Positions 1 through 64,000 of a stretch of 64,000 nucleotides of DNA are shown here, piece after piece. Below the pieces are notes generated by a model. That model ran no database searches. It saw only the letters and a program-made list of their open reading frames with translations, and was not told where the DNA came from. The DNA is from Cliona cf. orientalis (taxonomy: Eukaryota; Porifera; Demospongiae; Clionaida; Clionaidae). The stretch spans positions 2,790,001-2,854,000 of the forward strand of contig OZ005696.1 of NCBI GenBank assembly GCA_963930775.1, in the 5' to 3' direction. How positions within the stretch are numbered: position 1 is the first letter of the stretch; the number at the start of each line of letters is the position of its first letter. Made by a program: the position numbers and the translations under genes.

Positions 1-267
1 GGATGCACACCACAAGAAATGAGATATAGCTAGTACTTACATGGCCCCTACCTCATGGCGAATGGTGAAAGATTACGTAATACCATTGGCCGTATAAACG
101 CAATTATGTGCGAGGCGTCCAGTAACTGCCTCCGTCCGATAATACCCTACCCTACTCTATACTACAGTACGGTACGGGGTCGTCCATCGCAATTATTGGA
201 TTCGCAATTTGGCCTGACTTGACTAGAACGCAATTATTAAACTACGCAATTAAAACCCGTCCTACGG
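1..267. mobile_element. Right end of nested TA-insertion elements (partial)
   Basis: Bases 1-157 are the right end of the inner element seen complete at 38663-39478, ending in ACCCTACTC before a TA. Bases 160-267 are the right half of the outer MITE, ending in CCTACGG before TA. The window edge cuts off the left part. It lies in the intron upstream of gene 1's ROC-COR exon. The rest of 1-726 holds no coding signal apart from the acceptor tract just before 727. Confidence 0.75.
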
Positions 268-726
268 TATGTGTATACACATGTGTAGCAATGTTTAGCC
301 ACAACATTTATGTATACATGTAATATGTGTGTGATTATTTGCTGTGTGTGGCGGATATTCAGTAATATTTATATGCACACTTGGTGATCTTTACCGAATT
401 ATTAATTTTGTACAGTATCCTTGTAGTTTCCATTTTAATTAAGTACAAGCCTTTTCCTCACAAACTTCTGTACACCAGAATGAGCTACATGCAGCTCACC
501 TATAGACTTACATAAGGTTCTTTGTTTCTACCATTAGGTGTAGTGTCAGACTTTTGACAGGGTAGGTAACTCTTGGTGATCTTTACCAAATAATATTATG
601 AATAATTGTTATACATGTACATGTAATTTCAACGACCATTACCAATTAAATGAGCAATGCATATCTGTACACCAGAATAAACTAGCTCATCTGTAGACTT
701 ATATAAGGTTTATTTTGTTCCTACAG

Positions 727-3375
727 TTAGCGAAAGAACCCAGCAGTGCTTTGATGCAGCCATGATGGAGGGTGAAGTGTCGTTACGAAATGGCAGCGCC
801 TTACTCTTAGGGGTGGGAGGATCAGGAAAAACGCACTTCCTTGCAGCTTTCCTCAAGGAAGATCCTCCATCGATGCGAGAAAGCACTCCATGTGCGAAGA
901 AGCCAGTGAGAACTGTAGCTCACTGTAAGGCAGGAGTGAGCGACGACCACTTTGTACGAATCACCGACGACCACTATTCCGACATGCTTGTAACAACAGC
1001 TGAGGCATTTCCACATTCACCCGATGGTGAAGATGTCGCTAAGCCTTCTACCCAAGCCGAGGCTAAGGATGACTTGAACAGTTTAGCTAGTTCTTCATCT
1101 CCTAGTCAGAAGGAAACCATGAGGCAGCCATCGTCAGCTGTCAAAGTAGAAGCTTCGCAAAGAGAGGAAACATGGTGTGTTCGTCGTGCTATGAAGAGGC
1201 AGTACCTGAGTCGAATGCAGGCAGGAGCAAACAAGAAATCAGATCTTAATGACAAAGATTTGCTTGACGTCGATGATACAGGAGGCCAGCCTATGTTTCA
1301 TGAGGTCCTACCTGTGTTCATCCAAAACACCATGCTTGGCATGCTGATGGTGAAGCTCAATGAGCCCTTAGACAGCTTTCCGCTAGTCGAGTTCTACACC
1401 AGGGGAGAACGTGTTGGAGAGCCATTCGATTCACCTTTTACACACTTGGATACACTTTGCCACTGCATGAGGGTGATACGATCAACCTGTGACCGCAACA
1501 CATGTCCAAAGATTGCATTTGTGGGCACGCACAAAGACCTCCAGCACGAGTGCCCACAGGAGAGCATAGAATTGAAGGAGGAAAAGCTTCGAGGCATTAT
1601 ACCTCAGGAGATGGAGGATAATATCATAGTTCATGGAGAGTCACTGCTGCTTGCTGTCAATGTAAAAACACCAGAGAAAGAAGATGAGAAAGTCATATCC
1701 ATTTTGAGGGACAAAGCTATTCTAGAATTGCGTAAATTGAAGCCGAAAAAGGTGCCACTTCGATACATTCCCTTGGAAATGGCCTTTCAGCGAATCGCCA
1801 AGGAGCAAAGAAAATCGGTGATGAGTTATGATGAGTGCTTTGAAGTAGCAGCTACCTACAATTTCACACGAGAATCATTTGAAGTGGCACTGAAGTACCT
1901 TCATGGGCTGAAGCTAATCTTCTACTATGAAGAAGTTCTTCCTGATATTGTGTTCATCGATGCCCAGGCCATCCTTGACAAAATCACTGAGCTTGTGGTG
2001 CACAGCCTATCATTGCAAGCTAAGTCAAGTGGTAAGCTTCTTGGAGCACTCAAGAAATTTGTGAAACATGGAATTGTAACAGTCGAGATGCTCGAACAGT
2101 TCTCGTCTCATTACGTCCCTAAGCTTTTCATGAAGGAGCAGCTGATCTTGGTCCTTAAGCACCTGAGGATTATGGCTGAGGTTGGGAAAGGTGAGTATCT
2201 CATGCCCTGCCTCCTGAGGAAACAAGGCATACCACGTCTTGTGGCAGGTGCTTCATCGCTAGCTATCCCCGCTCTTCTCTTCTACTTTGGCCGAGACGGC
2301 CCCAAGCTTGGAGTTTACTGCTTTCTCCTATCTTCTCTCATCATGGAAGCCAAGTGGCAGCTTCTTGAAGTGGGTGGCTACCCTGTGCAAGTTTCTCGCA
2401 ATCGAGTGCAATTTGCTCTTCCTGGAAAAACTACGGGCTGCGTGACAATAACTGATCCATTTTCCTCCTATTTTCATGTCATTGTTGAGCTTGAGCCTCC
2501 CGAGGATGCCAGCGCTGATGGAATCCAACAAATCTACAAAGAAATATGTCCATCAATCCGCGAGATAATTCTCACTGGGATACGAAAGGCATTACATAAG
2601 CTGAACTACAATAATTTGATTCCCGAAATTGCCTTTCCTTGCATAAAGCATGACGACCTTCATCCAGCTATTGTTTCAGAAAAGCTAAGACGTCTGATCT
2701 GCACCCATGACTGCCGAGTCTACAGCGAAATGACCAAGCAACATAAGCTCTGGCTTGGCCATAAAGGTACCTCTAGAGTGTGTACATGTATAATAATATT
2801 ATGCTTATGTTACAAACTTGTACATAATTTATTTTGCCATATCTCCGTGCTCTGTGTTGATAAGGTTCTCTTTCAATAAGTAGTGAGATACTATTTGACA
2901 TTTCACTTTCTTCTGTTGTAAATATAGGTGAACTAATTTCTGAAAATCAAGGAGCTTCTACTGACGGTACACCACCTTCACAAACTGCCATGAATATTGG
3001 TAAGCAATAATTGAATTTCAACTTTATGGTAGGATCATATGGCATATCTCTTATACAGACACTATTCCAGCCCTAAAGAATTTATCAACAATGAAGACAG
3101 CCGAAGGAAAGAAGATCAAGATCATAGAGACAGTTGCACCGAAATGGAAATCTTTGGGGTTCCAGTTGGAATTTGACGAGTTCGGTTCAAAATTGGACAC
3201 GATCAAAGCCAAGAATAATAATGACCCAGAAGAATGCTGCCGTGAAATGTTCCAGCACTGGTTGAAGGGGAGTGGAGTAAGACCTTGCTCGTGGCGCAAA
3301 CTCATTGAACTGCTCGAAGATTGTGATTTTGAGGTGCTGGCTGAACGGGTGAATTCTGTTTTTAGTGCAAAATAA
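727..3375 (+). CDS. Gene 1: multi-death-domain ROCO GTPase, 3' part (ROC-COR-DD)
   Basis: Three exons are visible: 727-2766, 2928-2999 and 3059-3375 (TAA stop). All introns are GT-AG and phase 1. The large exon opens right after TTCCTACAG and has no start codon of its own, so MMEGE at 762 is internal; upstream death-domain exons lie left of the window. Numbering from M at 762, the P-loop GVGGSGKT is at residues 17-24, the G3 motif DTGGQ at 172-176 and the G4-like THKD at 256-259. A COR domain follows from about residue 335. About 145 residues separate G1 from G3, far more than usual for ROC, and include a Ser-rich, charged insert. A linker exon of 24 codons leads to a typical death domain (WKSLGF, PCSWRKLIELL). 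ROCO proteins ending ROC-COR-DD are known from DAPK1; such GTPases act as cytoplasmic signalling switches. The exons appear identical to those of gene 3. Reading into the first intron would end the protein at 2879 without the DD. Confidence 0.85.
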
Positions 3376-4627
3376 TTCCCCATGTATAATACAAGCACTG
3401 ATTAGTACATTAAAATTTAATTTTATGCACAACCATGCCACTCACACAATAGCTACCTTTTTTTACAAAATTTCTATTATACGAGTGATCACCAATTTTA
3501 TACCATGCTATTCTGACACATAATAAACAATGCCTGTGGACCATAATTTCATTACGTGTATTATTATACTATTCATTATGAGTACACCTAAAACTATTAT
3601 TAGTTTCTGCCAATTTCTTCATTATAAATCCAGGGAGTGTATCATGAAATCTTCGCTAAGCTGGGTCTGGAGCTTTTAATCCTATAGCTGTGTCACATCC
3701 CTAGTATGTAAAAAGGGACATTTTGAACGTGTATACATGTAGGTCTAAGTGTGAAATGTTTATTTATAGCACCTGGAGTTATTAATTTTAGCCCTACTTA
3801 TATTAACGCTGTTAGTGGGTGAAATTGCATGTTATGATCATGCAGTCTACACTATGATGTTAGCCCTATGTACCTACTGCATGTGGCTATCACACAATGT
3901 CATAAGACCTGACTATATATAGGAAGGTTGCCATGATTATTATGACATTGTGGTATACTATGAATACCTTAATTTGCTTGATTTCATTGGCTTCTGTATT
4001 CACTCTAGTGTGAGACCTGAGAGACATGTATTGTACCACCATCTATACAGTGTGTACATGTATGTATTCTGTCTGGCTGCTCTCCATAAAAGGAAGTGTT
4101 TGGATAATAATTAATTATTACTATTAAGTGGAGATGTCCAGTATAATTACGTTTGCATGAGTATGTTTCAACTCGGCTGCAGTCCTTTATTGACCTACAC
4201 ATCAATCAGTCAGCATAAAATTTTTATTACTGTTATGCTAATAATAGTCAAAATCCATAGCATTAATATAACTGCCACAGGATGTGTATATATAACAGCC
4301 AAGAGAAGCACACTAATGACCATATAAAGTACTCATTCTGGAGCTTCCTTTGTGATCCCTTGAATCATGACCCTGCTTCTGTTTCTGGTGTTTCAGTTCT
4401 TGTCCAAGCATAGCTTCAATGCTATAGTGAATGCTAATAACTGATCACCTGTAACTAAGCTATTAAATTTGTACTGACTGCAACATGACCAGTAAAATTT
4501 GACCAGTATGAGATCAGCAGAGTAGTATGCCCTGGTCCTTGACTAGTATCGGGAATTATTATGCCCATGTCCCATAATTATTGTGGGTAATCATGCTTGG
4601 CTATGCATGGCTATTATACTTCTACCT

Positions 4628-4664
<37 letters not shown>

Positions 4665-4677
4665 GCGCGCACGCATT

Positions 4678-4813
4678 AAATCCAAGTTTCTAATTCATTG
4701 TAATGTTTGCTATTTGTATAATGATAATAATAATATTATTATAGTATTATAATACTCATGTATATTATAATACACAAATAGCAAACATTACAAGGAATTA
4801 GAAACTTGGATTT
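4678..4813. repeat. Snap-back inverted repeat flanked by CA/TG runs
   Basis: The left arm 4678-4722 and right arm 4765-4813 are reverse complements over about 42 bases with one or two mismatches, around a loop of AAT/ATT repeats. The (CA)n before the left arm and (TG)n after the right arm are themselves complementary and extend the stem. It could be a fold-back MITE or a mutational palindrome. The copy is at about 43999-44134. Confidence 0.8.
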
Positions 4814-5776
4814 GTGTGTGTGTATGTTTTCAAGTTGTTAAAATTTAAAAATAGCATGGCCCGATGCCCAACCCCAGCAAAGCAGATAAGGACACATACA
4901 AAAATTACAATGCATGCATGATGAGAAAAAGATTTAGTATGAGTATATTTGACAGTATGTGTATTTATATAATTATTAGAGTCTTCCGGTCATCAGAGGA
5001 GAACCCAGTCTGATCCTCACCGGCCACGAGGGTTTCAGTCCCATTAATCTCCCGACCCACGGTCAGCTACAGAAAGGGCGGGACCACTCCCCTACGAGTA
5101 GTCCGGTAGCATATTCTTGGTACCCTTTGGCTTTCTCGAATCTTCTTCTTGTCATGTGACAAATTTCCTTTATGTGTGTCACGTGCCTATTTAGTGCGCT
5201 TGTAACTGGCTGCGCATACTTCTTATCGATTTTAGATATTAGTATGTATAAGCAATACCAGCGTGCAGTAATTTAAAATTGCTAGAAACTTTTATTAGAC
5301 TACAGTAAGTTGCTATTATGCTGATATGTTTTCATTGGACCCCTCATTATTCCTTTTTATATATAGTTGTATCTAGAGTTTAGCCCGATTCAACTGGATT
5401 TTAGTGACTCACCCTCCTTATGGCTATAGGACTGCATGTGGCTCTAGCTCTGTTACCATGTGCTTAGGCTATTGCTATTGGGCCATGTAATTTTAATGAT
5501 ATCCTATGTTTGGGTCACTTGCTAATTCTGTGGGATGTAATACTATAATTAACTGGTATGATTGCTGTGTAGCTATAATTATGTATTTATTCAGTACATG
5601 TATGTATGGATGTGTGCATCTGTTTGTGCATATGCATGTGTGTTAATAATTATTGTGTATGACACTGTTTTGCGTTCTAATGCTTACAGTGGGTCATGAC
5701 AACACTCCTAAGTGCTGTGTATGCTGTGTATGACACTGTTTTGCGTTCTAATGCTTACAGTGGGTCATGACAGCTT

Positions 5777-5779
<3 letters not shown>

Positions 5780-5833
<54 letters not shown>
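5780..5833. repeat. (TG)n microsatellite
   Basis: A run of about 27 TG dinucleotides. The copy at about 45101-45154 has the same length, which is notable because such runs mutate quickly. The ORF across it (Cys-Val repeats) is an artefact. Confidence 0.95.
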
Positions 5834-5836
<3 letters not shown>

Positions 5837-6671
5837 GCGGGACAAACTGAATTCACAGTCTATTGTCACCACCCGCATTGATTTTCAGATTTTCCCAAAT
5901 TTTTCAGATTTCAGATGCAATACAGTAAATATACAGTGCTTTTGAGCCCCACCTCTCGATTGCTCTAATTAGTGGGCGAGGCCTAGGTAAACTCGAGCTT
6001 GAGCATCAGCTATTTAGCTCTCTTTGTTAGTTTGAAATCTGAATAATGACCAACCGCCCGCATGCAAAATCGAAAACTTCGTGACGATTAACTGTGAATG
6101 TAGTTTGTCTCGCCTTGAGATGGCTGCATGCTATACAGCTTGACCACTAGCTACTATATTAAGGTTAATGATATTCACAACCTAATCTTCATGTGGATAT
6201 GGGGGCGTGTCATCATTACCTGGCTTATGCACGAATTGAACATGCTTTTGAGATATATGTGATACTTGTAAATATTTTACTGTGAGATCCTGCAGCTGAG
6301 GAAAGAAAGTAAATACAATGTCGTAGTTAACGCCGAGTACTAGAAAACGGTAAGGGGTTGTTCGTACAAAATCACAACTTGAGACCTAGAAGTGAGCTAA
6401 ACACAACACAACTGAGTGTGGAGTGCGAGTACGCATTTGGTAACCTATGTAACTTCTGTAACCGGTTACATTATCGATCAAGTACACACTAGGTGACCCT
6501 ATATTAAGCACCATATGATTATAGTAACAGCTGCTATCTGGATTGCATTAGTGCTATGGACTGATAATCCCTTTGGGGTCTATAAGCCCTTGATGATATA
6601 CATGTACATCCCCCGGCATCATTAAGTAAAAATTGAAAGCAAACAAAATTATGATAGGTTTAGCTACTTAC

Positions 6672-6857
6672 AACTGCAGCTTCAGTCTCCCAGGATGCTC
6701 AGCTTTAATTTCAGCTCCGTCAGCATCAGTCAATCCAAGTCTCTCAGAAAGAGCCAGGCCCTTCCCACTCGTGCATTCCATCAGCTATCATTCCAACGTG
6801 TCGTGGAGCCCCATCGCTTCCAGCATCAAGCACCTGGTTATACTGGTATATATCCAT
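6672..6857 (-). pseudogene. Relic first exon (death-domain half) of a lost NLR
   Basis: On the minus strand this aligns closely with the first exon of the intact NLR (32480-32299): the same ATG position, the motifs VLDAG and MIADGMHEWEG, and the same GTAAGT donor. A 4-bp insertion in the middle (near 6754) makes it 186 rather than 182 nt, shifts the frame and gives an early stop. No second death-domain exon or NACHT-LRR exon follows to the left. It sits directly upstream of and divergent from gene 2, exactly as the intact exon sits relative to gene 3. It therefore looks like the remains of a head-to-head pair whose NLR was lost. Confidence 0.8.
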
Positions 6858-7142
6858 GCTTTCTTATACTGTTAAGTCAATCTTCAGACTCGTCTTCAGA
6901 GGAGGGGCTGGGCGCGAGACTGGGTCCTATATAGACGTCTAGCTCGAGGAGGGTCTGGCGCGCGAGATCTCTGTAGACCGTCCATACAGACGTCACATGT
7001 CGTGTATGTACACAGCCCCTCCCCTCCCAGGTATAGTGCAACACGCAGTACGATCAGTGGTGTATGGTGTGTATGTGACATGGCTCAGGATAATCCATTG
7101 CCATAGCATTTACACCTTTTGATGGGTGTGGCTCGTAGCACA
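6858..7142. promoter_or_regulatory. Putative (formerly bidirectional) promoter and 5' leader of gene 2
   Basis: This lies between the NLR exon-1 relic and gene 2's first ATG. Two short blocks are conserved with the gene 3 promoter while the rest differs: GGCTCAGGAT.ATCCATTGCC (from about 7082) and CACCTTTTGATGGGTGTGGC (from about 7111). The first block begins at an upstream ATG (7080) with an 8-codon ORF ending at TAG 7106. GGGTGTGG resembles a GT-box. Promoter function is inferred from position and conservation. Confidence 0.5.
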
Positions 7143-10100
7143 ATGGAGGAGCTGGCAACATTGAACGGCCGAGAGGGTGAGATAAACATTAAAAGCCGGG
7201 GGGCGCGCCGTGTGCTGTATAGCTGAACTCATTAATCCGATTTTTGTCAGTGCATAGTGTTCACATAAATTATACTGATTCATGGAGACTGAACTGTGAG
7301 GGGGTTGTGGGTGCATGGCTGTGTACGGTAGCTAGACCTTGTGAATAAGTATTGTTATTGTCCAGCCCTACTGCTCACTATTGATAACGTGTATGAGGCA
7401 GTGAAGACAGTGAGGCTAAGCTGGAGAGAGCTGGCCAGGTGGCTGATGAAGTGGTATGATCCTTATGTTGAGGATCAAAAGAAGCTAGATGCCATTGAGC
7501 GTGAGAATGTCTCGGAAGAGGCTCGTTTGCAAGCTGTGGTGGCAGCATTTCTCCGGGGGAAGGTCCCTTCCAACCCTCATGGAGGATGCTGATCCATCGA
7601 TTGCACAAAGCAGGAGAGACTGACGTGGCTGAAGAAATCAAGACCAATGCAGAACCACACCAAGGTGAGTGGGTCTCGGTGTGGAGAGAGAGATGATGAT
7701 TAAGCTTATAATATGTACATAATGTATGCACTCCAGCTTTAATTTATTGGGATCAGATTGTTATGTGCCTGTGAGAACATAATTATACATGTGAGAATTA
7801 ATGTGTGTGACTGTGCAGTGTATGTGTATGTAGCTATGTGTATATGTGTGCGACTGGGTGACTCATGTAAATGTATGAAATCGTATGATTGTGTGACTGT
7901 GTGTGTGGTATGTGTGTACAGTACCTGAAGAATTGTTTTGATTGTACATGACAGTATACGTACCAGTACACCTAGTAAATTGAGAAGCATAATCAAAATT
8001 AATAGTTTTTGCTTGTAACAATGCACTTACAAATGCCTACGTTAGACACAATGATCTAATGTCAAGGGATATCGATAATAATATTATTATCATTACAAAC
8101 ATTCTTAGCACTGGCCATGGTCAAGTATTACTGCATGCACTAACTCTGTCCCCCCCCCCCCCCCAGACCCCACTATGACAGTGGATAATGTCACTCAAAT
8201 ACTGAACAAGACACCAGGAGACAAATGGGAGGAGGTGATGTGTGGAGATGGACTTGGTATTCCCCGGCCACTGCGTGCAGAGATCCAGAGGAGATACTCC
8301 ACTGACACAGAGAAGAACCATGCTTGTGTAGACTACTATGTAAACTGCCATCCTGAGGCTGGGTGGAAAGATCTTACCATGGGACTGTACAAGACAAAGG
8401 AATTTGCCTTAGCAAGGGAAACCAAGTCATTTATGTCAACTGGTAAAAATATAATACTATCACCATTATAATCGCACAGCCACTGATACTGTGTTCATAG
8501 AAATTTTCGCCAGGAGAAAATTTTTCCAATTTCACCACCTACTCTCATTGGCACAAAATTTAACTAATTTTTTGTCCTATATTAAAGATGGCATACACAT
8601 TGGAGACAATTAATGATTATTTTTTGCAGTTGGGATTGGAGAAATATTTTATCCAGCAAAAATTTTCATATAAATAATATTATACTACTGACATGCTCGT
8701 ATGATGAAGCTACTGGTACGACTACTGTGTTCGTTAATTAGCATTAGCCATCTAATTTTCCGTGCACCATACATACTAATATGAGGTTGTGTGATTTAGT
8801 GTGAGGCCTAGACTAGTAGTGATTTTGTCCACCCTCTTCCCCCCAGACCCCACTCTAACAGTGGATAACGTCAGTCGTGTCATGGAGAAGGTCGAGCCAA
8901 CAGTGAAGGCACAGGTGTGGAAGAATGCTAGTTATGCTCCAATGGAGGTGAAGAAGATGGAGGAGTTGTGCATATCTGGGAAGGAGGATGAATGTGCTGA
9001 CTTATATGTTAACTGCAATCCACATTCTTCATGGGAATATCTTGCCAGGTCACTATACCGTCATCACCAGGTGGCTGCAGTTGAGGAAGTGAGGTCATAT
9101 CTCCCTCCTAGAGGTGAGTCTTGCTTTACATGAGTTGCTATGGTAACCTAATAATGGTACATATAGGCAACCTGAAAAGAATTGAGGGGGGGGGGATAAG
9201 TAAATCAAGGGTACTTCAACAATAATTGTTACCCCGTGCGCATGTGCAAGGGGTAAAGCAATTGGTTTGTCTGTCTGTCGTCGTTGTTGTCGGCACGAAA
9301 ACCGCAAGATCTCTTGTTCTAGGCATCTGTGCAAGCTGTAAGCACAACCAATCAGTAGATATCGGTGAAAAACTGGTTTGTACGTGCTTCAAATTGCTCA
9401 AAAAGGCTTATACTAGAGCTACAAATCGTGCATTTTCTGTTCAGCATGCCTGTGGTTTATTGACCACACTCACTCTTTTAGCATAATAGTATGCTAATGT
9501 GACTGCCTGCGCATGCTCTAGTTCAATGTTGGAAAGGGTCATCAAGTTTGTACATTATTCAATGAAAGCAAAACAATCATGGCATACTAGAGCTCTGTAG
9601 AGCACATATACCCTGCGCGCTCTGTAGCCACTGTAGCATATTATTAGGCATATTACATCAAAATTTTGGATTATCCCTTACACTTTCTTTGCTACACATA
9701 ATAATAAAGGGGGCTTCAAGATACAATCTAGTCTTTGTTCCATAAAATTTCATTGAGTGGTTGCGGAGATATGGCTGTTTTAATATTTCTAAACATCACA
9801 ATTTTTCTGCCAGGCTTGTGTGTACTATTCCAATAGGGGAATGGCACGTAACATGTTGATTGCTTTAGAGGCCTATAACTCAAAAACTACACTAATGATT
9901 GACTCCAAACTTGAAATATAGCATGTAAGTACCTCTCTGCTTATTGTATTGATGAATTTAACATGCATTAATGAATAAAAAAAATTTGGTGTGCATACCT
10001 GTTTGACTGCTATTGTAGCTAATACTTCACTGCCTCAGAATTCCAGAAGCTGACTTTATGCATGATTTTTTGAAATTTCTAGTTTAGATGTCCACTCAAA

Positions 10101-13100
10101 CATATACATAAACTCTCACAGTGGTACACACACATGTTCACACATGTACATGCACATTATGCACATATTAATATTGTTTTTTGAAGTGGAATCTATTCTT
10201 AAAGTGTAAGACAAGCCCCGAGTTCCTTAGAAGCAACAAGGAGTTTAAAGTGCGTGCACTTTCTATGTAGCATATATTTTGGCAGAAATAGTCTAGCTAG
10301 GGGTAATTTGAGCCAAAAATTTCATTTTTCATATTTTCAACGCATTTTCTCATGTGTACACATGCTATTTTACACAAAGTAAAATGCTGATTGAGCTCTT
10401 TTCGACCGAACACTTCAAAAATGGTTGAAACTACTGAAAAATTTGAAATCAGCACCTTGAAGTACCCCTAGAAGCATAAAATGCCCTGGAGAAGTGAGCA
10501 GCATGGAGCAAGTTGAAGTTATCCATTAGCAATATTTGTGTGCCACAGTAGTTGAGTATGTGGTATTTTATGGAGTTTTCCTGAAGCCCTGCAATGCCGG
10601 AAGTGGTTATAACCCAACACTTTGGATACTGCAGTGTAGTGCTATCTTTGCTGAAGCCTGTGGTGCAAGTTTGGTGTTCGTAGCAGATTGTAGTGAGTAG
10701 TTATGATCCCTGAAACTTCATAATATTTAAATGTGTGCAGGTTTTTTATAGGCATTTTTTTGTGATTCTGACATGCCTAATATTATAGTATTGCATATGC
10801 CATAGCCTCCTCCTGCAGCCTGGGCACGAGGCTAAGTATTACAACAATCTGCGGCAGTTTTATGACATTAAAATTAATTTTGTCCTTGCGCAGACCTCAC
10901 TATAACTACTGAGAAACTAATGGGATTGTTTGGACTACTGAACCCTGAGGAGGTAGATGAGCTTGGTGATGAAAAGCATCTAGAACTACCACAATCTGAG
11001 ATAGCCAGAATACAGAAGGACTACCAGAGCCCCACCCAGAGGAAAGAGGCCTACCTAGACCTCTATGTCCATCAACATCCTTGCCCCACTTGGAGTGATG
11101 TTGCTGGGATACTCCGCAATTGTGCCAAACTTCGCCAACAGGCTGATTTGGTGGAAAATACTTATGTCAAAGGTACACACATATCAATATCAACACTGCA
11201 TGAGTTACAATAGGAAGCAGCCACCCTGTCATTGCCGAGTATTCTGTGATACTGACCATACTCAGTTACCGTTAATAAGTGCATGTGCTTATCACTCTCG
11301 GTGGTAAGGAAACATGCACCTATATATTAGACAATGTGTGCTTAATAGAGAGTGAAGTTTTGGCCCCACCCACTGAATGCAAAAGTAGGATATCTCCAAA
11401 GTTTATGGCAGCAAGAGCTTATAGACTCCTGTAGCAATGTTTGTAAACCAAGCCTTAGCCACCACATTAATTTTATGATTGGATGTGTATACATATATGT
11501 GTGTGATTATTTGCTGTGTGTGATATCGGATGTTCAATATTATTTCCATTTTAATTGTAGCATAGGTAGCTATAGCTATCTATACAGCCAGTATGGCCAT
11601 GGCCGCACCACATTTTGGGCCCAGATCTTGGCAGAGTGTTTTGGTTTGTTACACTACTAACTTGCCTACATAAATCAGCTCGCAGTCAGACTGACTTACA
11701 GTACTCAATTCAGAATACCGTAAACCGTGAATATTTCATGTCTAAAATATTTCATGCGATAATTTTTCACGTTAGCTAAATAATTTTCGGACAAACAATC
11801 CTGTACCACATTGTTGTTAATATTACGCATGTATTTCGTGCGTTTAATTTTCGCACAAGCCATGCTGTCCAAAAATTTTTAACATCGAAATATTCGCGAT
11901 TTACAGTAATACAGTAATCACAGGGTTAATGTTTAAATTTTAACCTCTTTATTTCTAATTCTCTGAATATGTAGTACATGCAGCTACAAGCATCTAGTTC
12001 GATATCATAATATTATTATTATAGCGGTAGTTTCTGATGTTACTGTTTTACAGTATATAAATTTTTGACTCGTGGAAAGGTTTATTTTTACCTGATAGTG
12101 ACTATCAAAATAATAAAGAGAGCCATATATACCACGTCAGATTTCCTAGGTACGTCACTGATACATGTAAGTGCAAACCTCATTGAAGTCTTTTCCTCAC
12201 CAGAATGAGCTACATGCAGCTCACCTGTAGACTTATATAAGATTCTTTGTTTTGTTCTGTTTCTATGGTTAGGATGTGTCTATATTATAATAATATGCTG
12301 TGTACATGTATGTATGTATTGTCAGATTGTGTACGTGTGGGTAAGACTTGGTGATCTTTACCGAATGATACAAAATTAATTATACATGTAATTTCAACTA
12401 CCATTACCAATTTGATGACAATAGTGTATCTGTAGACTTACATAAGGTTCCTTGTTTTATTTTGTTCCACAGTTAGCGAAAGAACCCAGCAGTGCTTTGA
12501 TGCAGCCATGATGGAGGGTGAAGTGTCGTTACGAAATGGCAGTGCCTTACTCTTAGGGGTGGGAGGATCAGGAAAAACACACTTCCTTGCAGCTTTCCTC
12601 AAGGAAGATCCTCCATCGATGCGAGAAAGCACTCCATGTGCGAAGAAACCAGTGAGAGCTGTAGCTCACTGTAAAGCAGGAGTGAGCAATGACCACTTTG
12701 TACGAATCACCGACGACCACTATTCCGATATGCTTGTAACAACAGCTGAGGCATTTCCACCATCAACAGATGGTGAAGCTGTTGCTAAGCTTTCTACTCA
12801 AGCTGAGGCTAAGGATGACTTGAACAGTATAGCTAGTTCTTCATCTCCTAGTCAGAAAGAAACCACGAGGCAGCCATCGTCAGCTGTCAAAGTAGAAGTT
12901 TCACAAAGAGAGGAAACATGGTGTGTTCGTCATGCTATGAAGAGGCAGTACCTGAGTCGAATGCAGGCAGGAGCAAAAAGGAAATCAGATCTTAATGACA
13001 AAGATTTGCTTGACATCAATGATACAGGAGGCCAGCCTATGTTTCACGAGGTCCTACCTGTGTTCATCCAAAACACCATGCTTGGCGTGCTGATAGTGAA

Positions 13101-15289
13101 GCTCAATGAGCCCTTAGACAGCTTTCCGCAAGTTGAGTTCTACACCAGGGGAGAACGCGTTGGAGAGCCATTCGATTCGCCTTTTACACACTTGGATACG
13201 CTTCGCCACTGCATGAGGGTGATACGATCAACCTGTGACCGCAACACATGTCCAAAGATTGCATTTGTGGGCACGCACAAAGACCTCCAGCATGAATGCC
13301 CACAGGAGAGCATAGAAATGAAGGAGGAAAAGCTTCGAGGCATTATACCTCAGGAGATGGAGGATAATATCATCGTCCGTGGAGAGTCACTACTGCTTGC
13401 TGTCAACGTAAAAACACCAGGGAAAGAAGATGAGAAAGTCATATCCATTTTGCGGGAGAAAGCAATCACAGAGTTGCGTAAATTAAAGTCCAAAAAGATG
13501 CCACTTCGATACATTCCCTTGGAAATGGCCTTTCAGCGAATCGCCAAGGAGCAACGAAAATCAGTGATGAGTAAAGAAGAGTGCTTTGAAGTAGCAGCTA
13601 CCTACAATTTCAATCGAGAATCATTCGAAGCAGCACTGAAGTACCTCCATGGACTAAAGCTAATCTTCTACTATGAAGAAGTTCTTCCTGATATTGTATT
13701 CATCGATGCCCAGGCCATCCTCGACAAAATCACTGAGCTTGTGGTGCATAGCCTATCATGTAAGTCAAGTGGTAAGCTTCTTGGAGCACTCAAGAAATTT
13801 GTGAAACGTGGAATCGTGACGGCAGAGATACTCGAAAAGTTCTCGTCTCATTATATCCCTAAGCTTTTCATGAAGGAGCAGCTGATCTTGGTCCTCAAGC
13901 ACCTGAGGATCATGGCAGAGGTTGGGAAAGGTGAATATCTCATGCCCTGCCTCTTAAGAAAACAAGACATACCACGTCTTGTGGCAAATGCTTCATCGCT
14001 AGTCTTCCCCGCTCTTCTCTTCTACTTTGGTCGAGACGGCCCTAAGCTTGGAGTTTACTGCTTTCTCCTTGCTTCTCTCATCACTGAAGCCAAGTGGCAG
14101 CTTCTTGAAGAGGATGGCTACCCTGTGCAAGTTTCTCGCAACAGTGCTCAATTCACCGTCCCAGGAAAGAATCCGGGATACATCACAATCACAGATTCCT
14201 TCTCTTCATACCTTCATGTCAGCATCGACTTCCCTGCCACTGTCAGTCGAGAAAGAGCTCAAGAGATCTGTGAAGAAGTTTGTCCAACTATTCGTGAAAC
14301 AGTTCTCTCTGGAATTCGCAAAGTATCTCGGAGACTGAACTACAACAATTCGATTCCCTCCGTTGCATTCCCATGCTCAGGACACATGGACACACCCCTG
14401 CATCCTGCCACCATCTCTGACAGTGGAAAGCTGTTAACCTGCACCACTCACCCTGCTACCGTGTGCAGCGAGGTGACTGAATTGCATAAGATTTGGATGG
14501 GGAATGGATTGTTGAAAGGTGAAAGTGACAAAGGTTAGAGATGGCAATAGAGCATAGCTACACTATACAGCTCACCGTAAAACCTCACAGACTTGGCCTT
14601 ATAAGACCCTCTTTCCCTCTTTAGCTTAACTTCCCACATTTAATTTAACAGTTTTTCTTGCATATAAGTCCCCTTCTAGTATCATGTTCCTATGCATAAA
14701 CCCCCTTCCTTATTTTGCTTAGTGCTAGCATGCACAGATTAAGAGAGGGCATATGGGAAGTATTGATGGCATGCTCTATGTAATAATAATAATAATATTA
14801 TTATTATAGTATTACTATACTGTATTCATCACTAGGAGAAGCAAGGTCTAAAGATCAGGAAACTTGTACTGATGATCCTGCACTATCACCCCTACAAACT
14901 GCAACCATTGGTAAGAAGTTGCAGTTGAAATAATTTTATGGTAGGATTTCATGGCATCTATCTCTTGTACAGACGCTACTCCAACCCTAAAGAATTTATC
15001 AACAATGAAGATAGCCGAAGGAAAGAAGATCAAGATCATAGAGACAGTTGCACCAAAATGGAAATCTTTGGGGTTCCAGTTGGAATTTGATGAGTTCGGT
15101 TCAAAGTTGGACACGATCAAAGCCAAGAATAACAATGACCCAGAAGAATGCTGCTGTGAGATGTTTCAACACTGGTTGAGGGGGAGTGGAGTAAGACCTT
15201 GCTCGTGGCGCAAACTCATTGAACTGCTCAAAGACTGTGACTTTGAGGTTCTGGCTGGACAGGTGAATTCTGTTTTTAGTGCAAAATAG
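7143..15289 (+). CDS. Gene 2: 4xDD-ROC-COR-DD ROCO GTPase; first DD exon frameshifted
   Basis: Predicted exons: 7143-7176 (ATG), 7366-7664 (DD1), 8167-8442 (DD2), 8847-9113 (DD3), 10894-11172 (DD4), 12473-14518 (ROC-COR), 14836-14910 (linker), 14973-15289 (DD5, TAG). All junctions are GT-AG in phase 1 and every exon except DD1 keeps the frame. DD1 has five Gs near 7555 where gene 3 has six, so that exon is 299 nt and out of frame. Skipping it joins exon 1 to DD2 in frame. The death domains are degenerate but keep the W-x-x-(L/I/V)-A core. ROC has GVGGSGKT, DTGGQ and THKD; COR follows. The last ~110 residues of the large exon differ strongly from gene 1 although the ROC part is nearly identical. 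Reading through the donor at 14519 gives an in-frame stop and a form without DD5. Likely a cytosolic signalling GTPase assembling death-domain complexes, by family analogy. Confidence 0.8.
8150..8164 (+). repeat. Poly-C splice polypyrimidine tract before DD2
   Basis: Fifteen Cs directly precede the AG acceptor at 8165-8166. The equivalent tracts are 24 Cs in gene 4 and 23 Cs in gene 3, so a mutable homopolymer forms the splice acceptor tract. Confidence 0.85.
9229..9638 (+). repeat. Dispersed repeat (TTACCCC family) in gene 2 intron
   Basis: It begins near TTACCCCGTGCGC and GGGGTAAAGCAAT and ends near CTAGAGCTCTGTAGAGCACA. The same sequence features recur inverted at about 37326-37690, and the first part at about 29050-29150. 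I take it as an interspersed non-autonomous element. The ORF through it (9226-9486) has no recognisable domain. Gene 4 has the copy at about 48569-48978. Confidence 0.6.
9644..10780. mobile_element. 1,137-bp non-autonomous insertion with 5-bp target duplication
   Basis: It starts TTAGGCAT and ends ATGCCTAA (8-bp inverted termini) and is flanked by TATTA on both sides (9639-9643 and 10781-10785). Gene 4 has the empty site with a single TATTA near 48980, and the offset between copies changes there by exactly 1,142 bases (element plus duplication). No ORF of note lies inside. It sits in the intron between DD3 and DD4 of gene 2. Confidence 0.85.
11718..11906. mobile_element. MITE, TA target, 189 bp
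   Basis: Terminal inverted repeats CCGTAAACCGTGAATATTTC and its near reverse complement ending at GATTTACAG, flanked by TA on both sides. The interior is A+T-rich without an ORF. It lies in the DD4 to ROC-COR intron of gene 2; the copy in gene 4 is at about 49916-50104. It looks like a Tc1/mariner-type non-autonomous element. Confidence 0.75.
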
Positions 15290-16206
15290 TTCCCATGTAC
15301 CGTGCTATATCTCTGACTAATGTATCAAAATTTATTCACAACCTTGCCTCTCACTGAAGCACGAAGTACCTTTTCACGAGTGCTTATTGATTTTGTACCA
15401 TGCTGTGTATTCATGTCACCTAATAAAAATGCATGCAGATCACATTTTCATTTGAAGTTTGCAATAAATTTATAACATGGTGTAGTAATAATTAAAGTAT
15501 TGTCGACATCCTTCAATACAAATGCAGGAATTGTGTTCATGTGGCTATAATTATTATTATATAGTTTGTAGCTTGTGACTCCAGGATCTGTGACCTGCCA
15601 CAGCAATTGAGCTAAGGGTACACGGAATCCTGCATGTCTTGATTGCGATCACCTTTTGACTATTGGCCCGGGGAGTTGATGGTTGATGTTCTATATCAAG
15701 CAGCTTACCATACTCATCCACAATAATAGCTATAATAGCTAGTACGTGACTAACAAGAGGTAACATTTCTAGTATATATACAATATCATGTATTGAAAGT
15801 ATCTGGCCAAGAATTATTGATCCCTATAGTATAATTATTATCATCCCAATCGAATCAGAATTAACATAAATTAAATGTGCCAGTAATTAATGGATGGAAC
15901 ATGAACATGCAGTGGCTACTCAGATCATTGCAGTCTTCAAATTACAAGTGCCATGAACTGTTGCTTGAGATGGTTTGCAATTGGCTATAATGCATCAAAA
16001 TTAATTTTCTAAAAAGTATGTTTCCAAGTCAGCCATAATAATACAATTATATAATAATAATATGGGGATAAAGGGGAAAATAGGCAAACATGTGAGATTA
16101 AATTAAAGTTAAAATTTTAATAATTATGGACACTGAAATATATACACAATTGATTGAATTGTCAAAATAGCTATTATTAATAATTATTAAAATACATAAT
16201 AATTAT
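15290..16206. other. Intergenic region between convergent gene 2 and NLR
   Basis: About 0.9 kb between the two stop codons. It is A+T-rich, with candidate AATAAA-type signals near 15420 for gene 2, and should hold the 3' UTRs and polyadenylation sites of both genes. An ORF at 15557-15766 (-) has no supporting feature. Nothing else is seen. Confidence 0.6.
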
Positions 16207-19200
16207 TCATGATAAACATTCGGAATCTTTGTAATAGACAAATTGACTATAACCTCCACCAACTGACTTTATAATGGAGATTCCTTTGCCAATGAGTTGA
16301 TCTTTATTCATCAGCAATTGTTCATTGACAGGATCTACAGTTATCACTTTAAGAGAAGAACACCTTAGCAATGCTTCTGTGAGACCATCAATAGAAGGTG
16401 GAAACTCAACCCATCTAACGTTAAGTTCACTTAATGTTGAATTCTCTGAAAGCATGCTGAGGAATTCATTAAAAAATGTATCAAGTCTAATAACATTGTC
16501 ACTGATATCAAGCTTCCGTAGTACATTATTTTGTTTCAATCCTTCAAAAAGCTTAACTCCAAACCAATCACTAAATGGATAAAACTCGGACACTATCAAA
16601 GTTTTGAGTGATGAATTTTTTGACAAGATAGTTGTAGTCTCAATTTGATCATGTGGTACACTGCTTAATTGTTCATACTGTATCCAGTTTGAAGACAGAT
16701 TCAATTCTACTAAGGCACACTTATTGCTTTCTAAGGCACTAAAGATACTTAGCACTCCTAGGCCACAGATATTATTGCCGCTTAAATCCAATTTCTTTAG
16801 GTGCTTATTCTCTTCTAAACCTTTTGTGAGTAAAACACAAACACCATCAGGTATATTACACGAGGATATGTTTAAACTCTTGATACTATGACTAGATTTC
16901 AATAACTGCTGGATGGCCAAACCCGTTGTTGGTGTTTCCACTGAGCTTTCGGCAATATCCAAATCTTCTAATGCTGGACAATCCTTCAATAAGTGAATAA
17001 TGTTAGCAAATAGTGCTTCTTCTTTAATTGAAAGTGTCAGAACCTTTAATGTGTTATAGATGTTTAAAACAGAAGAAAAATCTATAAATAATGGATGGCA
17101 TAAGCCCAAATTCAATATTTCTAAAGCACTATTACAACCTTTCCACTCTAGAGCATCAGCTGAGGTGTGCTTTGACACTTTAATTGGTGTTAGATCATTA
17201 CCAGATAAGTGAAGAGATTGCAAAGTGTTATTTTTCATTAGTGATGAGAGAATTAATGTTGCACCACAACTAGTGATGTCATTATGTTGCAAGTCAAGAA
17301 CCTTTAGACATTTATTGGATGTTAGCCCCATTGCAATGTGCTCACAGTCACAATCAGTTATGTGACAATAATCTAGTTTGAGTATCTCTAATATACTTGT
17401 TGATGACTTCAGAAGATTTTGATCAAGGATGATTTTATTCCTCGTGAGGATTAATTTCGATATGAAACCCTCCGTAGTTACTGCAAATAAAGTGATGAAA
17501 TCAATATCTGGTATGGTATAAGAGGCTGAATCAATACTGAGATCAAGTTCTTTGCAACATAAAAGTGATGGAGATATTAGGAAACTTTTGTCTTTTGGAT
17601 TCACTCTGATTGATGCACAAAAAAGTTTACATAATAGTGCCTTATCACCTGTGAACTCTGTAACAAAGGGCTGCTCACTTCTGCGCCTTTTCAGGCAGCA
17701 TCCTTCAATAATTTGTACACAGGTTAGGGAACTATTACGCACCGATGTGAAAAGGTGAGCAAGGGTTTTAACTGACAAAAGTGTAACACTAAATTGCAGT
17801 TTTTGTAATGTGTCATTTTTACTCAGTCCTTCAGCTATAGCATTAGCCATTTCATCCTGGAAATGTCCATTGAAACAGACAAGCTTAAGTGTTTGATTGG
17901 ATGATATTAATCTTTTGTACATGCGTGATAACATTGGATATGTAGAGCACTTATCATCATGAGATAAGTGCAGTTGATTTAGATTTGTAAATGGCTCAAT
18001 CATAATAGAAAATAATGCAAAACTTTGAACTGTGATGTCAAGATGTAATTCTTGTAAAGTTGTGACGAGATTTTCGGCAACAGTGAATTTCCCAGGATCA
18101 ACTTTTGCTGCATTGAAAAACATTTGGAATATTCTTTTCATTAAACCATCATTTATGTGCTTATTTACCGATATGCACAAACCAGATCTGCAATGTTTGG
18201 TAAGAACATGAAGCAAGAACAGTATGCACCAACTTTGAAGAAGTTCAACGTTAGGGGGCAGCTGCCAAACTTGACACTGTTTTTTGGTCAAAAGACTAAC
18301 ATGTATTAACGATTCTTTCCTTTGTATGATGCAAAAGTTAGTAACTTCCAAAGTGAGCAAATGTTTGCTGTGCATGAAAGAACACAGTAAGTCTTCAAAT
18401 TCATGAAAGCTGTAATCTTTTGTGGTGAAATTGACAGAAAGGGCGATAAGGGAACACTTTGGTATAGCTTTTGCTAATATTGCAGCAGCCTTATCATCAA
18501 CAATACCAGTTAAATTTAATGTTTTGATAGTTGTATTCCTTTCAAGCATCCCTCTTAGTGAGTGGTGCATATTCGGTTCTTGATTATGAGGCAGGGCATA
18601 TAATATTATACTGAATGATACATCCAGATTGATCACTGAAATATTCTCTTGTAGTTCTTCAAATAAAGATGCCAGCTGTTCATGGGTTAGACGTGTCCTG
18701 CTAAGATCAAAGCTCTGTAAATATTTTAACATTAATCCACCCACAGAAGTAACACAAGCATTGCACATTATCTTGTTCAGTAAGCAGAAGATGAAAAGCA
18801 TTGAGTTTTTATCAGTTATTGGCATTATTTTCCACGAACCATCCCTTGGTAGATCTTCAGCGTTAATAGGAATGTCATAGAGATCAATCTGTGAGTGTCT
18901 TTGCAGAGAAATTTGATTATTGATGCATATTGTATGCATTGCCGGACTTACCAAATGCATTTTAAGGAGACTTTGAACAAAACTGCTATTAGATATGTGA
19001 CACTCTCTGACATACAATTTAGATAAACTAGAATTCTGAGCTAATCCTACAATCAAGTGTGATGCAATGACATCGTTTGTCAGATTTACAATTGTTAGCT
19101 TCTTCAGAGATTTACAGCTCCTTAACATTCTTTCTATAGCATTTCCACATTCTTGAGGATTATCAATATCTACATTAAATGTTAAATTGAGCACTTGTAC

Positions 19201-22200
19201 AACATAGTCTCCTTTTGCCATTGATCTTAGTATTAGTAGACTAAGTGCTAATGTAGTATTAACATCAGAAAATTTCAAAGTAATACTTTTTTCACTCTTG
19301 TCAATAATAGTAGCAATTTCAATCCCTATAGTACTTAAAAGTTTGTTCAAATCTGTTGACTGTATTTTTACTACCTCTAGCTTCCACTGAGCACCTTCTT
19401 TGTCTCTGAAAAACAAAAATTCATTGATGAATTCCAGTTTGATAATGCTTCTTGCCTCAAATATCATTTTGATATTGCCGACAGTTAGAGTCCTGGGATG
19501 TAACGCTAGATGAGTTAGAGTATTATTTCCATCTAAACCAGCAGCTAAATTGCTGATCACTTTACTAGTTACTGGATTGCACAATTTTAATGTTTGCATC
19601 GATTTGATTCTGCTTAGGCTTAAATTAATGGTATCAGAATCAAGCAAAATCATCTCATTGGGAGTACTCTTTGTAGAGAATGAAAGTTCAAATTCTCTAG
19701 GGTAGTTACCATTGTCAATATCACTATTAAAACAATTAAGGACTCTGTTTAAATCTATAGATGATAAGTGAACTTCATGTGGTTTATAAAACAGTGAAGG
19801 CATTTGTTTTATCAAAAATTTAGTATCCATTAAGTCAACGTCAGAAATATGTCGCATAAGGTATATGACATCATCGACAACTTTAACAGTAAGAGGAGAA
19901 TGGCTGAGAGACAAAAGCAGACTACGAAGAGCATCATCACTTACGCCAGAAATGGTGATGATTATCGTATGCACATTTTGATTATGTGCCATTCCTCTTG
20001 CTATACACATTAGCACAGTATCATTTATAGAACTACAAAAATTCAAAGTGTTAATAGTCTTATTGCACATTAGCATCTGTTCAAGAGCCCGATTACCAGA
20101 ATCTCCAAGATTTAGTAACAATTGATTATTAAAATTTCTGGAAAGGTCAAGTGATGTGACACAACTGGAACTTTTTTGTAAAAAAGAGAACAGTGAAATT
20201 GCTAGAGGAGCTTCAAGGTAAGTGCATACAACCTGTTCAGAATCTGCAGATATCTTTATCATCTCCATACAGTAAAACTTATATAGTAAATGAGAAATAA
20301 ATCTTAATTGATATAAGTTGGTTTCATTAAATGTTTCCATTAGGTCAGTAATTGAATTGCTGCTTAGGTGGGATACTTCAATACTAAGGACTCTAACGAA
20401 ACTGTGTCTCCTAGACTGTAGGCCAACCATTATCCTTGCAGCTACAGTATTGCTTACAATTCCAAGTAGTTCTAAATTCTTAAGCAAGAGATTCTTTCGT
20501 ATTATCTGTTCTAAAGCATTCCCTAGAACTTCACTGTTATACTGCAAATCACCATCAATATTCAAGCACAGCGTGTTTAATGTGCTGCAACTTTCAAGAG
20601 AGTTGATCACACCAGTCATTGGTCGAAAGCAAAGATGAATGTCTAATCTACTTGGTACCGATATATTATTGGAAACAGTTACTTCATTAATAATGTTATT
20701 CAAATCAGCCTGAAAACAATTCTGAATGAAGTTTATCGCTTCAATGATTGAACTCTTTAGTTCCACTTTCCAACCACTATCAGTGCGTATGAATGACAAA
20801 AGATCTGAATGACTTATTCTCACTAAATAGGTATTTGATTCTGTAAGTAGGGTTTTGAGCACCAAAGGATTGCATTGTGAAAAATCTAGAGTTAGATCTT
20901 GCAAGATTTTGTTTCCATTTAATCCTAATACTATCCCTGATATTGAGCCACTATTAATAGCACCACTGTTTAGATTAATACTGGTAAGATGGTTATTAGT
21001 AGAAAAAATTCTCTGCAATGTTTGTCCATCGTTAGAACCACCAGTGAAGATACAATTATCCGACAAGTTTAGCTCGTGAATATTGTTGTATTGAAGGGAA
21101 TCTAAGAGAATATTTGCCCCCTCACTGGTAATTTGGTTACTACTCATATCAAGAAAATTCAGAGAACGGTTAGTATTCATTGCTAATCCAACAAATTGGC
21201 AAATTAAGTCTGAAATACTGCATGCTTGAATATCCAATCGTCTTATTACTTTACTGCTTTCCAAGTACATCTTTAAGGCTTGTCCAAGATCCTCGGAATT
21301 GGATGAAAGCTGATTAAAAGATATGTTAAGGTCTTCAAGTACAGGTAATACTTGTAAAGCTTGAAAGAGAGTTGTCATCCCGGAATCATTGATAAAATTA
21401 GCACGAAGATCTAGTTGTGTTAGTTGAGATGTAACAGCTAGTCCACTTGCAATTGATCTACATACATCATCTGAAATGTTGCATCCACTCAACACCAAAT
21501 GTTTTAGAGTAGGTATATTCATCAATAAATGCTCAATATGACAGATTCTTGGTAAGTTACAACTTTGTCTAGTCGATAACAGATTATTGCCTGTGAGATA
21601 TTGCAAATGTATAGTCTCAAGCTCACATGAAGTATCAAACAGTAATGGAGACCCATCATATAAACAGTCAATGTCCATAAGTGTTTTAGTAGTACGCCAA
21701 AGTTTGGTACTAGATGAGAAGTTCTTCGTCAATAACACTAGCAGTTGTGACCACAGCAAAGAGTCATGTATCTCGACGTTCCATCCAAAATTTCTGTAAT
21801 GACTTACAGTAAATATACCTGTCACAGTCAAACTATATAAGCTATGACACTCTAACAAGGTAGCCAATTTATTGAGTGTTCTAATCTTTAGTGATTCCAC
21901 ATCCACATAAAGATGTCTTGGAACTTGATTGCTTTCTAATCCTGTAATTAATGCTGAAGCAATGTCATTATTAAGGGAACCAGAAAACTTCAATACTTTA
22001 AGGGACACGTTTTTGCTCATAAACATTTCCATTGCTTCACACAAATCTTTGTCATTACTTCTTGCTATAATATTTCGGTTTTCCGAAAGATCTAATTCTT
22101 GCAGAGTATGATTAGTAGCTAAACATCTGAAAAGCCTGGTTATCAAGCTAATGTCACATCTGGAATGTAATTTCAAATTTGAGCAGGATAATAAAATAGA

Positions 22201-25200
22201 TTCTGCAGCACGATTACATAATTTCTGGATTGTGCAGATATCAGATACTGAACATACGATCCTAGGGAGCAGTGGAAACTCCCTTGGTGAGTAAAATGGA
22301 GAGTTTTCATCCGTTGACAGTGCTAAATACCAGTCTGAATTAGTGCTATGTCGACATATTGCAGGAAACTCGTACACACACATATTTAGTAAACTCCTAC
22401 TGGACTCAATTCCCTTAAGCAGTTTAGCTAAGTAAGAACAGTCATTACCTACGAAAGTTTCCAGATCATGGTCAATCATTAAAATTTTCACTGTTTTGAG
22501 ATACTTAGCTGACTTTAATCCATTTGACAGGTTTTCAGTTAAGGCAGTGTCAATACCATACAAAGACAAGTCTGATAATGAATTGCTACTTTCTAATATT
22601 CGTTCAAGTTGTTGACCTAGAGTGACTCTGTTACCAGTATCTTTGTTCATTCTTAGTGTAAGTACTGCTAATTTTGGTAGCAATGATTGTTGCACTGTCT
22701 GAGAAAGGACAGCCATTGCACTGTGATCAACATTATTAAGTTCAATACGTGTAATATTGTGAAATGGAATGTCTATTTGGGGCTGATACTGTTGAACAGT
22801 GCAAAGACCACAAAATAATTTGGATGATCTGCATAACTGTTTATAACTCCGTATTGCTGACTTTTGTTTTAACTTAGCTAGCATATTGACCACGTTAAAC
22901 CAGAAATCATTAACTGTACCTTTTCGATGAAATTTAACATCAGCAAATGTAATATCTGTTAGTGGACTATCATCCTGCGCCATTAACATGAAGAATTTTT
23001 GGATAGTATCAAAGCTTAGCTGCTGTTCACTTAACTCAATTGATTGAAGGTTGAATTTACACTTTAAAGCAGTAGCTATAGTCAAAGCAACTTCATCATT
23101 GATTGAATTTTTCACATTAAGGATTTGAAGATTTGATAGTAATGCTTGTTTGGCAGCTTCACATAGTCGTTTAGTAAAGTTAGGATCTGCTATACTGTCA
23201 GCAATAATTTGTTCATTATCAGAGAGATCAAGCTCTTGGATAGTTCTCATATGTTTGAATATGTTCTCTGCCTCACTAGCTGTGATGCCACTCTGACTAA
23301 CATTCAAATACTTTATTGAACAACTTGGCTCACTCAATCCCTTAGCCGCATAATTCCAAGTACCTTGAGGAAGCTTACATTGTGTCATGATTAACTTTTC
23401 TAGACATAAGCAATTCATTAGCAGTCCCTTGAGAGCAATACCGATATCTTTTGCACTTTGAAAGTTGTCAATACTGGACAATCTGACGTAATGATGAGAT
23501 AGATCCAAAAATGTTAGACTGGATTTGGCATTGTTTGCTAGTGCATTAAATATTCTTTCAAACTGAAAAATAGCTAGGCCATACTCTTCAAGTTTAAACG
23601 ACACAATGCAAAATTGTCCAGGGTCTCTATCAAGGTGGATATGCTGTAAATGAGGCCAAAAGCTGTACTCATGACTAACAACTAACTCCCAACCACATTC
23701 ATCTTTTCTACTAAACGAACAAAGTTGGTCTACATTAAAACTTTGAAGTCCGCAAGATGAAATTAAAATCTTTTTTATTCCATCTGATTTGAGCATGGAT
23801 AGCGACATCTCAAGAATCTGGAGTCCTTTATTAATAGCCAACCCCCTTGCAAAACCAGCTGCAATTATGTCATTAACATAAGTTGCTTGCAGATTAATTT
23901 TGGCCAAAGCATAATTACTTTTGAGAAGGTCTTCAAACACTGAAGCAGTTAACTCACTTAACTTCTCTTGCACCAATAACGATCCATTTTGTGATAGATT
24001 AAGCTCTTTAACACTGTTATTATGTTGAAGAGCTTGTAGTATGTGGATAACACTGTACGAATCCTTGGCATGTGTGAAAGACAGTGTTTTGAGCGCTGAA
24101 TTTCCACTAAGCCCAGCACGAAGGTGAGTTAATGCAGAGTCGGGTAAAATACATCTAGAGAATTCTATATGATGTAGCACTTTATTGAAAGCAAGCATCA
24201 TTTCCATCGCATATCCGAATCTAATATCCAATGTAACAGAGTTAAATAATAACATCTGAACATGTTTATCATCTCGTAAGGCAAGAAAAAAGGTAGCACA
24301 ATGATCATAAGGTTCCCTACCAGAAATGAGAATGCAAGTAACGGGAGCATACTCCAAATTGATAATATCACGGAGTTTAGATAGTAGACTGAATACTTTC
24401 ATACTACTTCCTGAATCACCATCCGATTTCCAAGAATGCAATAAATTATTCCTTTCTAATCGCACATCTTCACTGACATGCAGCTGTGATAAACTGCTAT
24501 GGTTATCAGCAGTGGCAATGACAGTGCAGATACTTTTTAAAGTTAAACAATTTTGATTCATAGAAAGACATTTCAATCCAGTATTCCTTTGCAATCCAAT
24601 TATCAGGTACTGAACGAGCTGTTCGTCAAGTGTTCCATCGGACATAATTAGTTCCCTAATATTCTGGTTAGTTGTCAATAATCTTTCTAATGCTGGTCCT
24701 ACTCGATCACACTGCCTACCAGTAGAAAGTGTTGGATTGCATGAAATATCTAACATCTGGATTGAATTGTTTTTTATCAAAGCTTCAAGCAGTAGTAGAG
24801 TGGCAAGACTTGTCAGTCCAATCCCCGATAAAGTTAGCTTTTGTAAAACAGTGGACGAGCATATCTTTGCAGCATGCTGAGAGATCAGAGAATCTGCATC
24901 TACATCTTTAATTATTAGGACTTCCAAATTTTGCAAACATTTTACACTTATAACTTTATTTACAATGCTACAATTTACTTTGCTTAATTCAACTTCTTTA
25001 ACATTCTCCAAGTATGAAGCAAGTCCCTCACCCAGCGACGCACTACACAGAACCACATTGTCAGAAGTTGTTGAAACACAGAACCTAGGTTCATCACGTT
25101 TAATATAAAGTTTGGGAACGTGACATAAAAACTCCAAATTTGGAGCTATGGATGTTGGCTCAAAATTATGCAATACTTGAAAATTTAATTCCTGAATACT

Positions 25201-28200
25201 GTCAAGCCATGGAAATAATTTTAAGTTATTAAGCACATCGGCATCATTTTTACTTAGGTCAAGATGGATAACTGATGATACTCTTAAATAAGGATAGGAT
25301 GTTTTCAACACATTATTCATTACTTTAATTGAATCAGCAGTTAGTGAGCAGTTGCTTAAATCCATTGACTCCCAGCTCCGATTAACAGAGCATAAAAAAT
25401 GGGTTAGAAGCCTGCAATCAAAAAGAGTCATTCTTTCATTACTAAGATTTAATACATTTTTGTCTGGTAAACTGTCATACAAAGAGTTGAAATATTTGAA
25501 TTGTTGTGATTCAAATATCAAGTTCATGTAGTACTTGAAACTATTAGCAAAGGTTATATGGAGATTTTCTCCCGATCTCGAGTTTTTCTCATGGGTGTTA
25601 TTAAATATCTTAAAACCCAAGGAGAATACAAATCTTAGAAGTTCTTCATTTAATGGGATCATTCCCGCAAAAAATAACATAAATTGTCGAAAGCGTGGCC
25701 TGTCTATATGCTGATAGAAGATATCCATTTGATCATCACGTTCAAGAGTTCTGCGGATGTACCTTGCAGCTAAAAATTCTTGAATGCTTAGATGTATAAA
25801 CTGAAAGTGCTCATCAGTATTCTTACCAATACTAGTTGCAGAGCTTAACAGTCCAAGGCAGCAACATTTAATAGTGAATTTGTTAAATTTTCCTCCATAA
25901 ATTGATTTTAGCTCGCTATAAGTAAAAACAAATTTATCCTTAATCAAGCAATCATACGCAAGACTATCAAGTACGTCTAGACGACCAGATACTGCATCAG
26001 GCAAATTATATATATCATGAAAATCCTCCTCCTCCAATTCAGTATTATTCTCAACCACTAAAACTTCACGTGCTAGCATGTCAAGTAAAAAGGTTTCAAT
26101 AAGCTTTGTCATAGTAGCCGGTAGGGACACCTGGGAATCAGGTGATTTTGCTGACCGTGACTCATAAACATGAATCATTATGATACAAACTAGAGGAATG
26201 TAGCACAGTGAGGCTATATCTTCTCTTTCCTCCAATTGGCTAATTAAATTTGTAGCAATGGATATATCTTTAATTTGTTTCCTTATGCAAGAGTACATTT
26301 GCTCTTTATTAAAACCAAGCACTTCAATATGCCTGTTGATGATACTTGGAGCTTTTTTAAGTTCATTGGATGTATAAGGCCGAGATGTAATCCAAATGGC
26401 ACATTTTGTCAACTTCTTACCACGAAATATTTTAATAAATAAAGAATCTGATCTATGACGCTGGTCATAACTAAGTTCATCATAGCCATCAAAAATAAAT
26501 GCAATGTTTTCACCATTATTTTTCTGAATATACTGAACCACTTTTGTTTTCAGATCTTGATCGTCTCCTGGAAGAAAATCTTCAATATCTTTAGCTTCTC
26601 TTAAAGAAGCTTGTCTCAAAGGCACTAGCAACACTAGGTCATACTGCTTAAACAATCGATTTTCAGCCCATTCTTTGCAAGCATTAAGGGTTAATGTTGT
26701 CTTACCAATTCCAGGAGCTCCATCCATCAGTACTTTTGGTGCCTGGAGCTTGTTAGAATCTGGTGAAGGAACAGGATCAAGAATAGTAGAGACATCTACC
26801 TCTTTCTTGTATGCCAAAATGCTATCAATTTTACCATATGCATGGTCATATTCTTGAGATTCTGACATTGTGCAGTCCGATTTAGTACTACTGTCGCTTA
26901 CCAAAACTACTCTAGTATATTCTTGTGGATTACTCTCTGGCCAATCACGCTCCATAAATGGTATCATATTAATATACATCTCTTTCAAGTCCTTTCCGTA
27001 ATCTCTGACATACTTAGGTACAACATGACTGCTTGCTTTTGTTTTAGTAAATGATGGGGCTAAGAAAAGAAAGCAATTATGAAAAATGGTTTGCAACTGC
27101 AGCCAATAATAATCATTGCAAACAAATCACATTCATAGCTTAAGGGATGAATTACCGTAGGTCGGGTTTTAATTGCGAGTATCTATTAATTGCAAATTAT
27201 GAGTTTTTCTATATACATTTCGCAATTAATAGATTCGCAAACATAAACATGCACGTATACTACAGTACGGTATGGGGTCGTCCATCGCAATTATTGGATT
27301 CGCAATTTGGCCTGACTTGACTAGAACGCAATTATTAAACTACGCAATTGAAACCTGTCCTACGGTATTATAATATTTATTGACATTCTCGCAAAGGTGG
27401 CTATGCTAGTATCTTTCTGCGAGTACTAGTGTGAGAATATGATAGAAAATTGTGATGAAGTGACAAATATTTGGTTGGTAAAGGTCTACCTCTCTTGTAT
27501 GCACTCACTACTAAGCTTGATTAAACTCTACCAAAATGAATGCACAGGAGTGCAGAATTAACCCTCACCGCTACACGCGTGCATGACTCATGCTCATGCA
27601 CATCTATAGCATATCTCAGTGCATGTGTCTGCCTGCTCAATATTGGGAGTATTGAACTAGGTACATACTACTATATATACCCCTCCAGTTTTCTTCAGAA
27701 TCAGTGCATGATATAGGGTAGGGGGAAGGCACCTGGCTATGTCACTGTAACTATTAACTGAAAGCCTCTGTGACTGCTTAAACTGAATTATGCACTTGAG
27801 AGCCACTGCCTGTTTACACTGTCACTGCACTAACAACTGACCAACAAGGCACGGAATGGCAACCACAACTGCACATTACTATACCACTGGGCAGGACTTA
27901 ACGTGACCACTCTTCCTTGATGCCTGGTAATCCTCAGATTCGTCCTTCTCTCAGACGACCCTTACCATACGGACAGACGAACGGACGGATGGACAAACGG
28001 ACGGACAGACGGACGGACAAAAAATCGCCAAACGATTGCAGTAACCCTATGCCTACGCTTTGCAGCGAGGGTTAATGAATGCACAGGAGTGCAGAACCCT
28101 CACCGCTACATGCATGCATATTATAGTATGGCTCACTCTGTGCACGTTCAATAATATCAGCAATATCAGGAGTCAGGAGTATTGAACTACATACCCTACA

Positions 28201-31200
28201 CCTGAACAGGGTATGCTGGTATACTACATACCCTGCACCTAAACAGGGTTCTGATACTAGAGTCAGTGATCTAAGAGTTGGGGGAAGGCACCTGGCTATG
28301 TCACTATATAAACTGAAAGCCTCTGTGACAAGGAATGCGTACTTTCTCTATAGCGACCCTTACCATTTAGCAAAAAAGGGTTGCGACGCACGGACAGACA
28401 GATGGACGGACGGACGGACGGACGGACAGACAAAAATCGCCAAACAATTGCAGTAACCCTCCGCCTATGCTTTGCGGCGAGGGTTAATAATATTCTGACT
28501 CACAGGAAAATAATACTATCCCGGTATGAAGTGAAATAATTAGTAGGGTTTCATCCAGTGTGGGGGGGGGGGGGGGGGGGGGGACAGGGAAACTCCCCCT
28601 AAGTAATTAAATTTAGCATAATTATAATATCAGTCACCAAAATTTAATCAAACACTAGCATTTGTTTTTAATCAAAAATTACCAGAGACAATCTGGAGGA
28701 ATTAAAAACGTACGTCCAAAGGAACTTAGCGTGCTAAATTTAATATGCCCACTCATTTATCGCACTTCCACCCCAAATTTTTGTTCCTAGATGAAACCCT
28801 CTAGAGCATGTGTTTACCTCACGCTTGTTGCATGTGCATCCTACTACTGCTTGAGTAAGCACTCTTGCTCTGTACTAAGCATAAGAGCCACTAACAACTT
28901 GTGCACATGAGCAGAAAGCACATGGTCAGACATAGGTGCAATTGATACATGTAGGTGTGACCAACACTAAATAAAACATTTTTGCCCTCGTGGCCAGTGC
29001 ATGTCATCAAGCGAAGCAGTGTTTGATGGTTTGATCACCGTTACAATTAACTCACCCAGGGGCCTACATCTCCAGCGGTTATGGTGCAGACGACAATAGC
29101 AACTGGCAGATAAACGTATTGCTTTACCCCTTGGGGGTAAAAAAGGTAACCATAAGTATATCAGTGATGTCATTTACATGACATCCTGTTAACATAATAT
29201 TATTATTATTATCTTGATTGGCTAGACAATGCACTGTCATAGTGAATTGATCACAGTACAATAATTATGGATGTATCTTTGATCTGCATCAGGATACAAA
29301 CTTAATTGCTTGGGCTCGATCAAGGAGTATAATAATTATTATTATTGTTTTTACAGATTTCAAATTCTAGTAGCTATAATTTTAAACATAACTGCATAAT
29401 ATTATTATAGTAGACATGCTTTGATACTTACAGCATATTCTTTCAATGATATCAGCATACTCCTCATATCCACAAACATTAAATATGTCAAATAAATGAC
29501 GATATGTGGCCCTCTGGCCCGATTTCTGCTTCCATATTCTCAAGACTGATCTCCTAGGATAAAAATCAGCACTAATATTACAGTGTGATGCATGTGCAAT
29601 GTCACAAGTGATAATACTAAGACATACATGTATATTGTTATTACCGTATTACCTCTAATTTAACGGACACCAGAAAAATAATTATTTTGGCCAATGTCCA
29701 CTATAATTAGAGCACACGAAAATATCCGGCGTTCGAAGTGTCCGATGAAGTAGAACACGCTTTCATGCATGCGCATTCGGTCAAATGGACGTGTGATCGA
29801 GTAGCTGGAGCTCCCTGTTCATGGTGGGAAAGAGAACAGCTCGCCTCCTTCATTACCACCAAAGAAGCAGCTGTCCATTGCAAATTTTACTCGATCAGTA
29901 CCACGCTAGCGCGAGCTGTCCAACGATGTCCGGATAATAATTAGAACAACAAAAACTTTAACTTTATTGACTGTCCGGTGTAATTAGAGGTAAAAAATAA
30001 TTCGAAATGGTGTCTGGATAATTAGAGATGTCCGTTAAATTAGGACAATACGGTAATTCTGACAGTTACATAAAGTTTGCCTAAAGTTATGATTTAATAC
30101 TAGATAGTAGAATTTTTTGGCCAAGATCTGGGCCGGGTATTGCTGCTAGGATCTATAAAATTAATGTTAGACACTGTTTATTCATTAAATCCAAATCATG
30201 TCATTATGATACCAACAGTAGTTACAAAGTAAAGAGGGAGGATAAAGGAGTACAAAGGTCATAAGATATACATAGCAGTTGTGATCCAGTTGTAGCAAGG
30301 GCTTTTCGAGCCACATAAGCAGCAAGGGGGATATCATACCACTCAGTGACTGTGCAAGGTCTGGACGATCATATGACATTATTTATGTGCCATTACAACT
30401 TTTACAGTAATTTACCACATAAGCAATATGGTTAATGACCATCAATTACTAAAATAATAATAATGTGGTCCGGTTTTTACTTAATCAGCTGGCCTGGTTT
30501 CAGTGGCCTTGAGTTAAGAGTCTGGGTACAAGGCTATGACTTTAATGGAGCTATGACTATCATGTTCAGCTTATAAGCAGCCACTGTAATCACTACTGAC
30601 ATGGTTCTCAGTTGCTATATATTATATATCTATAGAAAATAAAGTAAGATTCTCCGTGGATAATTTAACTGCTCGGTAAAATTTGTCAACATTATGAATG
30701 AATATCATTATGCAACAACTAAACCTTACAGACTTCCTGTGGTTTATAAAGCTAGCAATGAATAACAAATTTTGATGTGGCTACATAATAAGCATGTGGT
30801 CGGGTGACGGGAAATAATGAATCAAGTTAGAGTGGCCTAAGCCTGTATTACAAATGCAACATGTTTATGCATGTGACTGAGCAATGTGTAGAGCAAGTTG
30901 CAGGCCCAAGGAATTTAGTATGGATACTAGAGCAGTACCCCATGTACAGTGGAACTTCTCATGACGGACCCTCCCAGGAGCGACCACCCACTATATAATG
31001 GACAACCACTATGGAACGGATTGAATTTGCCATAGACTTAGTACATTACGAACCTCCGAGGAGCGAACAACCTCTCAATTCTCTATAACGGACGGATTGT
31101 TCGCACCTGATTGAACCTCTCAGTATAATTTTACTTCTAAATAGCGGACGGCCAGGAAGCCACACCGCTTTTCGCGGCCAGTGACGTAATCATGATAGCC

Positions 31201-32480
31201 TAGCCAGGCCCTTCCCCCTTTGTAGGAGGGGGTGCTATCTTGAAGGTGGGTCTGGGGAGAGACTATAAATGCATCAATGCATGATACAGTACTTATATTG
31301 AAGTAGTTTCAAATCCAGCTCATATCCTGCTTTCCTGTTGATTCTTTCTCCAGTCACCTCTGCAAACGCTAACTAGCTACGTATATAGCTATCATAATGT
31401 ATAGACTATAATTATTATATTATGTAAATTGTCTCTGCTTCTGTAAAGGGACAACCTCCATATAAAGGACAAAAGGCCTGCTCCCAATGTGTCCGTTATT
31501 CGGAAGTTCTACTGTAACTGCAAACGTTAGTTACTACAATTTGAACTGCTCAATTAACAGCTACCAAATGCTTGCCGCGACACATGCCTTCTGTCATACG
31601 CAAAATGCTCCACTGTGGTCCTGCACCGTCGTGAAAGCTATCTAGGCTCACGTGCCAGCCCCTCCAATGCAAATGAGAGAAAAGATCTGAGTCAAAAGGG
31701 TCACACTAACACGTCCGGCTGGAACGCAATAGCATTATGCTAATTCCGGTGTGCATAAAATAGAAACTAACTGCCACTTCTGCACCGTGTGCATAGACCA
31801 AGCACATGCTATATGCGTGTACGTACAAACCATGCATAATTACATTCCACTGATCACGGTTCTACAACCTAATTGGGCTGCAATATGCATACCTCGAGTA
31901 TAAGGAAGTGAAACTGTTTTGACTAGACCCTTTTTTGTGTGTGCATGAAGGGGCTGGGGCTGGGCATGAGACTCATAATAATATTATTATTGCATTAAAT
32001 CTTGAAGTGAGGGGAAGAGAGAAATATCAGGATCGAGTTGGAGTTTTAAATTTGATTTTCTGAATTCTAGTCAAGCACTCTTACCAACTAAGCTAATGAA
32101 TCCTGATAGCTATACATCCCAGGTGACCTCGTCCCCAGTTTCCCCGATCTTTCATGTAACATTGAAAACATAGGCCGTGAGTGGCCTGGGGACTAGGCTA
32201 CATCCCAGGAACTAGTTCAAACCTGGCTACCCGGGCCGCATAAAAATTGAAAGTGTTGAACGAGAAACTAAAGGATACAATAAAATTATTTTACTTACGA
32301 CTGAAGCTTCAGACTCCAAGGATGCTTAATTTTAATTTCAGCTACGTCAGCATCAGTCAATTCAAGGCTCTCAGAAAGAGTCCCTTCCCACTCATGCATT
32401 CCATCAGCTATCATTCCAGCGTGTCGTGGGACCCCATCGTTTCCAGCATCAAGCACCTGGTTCCAGATATCGGTATCCAT
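16207..32480 (-). CDS. Giant DD-NACHT-LRR receptor (NLR), 3,718 residues, intact
   Basis: Three exons on the minus strand: 32480-32299 (ATG, first half of the death domain, donor GTAAGT, phase 2), 29553-29432 (second half, motif ATYRHLFDIF, phase 1) and 27059-16207 (TGA). They sum to 11,157 nt, exactly 3,719 codons. Joined, exons 1 and 2 form one complete death domain of about 100 residues. NACHT follows: Walker A GAPGIGKTT near residue 215, Walker B IAFIFDGYDELS near 290 and the sensor-like WITSRPY. Ribonuclease-inhibitor-type LRRs begin near residue 630 and run to the C-terminus, about 3,000 residues against a few hundred in typical NLRs, all in one exon. The LRR array has a higher-order pattern with a Trp-containing insert (see findings). 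NLRs are cytosolic ligand sensors that oligomerise through NACHT and recruit partners through death-fold domains. It is divergent from gene 3 and convergent with gene 2. MQTIF at 27096 is probably intronic: CTTTTCTTAG lies just before 27059. Confidence 0.88.
27155..27365. mobile_element. MITE, 211 bp, TA target (CCGTAGG family), uninterrupted copy
   Basis: Inverted termini CCGTAGGTCGGGTTTTAATT and ending AATTGAAACCTGTCCTACGG, flanked by TA at 27153-27154 and 27366-27367. It lies in NLR intron 2. A relative at 38564-39588 is interrupted by another element, so this copy serves as its empty-site reference. Confidence 0.85.
27558..28075. mobile_element. TTAACCCTC inverted-repeat element, first of two in tandem
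   Basis: It starts TTAACCCTCACCGC and ends GCAGCGAGGGTTAA. The interior includes a GGAC-rich simple repeat (about 27975-28018) and the phrase GGGGGAAGGCACCTGGCTAT. The second copy follows immediately. No ORF. Confidence 0.65.
28094..28487. mobile_element. TTAACCCTC inverted-repeat element, second tandem copy
   Basis: It repeats the preceding element, including its flank ATGCACAGGAGTGCAGAA, the GGGGGAAGGCACCTGGCTAT block and the GGAC repeat, and ends GGCGAGGGTTAA. It is shorter through internal differences. The shared flank suggests tandem duplication of element plus flank rather than two insertions. Confidence 0.65.
28545..28800. mobile_element. AGGGTTTCATC inverted-repeat element with poly-G
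   Basis: Termini AGGGTTTCATCCAG and CTAGATGAAACCCT are inverted repeats. A run of 22 Gs (28562-28583) follows the left end. The element at 37985-38292 has similar ends (CAGGGCTTCATTTAG) and also homopolymer G/C tracts, so the two may be one hAT-like family. Located in NLR intron 2. Confidence 0.6.
29050..29150. repeat. Fragment of the TTACCCC dispersed repeat
   Basis: It contains the reversed ATTGCTTTACCCCTTG block and the GACGACAA stretch shared with 9229-9638 and 37326-37690. Located in NLR intron 2. Confidence 0.5.
29644..30053. mobile_element. MITE, 410 bp, TA target (CCGTATT family)
   Basis: The left end CCGTATTACCTCTAATTTAA and the right end, whose reverse complement reads CCGTATTGTCCTAATTTAAC, are inverted repeats flanked by TA. 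Sub-terminal motifs (AATTAGAGGT, GTCCG) recur inside. An internal ORF at 29738-29944 has no recognisable domain. It lies in NLR intron 1. Typical of Tc1/mariner/pogo-type non-autonomous elements. Confidence 0.8.
30947..31514. mobile_element. MITE, 568 bp, TA target (CAGTGGAAC family)
   Basis: The left end CAGTGGAACTTCTCATGACG and right end (reverse complement CAGTAGAACTTCCGAATAAC) are inverted repeats flanked by TA. CAGTRGAAC ends are characteristic of pogo/Tc1-type elements in many animals. No transposase ORF. Located in NLR intron 1. Confidence 0.8.
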
Positions 32481-32910
32481 GCTTCTTACACTGATAAGCC
32501 AATCTTTAGAGCAGATTTTTTAGAATTTGTGTGGTCCGTAGGAGGCGGGCTGGCGCGCGATACTAGACCACCCACACTGTCGTCATAATAATTACGTCAT
32601 GATAAGATTATTATGTACATAGCCCTGCCCCTCCCATTGATGACCTTTACCCAACGGTTACGGTACAACTGCACGATTTGTATATTATAAATTTGGTTGT
32701 CAGATAACGAGCTTTTGTGTTACACTAGATATATTTTACATGGCTCAGGATGATCCATTGCCATGTATCTAGCCCCGTCCCCAGTCTGGGAGTGCATTAG
32801 TCTCGCGAGCCAGCCCCTCCTACGCGTAGGAGGGGCTGGCTCGCGAGACTAATAAACTGCACCTTTTGATGGGTGTGGCTCGTAACAACTAAACCCTCGA
32901 CTAAACCACA
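32481..32910. promoter_or_regulatory. Shared divergent promoter of the NLR and gene 3
   Basis: Only 430 bases separate the NLR start codon (minus, 32480) from the gene 3 start codon (plus, 32911). The two short blocks shared with the gene 2 leader are here at about 32742-32763 and 32861-32885. An upstream ATG at 32740 opens a 10-codon ORF (stop TAG at 32770-32772) starting with the same six codons as in gene 2 apart from one substitution. A perfect 58-bp palindrome lies inside (32796-32853). Bidirectional function is inferred from layout. Confidence 0.55.
32796..32853. repeat. Perfect 58-bp palindrome in the divergent promoter
   Basis: Two 29-base arms are exact reverse complements with no spacer, centred on TACGCGTA. 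The sequence is GC-rich (GCGAGCCAGCCCCTCC). Related single arms occur near 6901-6990 and 32540, so it may be a fold-back element. It ends 57 bases before the gene 3 ATG and would form a hairpin in the leader RNA. Confidence 0.9.
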
Positions 32911-35900
32911 ATGGCGAAGCGAGCGGTACCTAGCAGTCAAAAGGGTGAGTGTAGATGAAAAGAATGTGTTGGACGGCGTACCATGGCTAGCTAGCTGAAG
33001 CCATTTAATAATAATTTATGCCAGTCAGTAGTGTCCACTCTACTCCATGTCAGGAGCTCTAGACTGAACAGGAGGGGGGCGGGGCGGGCTTGTGGGTGGT
33101 TTGGTAGCTAGACCTATACATTTATATTGAAAAAGTGAACCTTTTGCGTTTGTGAATCAGTGTTGTCTACACTATCCAGCCCTAGCTACCCTTCACTATT
33201 ACTAATGTGTATGAAGCGGTGAAGACAGTGAGGCTGAGCTGGAGAGAGCTGGCCGGGGAGCTGCTGGTCTGGTATGACTTGAATAGTGATGGTCGAAAGA
33301 AGCTAGATGCCATCGAGCGTGAGAATATCTCTGATGAGTCTCGTCTGCTAGCTGTGGTGGCAGCATTCCTCCGGGGGGAAGGTCCCTTCCAACCCTCATG
33401 GAGGATGCTGATTCATCGACTACACGAAGCAGGAGAGACCGATGTGGCTGAAAGGATCAAGACCAATGCAGAACGGCACCAAGGTGAGTGGGTCTCGGTG
33501 TGGAGAGGGAGATGATGATTAAGTATAATAGTATATGCACCCTAGCAGGAGCTCCTGACCCTAGCGTATTAGGATCAGATTGTTGTGTGCTTGCGAGAGC
33601 ATGTTCTAAGCATGTATACCGTATAGCCAGAAATATTATTGGTGGGAATTAAATTTGGCAATTGAGCCCAAAATCACTATTGCAAGAATGTTGGCGGATT
33701 TAAATTTGGCGGTTGTAATATAGACCGCCAAACCGCCAAATTTAATTCCCAGCCAAATTTTCCGGCTATACGGTAATAATATTATTATTATGTGTGTGTG
33801 AGTTGTGCTATGTGTGTACAGTATACCTGTACACCTAGTGACCGAGTAGCTTAATGAAATCATTTTTGTTTGACTATGCACTTACAAATGCCTACGTGTC
33901 AACACAATGATCAAACCTCAAGGGGTTATCCTAACAAACTTCATTAGCACTGGCTATATTCAAGTGTTACTGCATGCACATAACTCTGTCCCCCCCCCCC
34001 CCCCCCCCCCCCAGACCCCACTATGACAGCGGATAATGTCGCTCAAATACTGAACAAGACACTATGGCCAGGAGACAAATGGGAGAAGGTGATGGGTGGA
34101 GGTGGACTTGATATTCCGAAGCCACTGCGTGCGAAGATCCAGTGGAGATACTCCACTGACACAGAGAGGAACTACGCTTGTGCAGACTACTATGTGAACT
34201 GCCATCCTGAGGCTGAGTGGAAAGATATTACCGCCATACTATATTTTGTGAAGGAATTTGCCTTATCAAGAGAAACCAAGTCATTTATATCAACTGGTAA
34301 AATTACATAATAATATTATATCATAGCCACTGATACCGTATATGTAGAAATTTTCACCAGGAGAAAATTTCCCCCATTTCAGCACCTACTCTCATTGGCG
34401 CAACTTCATACTAATTTTTGTCCTGTATTAAAGATTACATATGCATTGGTGAAAAATTTTCCACCTAATTTTTCAAAAGTACATGTAACTGGGCTTGGCA
34501 AAATTTAACTTTTTATGTAGCTATACATCATGTTATACTACTGATATGCTTGTACCCCCAAGTTATGGTGGGTAATTTTCATGGGGTGCTAATTTTCGTT
34601 ATTTTCGTGGTTAACTTGGCAGTCACGAAATTTTCCCACCCACGAAAATTAAAGCCTACTGTAACAGTGATATATGAATCCATGATGATGGGCATGGCCA
34701 CAAACATCGTGGCAGCGCAGCCAACACTTTCCAGTATTAGCAAGCAACAGTAGCCATTGTTATCCAGCTGATGGTGTCTTCAACACTAATATTCTTCTAT
34801 CTCATGCTATTTATCCAAGTCTCTGTAGGTATGGCTTAGTAACAATGAAGATCGCGGGCGCGTGTATCAATTATATCATCGCTTGTGCAGCAGTGCCACG
34901 CCCCTGGACTGGTTGCTGTCACGAAATTTAAAACCACGAAAATTCATTTTGAGGGCCTTTTCGGACTTTCCACGAATATTAGCCCCCACGAAAATTACCC
35001 ACCATACGGTATGATGAATTAGCTACTGTACAACTACTGTGCCCATTAATTAGCACTATCTAGTTTGTACGGTGGCCGAGAAGGACACTGCCGCGGCGGC
35101 CAAAGCCGCCGTGGGCCGCCCAAAAGCCGCCATGGGCCGCCAAAGGGCCGCCCATCGGCTGCGGCTGGCCGCCGCGGCTCAGCCGCTCCCGCCAATCTGT
35201 TTGAAAATCGATTGTCTAGCTTACAACTAGTTAAATTAGACTATTATCCTGCACGCATGCGCAAGCGGTCAGTTAGTCAGTCATCGCCCGCACGATATGC
35301 ATTGGCATCTGGGCACAATGGGTTATAACGCCGATCAAATATAACAAAGAAACGGACTCGGTCTCGATCGATACTGGGTACAGGGGCTAAAATATTTGTT
35401 GGACACTCCTATCAACCGCGTGCTTTCTACCCATGCGCACGCAGTACCGACTTACCAGACCACGCCCACCGCAGCGTTTAAGCGCGCGCTCCATATCTGC
35501 TAAGCACGAGAACGATCACCACCGATAAAGAACGGGCGGTATACATCACATAAACCTTTCCCTCTCAATTGCCCCCCACCACAGCGTTTAGTTATTAGCT
35601 AATACCTTTTTTCTGACAAAAACGCGGAGGGCTGAGTTCCCGAGTAAACGTAATGATACACCTAACTATGGTGACCTAACGTTGTCCAGTTAACCATTCG
35701 TGAACCGAATATCGATTTTAAATAATTGGCGGGCGCGGCTGAGCCGCGGCGGCCAGCCGCAGCCGATGGGCGGCCCTTTGGCGGCCAACGGCGGCTTTCG
35801 GGCGGCCCCAACGCGGCCTTGGCCGCCGCGGCAGTGTCCTTCTCGGCCACCGTAAGTTTGCCATGCACCCTACATACCCAGTGGCATGAGCTTGTGTGAT

Positions 35901-38900
35901 TTTGTGTGAGGTCTAGTAGTGATATTGTCCACTCTCTTCCCCCCAGACCCCACTCTAACAGTGGACAATGTCAGTCGTGTCATGGAGAAGGTGGAGCCAA
36001 AGGTAAAGGCGCAGGTGTGGGTGGATGCTTGTTATGCTCCAATGGAGGTGAAGAAGATGGAGGAGTTATGCACGTCTGGGAAGGAGGATGAATGTGCTGA
36101 CTTATATGTCAACTACAACCCACATTCTTCATGGGAAAGGCTTGCCAAGTCACTATACCGTCATCACCAGGTGGCTGCAGTTGAGGAAGTGAGGTCATAT
36201 TTCCCTCCTAGAGGTGAGCCTTGCTTTATGCATGTTGCTGTGTACATGCTAATAACAAGAATGGGGAGATAAGGATACATACCGGTACATGTACCTCAAT
36301 AAAACTTTTGTTAAATTTTTTTGTGGTATGATTATTTTGTCCTCATTGAATAAATGAATTGTACAAACATTTAATTCTGTCCTTGCACAGATCTTACTAT
36401 TACTACTGAGAGGCTAATGGAACTATTTGCACCAATGAACCCTGAGGAGGTAGATGAGCTTGGTGATGAAATGCATCTAGAACTACCACAGTCTGAGATA
36501 GCCAGAATACAGAAGGACTACCAGAGCCCCACCCAGAGGAAAGAGGCCTACCTAGACCTCTATGTCTATCAACATCCTTGCCCCACTTGGAGCGATGTTG
36601 CCGACGTACTCCGCAATTGTGCCAATCTTCGCCAACAGGCTGACTTGGTCGAAAATACTTATGTCAAAGGTACAGAAGACGCACTGTAGTGAGACTGTTG
36701 TGTACGTATCAATTATCAACACTGCATGAGTTGCAATGAGAAGCTCTGTATAATATTGTTATGTACCCAGCCATCCTGTCATTGCTGAGTGTTCTGTGAT
36801 ACTAGTTGACCATGCTCAGTTACCGTAAAGTCTGGTTAATAAGCGCATGCACTTATCACTCTCGGTGGTAATAGATATAGACTACGTAAATGTTTACGTA
36901 GTCTATAATAATATTATCTATGGAAACATGTACCTATTAGACGATATGTGGTTAATAGAGTGAAGTTTTGGCCCCGCCCACTGCCAGCACATTCGAGCAC
37001 TCAATCACAAAACTAGCAAGTTATGAACACAGCGATTCTTGGAATAAGCTCAGTACTAGTTCATGGGAGTATGATTGGAAGCCATTGCTGGAAGAAAACT
37101 GTGGAAAAATAGCCGACTTATTTGGCAAGACTTGCTTCATCGAGGTCAAGAGTCCAAACCCGTCTCAGTGGAACATCGCAGTGTTGAGTATAGCCAATTT
37201 TGTGCAGCTGGCTATCTGAAAATAGGTTGATAAATTATAGTTCTAGCCATGTAGAGCATGGAAAACTCGATGAATATTACTGTCATCTTTATTGGGTGCA
37301 TGTGCTTATTAGACAATACTTAACTAGAGCTCTGTAGAGCACATACCCCGCGCATTGCGCCTGCAGATCTAGTGCCTGTTAATGACCTTTACCTACATAG
37401 CTAGTTATGCACACGAGCAGAAAGCACATGGCCTATATGGGTAGGTTTGATAGGCGTGGTCAGAAAAACGCAGTGTTTACGGCGCTCGTAGGCTTCACCG
37501 AACAATTCTAGGCATAATCGAGCCAGTTTTTCGACGATTGCGATGTATTCTTTGTACTTATGAGTCACTCAGATGCCTAGATCTCCAGATCTGGCGATTT
37601 TCGTGTTGACGACAAATGACACAGACAAAACCGATTGCTTTACCCCTTGCTGCGTATGCGTGTGGGGTAACAATAGGAAGGAAGCATGCACTTATTAAAA
37701 AATATGCACTTAATAAGCATGTGCACTTATTAACCAGACTTTACAGTATGTACTGGAGTATATAATTATGTTGTACGGTAATAATATTATCTATACACAA
37801 GTTTGCAGCTTATTAGCTCTGCATGTTTATTTTTGCGGTTGATCATTTATCCATGTGAGGAGAATGCAAAAGTATGTAGGATACATGTATCTCCAAAATT
37901 TACGGTAGTACAGTAGTATAGTTTATCAATGTGATACACACATACATTGTACACTAGTGTAATGATGTAATTAGGACACACATGCAGGGCTTCATTTAGG
38001 GGGGGCAGGGGGCGCTCGTCCCCCGTTGATGAACTTCCCCTTCCCCCCCCCCCCCCCCCCCCCCCCCCCCGTAAATATAGTATTATCACACACATAAAGC
38101 CAAGAAACCACCTTAACATGAATGATAAGAGCACACAAAATTTAGTGCCTGAGAGTGCACCAGAAGCAATCTTAGCTAGGGAGTCCAGACCCCTCTAGAG
38201 ATCGTGTGCTTACATACATAGAAAGAAAATTAGTCTTGCCCCCCCTCCCTTGATCTCGTACTAGCTTGGGAAACTTTCTAAATGAAGGCCTGACATGCAT
38301 GCCTTTTCCACATAAACGACATCACTAACCAAAAATTATATTATACAATTGCACAATGTAGCTACAATAATGGCATAGGAAGCAAATTTTGAGTGGTCAA
38401 GTCCGTCATTGGTAAAGGGATTGTAACCACATAATACGAATATTGCTTTGTTGGGGCATGCAAGGTGCACATAGTACCAATGACCTTTACCAAAAGATCG
38501 ATCAGAAAAGTGATCAGGCCATGGCCTGATCAGCCTAACTAGCTCGTATACAGCCCTGTGTTACCGTAGGTCGGGTTTTAATTGCGAATATCTATTAATT
38601 GCGAATTGCGAGTTTTTCTACATTTCGCAATTAATAGATTTGCAAACATAAACGTGCACGTAGAGTAGGGTTGGCATATTTCGGACAGCTAAGAAAAGAC
38701 AGCGTTATATCACAGACAAACGAGCAGCACTAGATCGCGAGTATGCAACCACAGATAGGCCTAAACATTACCTACTAAACGAGCCCTTAACCGTGGCCCC
38801 ACGTACTTCCGTTCGTGCAGGGCATGCGCACAAAGTACCGCTGGTTCCGGAGGTAGAGAACGGACAGTGTCGACCATTACCGGACGAAGGTGAAAAACAA

Positions 38901-41900
38901 CACATAAAAAAATCGCGGCTGCGGTTATCAATATATGACACATAAATGGCATCAAATGCATCATGAACAACATCCTTCTTACATCCTGCCTTTAGATTTG
39001 AAGATTCACCCAAAAATTGTGAAATAATACATGAATACATAAAGTAATGCAATATATGCATTGTCCAGAAACTACCTCTGAAAGTTCTTTACAAAAAAAA
39101 ATCCGGTTTATGCTTATAATAAGGTCAAAAAATTCTGGAAAAAATTCTAAAAATTCTTCATACATTCTAGTATGCACATACCAAATGAAAAAAACATTCA
39201 TCAAAAATTGATGCCGCTGTGCAATAATAGTATAAATCTTAGATGCCATGAAAAAACAGCTTCTTGAAAAAAATACGAAAAAGTTGCAACTGTTTAGAGC
39301 AGTGTTGTGCAGCTTCTGTGTGGATGCACACCACAAGAAATGAGATATAGCTAGTACTTACATGGCCCCTACCTCATGGCGAATGGTGAAAGATTACGTA
39401 ATACCATTGGCCGTATAAACGCAATTATGTGCGAGGCGTCCAGTAACTGCCTCCGTCCGATAATACCCTACCCTACTCTATACTACAGTACGGTACGGGG
39501 TCGTCCATCGCAATTATTGGATTCGCAATTTGGCCTGACTTGACTAGAACGCAATTATTAAACTACGCAATTAAAACCCGTCCTACGGTATGTGTATACA
39601 CATGTGTAGCAATGTTTAGCCACAACATTTATGTATACATGTAATATGTGTGTGATTATTTGCTGTGTGTGGCGGATATTCAGTAATATTTATATGCACA
39701 CTTGGTGATCTTTACCGAATTATTAATTTTGTACAGTATCCTTGTAGTTTCCATTTTAATTAAGTACAAGCCTTTTCCTCACAAACTTCTGTACACCAGA
39801 ATGAGCTACATGCAGCTCACCTATAGACTTACATAAGGTTCTTTGTTTCTACCATTAGGTGTAGTGTCAGACTTTTGACAGGGTAGGTAACTCTTGGTGA
39901 TCTTTACCAAATAATATTATGAATAATTGTTATACATGTACATGTAATTTCAACGACCATTACCAATTAAATGAGCAATGCATATCTGTACACCAGAATA
40001 AACTAGCTCATCTGTAGACTTATATAAGGTTTATTTTGTTCCTACAGTTAGCGAAAGAACCCAGCAGTGCTTTGATGCAGCCATGATGGAGGGTGAAGTG
40101 TCGTTACGAAATGGCAGCGCCTTACTCTTAGGGGTGGGAGGATCAGGAAAAACGCACTTCCTTGCAGCTTTCCTCAAGGAAGATCCTCCATCGATGCGAG
40201 AAAGCACTCCATGTGCGAAGAAGCCAGTGAGAACTGTAGCTCACTGTAAGGCAGGAGTGAGCGACGACCACTTTGTACGAATCACCGACGACCACTATTC
40301 CGACATGCTTGTAACAACAGCTGAGGCATTTCCACATTCACCCGATGGTGAAGATGTCGCTAAGCCTTCTACCCAAGCCGAGGCTAAGGATGACTTGAAC
40401 AGTTTAGCTAGTTCTTCATCTCCTAGTCAGAAGGAAACCATGAGGCAGCCATCGTCAGCTGTCAAAGTAGAAGCTTCGCAAAGAGAGGAAACATGGTGTG
40501 TTCGTCGTGCTATGAAGAGGCAGTACCTGAGTCGAATGCAGGCAGGAGCAAACAAGAAATCAGATCTTAATGACAAAGATTTGCTTGACGTCGATGATAC
40601 AGGAGGCCAGCCTATGTTTCATGAGGTCCTACCTGTGTTCATCCAAAACACCATGCTTGGCATGCTGATGGTGAAGCTCAATGAGCCCTTAGACAGCTTT
40701 CCGCTAGTCGAGTTCTACACCAGGGGAGAACGTGTTGGAGAGCCATTCGATTCACCTTTTACACACTTGGATACACTTTGCCACTGCATGAGGGTGATAC
40801 GATCAACCTGTGACCGCAACACATGTCCAAAGATTGCATTTGTGGGCACGCACAAAGACCTCCAGCACGAGTGCCCACAGGAGAGCATAGAATTGAAGGA
40901 GGAAAAGCTTCGAGGCATTATACCTCAGGAGATGGAGGATAATATCATAGTTCATGGAGAGTCACTGCTGCTTGCTGTCAATGTAAAAACACCAGAGAAA
41001 GAAGATGAGAAAGTCATATCCATTTTGAGGGACAAAGCTATTCTAGAATTGCGTAAATTGAAGCCGAAAAAGGTGCCACTTCGATACATTCCCTTGGAAA
41101 TGGCCTTTCAGCGAATCGCCAAGGAGCAAAGAAAATCGGTGATGAGTTATGATGAGTGCTTTGAAGTAGCAGCTACCTACAATTTCACACGAGAATCATT
41201 TGAAGTGGCACTGAAGTACCTTCATGGGCTGAAGCTAATCTTCTACTATGAAGAAGTTCTTCCTGATATTGTGTTCATCGATGCCCAGGCCATCCTTGAC
41301 AAAATCACTGAGCTTGTGGTGCACAGCCTATCATTGCAAGCTAAGTCAAGTGGTAAGCTTCTTGGAGCACTCAAGAAATTTGTGAAACATGGAATTGTAA
41401 CAGTCGAGATGCTCGAACAGTTCTCGTCTCATTACGTCCCTAAGCTTTTCATGAAGGAGCAGCTGATCTTGGTCCTTAAGCACCTGAGGATTATGGCTGA
41501 GGTTGGGAAAGGTGAGTATCTCATGCCCTGCCTCCTGAGGAAACAAGGCATACCACGTCTTGTGGCAGGTGCTTCATCGCTAGCTATCCCCGCTCTTCTC
41601 TTCTACTTTGGCCGAGACGGCCCCAAGCTTGGAGTTTACTGCTTTCTCCTATCTTCTCTCATCATGGAAGCCAAGTGGCAGCTTCTTGAAGTGGGTGGCT
41701 ACCCTGTGCAAGTTTCTCGCAATCGAGTGCAATTTGCTCTTCCTGGAAAAACTACGGGCTGCGTGACAATAACTGATCCATTTTCCTCCTATTTTCATGT
41801 CATTGTTGAGCTTGAGCCTCCCGAGGATGCCAGCGCTGATGGAATCCAACAAATCTACAAAGAAATATGTCCATCAATCCGCGAGATAATTCTCACTGGG

Positions 41901-42696
41901 ATACGAAAGGCATTACATAAGCTGAACTACAATAATTTGATTCCCGAAATTGCCTTTCCTTGCATAAAGCATGACGACCTTCATCCAGCTATTGTTTCAG
42001 AAAAGCTAAGACGTCTGATCTGCACCCATGACTGCCGAGTCTACAGCGAAATGACCAAGCAACATAAGCTCTGGCTTGGCCATAAAGGTACCTCTAGAGT
42101 GTGTACATGTATAATAATATTATGCTTATGTTACAAACTTGTACATAATTTATTTTGCCATATCTCCGTGCTCTGTGTTGATAAGGTTCTCTTTCAATAA
42201 GTAGTGAGATACTATTTGACATTTCACTTTCTTCTGTTGTAAATATAGGTGAACTAATTTCTGAAAATCAAGGAGCTTCTACTGACGGTACACCACCTTC
42301 ACAAACTGCCATGAATATTGGTAAGCAATAATTGAATTTCAACTTTATGGTAGGATCATATGGCATATCTCTTATACAGACACTATTCCAGCCCTAAAGA
42401 ATTTATCAACAATGAAGACAGCCGAAGGAAAGAAGATCAAGATCATAGAGACAGTTGCACCGAAATGGAAATCTTTGGGGTTCCAGTTGGAATTTGACGA
42501 GTTCGGTTCAAAATTGGACACGATCAAAGCCAAGAATAATAATGACCCAGAAGAATGCTGCCGTGAAATGTTCCAGCACTGGTTGAAGGGGAGTGGAGTA
42601 AGACCTTGCTCGTGGCGCAAACTCATTGAACTGCTCGAAGATTGTGATTTTGAGGTGCTGGCTGAACGGGTGAATTCTGTTTTTAGTGCAAAATAA
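32911..42696 (+). CDS. Gene 3: 4xDD-ROC-COR-DD ROCO GTPase
   Basis: Predicted exons: first exon from ATG 32911, then DD1 ending 33483, DD2 34015-34296, DD3 35947-36213, DD4 36391-36669, ROC-COR 40048-42087, linker 42249-42320, DD5 42380-42696 (TAA). Unlike gene 2, DD1 is open throughout and complete (SWRELAGELL ... PSWRMLIHRLHEAGETDVAERI). Its 5' junction is uncertain. The donor homologous to gene 2 (exon 32911-32944) does not keep frame into DD1. A weak donor at 32926 with the acceptor before 33186 does, giving about 1,189 residues. Skipping DD1 (32944 to 34015) also keeps frame. ROC motifs match gene 1: GVGGSGKT, DTGGQ, THKD. The DD4 to ROC-COR intron is 3.4 kb and full of elements. It is head-to-head with the NLR, so co-expression is plausible. 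From 39322 on it appears identical to gene 1. Confidence 0.82.
33619..33773. mobile_element. MITE, 155 bp, TA target (CCGTATAGCC family)
   Basis: Inverted termini CCGTATAGCCAGAAA and ending TTTTCCGGCTATACGG, flanked by TA. Sub-terminal GAATTAAATTTGGC is also inverted near the right end. It sits in the DD1-DD2 intron of gene 3 and is absent from the same intron in genes 2 and 4. Confidence 0.8.
34566..35005. mobile_element. MITE, ~440 bp, TA target (ATGGTGGGTAATTTTC family)
   Basis: Inverted termini ATGGTGGGTAATTTTC and GAAAATTACCCACCAT, flanked by TA. Several internal CACGAAAATT / AATTTTCGTGG repeats give a nested inverted structure. The ORF at 34550-34753 runs through it without a known domain. 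Located in the DD2-DD3 intron of gene 3. Confidence 0.75.
35068..35854. mobile_element. GC-rich element with ~150-bp terminal inverted repeats, 787 bp
   Basis: It starts TACGGTGGCCGAGAAGGACA and ends in its reverse complement. The inverted repeats extend about 150 bases through a GGCCGCC-rich tract, in strong contrast to the A+T-rich surroundings. AGTTTG flanks both sides (35062-35067, 35855-35860). The same intron position in gene 2 aligns as an empty site. The middle contains no recognised transposase. The 6-bp target duplication does not fit Tc1/mariner; I cannot name the superfamily. Confidence 0.8.
36877..36906. repeat. Short perfect hairpin in gene 3 intron
   Basis: ATAGACTACGTAAA and its reverse complement surround a TG centre. 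It is absent from the corresponding region of gene 2 near 11300, so it is probably a small insertion or solo tip of an element. Confidence 0.6.
37326..37690 (-). repeat. Dispersed repeat (TTACCCC family), inverted copy
   Basis: It begins CTAGAGCTCTGTAGAGCACA and ends GGGGTAAC; the interior has GACGACAAATGACACAGACA and GATTGCTTTACCCC. It matches 9229-9638 in reverse orientation. Located in the DD4 to ROC-COR intron of gene 3. Confidence 0.6.
37985..38292. mobile_element. hAT-like non-autonomous element with poly-C tract
   Basis: Termini CAGGGCTTCATTTAG and CTAAATGAAGGCCTG are inverted repeats of the CAGGG...CCTG type often seen in hAT elements. ACATG occurs on both flanks, but a full 8-bp target duplication is not clear. 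It contains GGGGGGGCAGGGGGCG and 28 consecutive Cs (38043-38070). Confidence 0.6.
38564..39588. mobile_element. Outer MITE of CCGTAGG family, split by a nested element
   Basis: The left part 38564-38660 and right part 39481-39588 together equal one ~207-bp element like that at 27155-27365, with termini CCGTAGGTCGGG and CCGTCCTACGG and TA on both flanks (38562-38563, 39589-39590). An 816-bp second element plus its TA duplication separates the halves. It lies in the DD4 to ROC-COR intron of gene 3. Confidence 0.85.
38663..39478. mobile_element. Inner 816-bp TA-target element nested in a MITE
   Basis: The left terminus GAGTAGGGTTGGCATATTTC and the right terminus (reverse complement GAGTAGGGTAGGGTATTATC) are imperfect inverted repeats, flanked by TA at 38661-38662 and 39479-39480. 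Minus-strand ORFs of 70, 97 and 114 codons overlap it, but I recognise no transposase motif. Its right end recurs at 1-157. Confidence 0.8.
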
Positions 42697-43948
42697 TTCC
42701 CCATGTATAATACAAGCACTGATTAGTACATTAAAATTTAATTTTATGCACAACCATGCCACTCACACAATAGCTACCTTTTTTTACAAAATTTCTATTA
42801 TACGAGTGATCACCAATTTTATACCATGCTATTCTGACACATAATAAACAATGCCTGTGGACCATAATTTCATTACGTGTATTATTATACTATTCATTAT
42901 GAGTACACCTAAAACTATTATTAGTTTCTGCCAATTTCTTCATTATAAATCCAGGGAGTGTATCATGAAATCTTCGCTAAGCTGGGTCTGGAGCTTTTAA
43001 TCCTATAGCTGTGTCACATCCCTAGTATGTAAAAAGGGACATTTTGAACGTGTATACATGTAGGTCTAAGTGTGAAATGTTTATTTATAGCACCTGGAGT
43101 TATTAATTTTAGCCCTACTTATATTAACGCTGTTAGTGGGTGAAATTGCATGTTATGATCATGCAGTCTACACTATGATGTTAGCCCTATGTACCTACTG
43201 CATGTGGCTATCACACAATGTCATAAGACCTGACTATATATAGGAAGGTTGCCATGATTATTATGACATTGTGGTATACTATGAATACCTTAATTTGCTT
43301 GATTTCATTGGCTTCTGTATTCACTCTAGTGTGAGACCTGAGAGACATGTATTGTACCACCATCTATACAGTGTGTACATGTATGTATTCTGTCTGGCTG
43401 CTCTCCATAAAAGGAAGTGTTTGGATAATAATTAATTATTACTATTAAGTGGAGATGTCCAGTATAATTACGTTTGCATGAGTATGTTTCAACTCGGCTG
43501 CAGTCCTTTATTGACCTACACATCAATCAGTCAGCATAAAATTTTTATTACTGTTATGCTAATAATAGTCAAAATCCATAGCATTAATATAACTGCCACA
43601 GGATGTGTATATATAACAGCCAAGAGAAGCACACTAATGACCATATAAAGTACTCATTCTGGAGCTTCCTTTGTGATCCCTTGAATCATGACCCTGCTTC
43701 TGTTTCTGGTGTTTCAGTTCTTGTCCAAGCATAGCTTCAATGCTATAGTGAATGCTAATAACTGATCACCTGTAACTAAGCTATTAAATTTGTACTGACT
43801 GCAACATGACCAGTAAAATTTGACCAGTATGAGATCAGCAGAGTAGTATGCCCTGGTCCTTGACTAGTATCGGGAATTATTATGCCCATGTCCCATAATT
43901 ATTGTGGGTAATCATGCTTGGCTATGCATGGCTATTATACTTCTACCT

Positions 43949-43985
<37 letters not shown>

Positions 43986-45097
43986 GCGCGCACGCATTAA
44001 ATCCAAGTTTCTAATTCATTGTAATGTTTGCTATTTGTATAATGATAATAATAATATTATTATAGTATTATAATACTCATGTATATTATAATACACAAAT
44101 AGCAAACATTACAAGGAATTAGAAACTTGGATTTGTGTGTGTGTATGTTTTCAAGTTGTTAAAATTTAAAAATAGCATGGCCCGATGCCCAACCCCAGCA
44201 AAGCAGATAAGGACACATACAAAAATTACAATGCATGCATGATGAGAAAAAGATTTAGTATGAGTATATTTGACAGTATGTGTATTTATATAATTATTAG
44301 AGTCTTCCGGTCATCAGAGGAGAACCCAGTCTGATCCTCACCGGCCACGAGGGTTTCAGTCCCATTAATCTCCCGACCCACGGTCAGCTACAGAAAGGGC
44401 GGGACCACTCCCCTACGAGTAGTCCGGTAGCATATTCTTGGTACCCTTTGGCTTTCTCGAATCTTCTTCTTGTCATGTGACAAATTTCCTTTATGTGTGT
44501 CACGTGCCTATTTAGTGCGCTTGTAACTGGCTGCGCATACTTCTTATCGATTTTAGATATTAGTATGTATAAGCAATACCAGCGTGCAGTAATTTAAAAT
44601 TGCTAGAAACTTTTATTAGACTACAGTAAGTTGCTATTATGCTGATATGTTTTCATTGGACCCCTCATTATTCCTTTTTATATATAGTTGTATCTAGAGT
44701 TTAGCCCGATTCAACTGGATTTTAGTGACTCACCCTCCTTATGGCTATAGGACTGCATGTGGCTCTAGCTCTGTTACCATGTGCTTAGGCTATTGCTATT
44801 GGGCCATGTAATTTTAATGATATCCTATGTTTGGGTCACTTGCTAATTCTGTGGGATGTAATACTATAATTAACTGGTATGATTGCTGTGTAGCTATAAT
44901 TATGTATTTATTCAGTACATGTATGTATGGATGTGTGCATCTGTTTGTGCATATGCATGTGTGTTAATAATTATTGTGTATGACACTGTTTTGCGTTCTA
45001 ATGCTTACAGTGGGTCATGACAACACTCCTAAGTGCTGTGTATGCTGTGTATGACACTGTTTTGCGTTCTAATGCTTACAGTGGGTCATGACAGCTT

Positions 45098-45157
<60 letters not shown>

Positions 45158-45992
45158 GCGGGACAAACTGAATTCACAGTCTATTGTCACCACCCGCATT
45201 GATTTTCAGATTTTCCCAAATTTTTCAGATTTCAGATGCAATACAGTAAATATACAGTGCTTTTGAGCCCCACCTCTCGATTGCTCTAATTAGTGGGCGA
45301 GGCCTAGGTAAACTCGAGCTTGAGCATCAGCTATTTAGCTCTCTTTGTTAGTTTGAAATCTGAATAATGACCAACCGCCCGCATGCAAAATCGAAAACTT
45401 CGTGACGATTAACTGTGAATGTAGTTTGTCTCGCCTTGAGATGGCTGCATGCTATACAGCTTGACCACTAGCTACTATATTAAGGTTAATGATATTCACA
45501 ACCTAATCTTCATGTGGATATGGGGGCGTGTCATCATTACCTGGCTTATGCACGAATTGAACATGCTTTTGAGATATATGTGATACTTGTAAATATTTTA
45601 CTGTGAGATCCTGCAGCTGAGGAAAGAAAGTAAATACAATGTCGTAGTTAACGCCGAGTACTAGAAAACGGTAAGGGGTTGTTCGTACAAAATCACAACT
45701 TGAGACCTAGAAGTGAGCTAAACACAACACAACTGAGTGTGGAGTGCGAGTACGCATTTGGTAACCTATGTAACTTCTGTAACCGGTTACATTATCGATC
45801 AAGTACACACTAGGTGACCCTATATTAAGCACCATATGATTATAGTAACAGCTGCTATCTGGATTGCATTAGTGCTATGGACTGATAATCCCTTTGGGGT
45901 CTATAAGCCCTTGATGATATACATGTACATCCCCCGGCATCATTAAGTAAAAATTGAAAGCAAACAAAATTATGATAGGTTTAGCTACTTAC
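42697..45992. other. Non-coding spacer, copy of 3376-6671
   Basis: It appears to match 3376-6671 base for base, including the (CA)n run, the snap-back repeat (43999-44134), the 47-bp direct repeat and the (TG)n run. No gene is supported here. Confidence 0.75.
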
Positions 45993-46178
45993 AACTGCAG
46001 CTTCAGTCTCCCAGGATGCTCAGCTTTAATTTCAGCTCCGTCAGCATCAGTCAATCCAAGTCTCTCAGAAAGAGCCAGGCCCTTCCCACTCGTGCATTCC
46101 ATCAGCTATCATTCCAACGTGTCGTGGAGCCCCATCGCTTCCAGCATCAAGCACCTGGTTATACTGGTATATATCCAT
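45993..46178 (-). pseudogene. Relic NLR first exon, second copy
   Basis: Matches 6672-6857, including the same 4-bp frameshifting insertion relative to the intact exon 32480-32299. It lies head-to-head with gene 4. Confidence 0.8.
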
Positions 46179-46463
46179 GCTTTCTTATACTGTTAAGTCA
46201 ATCTTCAGACTCGTCTTCAGAGGAGGGGCTGGGCGCGAGACTGGGTCCTATATAGACGTCTAGCTCGAGGAGGGTCTGGCGCGCGAGATCTCTGTAGACC
46301 GTCCATACAGACGTCACATGTCGTGTATGTACACAGCCCCTCCCCTCCCAGGTATAGTGCAACACGCAGTACGATCAGTGGTGTATGGTGTGTATGTGAC
46401 ATGGCTCAGGATAATCCATTGCCATAGCATTTACACCTTTTGATGGGTGTGGCTCGTAGCACA
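46179..46463. promoter_or_regulatory. Putative promoter and leader of gene 4
   Basis: Copy of 6858-7142, with the same upstream ATG mini-ORF (46401-46427) and GGGTGTGG block. Confidence 0.45.
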
Positions 46464-49400
46464 ATGGAGGAGCTGGCAACATTGAACGGCCGAGAGGGTG
46501 AGATAAACATTAAAAGCCGGGGGGCGCGCCGTGTGCTGTATAGCTGAACTCATTAATCCGATTTTTGTCAGTGCATAGTGTTCACATAAATTATACTGAT
46601 TCATGGAGACTGAACTGTGAGGGGGTTGTGGGTGCATGGCTGTGTACGGTAGCTAGACCTTGTGAATAAGTATTGTTATTGTCCAGCCCTACTGCTCACT
46701 ATTGATAACGTGTATGAGGCAGTGAAGACAGTGAGGCTAAGCTGGAGAGAGCTGGCCAGGTGGCTGATGAAGTGGTATGATCCTTATGTTGAGGATCAAA
46801 AGAAGCTAGATGCCATTGAGCGTGAGAATGTCTCGGAAGAGGCTCGTTTGCAAGCTGTGGTGGCAGCATTTCTCCGGGGGAAGGTCCCTTCCAACCCTCA
46901 TGGAGGATGCTGATCCATCGATTGCACAAAGCAGGAGAGACTGACGTGGCTGAAGAAATCAAGACCAATGCAGAACCACACCAAGGTGAGTGGGTCTCGG
47001 TGTGGAGAGAGAGATGATGATTAAGCTTATAATATGTACATAATGTATGCACTCCAGCTTTAATTTATTGGGATCAGATTGTTATGTGCCTGTGAGAACA
47101 TAATTATACATGTGAGAATTAATGTGTGTGACTGTGCAGTGTATGTGTATGTAGCTATGTGTATATGTGTGCGACTGGGTGACTCATGTAAATGTATGAA
47201 ATCGTATGATTGTGTGACTGTGTGTGTGGTATGTGTGTACAGTACCTGAAGAATTGTTTTGATTGTACATGACAGTATACGTACCAGTACACCTAGTAAA
47301 TTGAGAAGCATAATCAAAATTAATAGTTTTGCTTGTAACAATGCACTTACAAATGCCTACGTTAGACACAATGATCTAATGTCAAGGGATATCGATAATA
47401 ATATTATTATCATTACAAACATTCTTAGCACTGGCCATGGTCAAGTATTACTGCATGCACTAACTCTGTCCCCCCCCCCCCCCCCCCCCCCCCAGACCCC
47501 ACTATGACAGTGGATAATGTCACTCAAATACTGAACAAGACACCAGGAGACAAATGGGAGGAGGTGATGTGTGGAGATGGACTTGGTATTCCCCGGCCAC
47601 TGCGTGCAGAGATCCAGAGGAGATACTCCACTGACACAGAGAAGAACCATGCTTGTGTAGACTACTATGTAAACTGCCATCCTGAGGCTGGGTGGAAAGA
47701 TCTTACCATGGGACTGTACAAGACAAAGGAATTTGCCTTAGCAAGGGAAACCAAGTCATTTATGTCAACTGGTAAAAATATAATACTATCACCATTATAA
47801 TCGCACAGCCACTGATACTGTGTTCATAGAAATTTTTGCCAGGAGAAAATTTTTCCAATTTCGCCACCTACTCTCATTGGCACAAAATTTAACTAATTTT
47901 TTGTCCTATATTAAAGATGGCATACACATTGGAGACAATTAATAATTATTTTTTGCAGTTGGGATTGGAGAAATATTTTATCCAGCAAAAATTTTCATAT
48001 ATATGGTATAAATAATATTATACTACTGACATGCTCGTATGATGAAGCTACTGGTACGACTACTGTGTTCGTTAATTAGCATTAGCCATCTAATTTTCCG
48101 TGCACCATACATACTAATATGAGGTTGTGTGATTTAGTGTGAGGCCTAGACTAGTAGTGATTTTGTCCACCCTCTTCCCCCCAGACCCCACTCTAACAGT
48201 GGATAACGTCAGTCGTGTCATGGAGAAGGTCGAGCCAACAGTGAAGGCACAGGTGTGGAAGAATGCTAGTTATGCTCCAATGGAGGTGAAGAAGATGGAG
48301 GAGTTGTGCATATCTGGGAAGGAGGATGAATGTGCTGACTTATATGTTAACTGCAATCCACATTCTTCATGGGAATATCTTGCCAGGTCACTATACCGTC
48401 ATCACCAGGTGGCTGCAGTTGAGGAAGTGAGGTCATATCTCCCTCCTAGAGGTGAGTCTTGCTTTACATGAGTTGCTATGGTAACCTAATAATGGTACAT
48501 ATAGGCAACCTGAAAAGAATTGAGGGGGGGGGGGAATAAGTAAATCAAGGGTACTTCAACAATAATTGTTACCCCGTGCGCATGTGCAAGGGGTAAAGCA
48601 ATTGGTTTGTCTGTCTGTCGTCGTTGTTGTCGGCACGAAAACCGCAAGATCTCTTGTTCTAGGCATCTGTGCAAGCTGTAAGCACAACCAATCAGTAGAT
48701 ATCGGTGAAAAACTGGTTTGTACGTGCTTCAAATTGCTCAAAAAGGCTTATACTAGAGCTACAAATCGTGCATTTTCTGTTCAGCATGCCTGTGGTTTAT
48801 TGACCACACTCACTCTTTTAGCATAATAGTATGCTAATGTGACTGCCTGCGCATGCTCTAGTTCAATGTTGGAAAGGGTCATCAAGTTTGTACATTATTC
48901 AATGAAAGCAAAACAATCATGGCATACTAGAGCTCTGTAGAGCACATATACCCTGCGCGCTCTGTAGCCACTGTAGCATATTATAGTATTGCATATGCCA
49001 TAGCCTCCTCCTGCAGCCTGGGCACGAGGCTAAGTATTACAACAATCTGCGGCAGTTTTATGACATTAAAATTAATTTTGTCCTTGCGCAGACCTCACTA
49101 TAACTACTGAGAAACTAATGGGATTGTTTGGACTACTGAACCCTGAGGAGGTAGATGAGCTTGGTGATGAAAAGCATCTAGAACTACCACAATCTGAGAT
49201 AGCCAGAATACAGAAGGACTACCAGAGCCCCGCCCAGAGGAAAGAGGCCTACCTAGACCTCTATGTCCATCAACATCCTTGCCCCACTTGGAGTGATGTT
49301 GCTGGGATACTCCGCAATTGTGCCAAACTTCGCCAACAGGCTGACTTGGTGGAAAATACTTATGTCAAAGGTACACACATATCAATATCAACACTGCATG

Positions 49401-52400
49401 AGTTACAATAGGAAGCAGCCACCCTGTCATTGCCGAGTGTTCTGTGATACTGACCATACTCAGTTACCGTTAATAAGTGCATGTGCTTATCACTCTCGGT
49501 GGTAAGGAAACATGCACCTATATATTAGACAATGTGTGCTTAATAGAGAGTGAAGTTTTGGCCCCACCCACTGAATGCAAAAGTAGGATATCTCCAAAGT
49601 TTATGGCAGCAAGAGCTTATAGACTCCTGTAGCAATGTTTGTAAACCAAGCCTTAGCCACCACATTAATTTTATGATTGGATGTGTATACATATATGTGT
49701 GTGATTATTTGCTGTGTGTGATATCGGATGTTCAATATTATTTCCATTTTAATTGTAGCATAGGTAGCTATAGCTATCTATACAGCCAGTATGGCCATGG
49801 CCGCACCACATTTTGGGCCCAGATCTTGGCAGAGTGTTTTGGTTTGTTACACTACTAACTTGCCTACATAAATCAGCTCGCAGTCAGACTGACTTACAGT
49901 ACTCAATTCAGAATACCGTAAACCGTGAATATTTCATGTCTAAAATATTTCATGCGATAATTTTTCACGTTAGCTAAATAATTTTCGGACAAACAATCCT
50001 GTACCGCATTGTTGTTAATATTACGCATGTATTTCGTGCGTTTAATTTTCGCACAAGCCATGCTGTCCAAAAATTTTTAACATCGAAATATTCGCGATTT
50101 ACAGTAATACAGTAATCACAGGGTTAATGTTTAAATTTTAACCTCTTTATTTCTAATTCTCTGAATATGTAGTACATGCAGCTACAAGCATCTAGTTCGA
50201 TATCATAATATTATTATTATAGCGGTAGTTTCTGATGTTACTGTTTTACAGTATATAAATTTTTGACTCTTGGAAAGGTTTATTTTTACCTGATAGTGAC
50301 TATCAAAATAATAAAGAGAGCCATATATACCACGTCAGATTTCCTAGGTACGTCACTGATACATGTAAGTGCAAACCTCATTGAAGTCTTTTCCTCACCA
50401 GAATGAGCTACATGCAGCTCACCTGTAGACTTATATAAGATTCTTTGTTTTGTTCTGTTTCTATGGTTAGGATGTGTCTATATTATTATAATAATATGCT
50501 GTGTACATGTATGTATGTATTGTCAGATTGTGTACGTGTGGGTAAGACTTGGTGATCTTTACCGAATGATACAAAATTAATTATACATGTAATTTCAACT
50601 ACCATTACCAATTTGATGACAATAGTGTATCTGTAGACTTACATAAGGTTCCTTGTTTTATTTTGTTCCTACAGTTAGCGAAAGAACCCAGCAGTGCTTT
50701 GATGCAGCCATGATGGAGGGTGAAGTGTCGTTACGAAATGGCAGCGCCTTACTCTTAGGGGTGGGAGGATCAGGAAAAACACACTTCCTTGCAGCTTTCC
50801 TCAAGGAAGATCCTCCATCGATGCGAGAAAGCACTCCATGTGCGAAGAAACCAGTGAGAGCTGTAGCTCACTGTAAAGCAGGAGTGAGCAATGACCACTT
50901 TGTACGAATCACCGACGACCACTATTCCGATATGCTTGTAACAACAGCTGAGGCATTTCCACCATCAACAGATGGTGAAGCTGTTGCTAAGCTTTCTACT
51001 CAAGTTGAGGCTAAGGATGACTTGAACAGTATAGCTAGTTCTTCATCTCCTAGTCAGAAGGAAACCACGAGGCAGCCATCGTCAGCTGTCAAAGTAGAAG
51101 TTTCACAAAGAGAGGAAACATGGTGTGTTCGTCATGCTATGAAGAGGCAGTACCTGAGTCGAATACAGGCAGGAGCAAAAAGGAAATCAGATCTTAATGA
51201 CAAAGATTTGCTTGACATCGATGATACAGGAGGCCAGCCTATGTTTCACGAGGTCCTACCTGTGTTCATCCAAAACACCATGCTTGGCGTGCTGATAGTG
51301 AAGCTCAATGAGCCCTTAGACAGCTTTCCGCAAGTTGAGTTCTACACCAGGGGAGAACGCGTTGGAGAGCCATTCGATTCGCCTTTTACACACTTGGATA
51401 CGCTTCGCCACTGCATGAGGGTGATACGATCAACCTGTGACCGCAATACATGTCCAAAGATTGCATTTGTGGGCACGCACAAAGACCTCCAGCATGAATG
51501 CCCACAGGAGAGCATAGAAATGAAGGAGGAAAAGCTTCGAGGCATTATACCTCAGGAGATGGAGGATAATATCATCGTCCGTGGAGAGTCACTACTGCTT
51601 GCTGTCAACGTAAAAACACCAGGGAAAGAAGATGAGAAAGTCATATCCATTTTGCGGGAGAAAGCAATCACAGAGTTGCGTAAATTAAAGTCCAAAAAGA
51701 TGCCACTTCGATACATTCCCTTGGAAATGGCCTTTCAGCGAATCGCCAAGGAGCAACGAAAATCAGTGATGAGTAAAGAAGAGTGCTTTGAAGTAGCAGC
51801 TACCTACAATTTCAATCGAGAATCATTCGAAGCAGCACTGAAGTACCTCCATGGACTAAAGCTAATCTTCTACTATGAAGAAGTTCTTCCTGATATTGTA
51901 TTCATCGATGCCCAGGCCATCCTCGACAAAATCACTGAGCTTGTGGTGCATAGCCTATCATGTAAGTCAAGTGGTAAGCTTCTTGGAGCACTCAAGAAAT
52001 TTGTGAAACGTGGAATCGTGACGGCAGAGATACTCGAAAAGTTCTCGTCTCATTATATCCCTAAGCTTTTCATGAAGGAGCAGCTGATCTTGGTCCACAA
52101 GCACCTGAGGATCATGGCAGAGGTTGGGAAAGGTGAATATCTCATGCCCTGCCTCTTAAGAAAACAAGACATACCACGTCTTGTGGCAAATGCTTCATCG
52201 CTAGTCTTCCCCGCTCTTCTCTTCTACTTTGGTCGAGACGGCCCTAAGCTTGGAGTTTACTGCTTTCTCCTTGCTTCTCTCATCACTGAAGCCAAGTGGC
52301 AGCTTCTTGAAGAGGATGGCTACCCTGTGCAAGTTTCTCGCAACAGTGCTCAATTCACCGTCCCAGGAAAGAATCCGGGATACATCACAATCACAGATTC

Positions 52401-53488
52401 CTTCTCTTCATACCTTCATGTCAGCATCGACTTCCCTGCCACTGTCAGTCGAGAAAGAGCTCAAGAGATCTGTGAAGAAGTTTGTCCAACTATTCGTGAA
52501 ACAGTTCTCTCTGGAATTCGCAAAGTATCTCGGAGACTGAACTACAACAATTCGATTCCCTCCGTTGCATTCCCATGCTCAGGACACATGGACACACCCC
52601 TGCATCCTGCCACCATCTCTGACAGTGGAAAGCTGTTAACCTGCACCACTCACCCTGCTACCGTGTGCAGCGAGGTGACTGAATTGCATAAGATTTGGAT
52701 GGGGAATGGATTGTTGAAAGGTGAAAGTGACAAAGGTTAGAAATGGCAATAGAGCATAGCTACACTATACAGCTCACCGTAAAACCTCACAGACTTGGCC
52801 TTATAAGACCCTCTTTCCCTCTTTAGCTCAACTTCCCACATTAACAGTTTTTCTTGCATATAAGTCCCCTTCTAGTATCATGTTCCTATGCATAAACCCC
52901 CTTCCTTATTTTGCTTAGTGCTAGCATGCACAGATTAAGAGAGGGCATATGGGAAGTATTGATGGCATGCTCTATGTAATAATAATAATAATAATATTAT
53001 TATTATAGTATTACTATACTGTATTCATCACTAGGAGAAGCAAGGTCTAAAGATCAGGAAACTTGTACTGATGATCCTGCACTATCACCCCTACAAACTG
53101 CAACCATTGGTAAGAAGTTGCAGTTGAAATAATTTTATGGTAGGATTTCATGGCATCTATCTCTTGTACAGACGCTACTCCAACCCTAAAGAATTTATCA
53201 ACAATGAAGACAGCCGAAGGAAAGAAGATCAAGATCATAGAGACAGTTGCACCAAAATGGAAATCTTTGGGGTTCCAGTTGGAATTTGATGAGTTCGGTT
53301 CAAAGTTGGACACGATCAAAGCCAAGAATAACAATGACCCAGAAGAATGCTGCTGTGAGATGTTTCAACACTGGTTGAGGGGGAGTGGAGTAAGACCTTG
53401 CTCGTGGCGCAAACTCATTGAACTGCTCAAAGACTGTGACTTTGAGGTTCTGGCTGGACAGGTGAATTCTGTTTTTAGTGCAAAATAG
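46464..53488 (+). CDS. Gene 4: 4xDD-ROC-COR-DD ROCO GTPase, near-copy of gene 2
   Basis: Predicted exons: 46464-46497, 46687-46985 (DD1), 47496-47771 (DD2), 48185-48451 (DD3), 49092-49370 (DD4), 50675-52720 (ROC-COR), 53035-53109 (linker), 53172-53488 (DD5, TAG). DD1 carries the same one-base loss as gene 2 (five Gs), so it is out of frame unless skipped. In the large exon I count four residue differences from gene 2: A to V in the Ser-rich insert, M to I before ROC G3, N to D just before DTGGQ, and L to H in COR. DD5 has one difference (MKI to MKT). It lacks the 1,137-bp intron insertion. An open frame runs into the exon from upstream (from 50653), but TTCCTACAG marks 50675 as the likely exon start. 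Function as for gene 2. Confidence 0.8.
48569..48978 (+). repeat. Dispersed repeat (TTACCCC family), gene 4 copy
   Basis: Copy of 9229-9638. It ends at the empty target site of the 1,137-bp insertion. Confidence 0.55.
49916..50104. mobile_element. MITE, 189 bp, gene 4 copy
   Basis: Second copy of the element at 11718-11906, with the same inverted termini, so it was inserted before the duplication. Confidence 0.7.
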
Positions 53489-54414
53489 TTCCCATGTACC
53501 GTGCTATATCTCTGACTAATGTATCAAAATTTATTCACAACCTTGCCTCTCACTGAAGCACGAAGTACCTTTTCACGAGTGCTTATTGATTTTGTACCAT
53601 GCTGTGTATTCATGTCACCTAATAAAAATGCATGCAGATCACATTTTCATTCACAATATTTTGAAGTTTGCAATAAATTTATAACATGGTGTAGTAATAA
53701 TTAAAGTATTGTCGACATCCTTCAATACAAATGCAGGAATTGTGTTCATGTGGCTATAATTATTATTATATAGTTTGTAGCTTGTGACTCCAGGATCTGT
53801 GACCTGCCACAGCAATTGAGCTAAGGGTACACGGAATCCTGCATGTCTTGATTGCGATCACCTTTTGACTATTGGCCCAGGGAGTTGATGGTTGATGTTC
53901 TATATCAAGCAGCTTACCATACTCATCCACAATAATAGCTATAATAGCTAGTACGTGACCAACAAGAGGTAACATTTCTATATAGTATATATACAATATC
54001 ATGTATTGAAAGTATCTGGCCAAGAATTATTGATCCCTATAGTATAATTATTATCATCCCAATCGAATCAGAATTAACATAAATTAAATGTGCCAGTAAT
54101 TAATGGATGGAACATGAACATGCAGTGGCTACTCAGATCATTGCAGTCTTCAAATTACAAGTGCCATGAACTGTTGCTTGAGATGGTTTGCAATTGGCTA
54201 TAATGCATCAAAATTAATTTTCTAAAAAGTATGTTTCCAAGTCAGCCATAATAATACAATTATATAATAATAATATGGGGATAAAGGGGAAAATAGGCAA
54301 ACATGTGAGATTAAAGTTAAAATTTTAATAATTATGGACACTGAAATATATACACAATTGATTGAATTGTCAAAATAGCTATTATTAATAATTATTAAAA
54401 TACATAATAACTAT
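53489..54414. other. Intergenic region between convergent gene 4 and NLR copy 2
   Basis: Copy of 15290-16206 with small indels, e.g. 11 extra bases near 53651-53661. It probably holds both 3' UTRs. No gene seen. Confidence 0.6.
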
Positions 54415-57400
54415 TCATGATGAACATTCGGAATCTTTGTAATAGGCAAATTGACTATAACCTCCACCAACTGACTTTATAATGGAGATTCCTTTACCAA
54501 TGAGTTGATCTTTATTCATCAGCAATTGTTCATTGACAGGATCTACAGTTATCACTTTAAGAGAAGAACACCTTAGCAATGCTTCTGTGAGACCATCAAT
54601 AGAAGGTGGAAACTCAACCCATCTAACGTTAAGTTCACTTAATGTTGAATTCTCTGAAAGCATGCTGAGGAATTCATTAAATGTGTCAAGTCTAATGACA
54701 TTGTCACTGATATCAAGCTTCTGTAGTACATTATTTTGTTTCAATCCTTCAAAAAGCTTAACTCCAAACCAATCACTAAATGGATAAAACTCGGACACTA
54801 TCAATGTTTTGAGTGATGAATTTTTTGACAAGATAGTTGTAGACTTAATTTGATCATGTGGTACACTGCTTAATTGTTCATACTGTATCCAGTTTGAAGA
54901 CAGATTCAATTCTACTAAGGCACACTTATTGCTTTCTAAGACACTAAAGATACTTAGCACTCCTAGGCCACAGATATTGTTGCTGCTTAAATCCAATTTC
55001 TCTAGGTGCTTATTCTCTTCTAAACCTTTTGTGAGTAAAACACAAACACCATCAGGTATATTACACGAGGATATGTTTACTATGACTAGATTTCAATAAC
55101 TGCTGGATGGCCAATCCTGTTGTTGGTGTTTCCACTGAGCTTTCAGCAATATCCAAATCTTCTAATGCTGGACAATCCTTCAATAAGTGAATAATGTTAG
55201 CAAATAGTGCTTCTTCTTTAATTGAAAGTGTCAGAACCTTTAATGTGTTATAGATGTTTAAAACAGAAGAAAAATCTATAAATAATGGATGGCATAAGCC
55301 CAAATTCAATATTTGTAAAGCACTATTACAACCTTTCCACTCTATATCTAGAGCATCAGCTGAGGTGTGCTTTGACACTTTAATTGGTGTTAGATCATTA
55401 CCAGATAAGTTAAGAGATTGCAATGTATTATTTTTCATTAGTGATGAGAGAATTAATGTTGCACCACAACTAGTGATGTCATTATGTTGCAAATCAAGAA
55501 CCTTTAGACATTTGTTGGATGTTAGCCCCATTGCAATGTGCTCACAGTCATAATCATTTATGTGACAATAATCTAGTTTGAGTATCTCTAATATACTTGT
55601 TGATGACTTCAGAAGATTTTGATCAAGGATGATTTTATTCCGGGTCAGAATTAATTTCGATATGACACCGTCCGTAGTTGCTGCAAATAAAGTGATGAAA
55701 TCAATATCTGGTATGGTATAAGAGGCTGAATCAATACTGAGATCAAGTTCTTTGCAACATAAAAGTGATGGAGATATTTGTCTTTTGGATTCACTCTGGT
55801 TGATGCACAAAAAAGTTTACATAATAGTGCCTTATCACCTGTGAACTCGGTAACAAAGGGCTGCTCACTTCCGAGCCTTTTCAGGCAGCATCCTTCAATA
55901 ATTTGTACACAGGTTAGGGAACTATTACACACAGATGTGAAAAGGTGAGCAAGAGTATCAACTGACAATAGTGTAGCACTAAATTGCAGTGTTTGTAGTG
56001 TGTCATTTTTACTCAGTCCTTCAGCTATAGCATTAGCCATTTCATCCTGGAAATGGCCATCGAAACAGACAAGCTTAAGTGTTTGATTGGATGATATTAA
56101 TCTTTTGTACATGCGTGATAACATTGGATATGTAGAGCACTTATCATCATGAGATAAGTGCAGTTGATTTAGATTTGTAAATGGCCATGGCTCAATCATA
56201 ATAGAAAATAATGCAAAACTTTGAACTGTGATGTCAAGATGTAATTCTTGTAAAGTTGTGACGAGATTTTCGGCAACAGTGAATTTCCCAGGATCAACCT
56301 TTGCTGCATTTAAAAACATTTGGAATATTCTTTTCATTAAACCATCATTTATGTGCTTATTTACCGATATGCACAAACCAGATCTGCAATATTTGGTAAG
56401 AACATGAAGCAAGAACAGTATGCACCAACTTTGAAGAAGTTCCACGTTAGGGGGCAGCTGCCAAACTTGACACTGTTTTTTGGTCAAAAGACTAACATGC
56501 ATTAACGATTCTTTCCTTTGTATGATGCAAAAGTTAGTAACTTCCAAAGTGAGCAAATGTTTGCTGTGCATGAAAGAACACAGTAAGTCTTCAAATTCAT
56601 GAAAGCTGTAATCTTTTGTGGTGAAATTGACAGAAAGGGCGATAAGGGAACACTTTGGTATAGCTTTTGCTAATATTGCAGCAGCCTTATCATCAACAAT
56701 ACCAGTTAAATTTAATGTTTTGATAGTTGTATTCCTTTCAAGCATCCCTCTTAGTGTGTGGTGCATATTTAGTTCTTGATTATGAGGCAGGGCATATATA
56801 CAGAATGATACATCCAGATTGATCACTGAAGTATTCTCTTGTAGTTCTTCAAATAAAGATGCCAGCTGTTTATAGGTTAGACGTGTCCCGCTAAGATCAA
56901 AGCTCTGTAAATATTTTAACATTAATCCACCCACAGAAGTAACATAAGCGTTGCACATTATCTTGTTAAGTAAACAGAAGATGAAAAGCATTGAATTTTT
57001 GTCAGTTATTGGCATTATTTTCCACGAACCATCCCTTGGTAAGTCTTCAGCGTTAATAGGAATGTCATAAAGATCAATCTGTAAGAGCCTTTGCAGAGAA
57101 ATTTGATTATTGATGCATATTGTATGCATTGCTGGACTTACTAAACTCATTTTAAAGAGGTTTTGAACAAAACTGCTATTAGATATGTGACACTCTCTGA
57201 TGTACAATTTAGATAAACTAGAATTCTGAGCTAATCCCACAATCAAGTGTGATGCAATGACATCGTTTGTCAGATTTACAATTGTTAGCTTCTTCAGAGA
57301 TTTACAGCTCCTTAACATTCTTTCTATAGCATTTCCACATTCTTGAGGATTATCAATGTCTACATTAAATGTTAAATCAAGCACTTGTACGATATAGTCT

Positions 57401-60400
57401 CCTTTTGCCATTGATCTCAGTATTAGTAGTGCTAATTTAGTATTAACATCAGGAAATTTCAAAGGAATACTTTTTTCATTCTTGTCAATAATAGTAGCAA
57501 TTTCAATCCCTATAGTACTTAAAAGTTTGTTCAAATCTGTTGACTGTATTTTTACTACCTCTAGCTTCCACTGAGCACCTTCTTTGTCTCTGAAAAACAA
57601 AAATTCATTGATGAATTCCAGTTTGATAATGCTTCTTGCCTCAAATATCATTTTGATATTGCCGACAGTTAGAGTCCTGGGATGTAACGCTAGATGAGTT
57701 AGAGTATTATTTCCATCTAAACCAGCAGCTAAATTGCTGATCACTTTACTAGTTACTGGATTGCACAATTTTAATGTTTGCATCGATTTGATTCTGCTTA
57801 GGCTTAAGTTAATGGTATCAGAATCAAGCACAATCATCTCATTGGGAGTACTCTTTGTAGAGAATGAAAGTTCAAACTCTCTAGGGTAGTCACCATTGTC
57901 AATATCACTATTAAAACAATTAAGCACTCTGTTTAAATTTATAGATGATAAGTGAACTTCATGTGGTTTATAAAATAGTGAAGGCATTTGTTTTATCGAA
58001 ATATCCATTGAGTCAACGTCAGAAATACGTCGTATAAAGTATATGACATCATCGACAACTTTAACAGTAAGAGGAGAATGGCTGAGAGACAAAAGCAGAC
58101 TACGAAGAGCATCATCACTTACGCCAGAAATGGTGATAATTATCGTATGCACATTTTGATTACGTGCCATTCCTCTTGCTATACACGTTAGCACTGTATC
58201 GTTCATAGAACTACAAAAATTCAAAGTGTTAATAGTCTTATTGCACATTAGCATCTGTTCAAGAGCCCGATTACCAAAATCTCCAAGATTTTGATTATTA
58301 AAATTTATGGAAAGGTCAAGTGATGTGACACGACTGGAACTTTTTTGTAAAAAAGAGAACAGTGAAATTGCTAGAGGAGCTTCAAGGTAAGTGCATACAA
58401 CCTGTTCAGAATCTGCGGATGTCTTTATCATCTCCATACAGTACAACTTATATAATAAACGAGAAATAAATCTTAATTGATATAAGTTGGTTTCATTAAA
58501 TGTTTCCATTAGACCAGTAATTGAATTGCTGCTTAGGTGGGATATTTCAACACTAAGGACTTTAACGGAATTCTGTCTCCTAGACTTTAGGCCAATCATT
58601 ATTCTTGCAGCTACAGTATCACTTACAATTCCATGTAGTTCTAAATTCTTTAGCGAGAAATTCTTTCCTATTATCTGTTCTAAAGCATTCCCTAGAACTT
58701 CACTGTTACACTGCAAATCACTATCAATATTCAAACACAGCGTGTTTAATGTGCTGCAACTTTCAAGAGAGCTGATCACACCAATCATTGGTTGAAAGCA
58801 AAGATGAATGTTTAAAATAGTTGGTACAGATATTATATTACTTGAAACAATTACTTCATCAATAATATTACTCAAATGAGCCTGAAAGCAATTCTGAATG
58901 AATTTTATCGCTTCAACGATTGAACTCTTTAGTTCCACTTTCCAACCACTATCAGTGCGTATGAATGACAAAAGATCTGAATGACTTATTCTCACTAAAT
59001 GGGTATTTGATTCTGTAAGCAAGGTTCTGAGCATCAAAGGATTGCATTGTGAAAAATCTAGAGTTAGATCTTGCAAGGTTTTGTTTCCATTTAATCTTAC
59101 CACTATCCCTGATATTGAACCACTCTCAATAGCACCACTGTTTAAGTTTAAACTAACCAGATGGTTACTAGCAGCAAAAATTCTCTGCAATGCTTGTCCA
59201 TCATTAGAACCATCAGTGAAGATACAATTACCCGATAAATTTAGCTCATGAATATTATTGTATTGAAGGGAATCCAAGAGAATATTTGCCCCCTCACTGG
59301 TAATTTGGTTATCACTTATATCAAGAAAATTCAGAGAACGGTTAGTATTCATTGCTAATCCAATAAATTGGCAAATAAAGTTGGAAATATTGCATGCTTG
59401 AATATCCAATCGTCTTATTGCTTTGCTGCTTTCCAAGTACATCTTTAAGGCTTGTCCAAGATCCTCGGAACTGGATGAAAACTGAGTAAAAGACATGTTA
59501 AGATCTTCAAGCATAGGTAATATTTGTAAAGCTTGAAAGAGAGTTGTCATCCCAGAATCACTGATAAAATTAGCACTGAGATCTAGTTGTGTTAGTTGAG
59601 ATGTAACAGCTAGCCCACTTGCAATTGATCTACATCCATCATCTGAAATGTTGCATCCACTCAACACCAATTGTTTTAGAGTAGTTATATTCAGTAGGAA
59701 ATGCTCACAGATCCTTGATAAGATACAGCCTTGACTAGTTGATAATAGAGCATTACCTGTGGGACACTGAAGTATGTGTACACTCTCACAACAGATATCA
59801 AACAGTAATGGTGACCCATCGTATAAACAGCCAAATTCCATAAGTGTTTTACTAGTATGCCAAAGTTTGTTATTAGATGTGGAGTTATTTGTTAACACCA
59901 CCAGCAGCTGTGACCATAGCAAAGAGTCAATTATCTCGATGTTCCATCCAGAATTTCTGTAATGACTTACAGTAAATATACCTGTCACAGTCAAACTATA
60001 TAAGCTATGACACTCTAACAGGGGAGCCAATTTACTCAGTGTTCTAATCTTTAGTGATTCCGCATCCACATAAAGATGTCTTGGAACTTGATTGTTTTCT
60101 AATCCTGTAATTAATGCTGAAGCAATATCATTATTAAGGGAACCAGAAAACTTCAGTACTTTAAGAGACACGTTCTTACTTATAAATATTTCAATTGCTT
60201 CACACAAATCTTTGTCATTACTTCTTGCTATAATATTTCGGTTTTCTGTAAGATCTAGTTCTTGCAGAGTATGATTAGTAGCTAAACGTCTGAAAAGCCT
60301 GGTTATCAAGCTAATATCACATCTGGAATGCAATTTCAACTTTGAGCAGGATAATAAAATAGATTCTGCAGCACGACTGCATAATTGCTGGATTATGCAG

Positions 60401-63400
60401 ATATCAGATACTGAACATATGATCCTAGGGAGCAATGGAAACTCCCTTGGTGAGTAAAATGGAGAGTTTTTATCTGTTGACAGTGCTAAATACCAGTCTG
60501 AATTAGTGCTATGTCGACATATTGCAGGAAACTCGTACACGCACATATTTAATAAACTCCTACTGGACTCGATTCCCTGAAGCAGTTTAGCTAAGTAAGA
60601 ACAATCATTGCCTAAGAAAGTTTCCAGGTCATGGTCAATCATTAAAATTGTCACTGTTTTTAGAGACTTAGCTGACTTTAATCCATTTGACAGGTTTTCA
60701 GTTAAGGCAGTGTCACTACCATACAAAGACAAGTCTGATAATGAATTGCTACTTTCTAATATTTTTTCAAGTTGTTGACCTAGAGTGACTCTGTTACCAG
60801 TATCTTTCTTCATTTTTAGTGTAAGTACTGCTAATTTTGGTAGCAAAGATTGTTGTACTGTCTGAGAAAGAACAGCCATTGCACTGTGATCAACATTATT
60901 AAGTTCAATACGTGTAATATTGTGAAATGGAATGCTTATTTGGGGCTGATACTGTTGAACAGTGCAAAGACCACAAAATAATTTGGATGATCTGCATAAC
61001 TGTTTATAACTCCGTATTGCTGACTTTTGTTTTAACTTAGCCAGCATATTGACCACGTTAAACCAGAAATCATTAACTGTACCATTTCGATGAAATTTAA
61101 CATCAGCAAATGTAATGTCTGTTAGTGGACTATCATCCTGCACCATTAACATGAAGAATTTTTGGATAGTATCAAAACTAAGCTGCTGTTCACTTAACTC
61201 AATTGATTGAAGGTTGAATTTACACCTTAAAGCAGTAGCTATAGTCAAAGCAACTTCATCACTGATTGAATTTTTCACATTAAGGATTTGAAGATTTGAT
61301 AGTAATGCTTGTTTGGCGGCTTCACATAGTCGTTTAGTACAGTTAGGATCTGCTATACTGTCAGCAATAATTTGTTCATTATCAGAGAGATCAAGCTCTT
61401 GGATAGTTCTCATATGTTTGAATATGCTCTCTGCTTCACTAGCTGTGAGGCCACTCTAACTAACATTTAAATACTTTATTGAACAACTTGGCTCACTCAA
61501 TCCCTTAGCCGCATAATTCCAAGTACCTTGAGGAAGCTTACATTGTGTCATGATTAACTTTTCTAGACATAAGCAATTCATTAGCAGTCCCTTGAGAGCA
61601 ATACCGATATCTTTTGCGCTTTGAAAGTTGTCGATACTGGACAATCTGACATAATGATGAGATAGATCCAAAAATGTTAGACTGGATTTGGCATTGTTTG
61701 CTAGTGTATTAAATGTTCTTTCAAACTGAAAAATAGCTAGGCCATACTCTTCAAGTTTAAACGACACAATGCAAAATTGTCCAGGGTCTCTATCAAGGTG
61801 GATACGCTGTAAATGAGGCCAAAAGCTGTACTCATGACTAACAACTAACTCCCAACCACATTCATCTTTTCTACTAAATGAACAAAGTTGGTCCACATTA
61901 AAACTTTGAAGTCCGCAAGATGAAATTAAAATCTTTTTTATTCCATCTGATTTGAGCATGGATAGCGACATCTCAAGAATCTGGAGTCCTTTATTAATAG
62001 CCAATCCCCTTGCAAAGCCAGTTGCAATTATGTCATTAACATAAGTTACTTGCAGATTAATTTTGGCCAAAGCATAATTACATTTGAGAAGGTCTTCAAA
62101 CACTGAAGCAGTTAACTCACTAAACTTCTCTTGCACCAATAACGATCCATTATGTGATAGATTAAGCTCTTTAACACTGTTATTATGTTGAAGAGCTTGT
62201 AGTATGTGGATAACACTGTATGGATCCTTGGCATGTGTGAAAGACAGTGTTTTGAGCGCTGAATTTCCACTAAGCCCAGCACGAAGGTGAGTTAATGCAG
62301 AGTCGGGTAAAATACAGCTAGAGAATTCTATATGATGTAGCACTTTATTGAAAGCAAGCATGGTTTCCATCGCATATCCGAATCTAATATCCAATGTAAC
62401 AGAGTTAAACAGTAACATCTGAACATGTTTATCATCTCGTAAGGCAAGAAAAAAGGTAGCACAATGATCATAAGGTTCCCTACCAGAAATGAGAATGCAA
62501 GTAACGGGAGCATACTCCAAACTGATAATACCATGGAGTTTGGATAGTAGACTGAATACTTTCATACTACTTCCTGAATCACCATCCGATTTCCAAGAAT
62601 GCCATAAATTATTCCTTTCTAATCGCACATCTTCACTGACATGCAGCTGTGATAAACTGCTATGGTTATCAGCAGTGGCAATAACAGTGCAGATACTTTT
62701 TAAAGTTAAACAATTTTGATTCATAGAAAGACATTTCAATCCAGTATTCCTTTGCAATCCAATTATCAGGTGCTGAATGAGCTGTTCGTCAAGCGTTCCA
62801 TCGGACATAATTAGTTCCTTAATATTCTGGTTAGTTGTCAATAATCTTTCTAATGCTGGTCCTACTCGATCACACTGCCTACCAGTAGAAAGTGTTGGAT
62901 TGCATGAAATATCTAACACCTGGATCGAATTGTTGTTTATCAAAGCTTCAAGTAGCGGTAGAGTAGAAAGACTTGTCAGTCCAATCCCCGATAAAGTTAG
63001 CTTTTGTAAAACAGTGGACGAGCATATCTTTGCAGCATGCTGAGAGATCAGAGAGTCTGCATCAACATCTTTAATTATTAGGACTTCCAAATTTTGTAAA
63101 CATTTTGCATTTATAACTTTATTTACAATGCTACAATTTACTTTGCTTAATTCAACTTCTTTGACATTCTCCAAATACGAAGAAAGTCTCTCTCCCAGCG
63201 ACGCACTACACAGAACCACATTGTCAGAAGATGTTGAAACACAGAACCTAGGTTCATCACGTTTGATATAAAGTTTGGGAATGTGACATAAAAACTCCAA
63301 ATTTGGAGCTATGGATGTTGGCTCAAAATTATGCAATACTTGAAAATTTAATTCCTGAACACCATCAAGCCATGGAAATAAGTTTAAGTTATTAAGCACA

Positions 63401-64000
63401 TCGGCATCATTTTGATTTAGGTCAAGATTGATAATTGATGGTATTCTTAAATCAGGATAGGACGTTTTCAACACATTATTCATTACTTTAATTGAATCAG
63501 CAGTTAGTGAGCAGTTGCTTAAATCCATTGACTCCCAGCTCCGATTAACAGAGCATAAAAAATGGGTTAGAAGCCTGCAATCAAAAAGAGCCATTCGTTG
63601 ATTACTAAGATTTAATACATTTTTGTCTGGTAAACTGTCATATAAAGAGTTGAAATATTCGAATTGTTGTGATTCAAATATCAAGTTCATGTAGTATTTG
63701 ACACTATTAGCAAACGTTACATGGCGATTTTCTCCCGATCTCGAGTTTTTCTCATGGATGTTACTAAATCTCTTAAAACCCAAGGAGAATACAAACCTTA
63801 GGAGTTCTTCATTTAATGGGATCATTCCCGCAAAAAATAACATAAATTGTCGAAAGCGTGGCCTGTCTATAAGCTGATAGAAGATATCCATTTGATCATC
63901 ATGTTCAAGAGTTCTGCGGATGTACCTTGCAGCTAAAAATTCTTGAATGCTTAGATATATAAACTGAAAGTGCTCATCAGTATTCTTACCAATACTAGTT
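54415..64000 (-). pseudogene. Second NLR copy, disrupted, cut by window edge
   Basis: It aligns along its whole length with the large NACHT-LRR exon of the intact NLR (16207 to about 25837). Three lesions are visible. A TAG stop at 61456-61458 stands where the intact copy has CAG (23293-23295). A 10-nt deletion lies near 55778 and an 11-nt deletion near 55073. The two deletions together are a multiple of three, so the last ~200 codons are back in the original frame, but the ~700 bases between them are out of frame and contain stops. All other indels I noticed against the intact copy are multiples of three. NACHT and death-domain exons would lie to the right of the window. A truncated receptor ending at 61456 could still be made. 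An assembly or sequencing error is possible for single lesions. Confidence 0.85.

What the first reader, a model, noticed from the sequence alone, without database searches (positions are those of the whole stretch)
16207..42696. Head-to-head pair: giant DD-NLR and multi-DD ROCO share a 430-bp promoter
The NLR start (32480, -) and gene 3 start (32911, +) are divergent and both proteins carry death domains. The same arrangement is traceable at genes 2 and 4, where an NLR exon-1 relic lies head-to-head. Head-to-head paired immune receptors are known in plants (RPS4/RRS1). An NLR paired with a ROC-COR death-domain GTPase is not one I know of in animals. Inference: a co-expressed sensor/signalling pair.
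Basis: partly seen in the sequence, partly recalled or inferred. Interest (0 to 1): 0.85.

Follow-up and report, generated by a model that had tools for sequence, protein, structure and literature searches.

The report
Sponge immune receptor beside ROCO gene
In a sponge genome, a giant immune-receptor gene and a multi-death-domain signalling-GTPase gene start back to back 430 bases apart; the layout seems to have arisen once and been copied in tandem, but the same genome also has about thirty loci where both kinds of protein are joined in one chain, which hints that the two work together.

Summary
At 16207-32480 (-) lies an open three-exon death-domain/NACHT/LRR gene (3,718 aa). At 32911-42696 (+) lies an open eight-exon gene (1,185 aa) with four N-terminal death-domain-like modules, ROC-COR and a C-terminal death domain. 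Start codons are 430 bp apart; the modelled introns are GT...AG. The exon-1 relics at genes 2 and 4 are real but not independent: the locus is a tandem array of ~38-39 kb units, two of them 99.9% identical. Outside the array, 0 of 75 listed ROCO 5' ends have a divergent copy of this NLR's first exon within 10 kb (capped lists), and one NLR-ROCO adjacency is near chance. So this is most likely a single-origin pair amplified by tandem duplication; co-expression is untested. Unexpectedly, the genome gives separate evidence linking NLRs and ROCO GTPases: at 28 loci one continuous match runs NACHT-LRR-(ROC)-COR, 17 of them without a stop. In 31 of 32 such loci (partial and split ones counted) a death domain of the window NLR's subfamily follows; one sampled locus continues into SH3-SH2-tyrosine kinase. 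The species is very probably Cliona cf. orientalis.

The parts
32299..32480 (-). NLR exon 1: start codon and first half of the N-terminal death domain
   Evidence: DD 31.2 bits when joined to exon 2
29432..29553 (-). NLR exon 2: second half of the death domain
   Evidence: GT/AG borders
16207..27059 (-). NLR exon 3: NACHT plus very long LRR region, single open frame
32481..32910 (.). 430-bp spacer between the two start codons, putative shared promoter; CpG o/e 0.86 against 0.52 for the window (93rd percentile)
32796..32853 (.). 58-bp perfect palindrome with two TCTCGCGAG arms; a dispersed repeat (40 places listed, 3 of them in the array)
32911..32944 (+). ROCO gene 3 exon 1 (start codon)
33217..33483 (+). 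ROCO gene 3 exon 2: death-domain-like module 1 (15.9 bits, under cut-off)
34015..34296 (+). ROCO gene 3 exon 3: module 2, no Pfam Death hit; profile comparison links it to modules 3 and 4
35947..36213 (+). ROCO gene 3 exon 4: module 3, predicted six-helix bundle
36391..36669 (+). ROCO gene 3 exon 5: module 4 (Death 21.3 bits, just under cut-off)
40048..42087 (+). ROCO gene 3 exon 6: ROC GTPase and COR
   Evidence: dN/dS 0.19-0.28 against five array copies
42249..42320 (+). ROCO gene 3 exon 7: linker
42380..42696 (+). ROCO gene 3 exon 8: C-terminal death domain (29.2 bits) and stop
1..9644 (.). Part of the neighbouring tandem unit, 99.75% identical to 39322-48984 (3 mismatches, 21 gap bases)
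6674..6857 (-). NLR exon-1 relic upstream of gene 2, with a frame change
45995..46178 (-). NLR exon-1 relic upstream of gene 4 (duplicate of the former)
7143..15299 (+). ROCO gene 2; frame change inside its module 1; repeated element between modules 3 and 4
46722..53498 (+). ROCO gene 4 from its module-1 exon on (counterpart of gene 2, without the element)
54415..64000 (-). Third NLR copy (its exon 1 is at 71143-70961, right of the window), broken by one stop and two frame changes

Best explanation
Two members of separately expanded innate-immune families, a DD-NACHT-LRR receptor and a 4xDD-like-ROC-COR-DD GTPase, came to lie head to head once, on chromosome 8 of (very probably) Cliona cf. orientalis. 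The unit (NLR, ROCO, second ROCO) was then duplicated in tandem, which made the further pairs and, by copying a ROCO with its upstream flank, the exon-1 relics. Shown: open gene structures, spacer, array, near-identity of two units, dN/dS below 1 for both proteins, no recurrence found elsewhere in this genome. Inferred: the 430-bp CpG-enriched spacer works as a bidirectional promoter and the two genes are at least partly co-expressed. Inferred: the NLR is a sensor that oligomerises on ligand binding, exposes its death domain, and signals through death-domain assemblies in which ROCO GTPases take part. The last step rests on the joined NACHT-LRR-(ROC)-COR proteins of the same genome, not on anything specific to this pair; I do not claim that this NLR needs this ROCO.
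For: Gene models without internal stops; domains. Tandem array with 5 mismatches in 38.2 kb between two units and a third unit 96.5% identical over its first 16 kb. The spacer as DNA was found only in the array apart from the dispersed palindrome (40 of 72 candidates scored). Divergent NLR exon 1 within 10 kb: 6 of 7 ROCO 5' ends in the array, 0 of 75 outside. Six of 6 fetched ROCO paralogues outside the array match all four N-terminal modules (matches broken in L019 and L020), and 0 of 6 has a significant NLR exon-1 match in the 8 kb upstream of ROC-COR (best E 0.28). Expected divergent NLR-ROCO neighbours under random gene order 0.09-0.79. dN/dS of ROC-COR 0.19-0.28, of the NACHT part 0.27. 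Joined proteins.
Against: No transcript data, so both first exons and promoter use are predictions. Hit lists are capped, so a distant recurrence could be missed. Three NLR relatives do lie 17-29 kb from ROCO 5' ends of an older cluster at C8:8.04-8.17 Mb; one of them (C8:8038187, -) is divergent from a ROCO 29 kb away, though another NLR lies between. The relics retain exon 1 at about 70-75%, so the pairing may be older than the present array. The intact pair has stayed open through at least one duplication.
Confidence: 0.62

Rival explanations
1. A dedicated co-expressed sensor/signaller pair, like plant head-to-head NLR pairs: the NLR detects, the adjacent ROCO is its obligate partner, and selection keeps them divergent on one promoter.
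For: Short CpG-enriched spacer, both open and constrained, co-duplicated in the array, NLR-ROCO joined proteins elsewhere. The spacer palindrome carries two TCTCGCGAG arms, 9 of the 10 bases of an element reported to drive bidirectional transcription and conserved in vertebrates (PMC6192621, abstract).
Against: No recurrence found outside the array. The NLR's nearest relative, at C5:9.46 Mb, has no ROCO-module match and no ROC-COR match in the 5.6 kb upstream of its first exon. The NLR death domain is 16-22% identical to its neighbour's module 1 and C-terminal DD, but 41-54% to four death domains that follow other ROC-type proteins. The palindrome is a dispersed repeat. In the third unit the ROCO exon-1 ATG reads CTG and a 325-bp stretch with inverted ends sits in the spacer.
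Confidence: 0.25
2. The two near-identical units are an assembly duplication of one unit, so only one intact pair exists.
For: Only 5 mismatches in 38.2 kb; the assembly paper reports 81 haplotypic duplications removed by hand (PMC12639293, section 7).
Against: One unit boundary carries a ~1.13-kb element that the others lack, and flanking units are 1.4-3.5% diverged, so an array exists in any case.
Confidence: 0.2
3. The pair is a recent split of a joined NACHT-LRR-(ROC)-COR-DD gene.
For: The joined proteins align to both partners, and the death domain after them belongs to the NLR's DD subfamily with the same exon break.
Against: Only 24-25% identity to the window NLR and 21-22% to the window ROC-COR, while the window ROC-COR is 53% identical to an older multi-module ROCO; the multi-module ROCO family is large.
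Confidence: 0.04

Closest known systems
Sponge NLRD genes (DEATH-NACHT-LRR), e.g. in Dysidea avara (PMC12909245, passages read)
   Same: Domain order and lineage-specific expansion; near-identical neighbouring NLR copies are reported there too.
   Different: The NACHT-LRR exon here is about 3,600 aa. The passages read mention no divergent ROCO partner; COR occurs once in that text, in the Fig. 2A legend of NLR architectures.
ROCO proteins with death domains (DAPK1-type ANK-ROC-COR-DD, MFHAS1; recalled)
   Same: ROC-COR followed by a C-terminal death domain.
   Different: Four extra N-terminal death-domain-like modules; no kinase or ankyrin hit in the exons scanned.
Plant head-to-head NLR pairs (RRS1/RPS4, RGA4/RGA5; PMC9528088, passages read)
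   Same: Divergent immune genes over a short shared spacer.
   Different: The partner is not an NLR; no evidence of one-to-one dependence; single origin.
Cnidarian and molluscan proteins joining ROC-COR with TIR, death domain or kinase (PMC5094078, PMC9334734; passages read)
   Same: ROC-COR joined to innate-immune domains; one anemone gene also joins death domain, SH3 and kinase.
   Different: The passages read show no NACHT in the ROC-COR proteins; here NACHT-LRR and COR run in one continuous match at 28 loci.

Membership tests
DD-NLR (NLRD) | NACHT domain | tested here: met
   76.5 bits, cut-off 26.7
DD-NLR (NLRD) | LRR region after NACHT | tested here: met
   LRR_6 32.9 bits for the whole protein, cut-off 23.4
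DD-NLR (NLRD) | N-terminal death domain in the same gene | tested here: met
   31.2 bits; splice borders consistent; no transcript seen
ROCO with death domain | ROC followed by COR | tested here: inconclusive
   COR-A 32.1 and Roc 19.2 bits, both under cut-off in this copy; paralogue at C8:2753836 COR-A 35.6, over cut-off
ROCO with death domain | C-terminal death domain | tested here: met
   29.2 bits, cut-off 22.6
Joined NACHT-LRR-ROC-COR proteins (other loci) | NACHT and COR in one frame | tested here: met
   NACHT and COR-A over cut-off in 3 of 3 frames scanned
Joined NACHT-LRR-ROC-COR proteins (other loci) | ROC domain | tested here: inconclusive
   No Pfam Roc row in those 3 frames; ROC inferred from blastp to the window ROC-COR exon
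Plant-type paired NLRs | Both partners are NLRs | tested here: not met
   No NACHT hit in the ROC-COR exon or modules scanned
Plant-type paired NLRs | Head-to-head with short shared spacer | tested here: met
   430 bp
[quoted passage not shown]
   needs expression and genetics
Conserved divergent gene pair | Recurrence at independent loci of the genome | tested here: not met
   0 of 75 listed ROCO 5' ends outside the array (capped lists)
Conserved divergent gene pair | Conservation in other sponge species | not testable with these tools
   no other sponge genome is among the collections offered

The most novel reading that the evidence does not exclude
Sponges use a general NLR-to-ROCO signalling module. 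NACHT-LRR sensing is wired to a ROC-COR GTPase and a death domain either in one chain (28 continuous NACHT-LRR-(ROC)-COR matches in this genome, nearly all followed by the same death-domain subfamily, some by an SH3-SH2-tyrosine kinase) or in two chains encoded by a divergent, co-expressed gene pair such as the one in this window.
Probability: 0.4. Interest if true: 0.85.

Novelty: new variant of a known kind. Interest (0 to 1): 0.6.

Why it matters
How animals without adaptive immunity wire their very large NLR repertoires to signalling is open. Single-chain NACHT-LRR-ROC-COR-DD proteins would make a ROCO GTPase (the LRRK2/DAPK1 class, recalled) a direct partner of NLR sensing. My literature searches (listings, with passages of some papers) did not surface such a link in animals beyond a COR label in one figure legend. 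The window pair is an intact two-gene test object for that idea.

Tried and rejected
A further exon at 36971-37216: no Pfam hit and only one weak piece (E 0.003) in the six fetched paralogues; left out. Module 2 fold: pLDDT 50.9 with a mixed helix/strand model, inconclusive. Module 4 profile against PDB sequences: no death-domain hit; ROC-COR exon: no hit. Foldseek for module 3: supportive only, all E >= 3. NLR dN/dS for residues 3000-3600 (0.53) is contaminated by repeat-to-repeat HSPs, and so is the whole-exon value 0.51; I used the NACHT part and the first five 600-residue windows, 0.31-0.51. The ROC-COR query of script 38 was in a wrong frame; I repeated that part with the right frame. Ten literature searches: none of the titles and abstract beginnings listed describes an animal NLR-ROCO gene pair.
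Full report
Where this is. The window is G000:C8:2790001-2854000 of a 216.8-Mb genome in 149 contigs. Lengths of contigs C4, C5, C7, C8, C9, C11, C16 and C17 match the eight corresponding chromosomes in Table 3 of the genome note for the sponge Cliona cf. orientalis (217.17 Mb, 307 scaffolds; PMC12639293, section 7 and passages read). The contig counts differ, so the species is very probable rather than proven.

The observation. I rebuilt both genes by eye from splice sites. The NLR has three exons (32299-32480, 29432-29553, 16207-27059, minus strand), 3,718 aa, with a death domain split across exons 1 and 2, then NACHT and LRRs. The ROCO has eight exons (32911-42696, plus strand), 1,185 aa; its seven modelled introns are GT...AG. 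Exons 2-5 each carry one ~90-aa module: modules 1 and 4 are Death matches under the cut-off, 2 and 3 have none, and module 3 alone is predicted as a six-helix bundle. Profile comparison links module 2 to 3 (99.0%) and 2 to 4 (95.7%), but 3 to 4 only at 23.6%. The clear death domain is the C-terminal one. 'Multi-DD ROCO' is therefore fair, with modules 2 and 3 resting on homology and fold rather than on a family match.

The array. Positions 1-9644 and 39322-48984 are 99.75% identical; the unit from 28.5 kb left of the window to 9644 matches 10780-48984 with 5 mismatches and 21 gap bases in 38.2 kb; a third unit from 48978 is 96.5% identical for 16 kb and then more diverged. The order repeats as NLR(-), ROCO(+), ROCO(+). 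The second ROCO of a unit (genes 2 and 4, and the one 31 kb left of the window) carries the exon-1 relic, 68-75% identical with one frame change, 285 bp from the gene 2 start. Genes 2 and 4 also have a frame change inside module 1. In the third unit the NLR has an in-frame stop and two frame changes, the ROCO start codon reads CTG, and the 639-bp spacer holds a 325-bp stretch with inverted ends. The outermost ROCO of the fetched region (module 1 at C8:2746080) has no exon-1 match. Intact pairs are thus two, and these two are nearly identical.

Chance and recurrence. Of 82 module-1 (5' end) hits of the ROCO family, 7 lie in the array and 75 outside. A divergent exon-1 hit within 10 kb exists for 6 of 7 in the array and 0 of 75 outside; exon-1 hits in any orientation within 10 kb are also 0 of 75. 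A divergent NACHT hit within 30 kb exists for 1 of 75 outside (C8:8068402, 29 kb, with another NLR between). The closest NLR outside the array is 46-47% identical (C5:9.46 Mb); it shares the split death domain, and the 5.6 kb upstream of its first exon hold no ROCO module or ROC-COR match. Three NLR relatives lie 17-29 kb from ROCO 5' ends of an older cluster at C8:8.04-8.17 Mb: linked, but no head-to-head start pair was seen in the 60 kb sampled. With 25,502 genes (PMC12639293), 175 listed to 490 candidate NACHT loci, and 82 ROCO starts or 25 as my guess at independent clusters, random order predicts 0.09-0.79 divergent NLR neighbours. One origin is unremarkable.

The spacer. It is CpG-enriched (o/e 0.86; window 0.52). 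Its most striking feature, a 58-bp perfect palindrome with two TCTCGCGAG arms (2 in the window, 0.03 expected), is a dispersed repeat: one search lists 40 places, 37 of them outside the array. The related TCTCGCGAGA element is reported to activate bidirectional transcription (PMC6192621, abstract). That is a lead, not evidence.

Selection. ROC-COR dN/dS of gene 3 against five array copies is 0.19-0.28; three of the five are near-copies of one another. The NLR NACHT part against the third copy is 0.27. Both proteins have been under constraint.

The unexpected part. NACHT and COR-A hits share one open frame at four places of the capped family lists. Searching with one of these frames gave 34 rows from 32 loci (32 scored of 915 candidates): 28 run continuously from before the NACHT to past COR-A, 2 are partial and 2 split; 17 of the 28 have no stop inside, 11 have one to three (my tally). 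Three of three frames scanned have NACHT and COR-A over their curated cut-offs; Roc gave no Pfam row in them. One frame matches the window NLR (1.7e-29) and the window ROC-COR (8e-19) in separate parts of one chain, which is why I read a ROC there. In 31 of 32 loci a death-domain exon of the window NLR's subfamily follows within 3.5 kb on the same strand; of 132 exon-1-like hits 33 lie within 4 kb downstream of a listed COR hit on the same strand and none upstream. Joined with its second exon, that death domain is over the Pfam cut-off in 2 of 2 tested (L030 27.1, L032 34.4 bits). At C7:2005476-2012268 SH3 (66 bits), SH2 (55) and a tyrosine kinase (275) follow on the same strand; that all of it is one gene is inference. 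A kinase match lies within 6 kb downstream on the same strand at 10 of 32 loci, upstream at 4, on the opposite strand at 0. A sampled close match of the NLR's exon 1 (C5:2424831; L033) sits behind an ankyrin-repeat protein with a sub-threshold Roc match (21.9 bits, cut-off 27) and no COR hit; its death domain scores 35.8 bits and is 54% identical to the NLR's.

Reading. The window NLR thus carries a death domain of a kind that this sponge often places after ROC-type proteins, and the sponge also builds NLR and ROCO parts into one chain. This supports a shared pathway. It does not show that the two neighbours are partners: the death domains compared are of different subfamilies (16-22% identity). 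I therefore hold the specific pair to be a single-origin neighbour pair amplified by tandem duplication, probably with a shared promoter, and the NLR-ROCO pathway link to be the more interesting claim.

Noticed in passing
L030, L031, L032 and one search places (e.g. C4:2353145-2357503, C17:5818063-5822286, C7:2005476-2009879): Family of NACHT-LRR-(ROC)-COR continuous frames, 32 loci listed, 31 followed by a death-domain exon.
   Followed up: yes
L032 with L034 (C7:2005476-2012268): NACHT-LRR-(ROC)-COR and DD followed by SH3, SH2 and tyrosine kinase on the same strand; the kinase reads NFE where DFG is usual.
   Followed up: partly
C17:2316562-2325063 (-): Ten tyrosine-kinase matches in rows that all give a 2,925-aa open frame: apparently many kinase domains in tandem in one frame.
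   Followed up: no
window 9645-10779: About 1.13-kb repeated element between modules 3 and 4 of gene 2, absent from the other units; relatives about 46 kb left and 107 kb right of the window's first base.
   Followed up: no
window 32796-32853 and 39 other listed places: Dispersed short perfect palindrome with TCTCGCGAG arms.
   Followed up: partly
C8:8.04-8.17 Mb (L023-L028): Older multi-module ROCO cluster (53% identical ROC-COR) interspersed with relatives of the window NLR; no head-to-head start pair where sampled.
   Followed up: partly
window coordinates 71266-71590, right of the window (L012): 325-bp stretch with inverted ends in the third unit's spacer.
   Followed up: no
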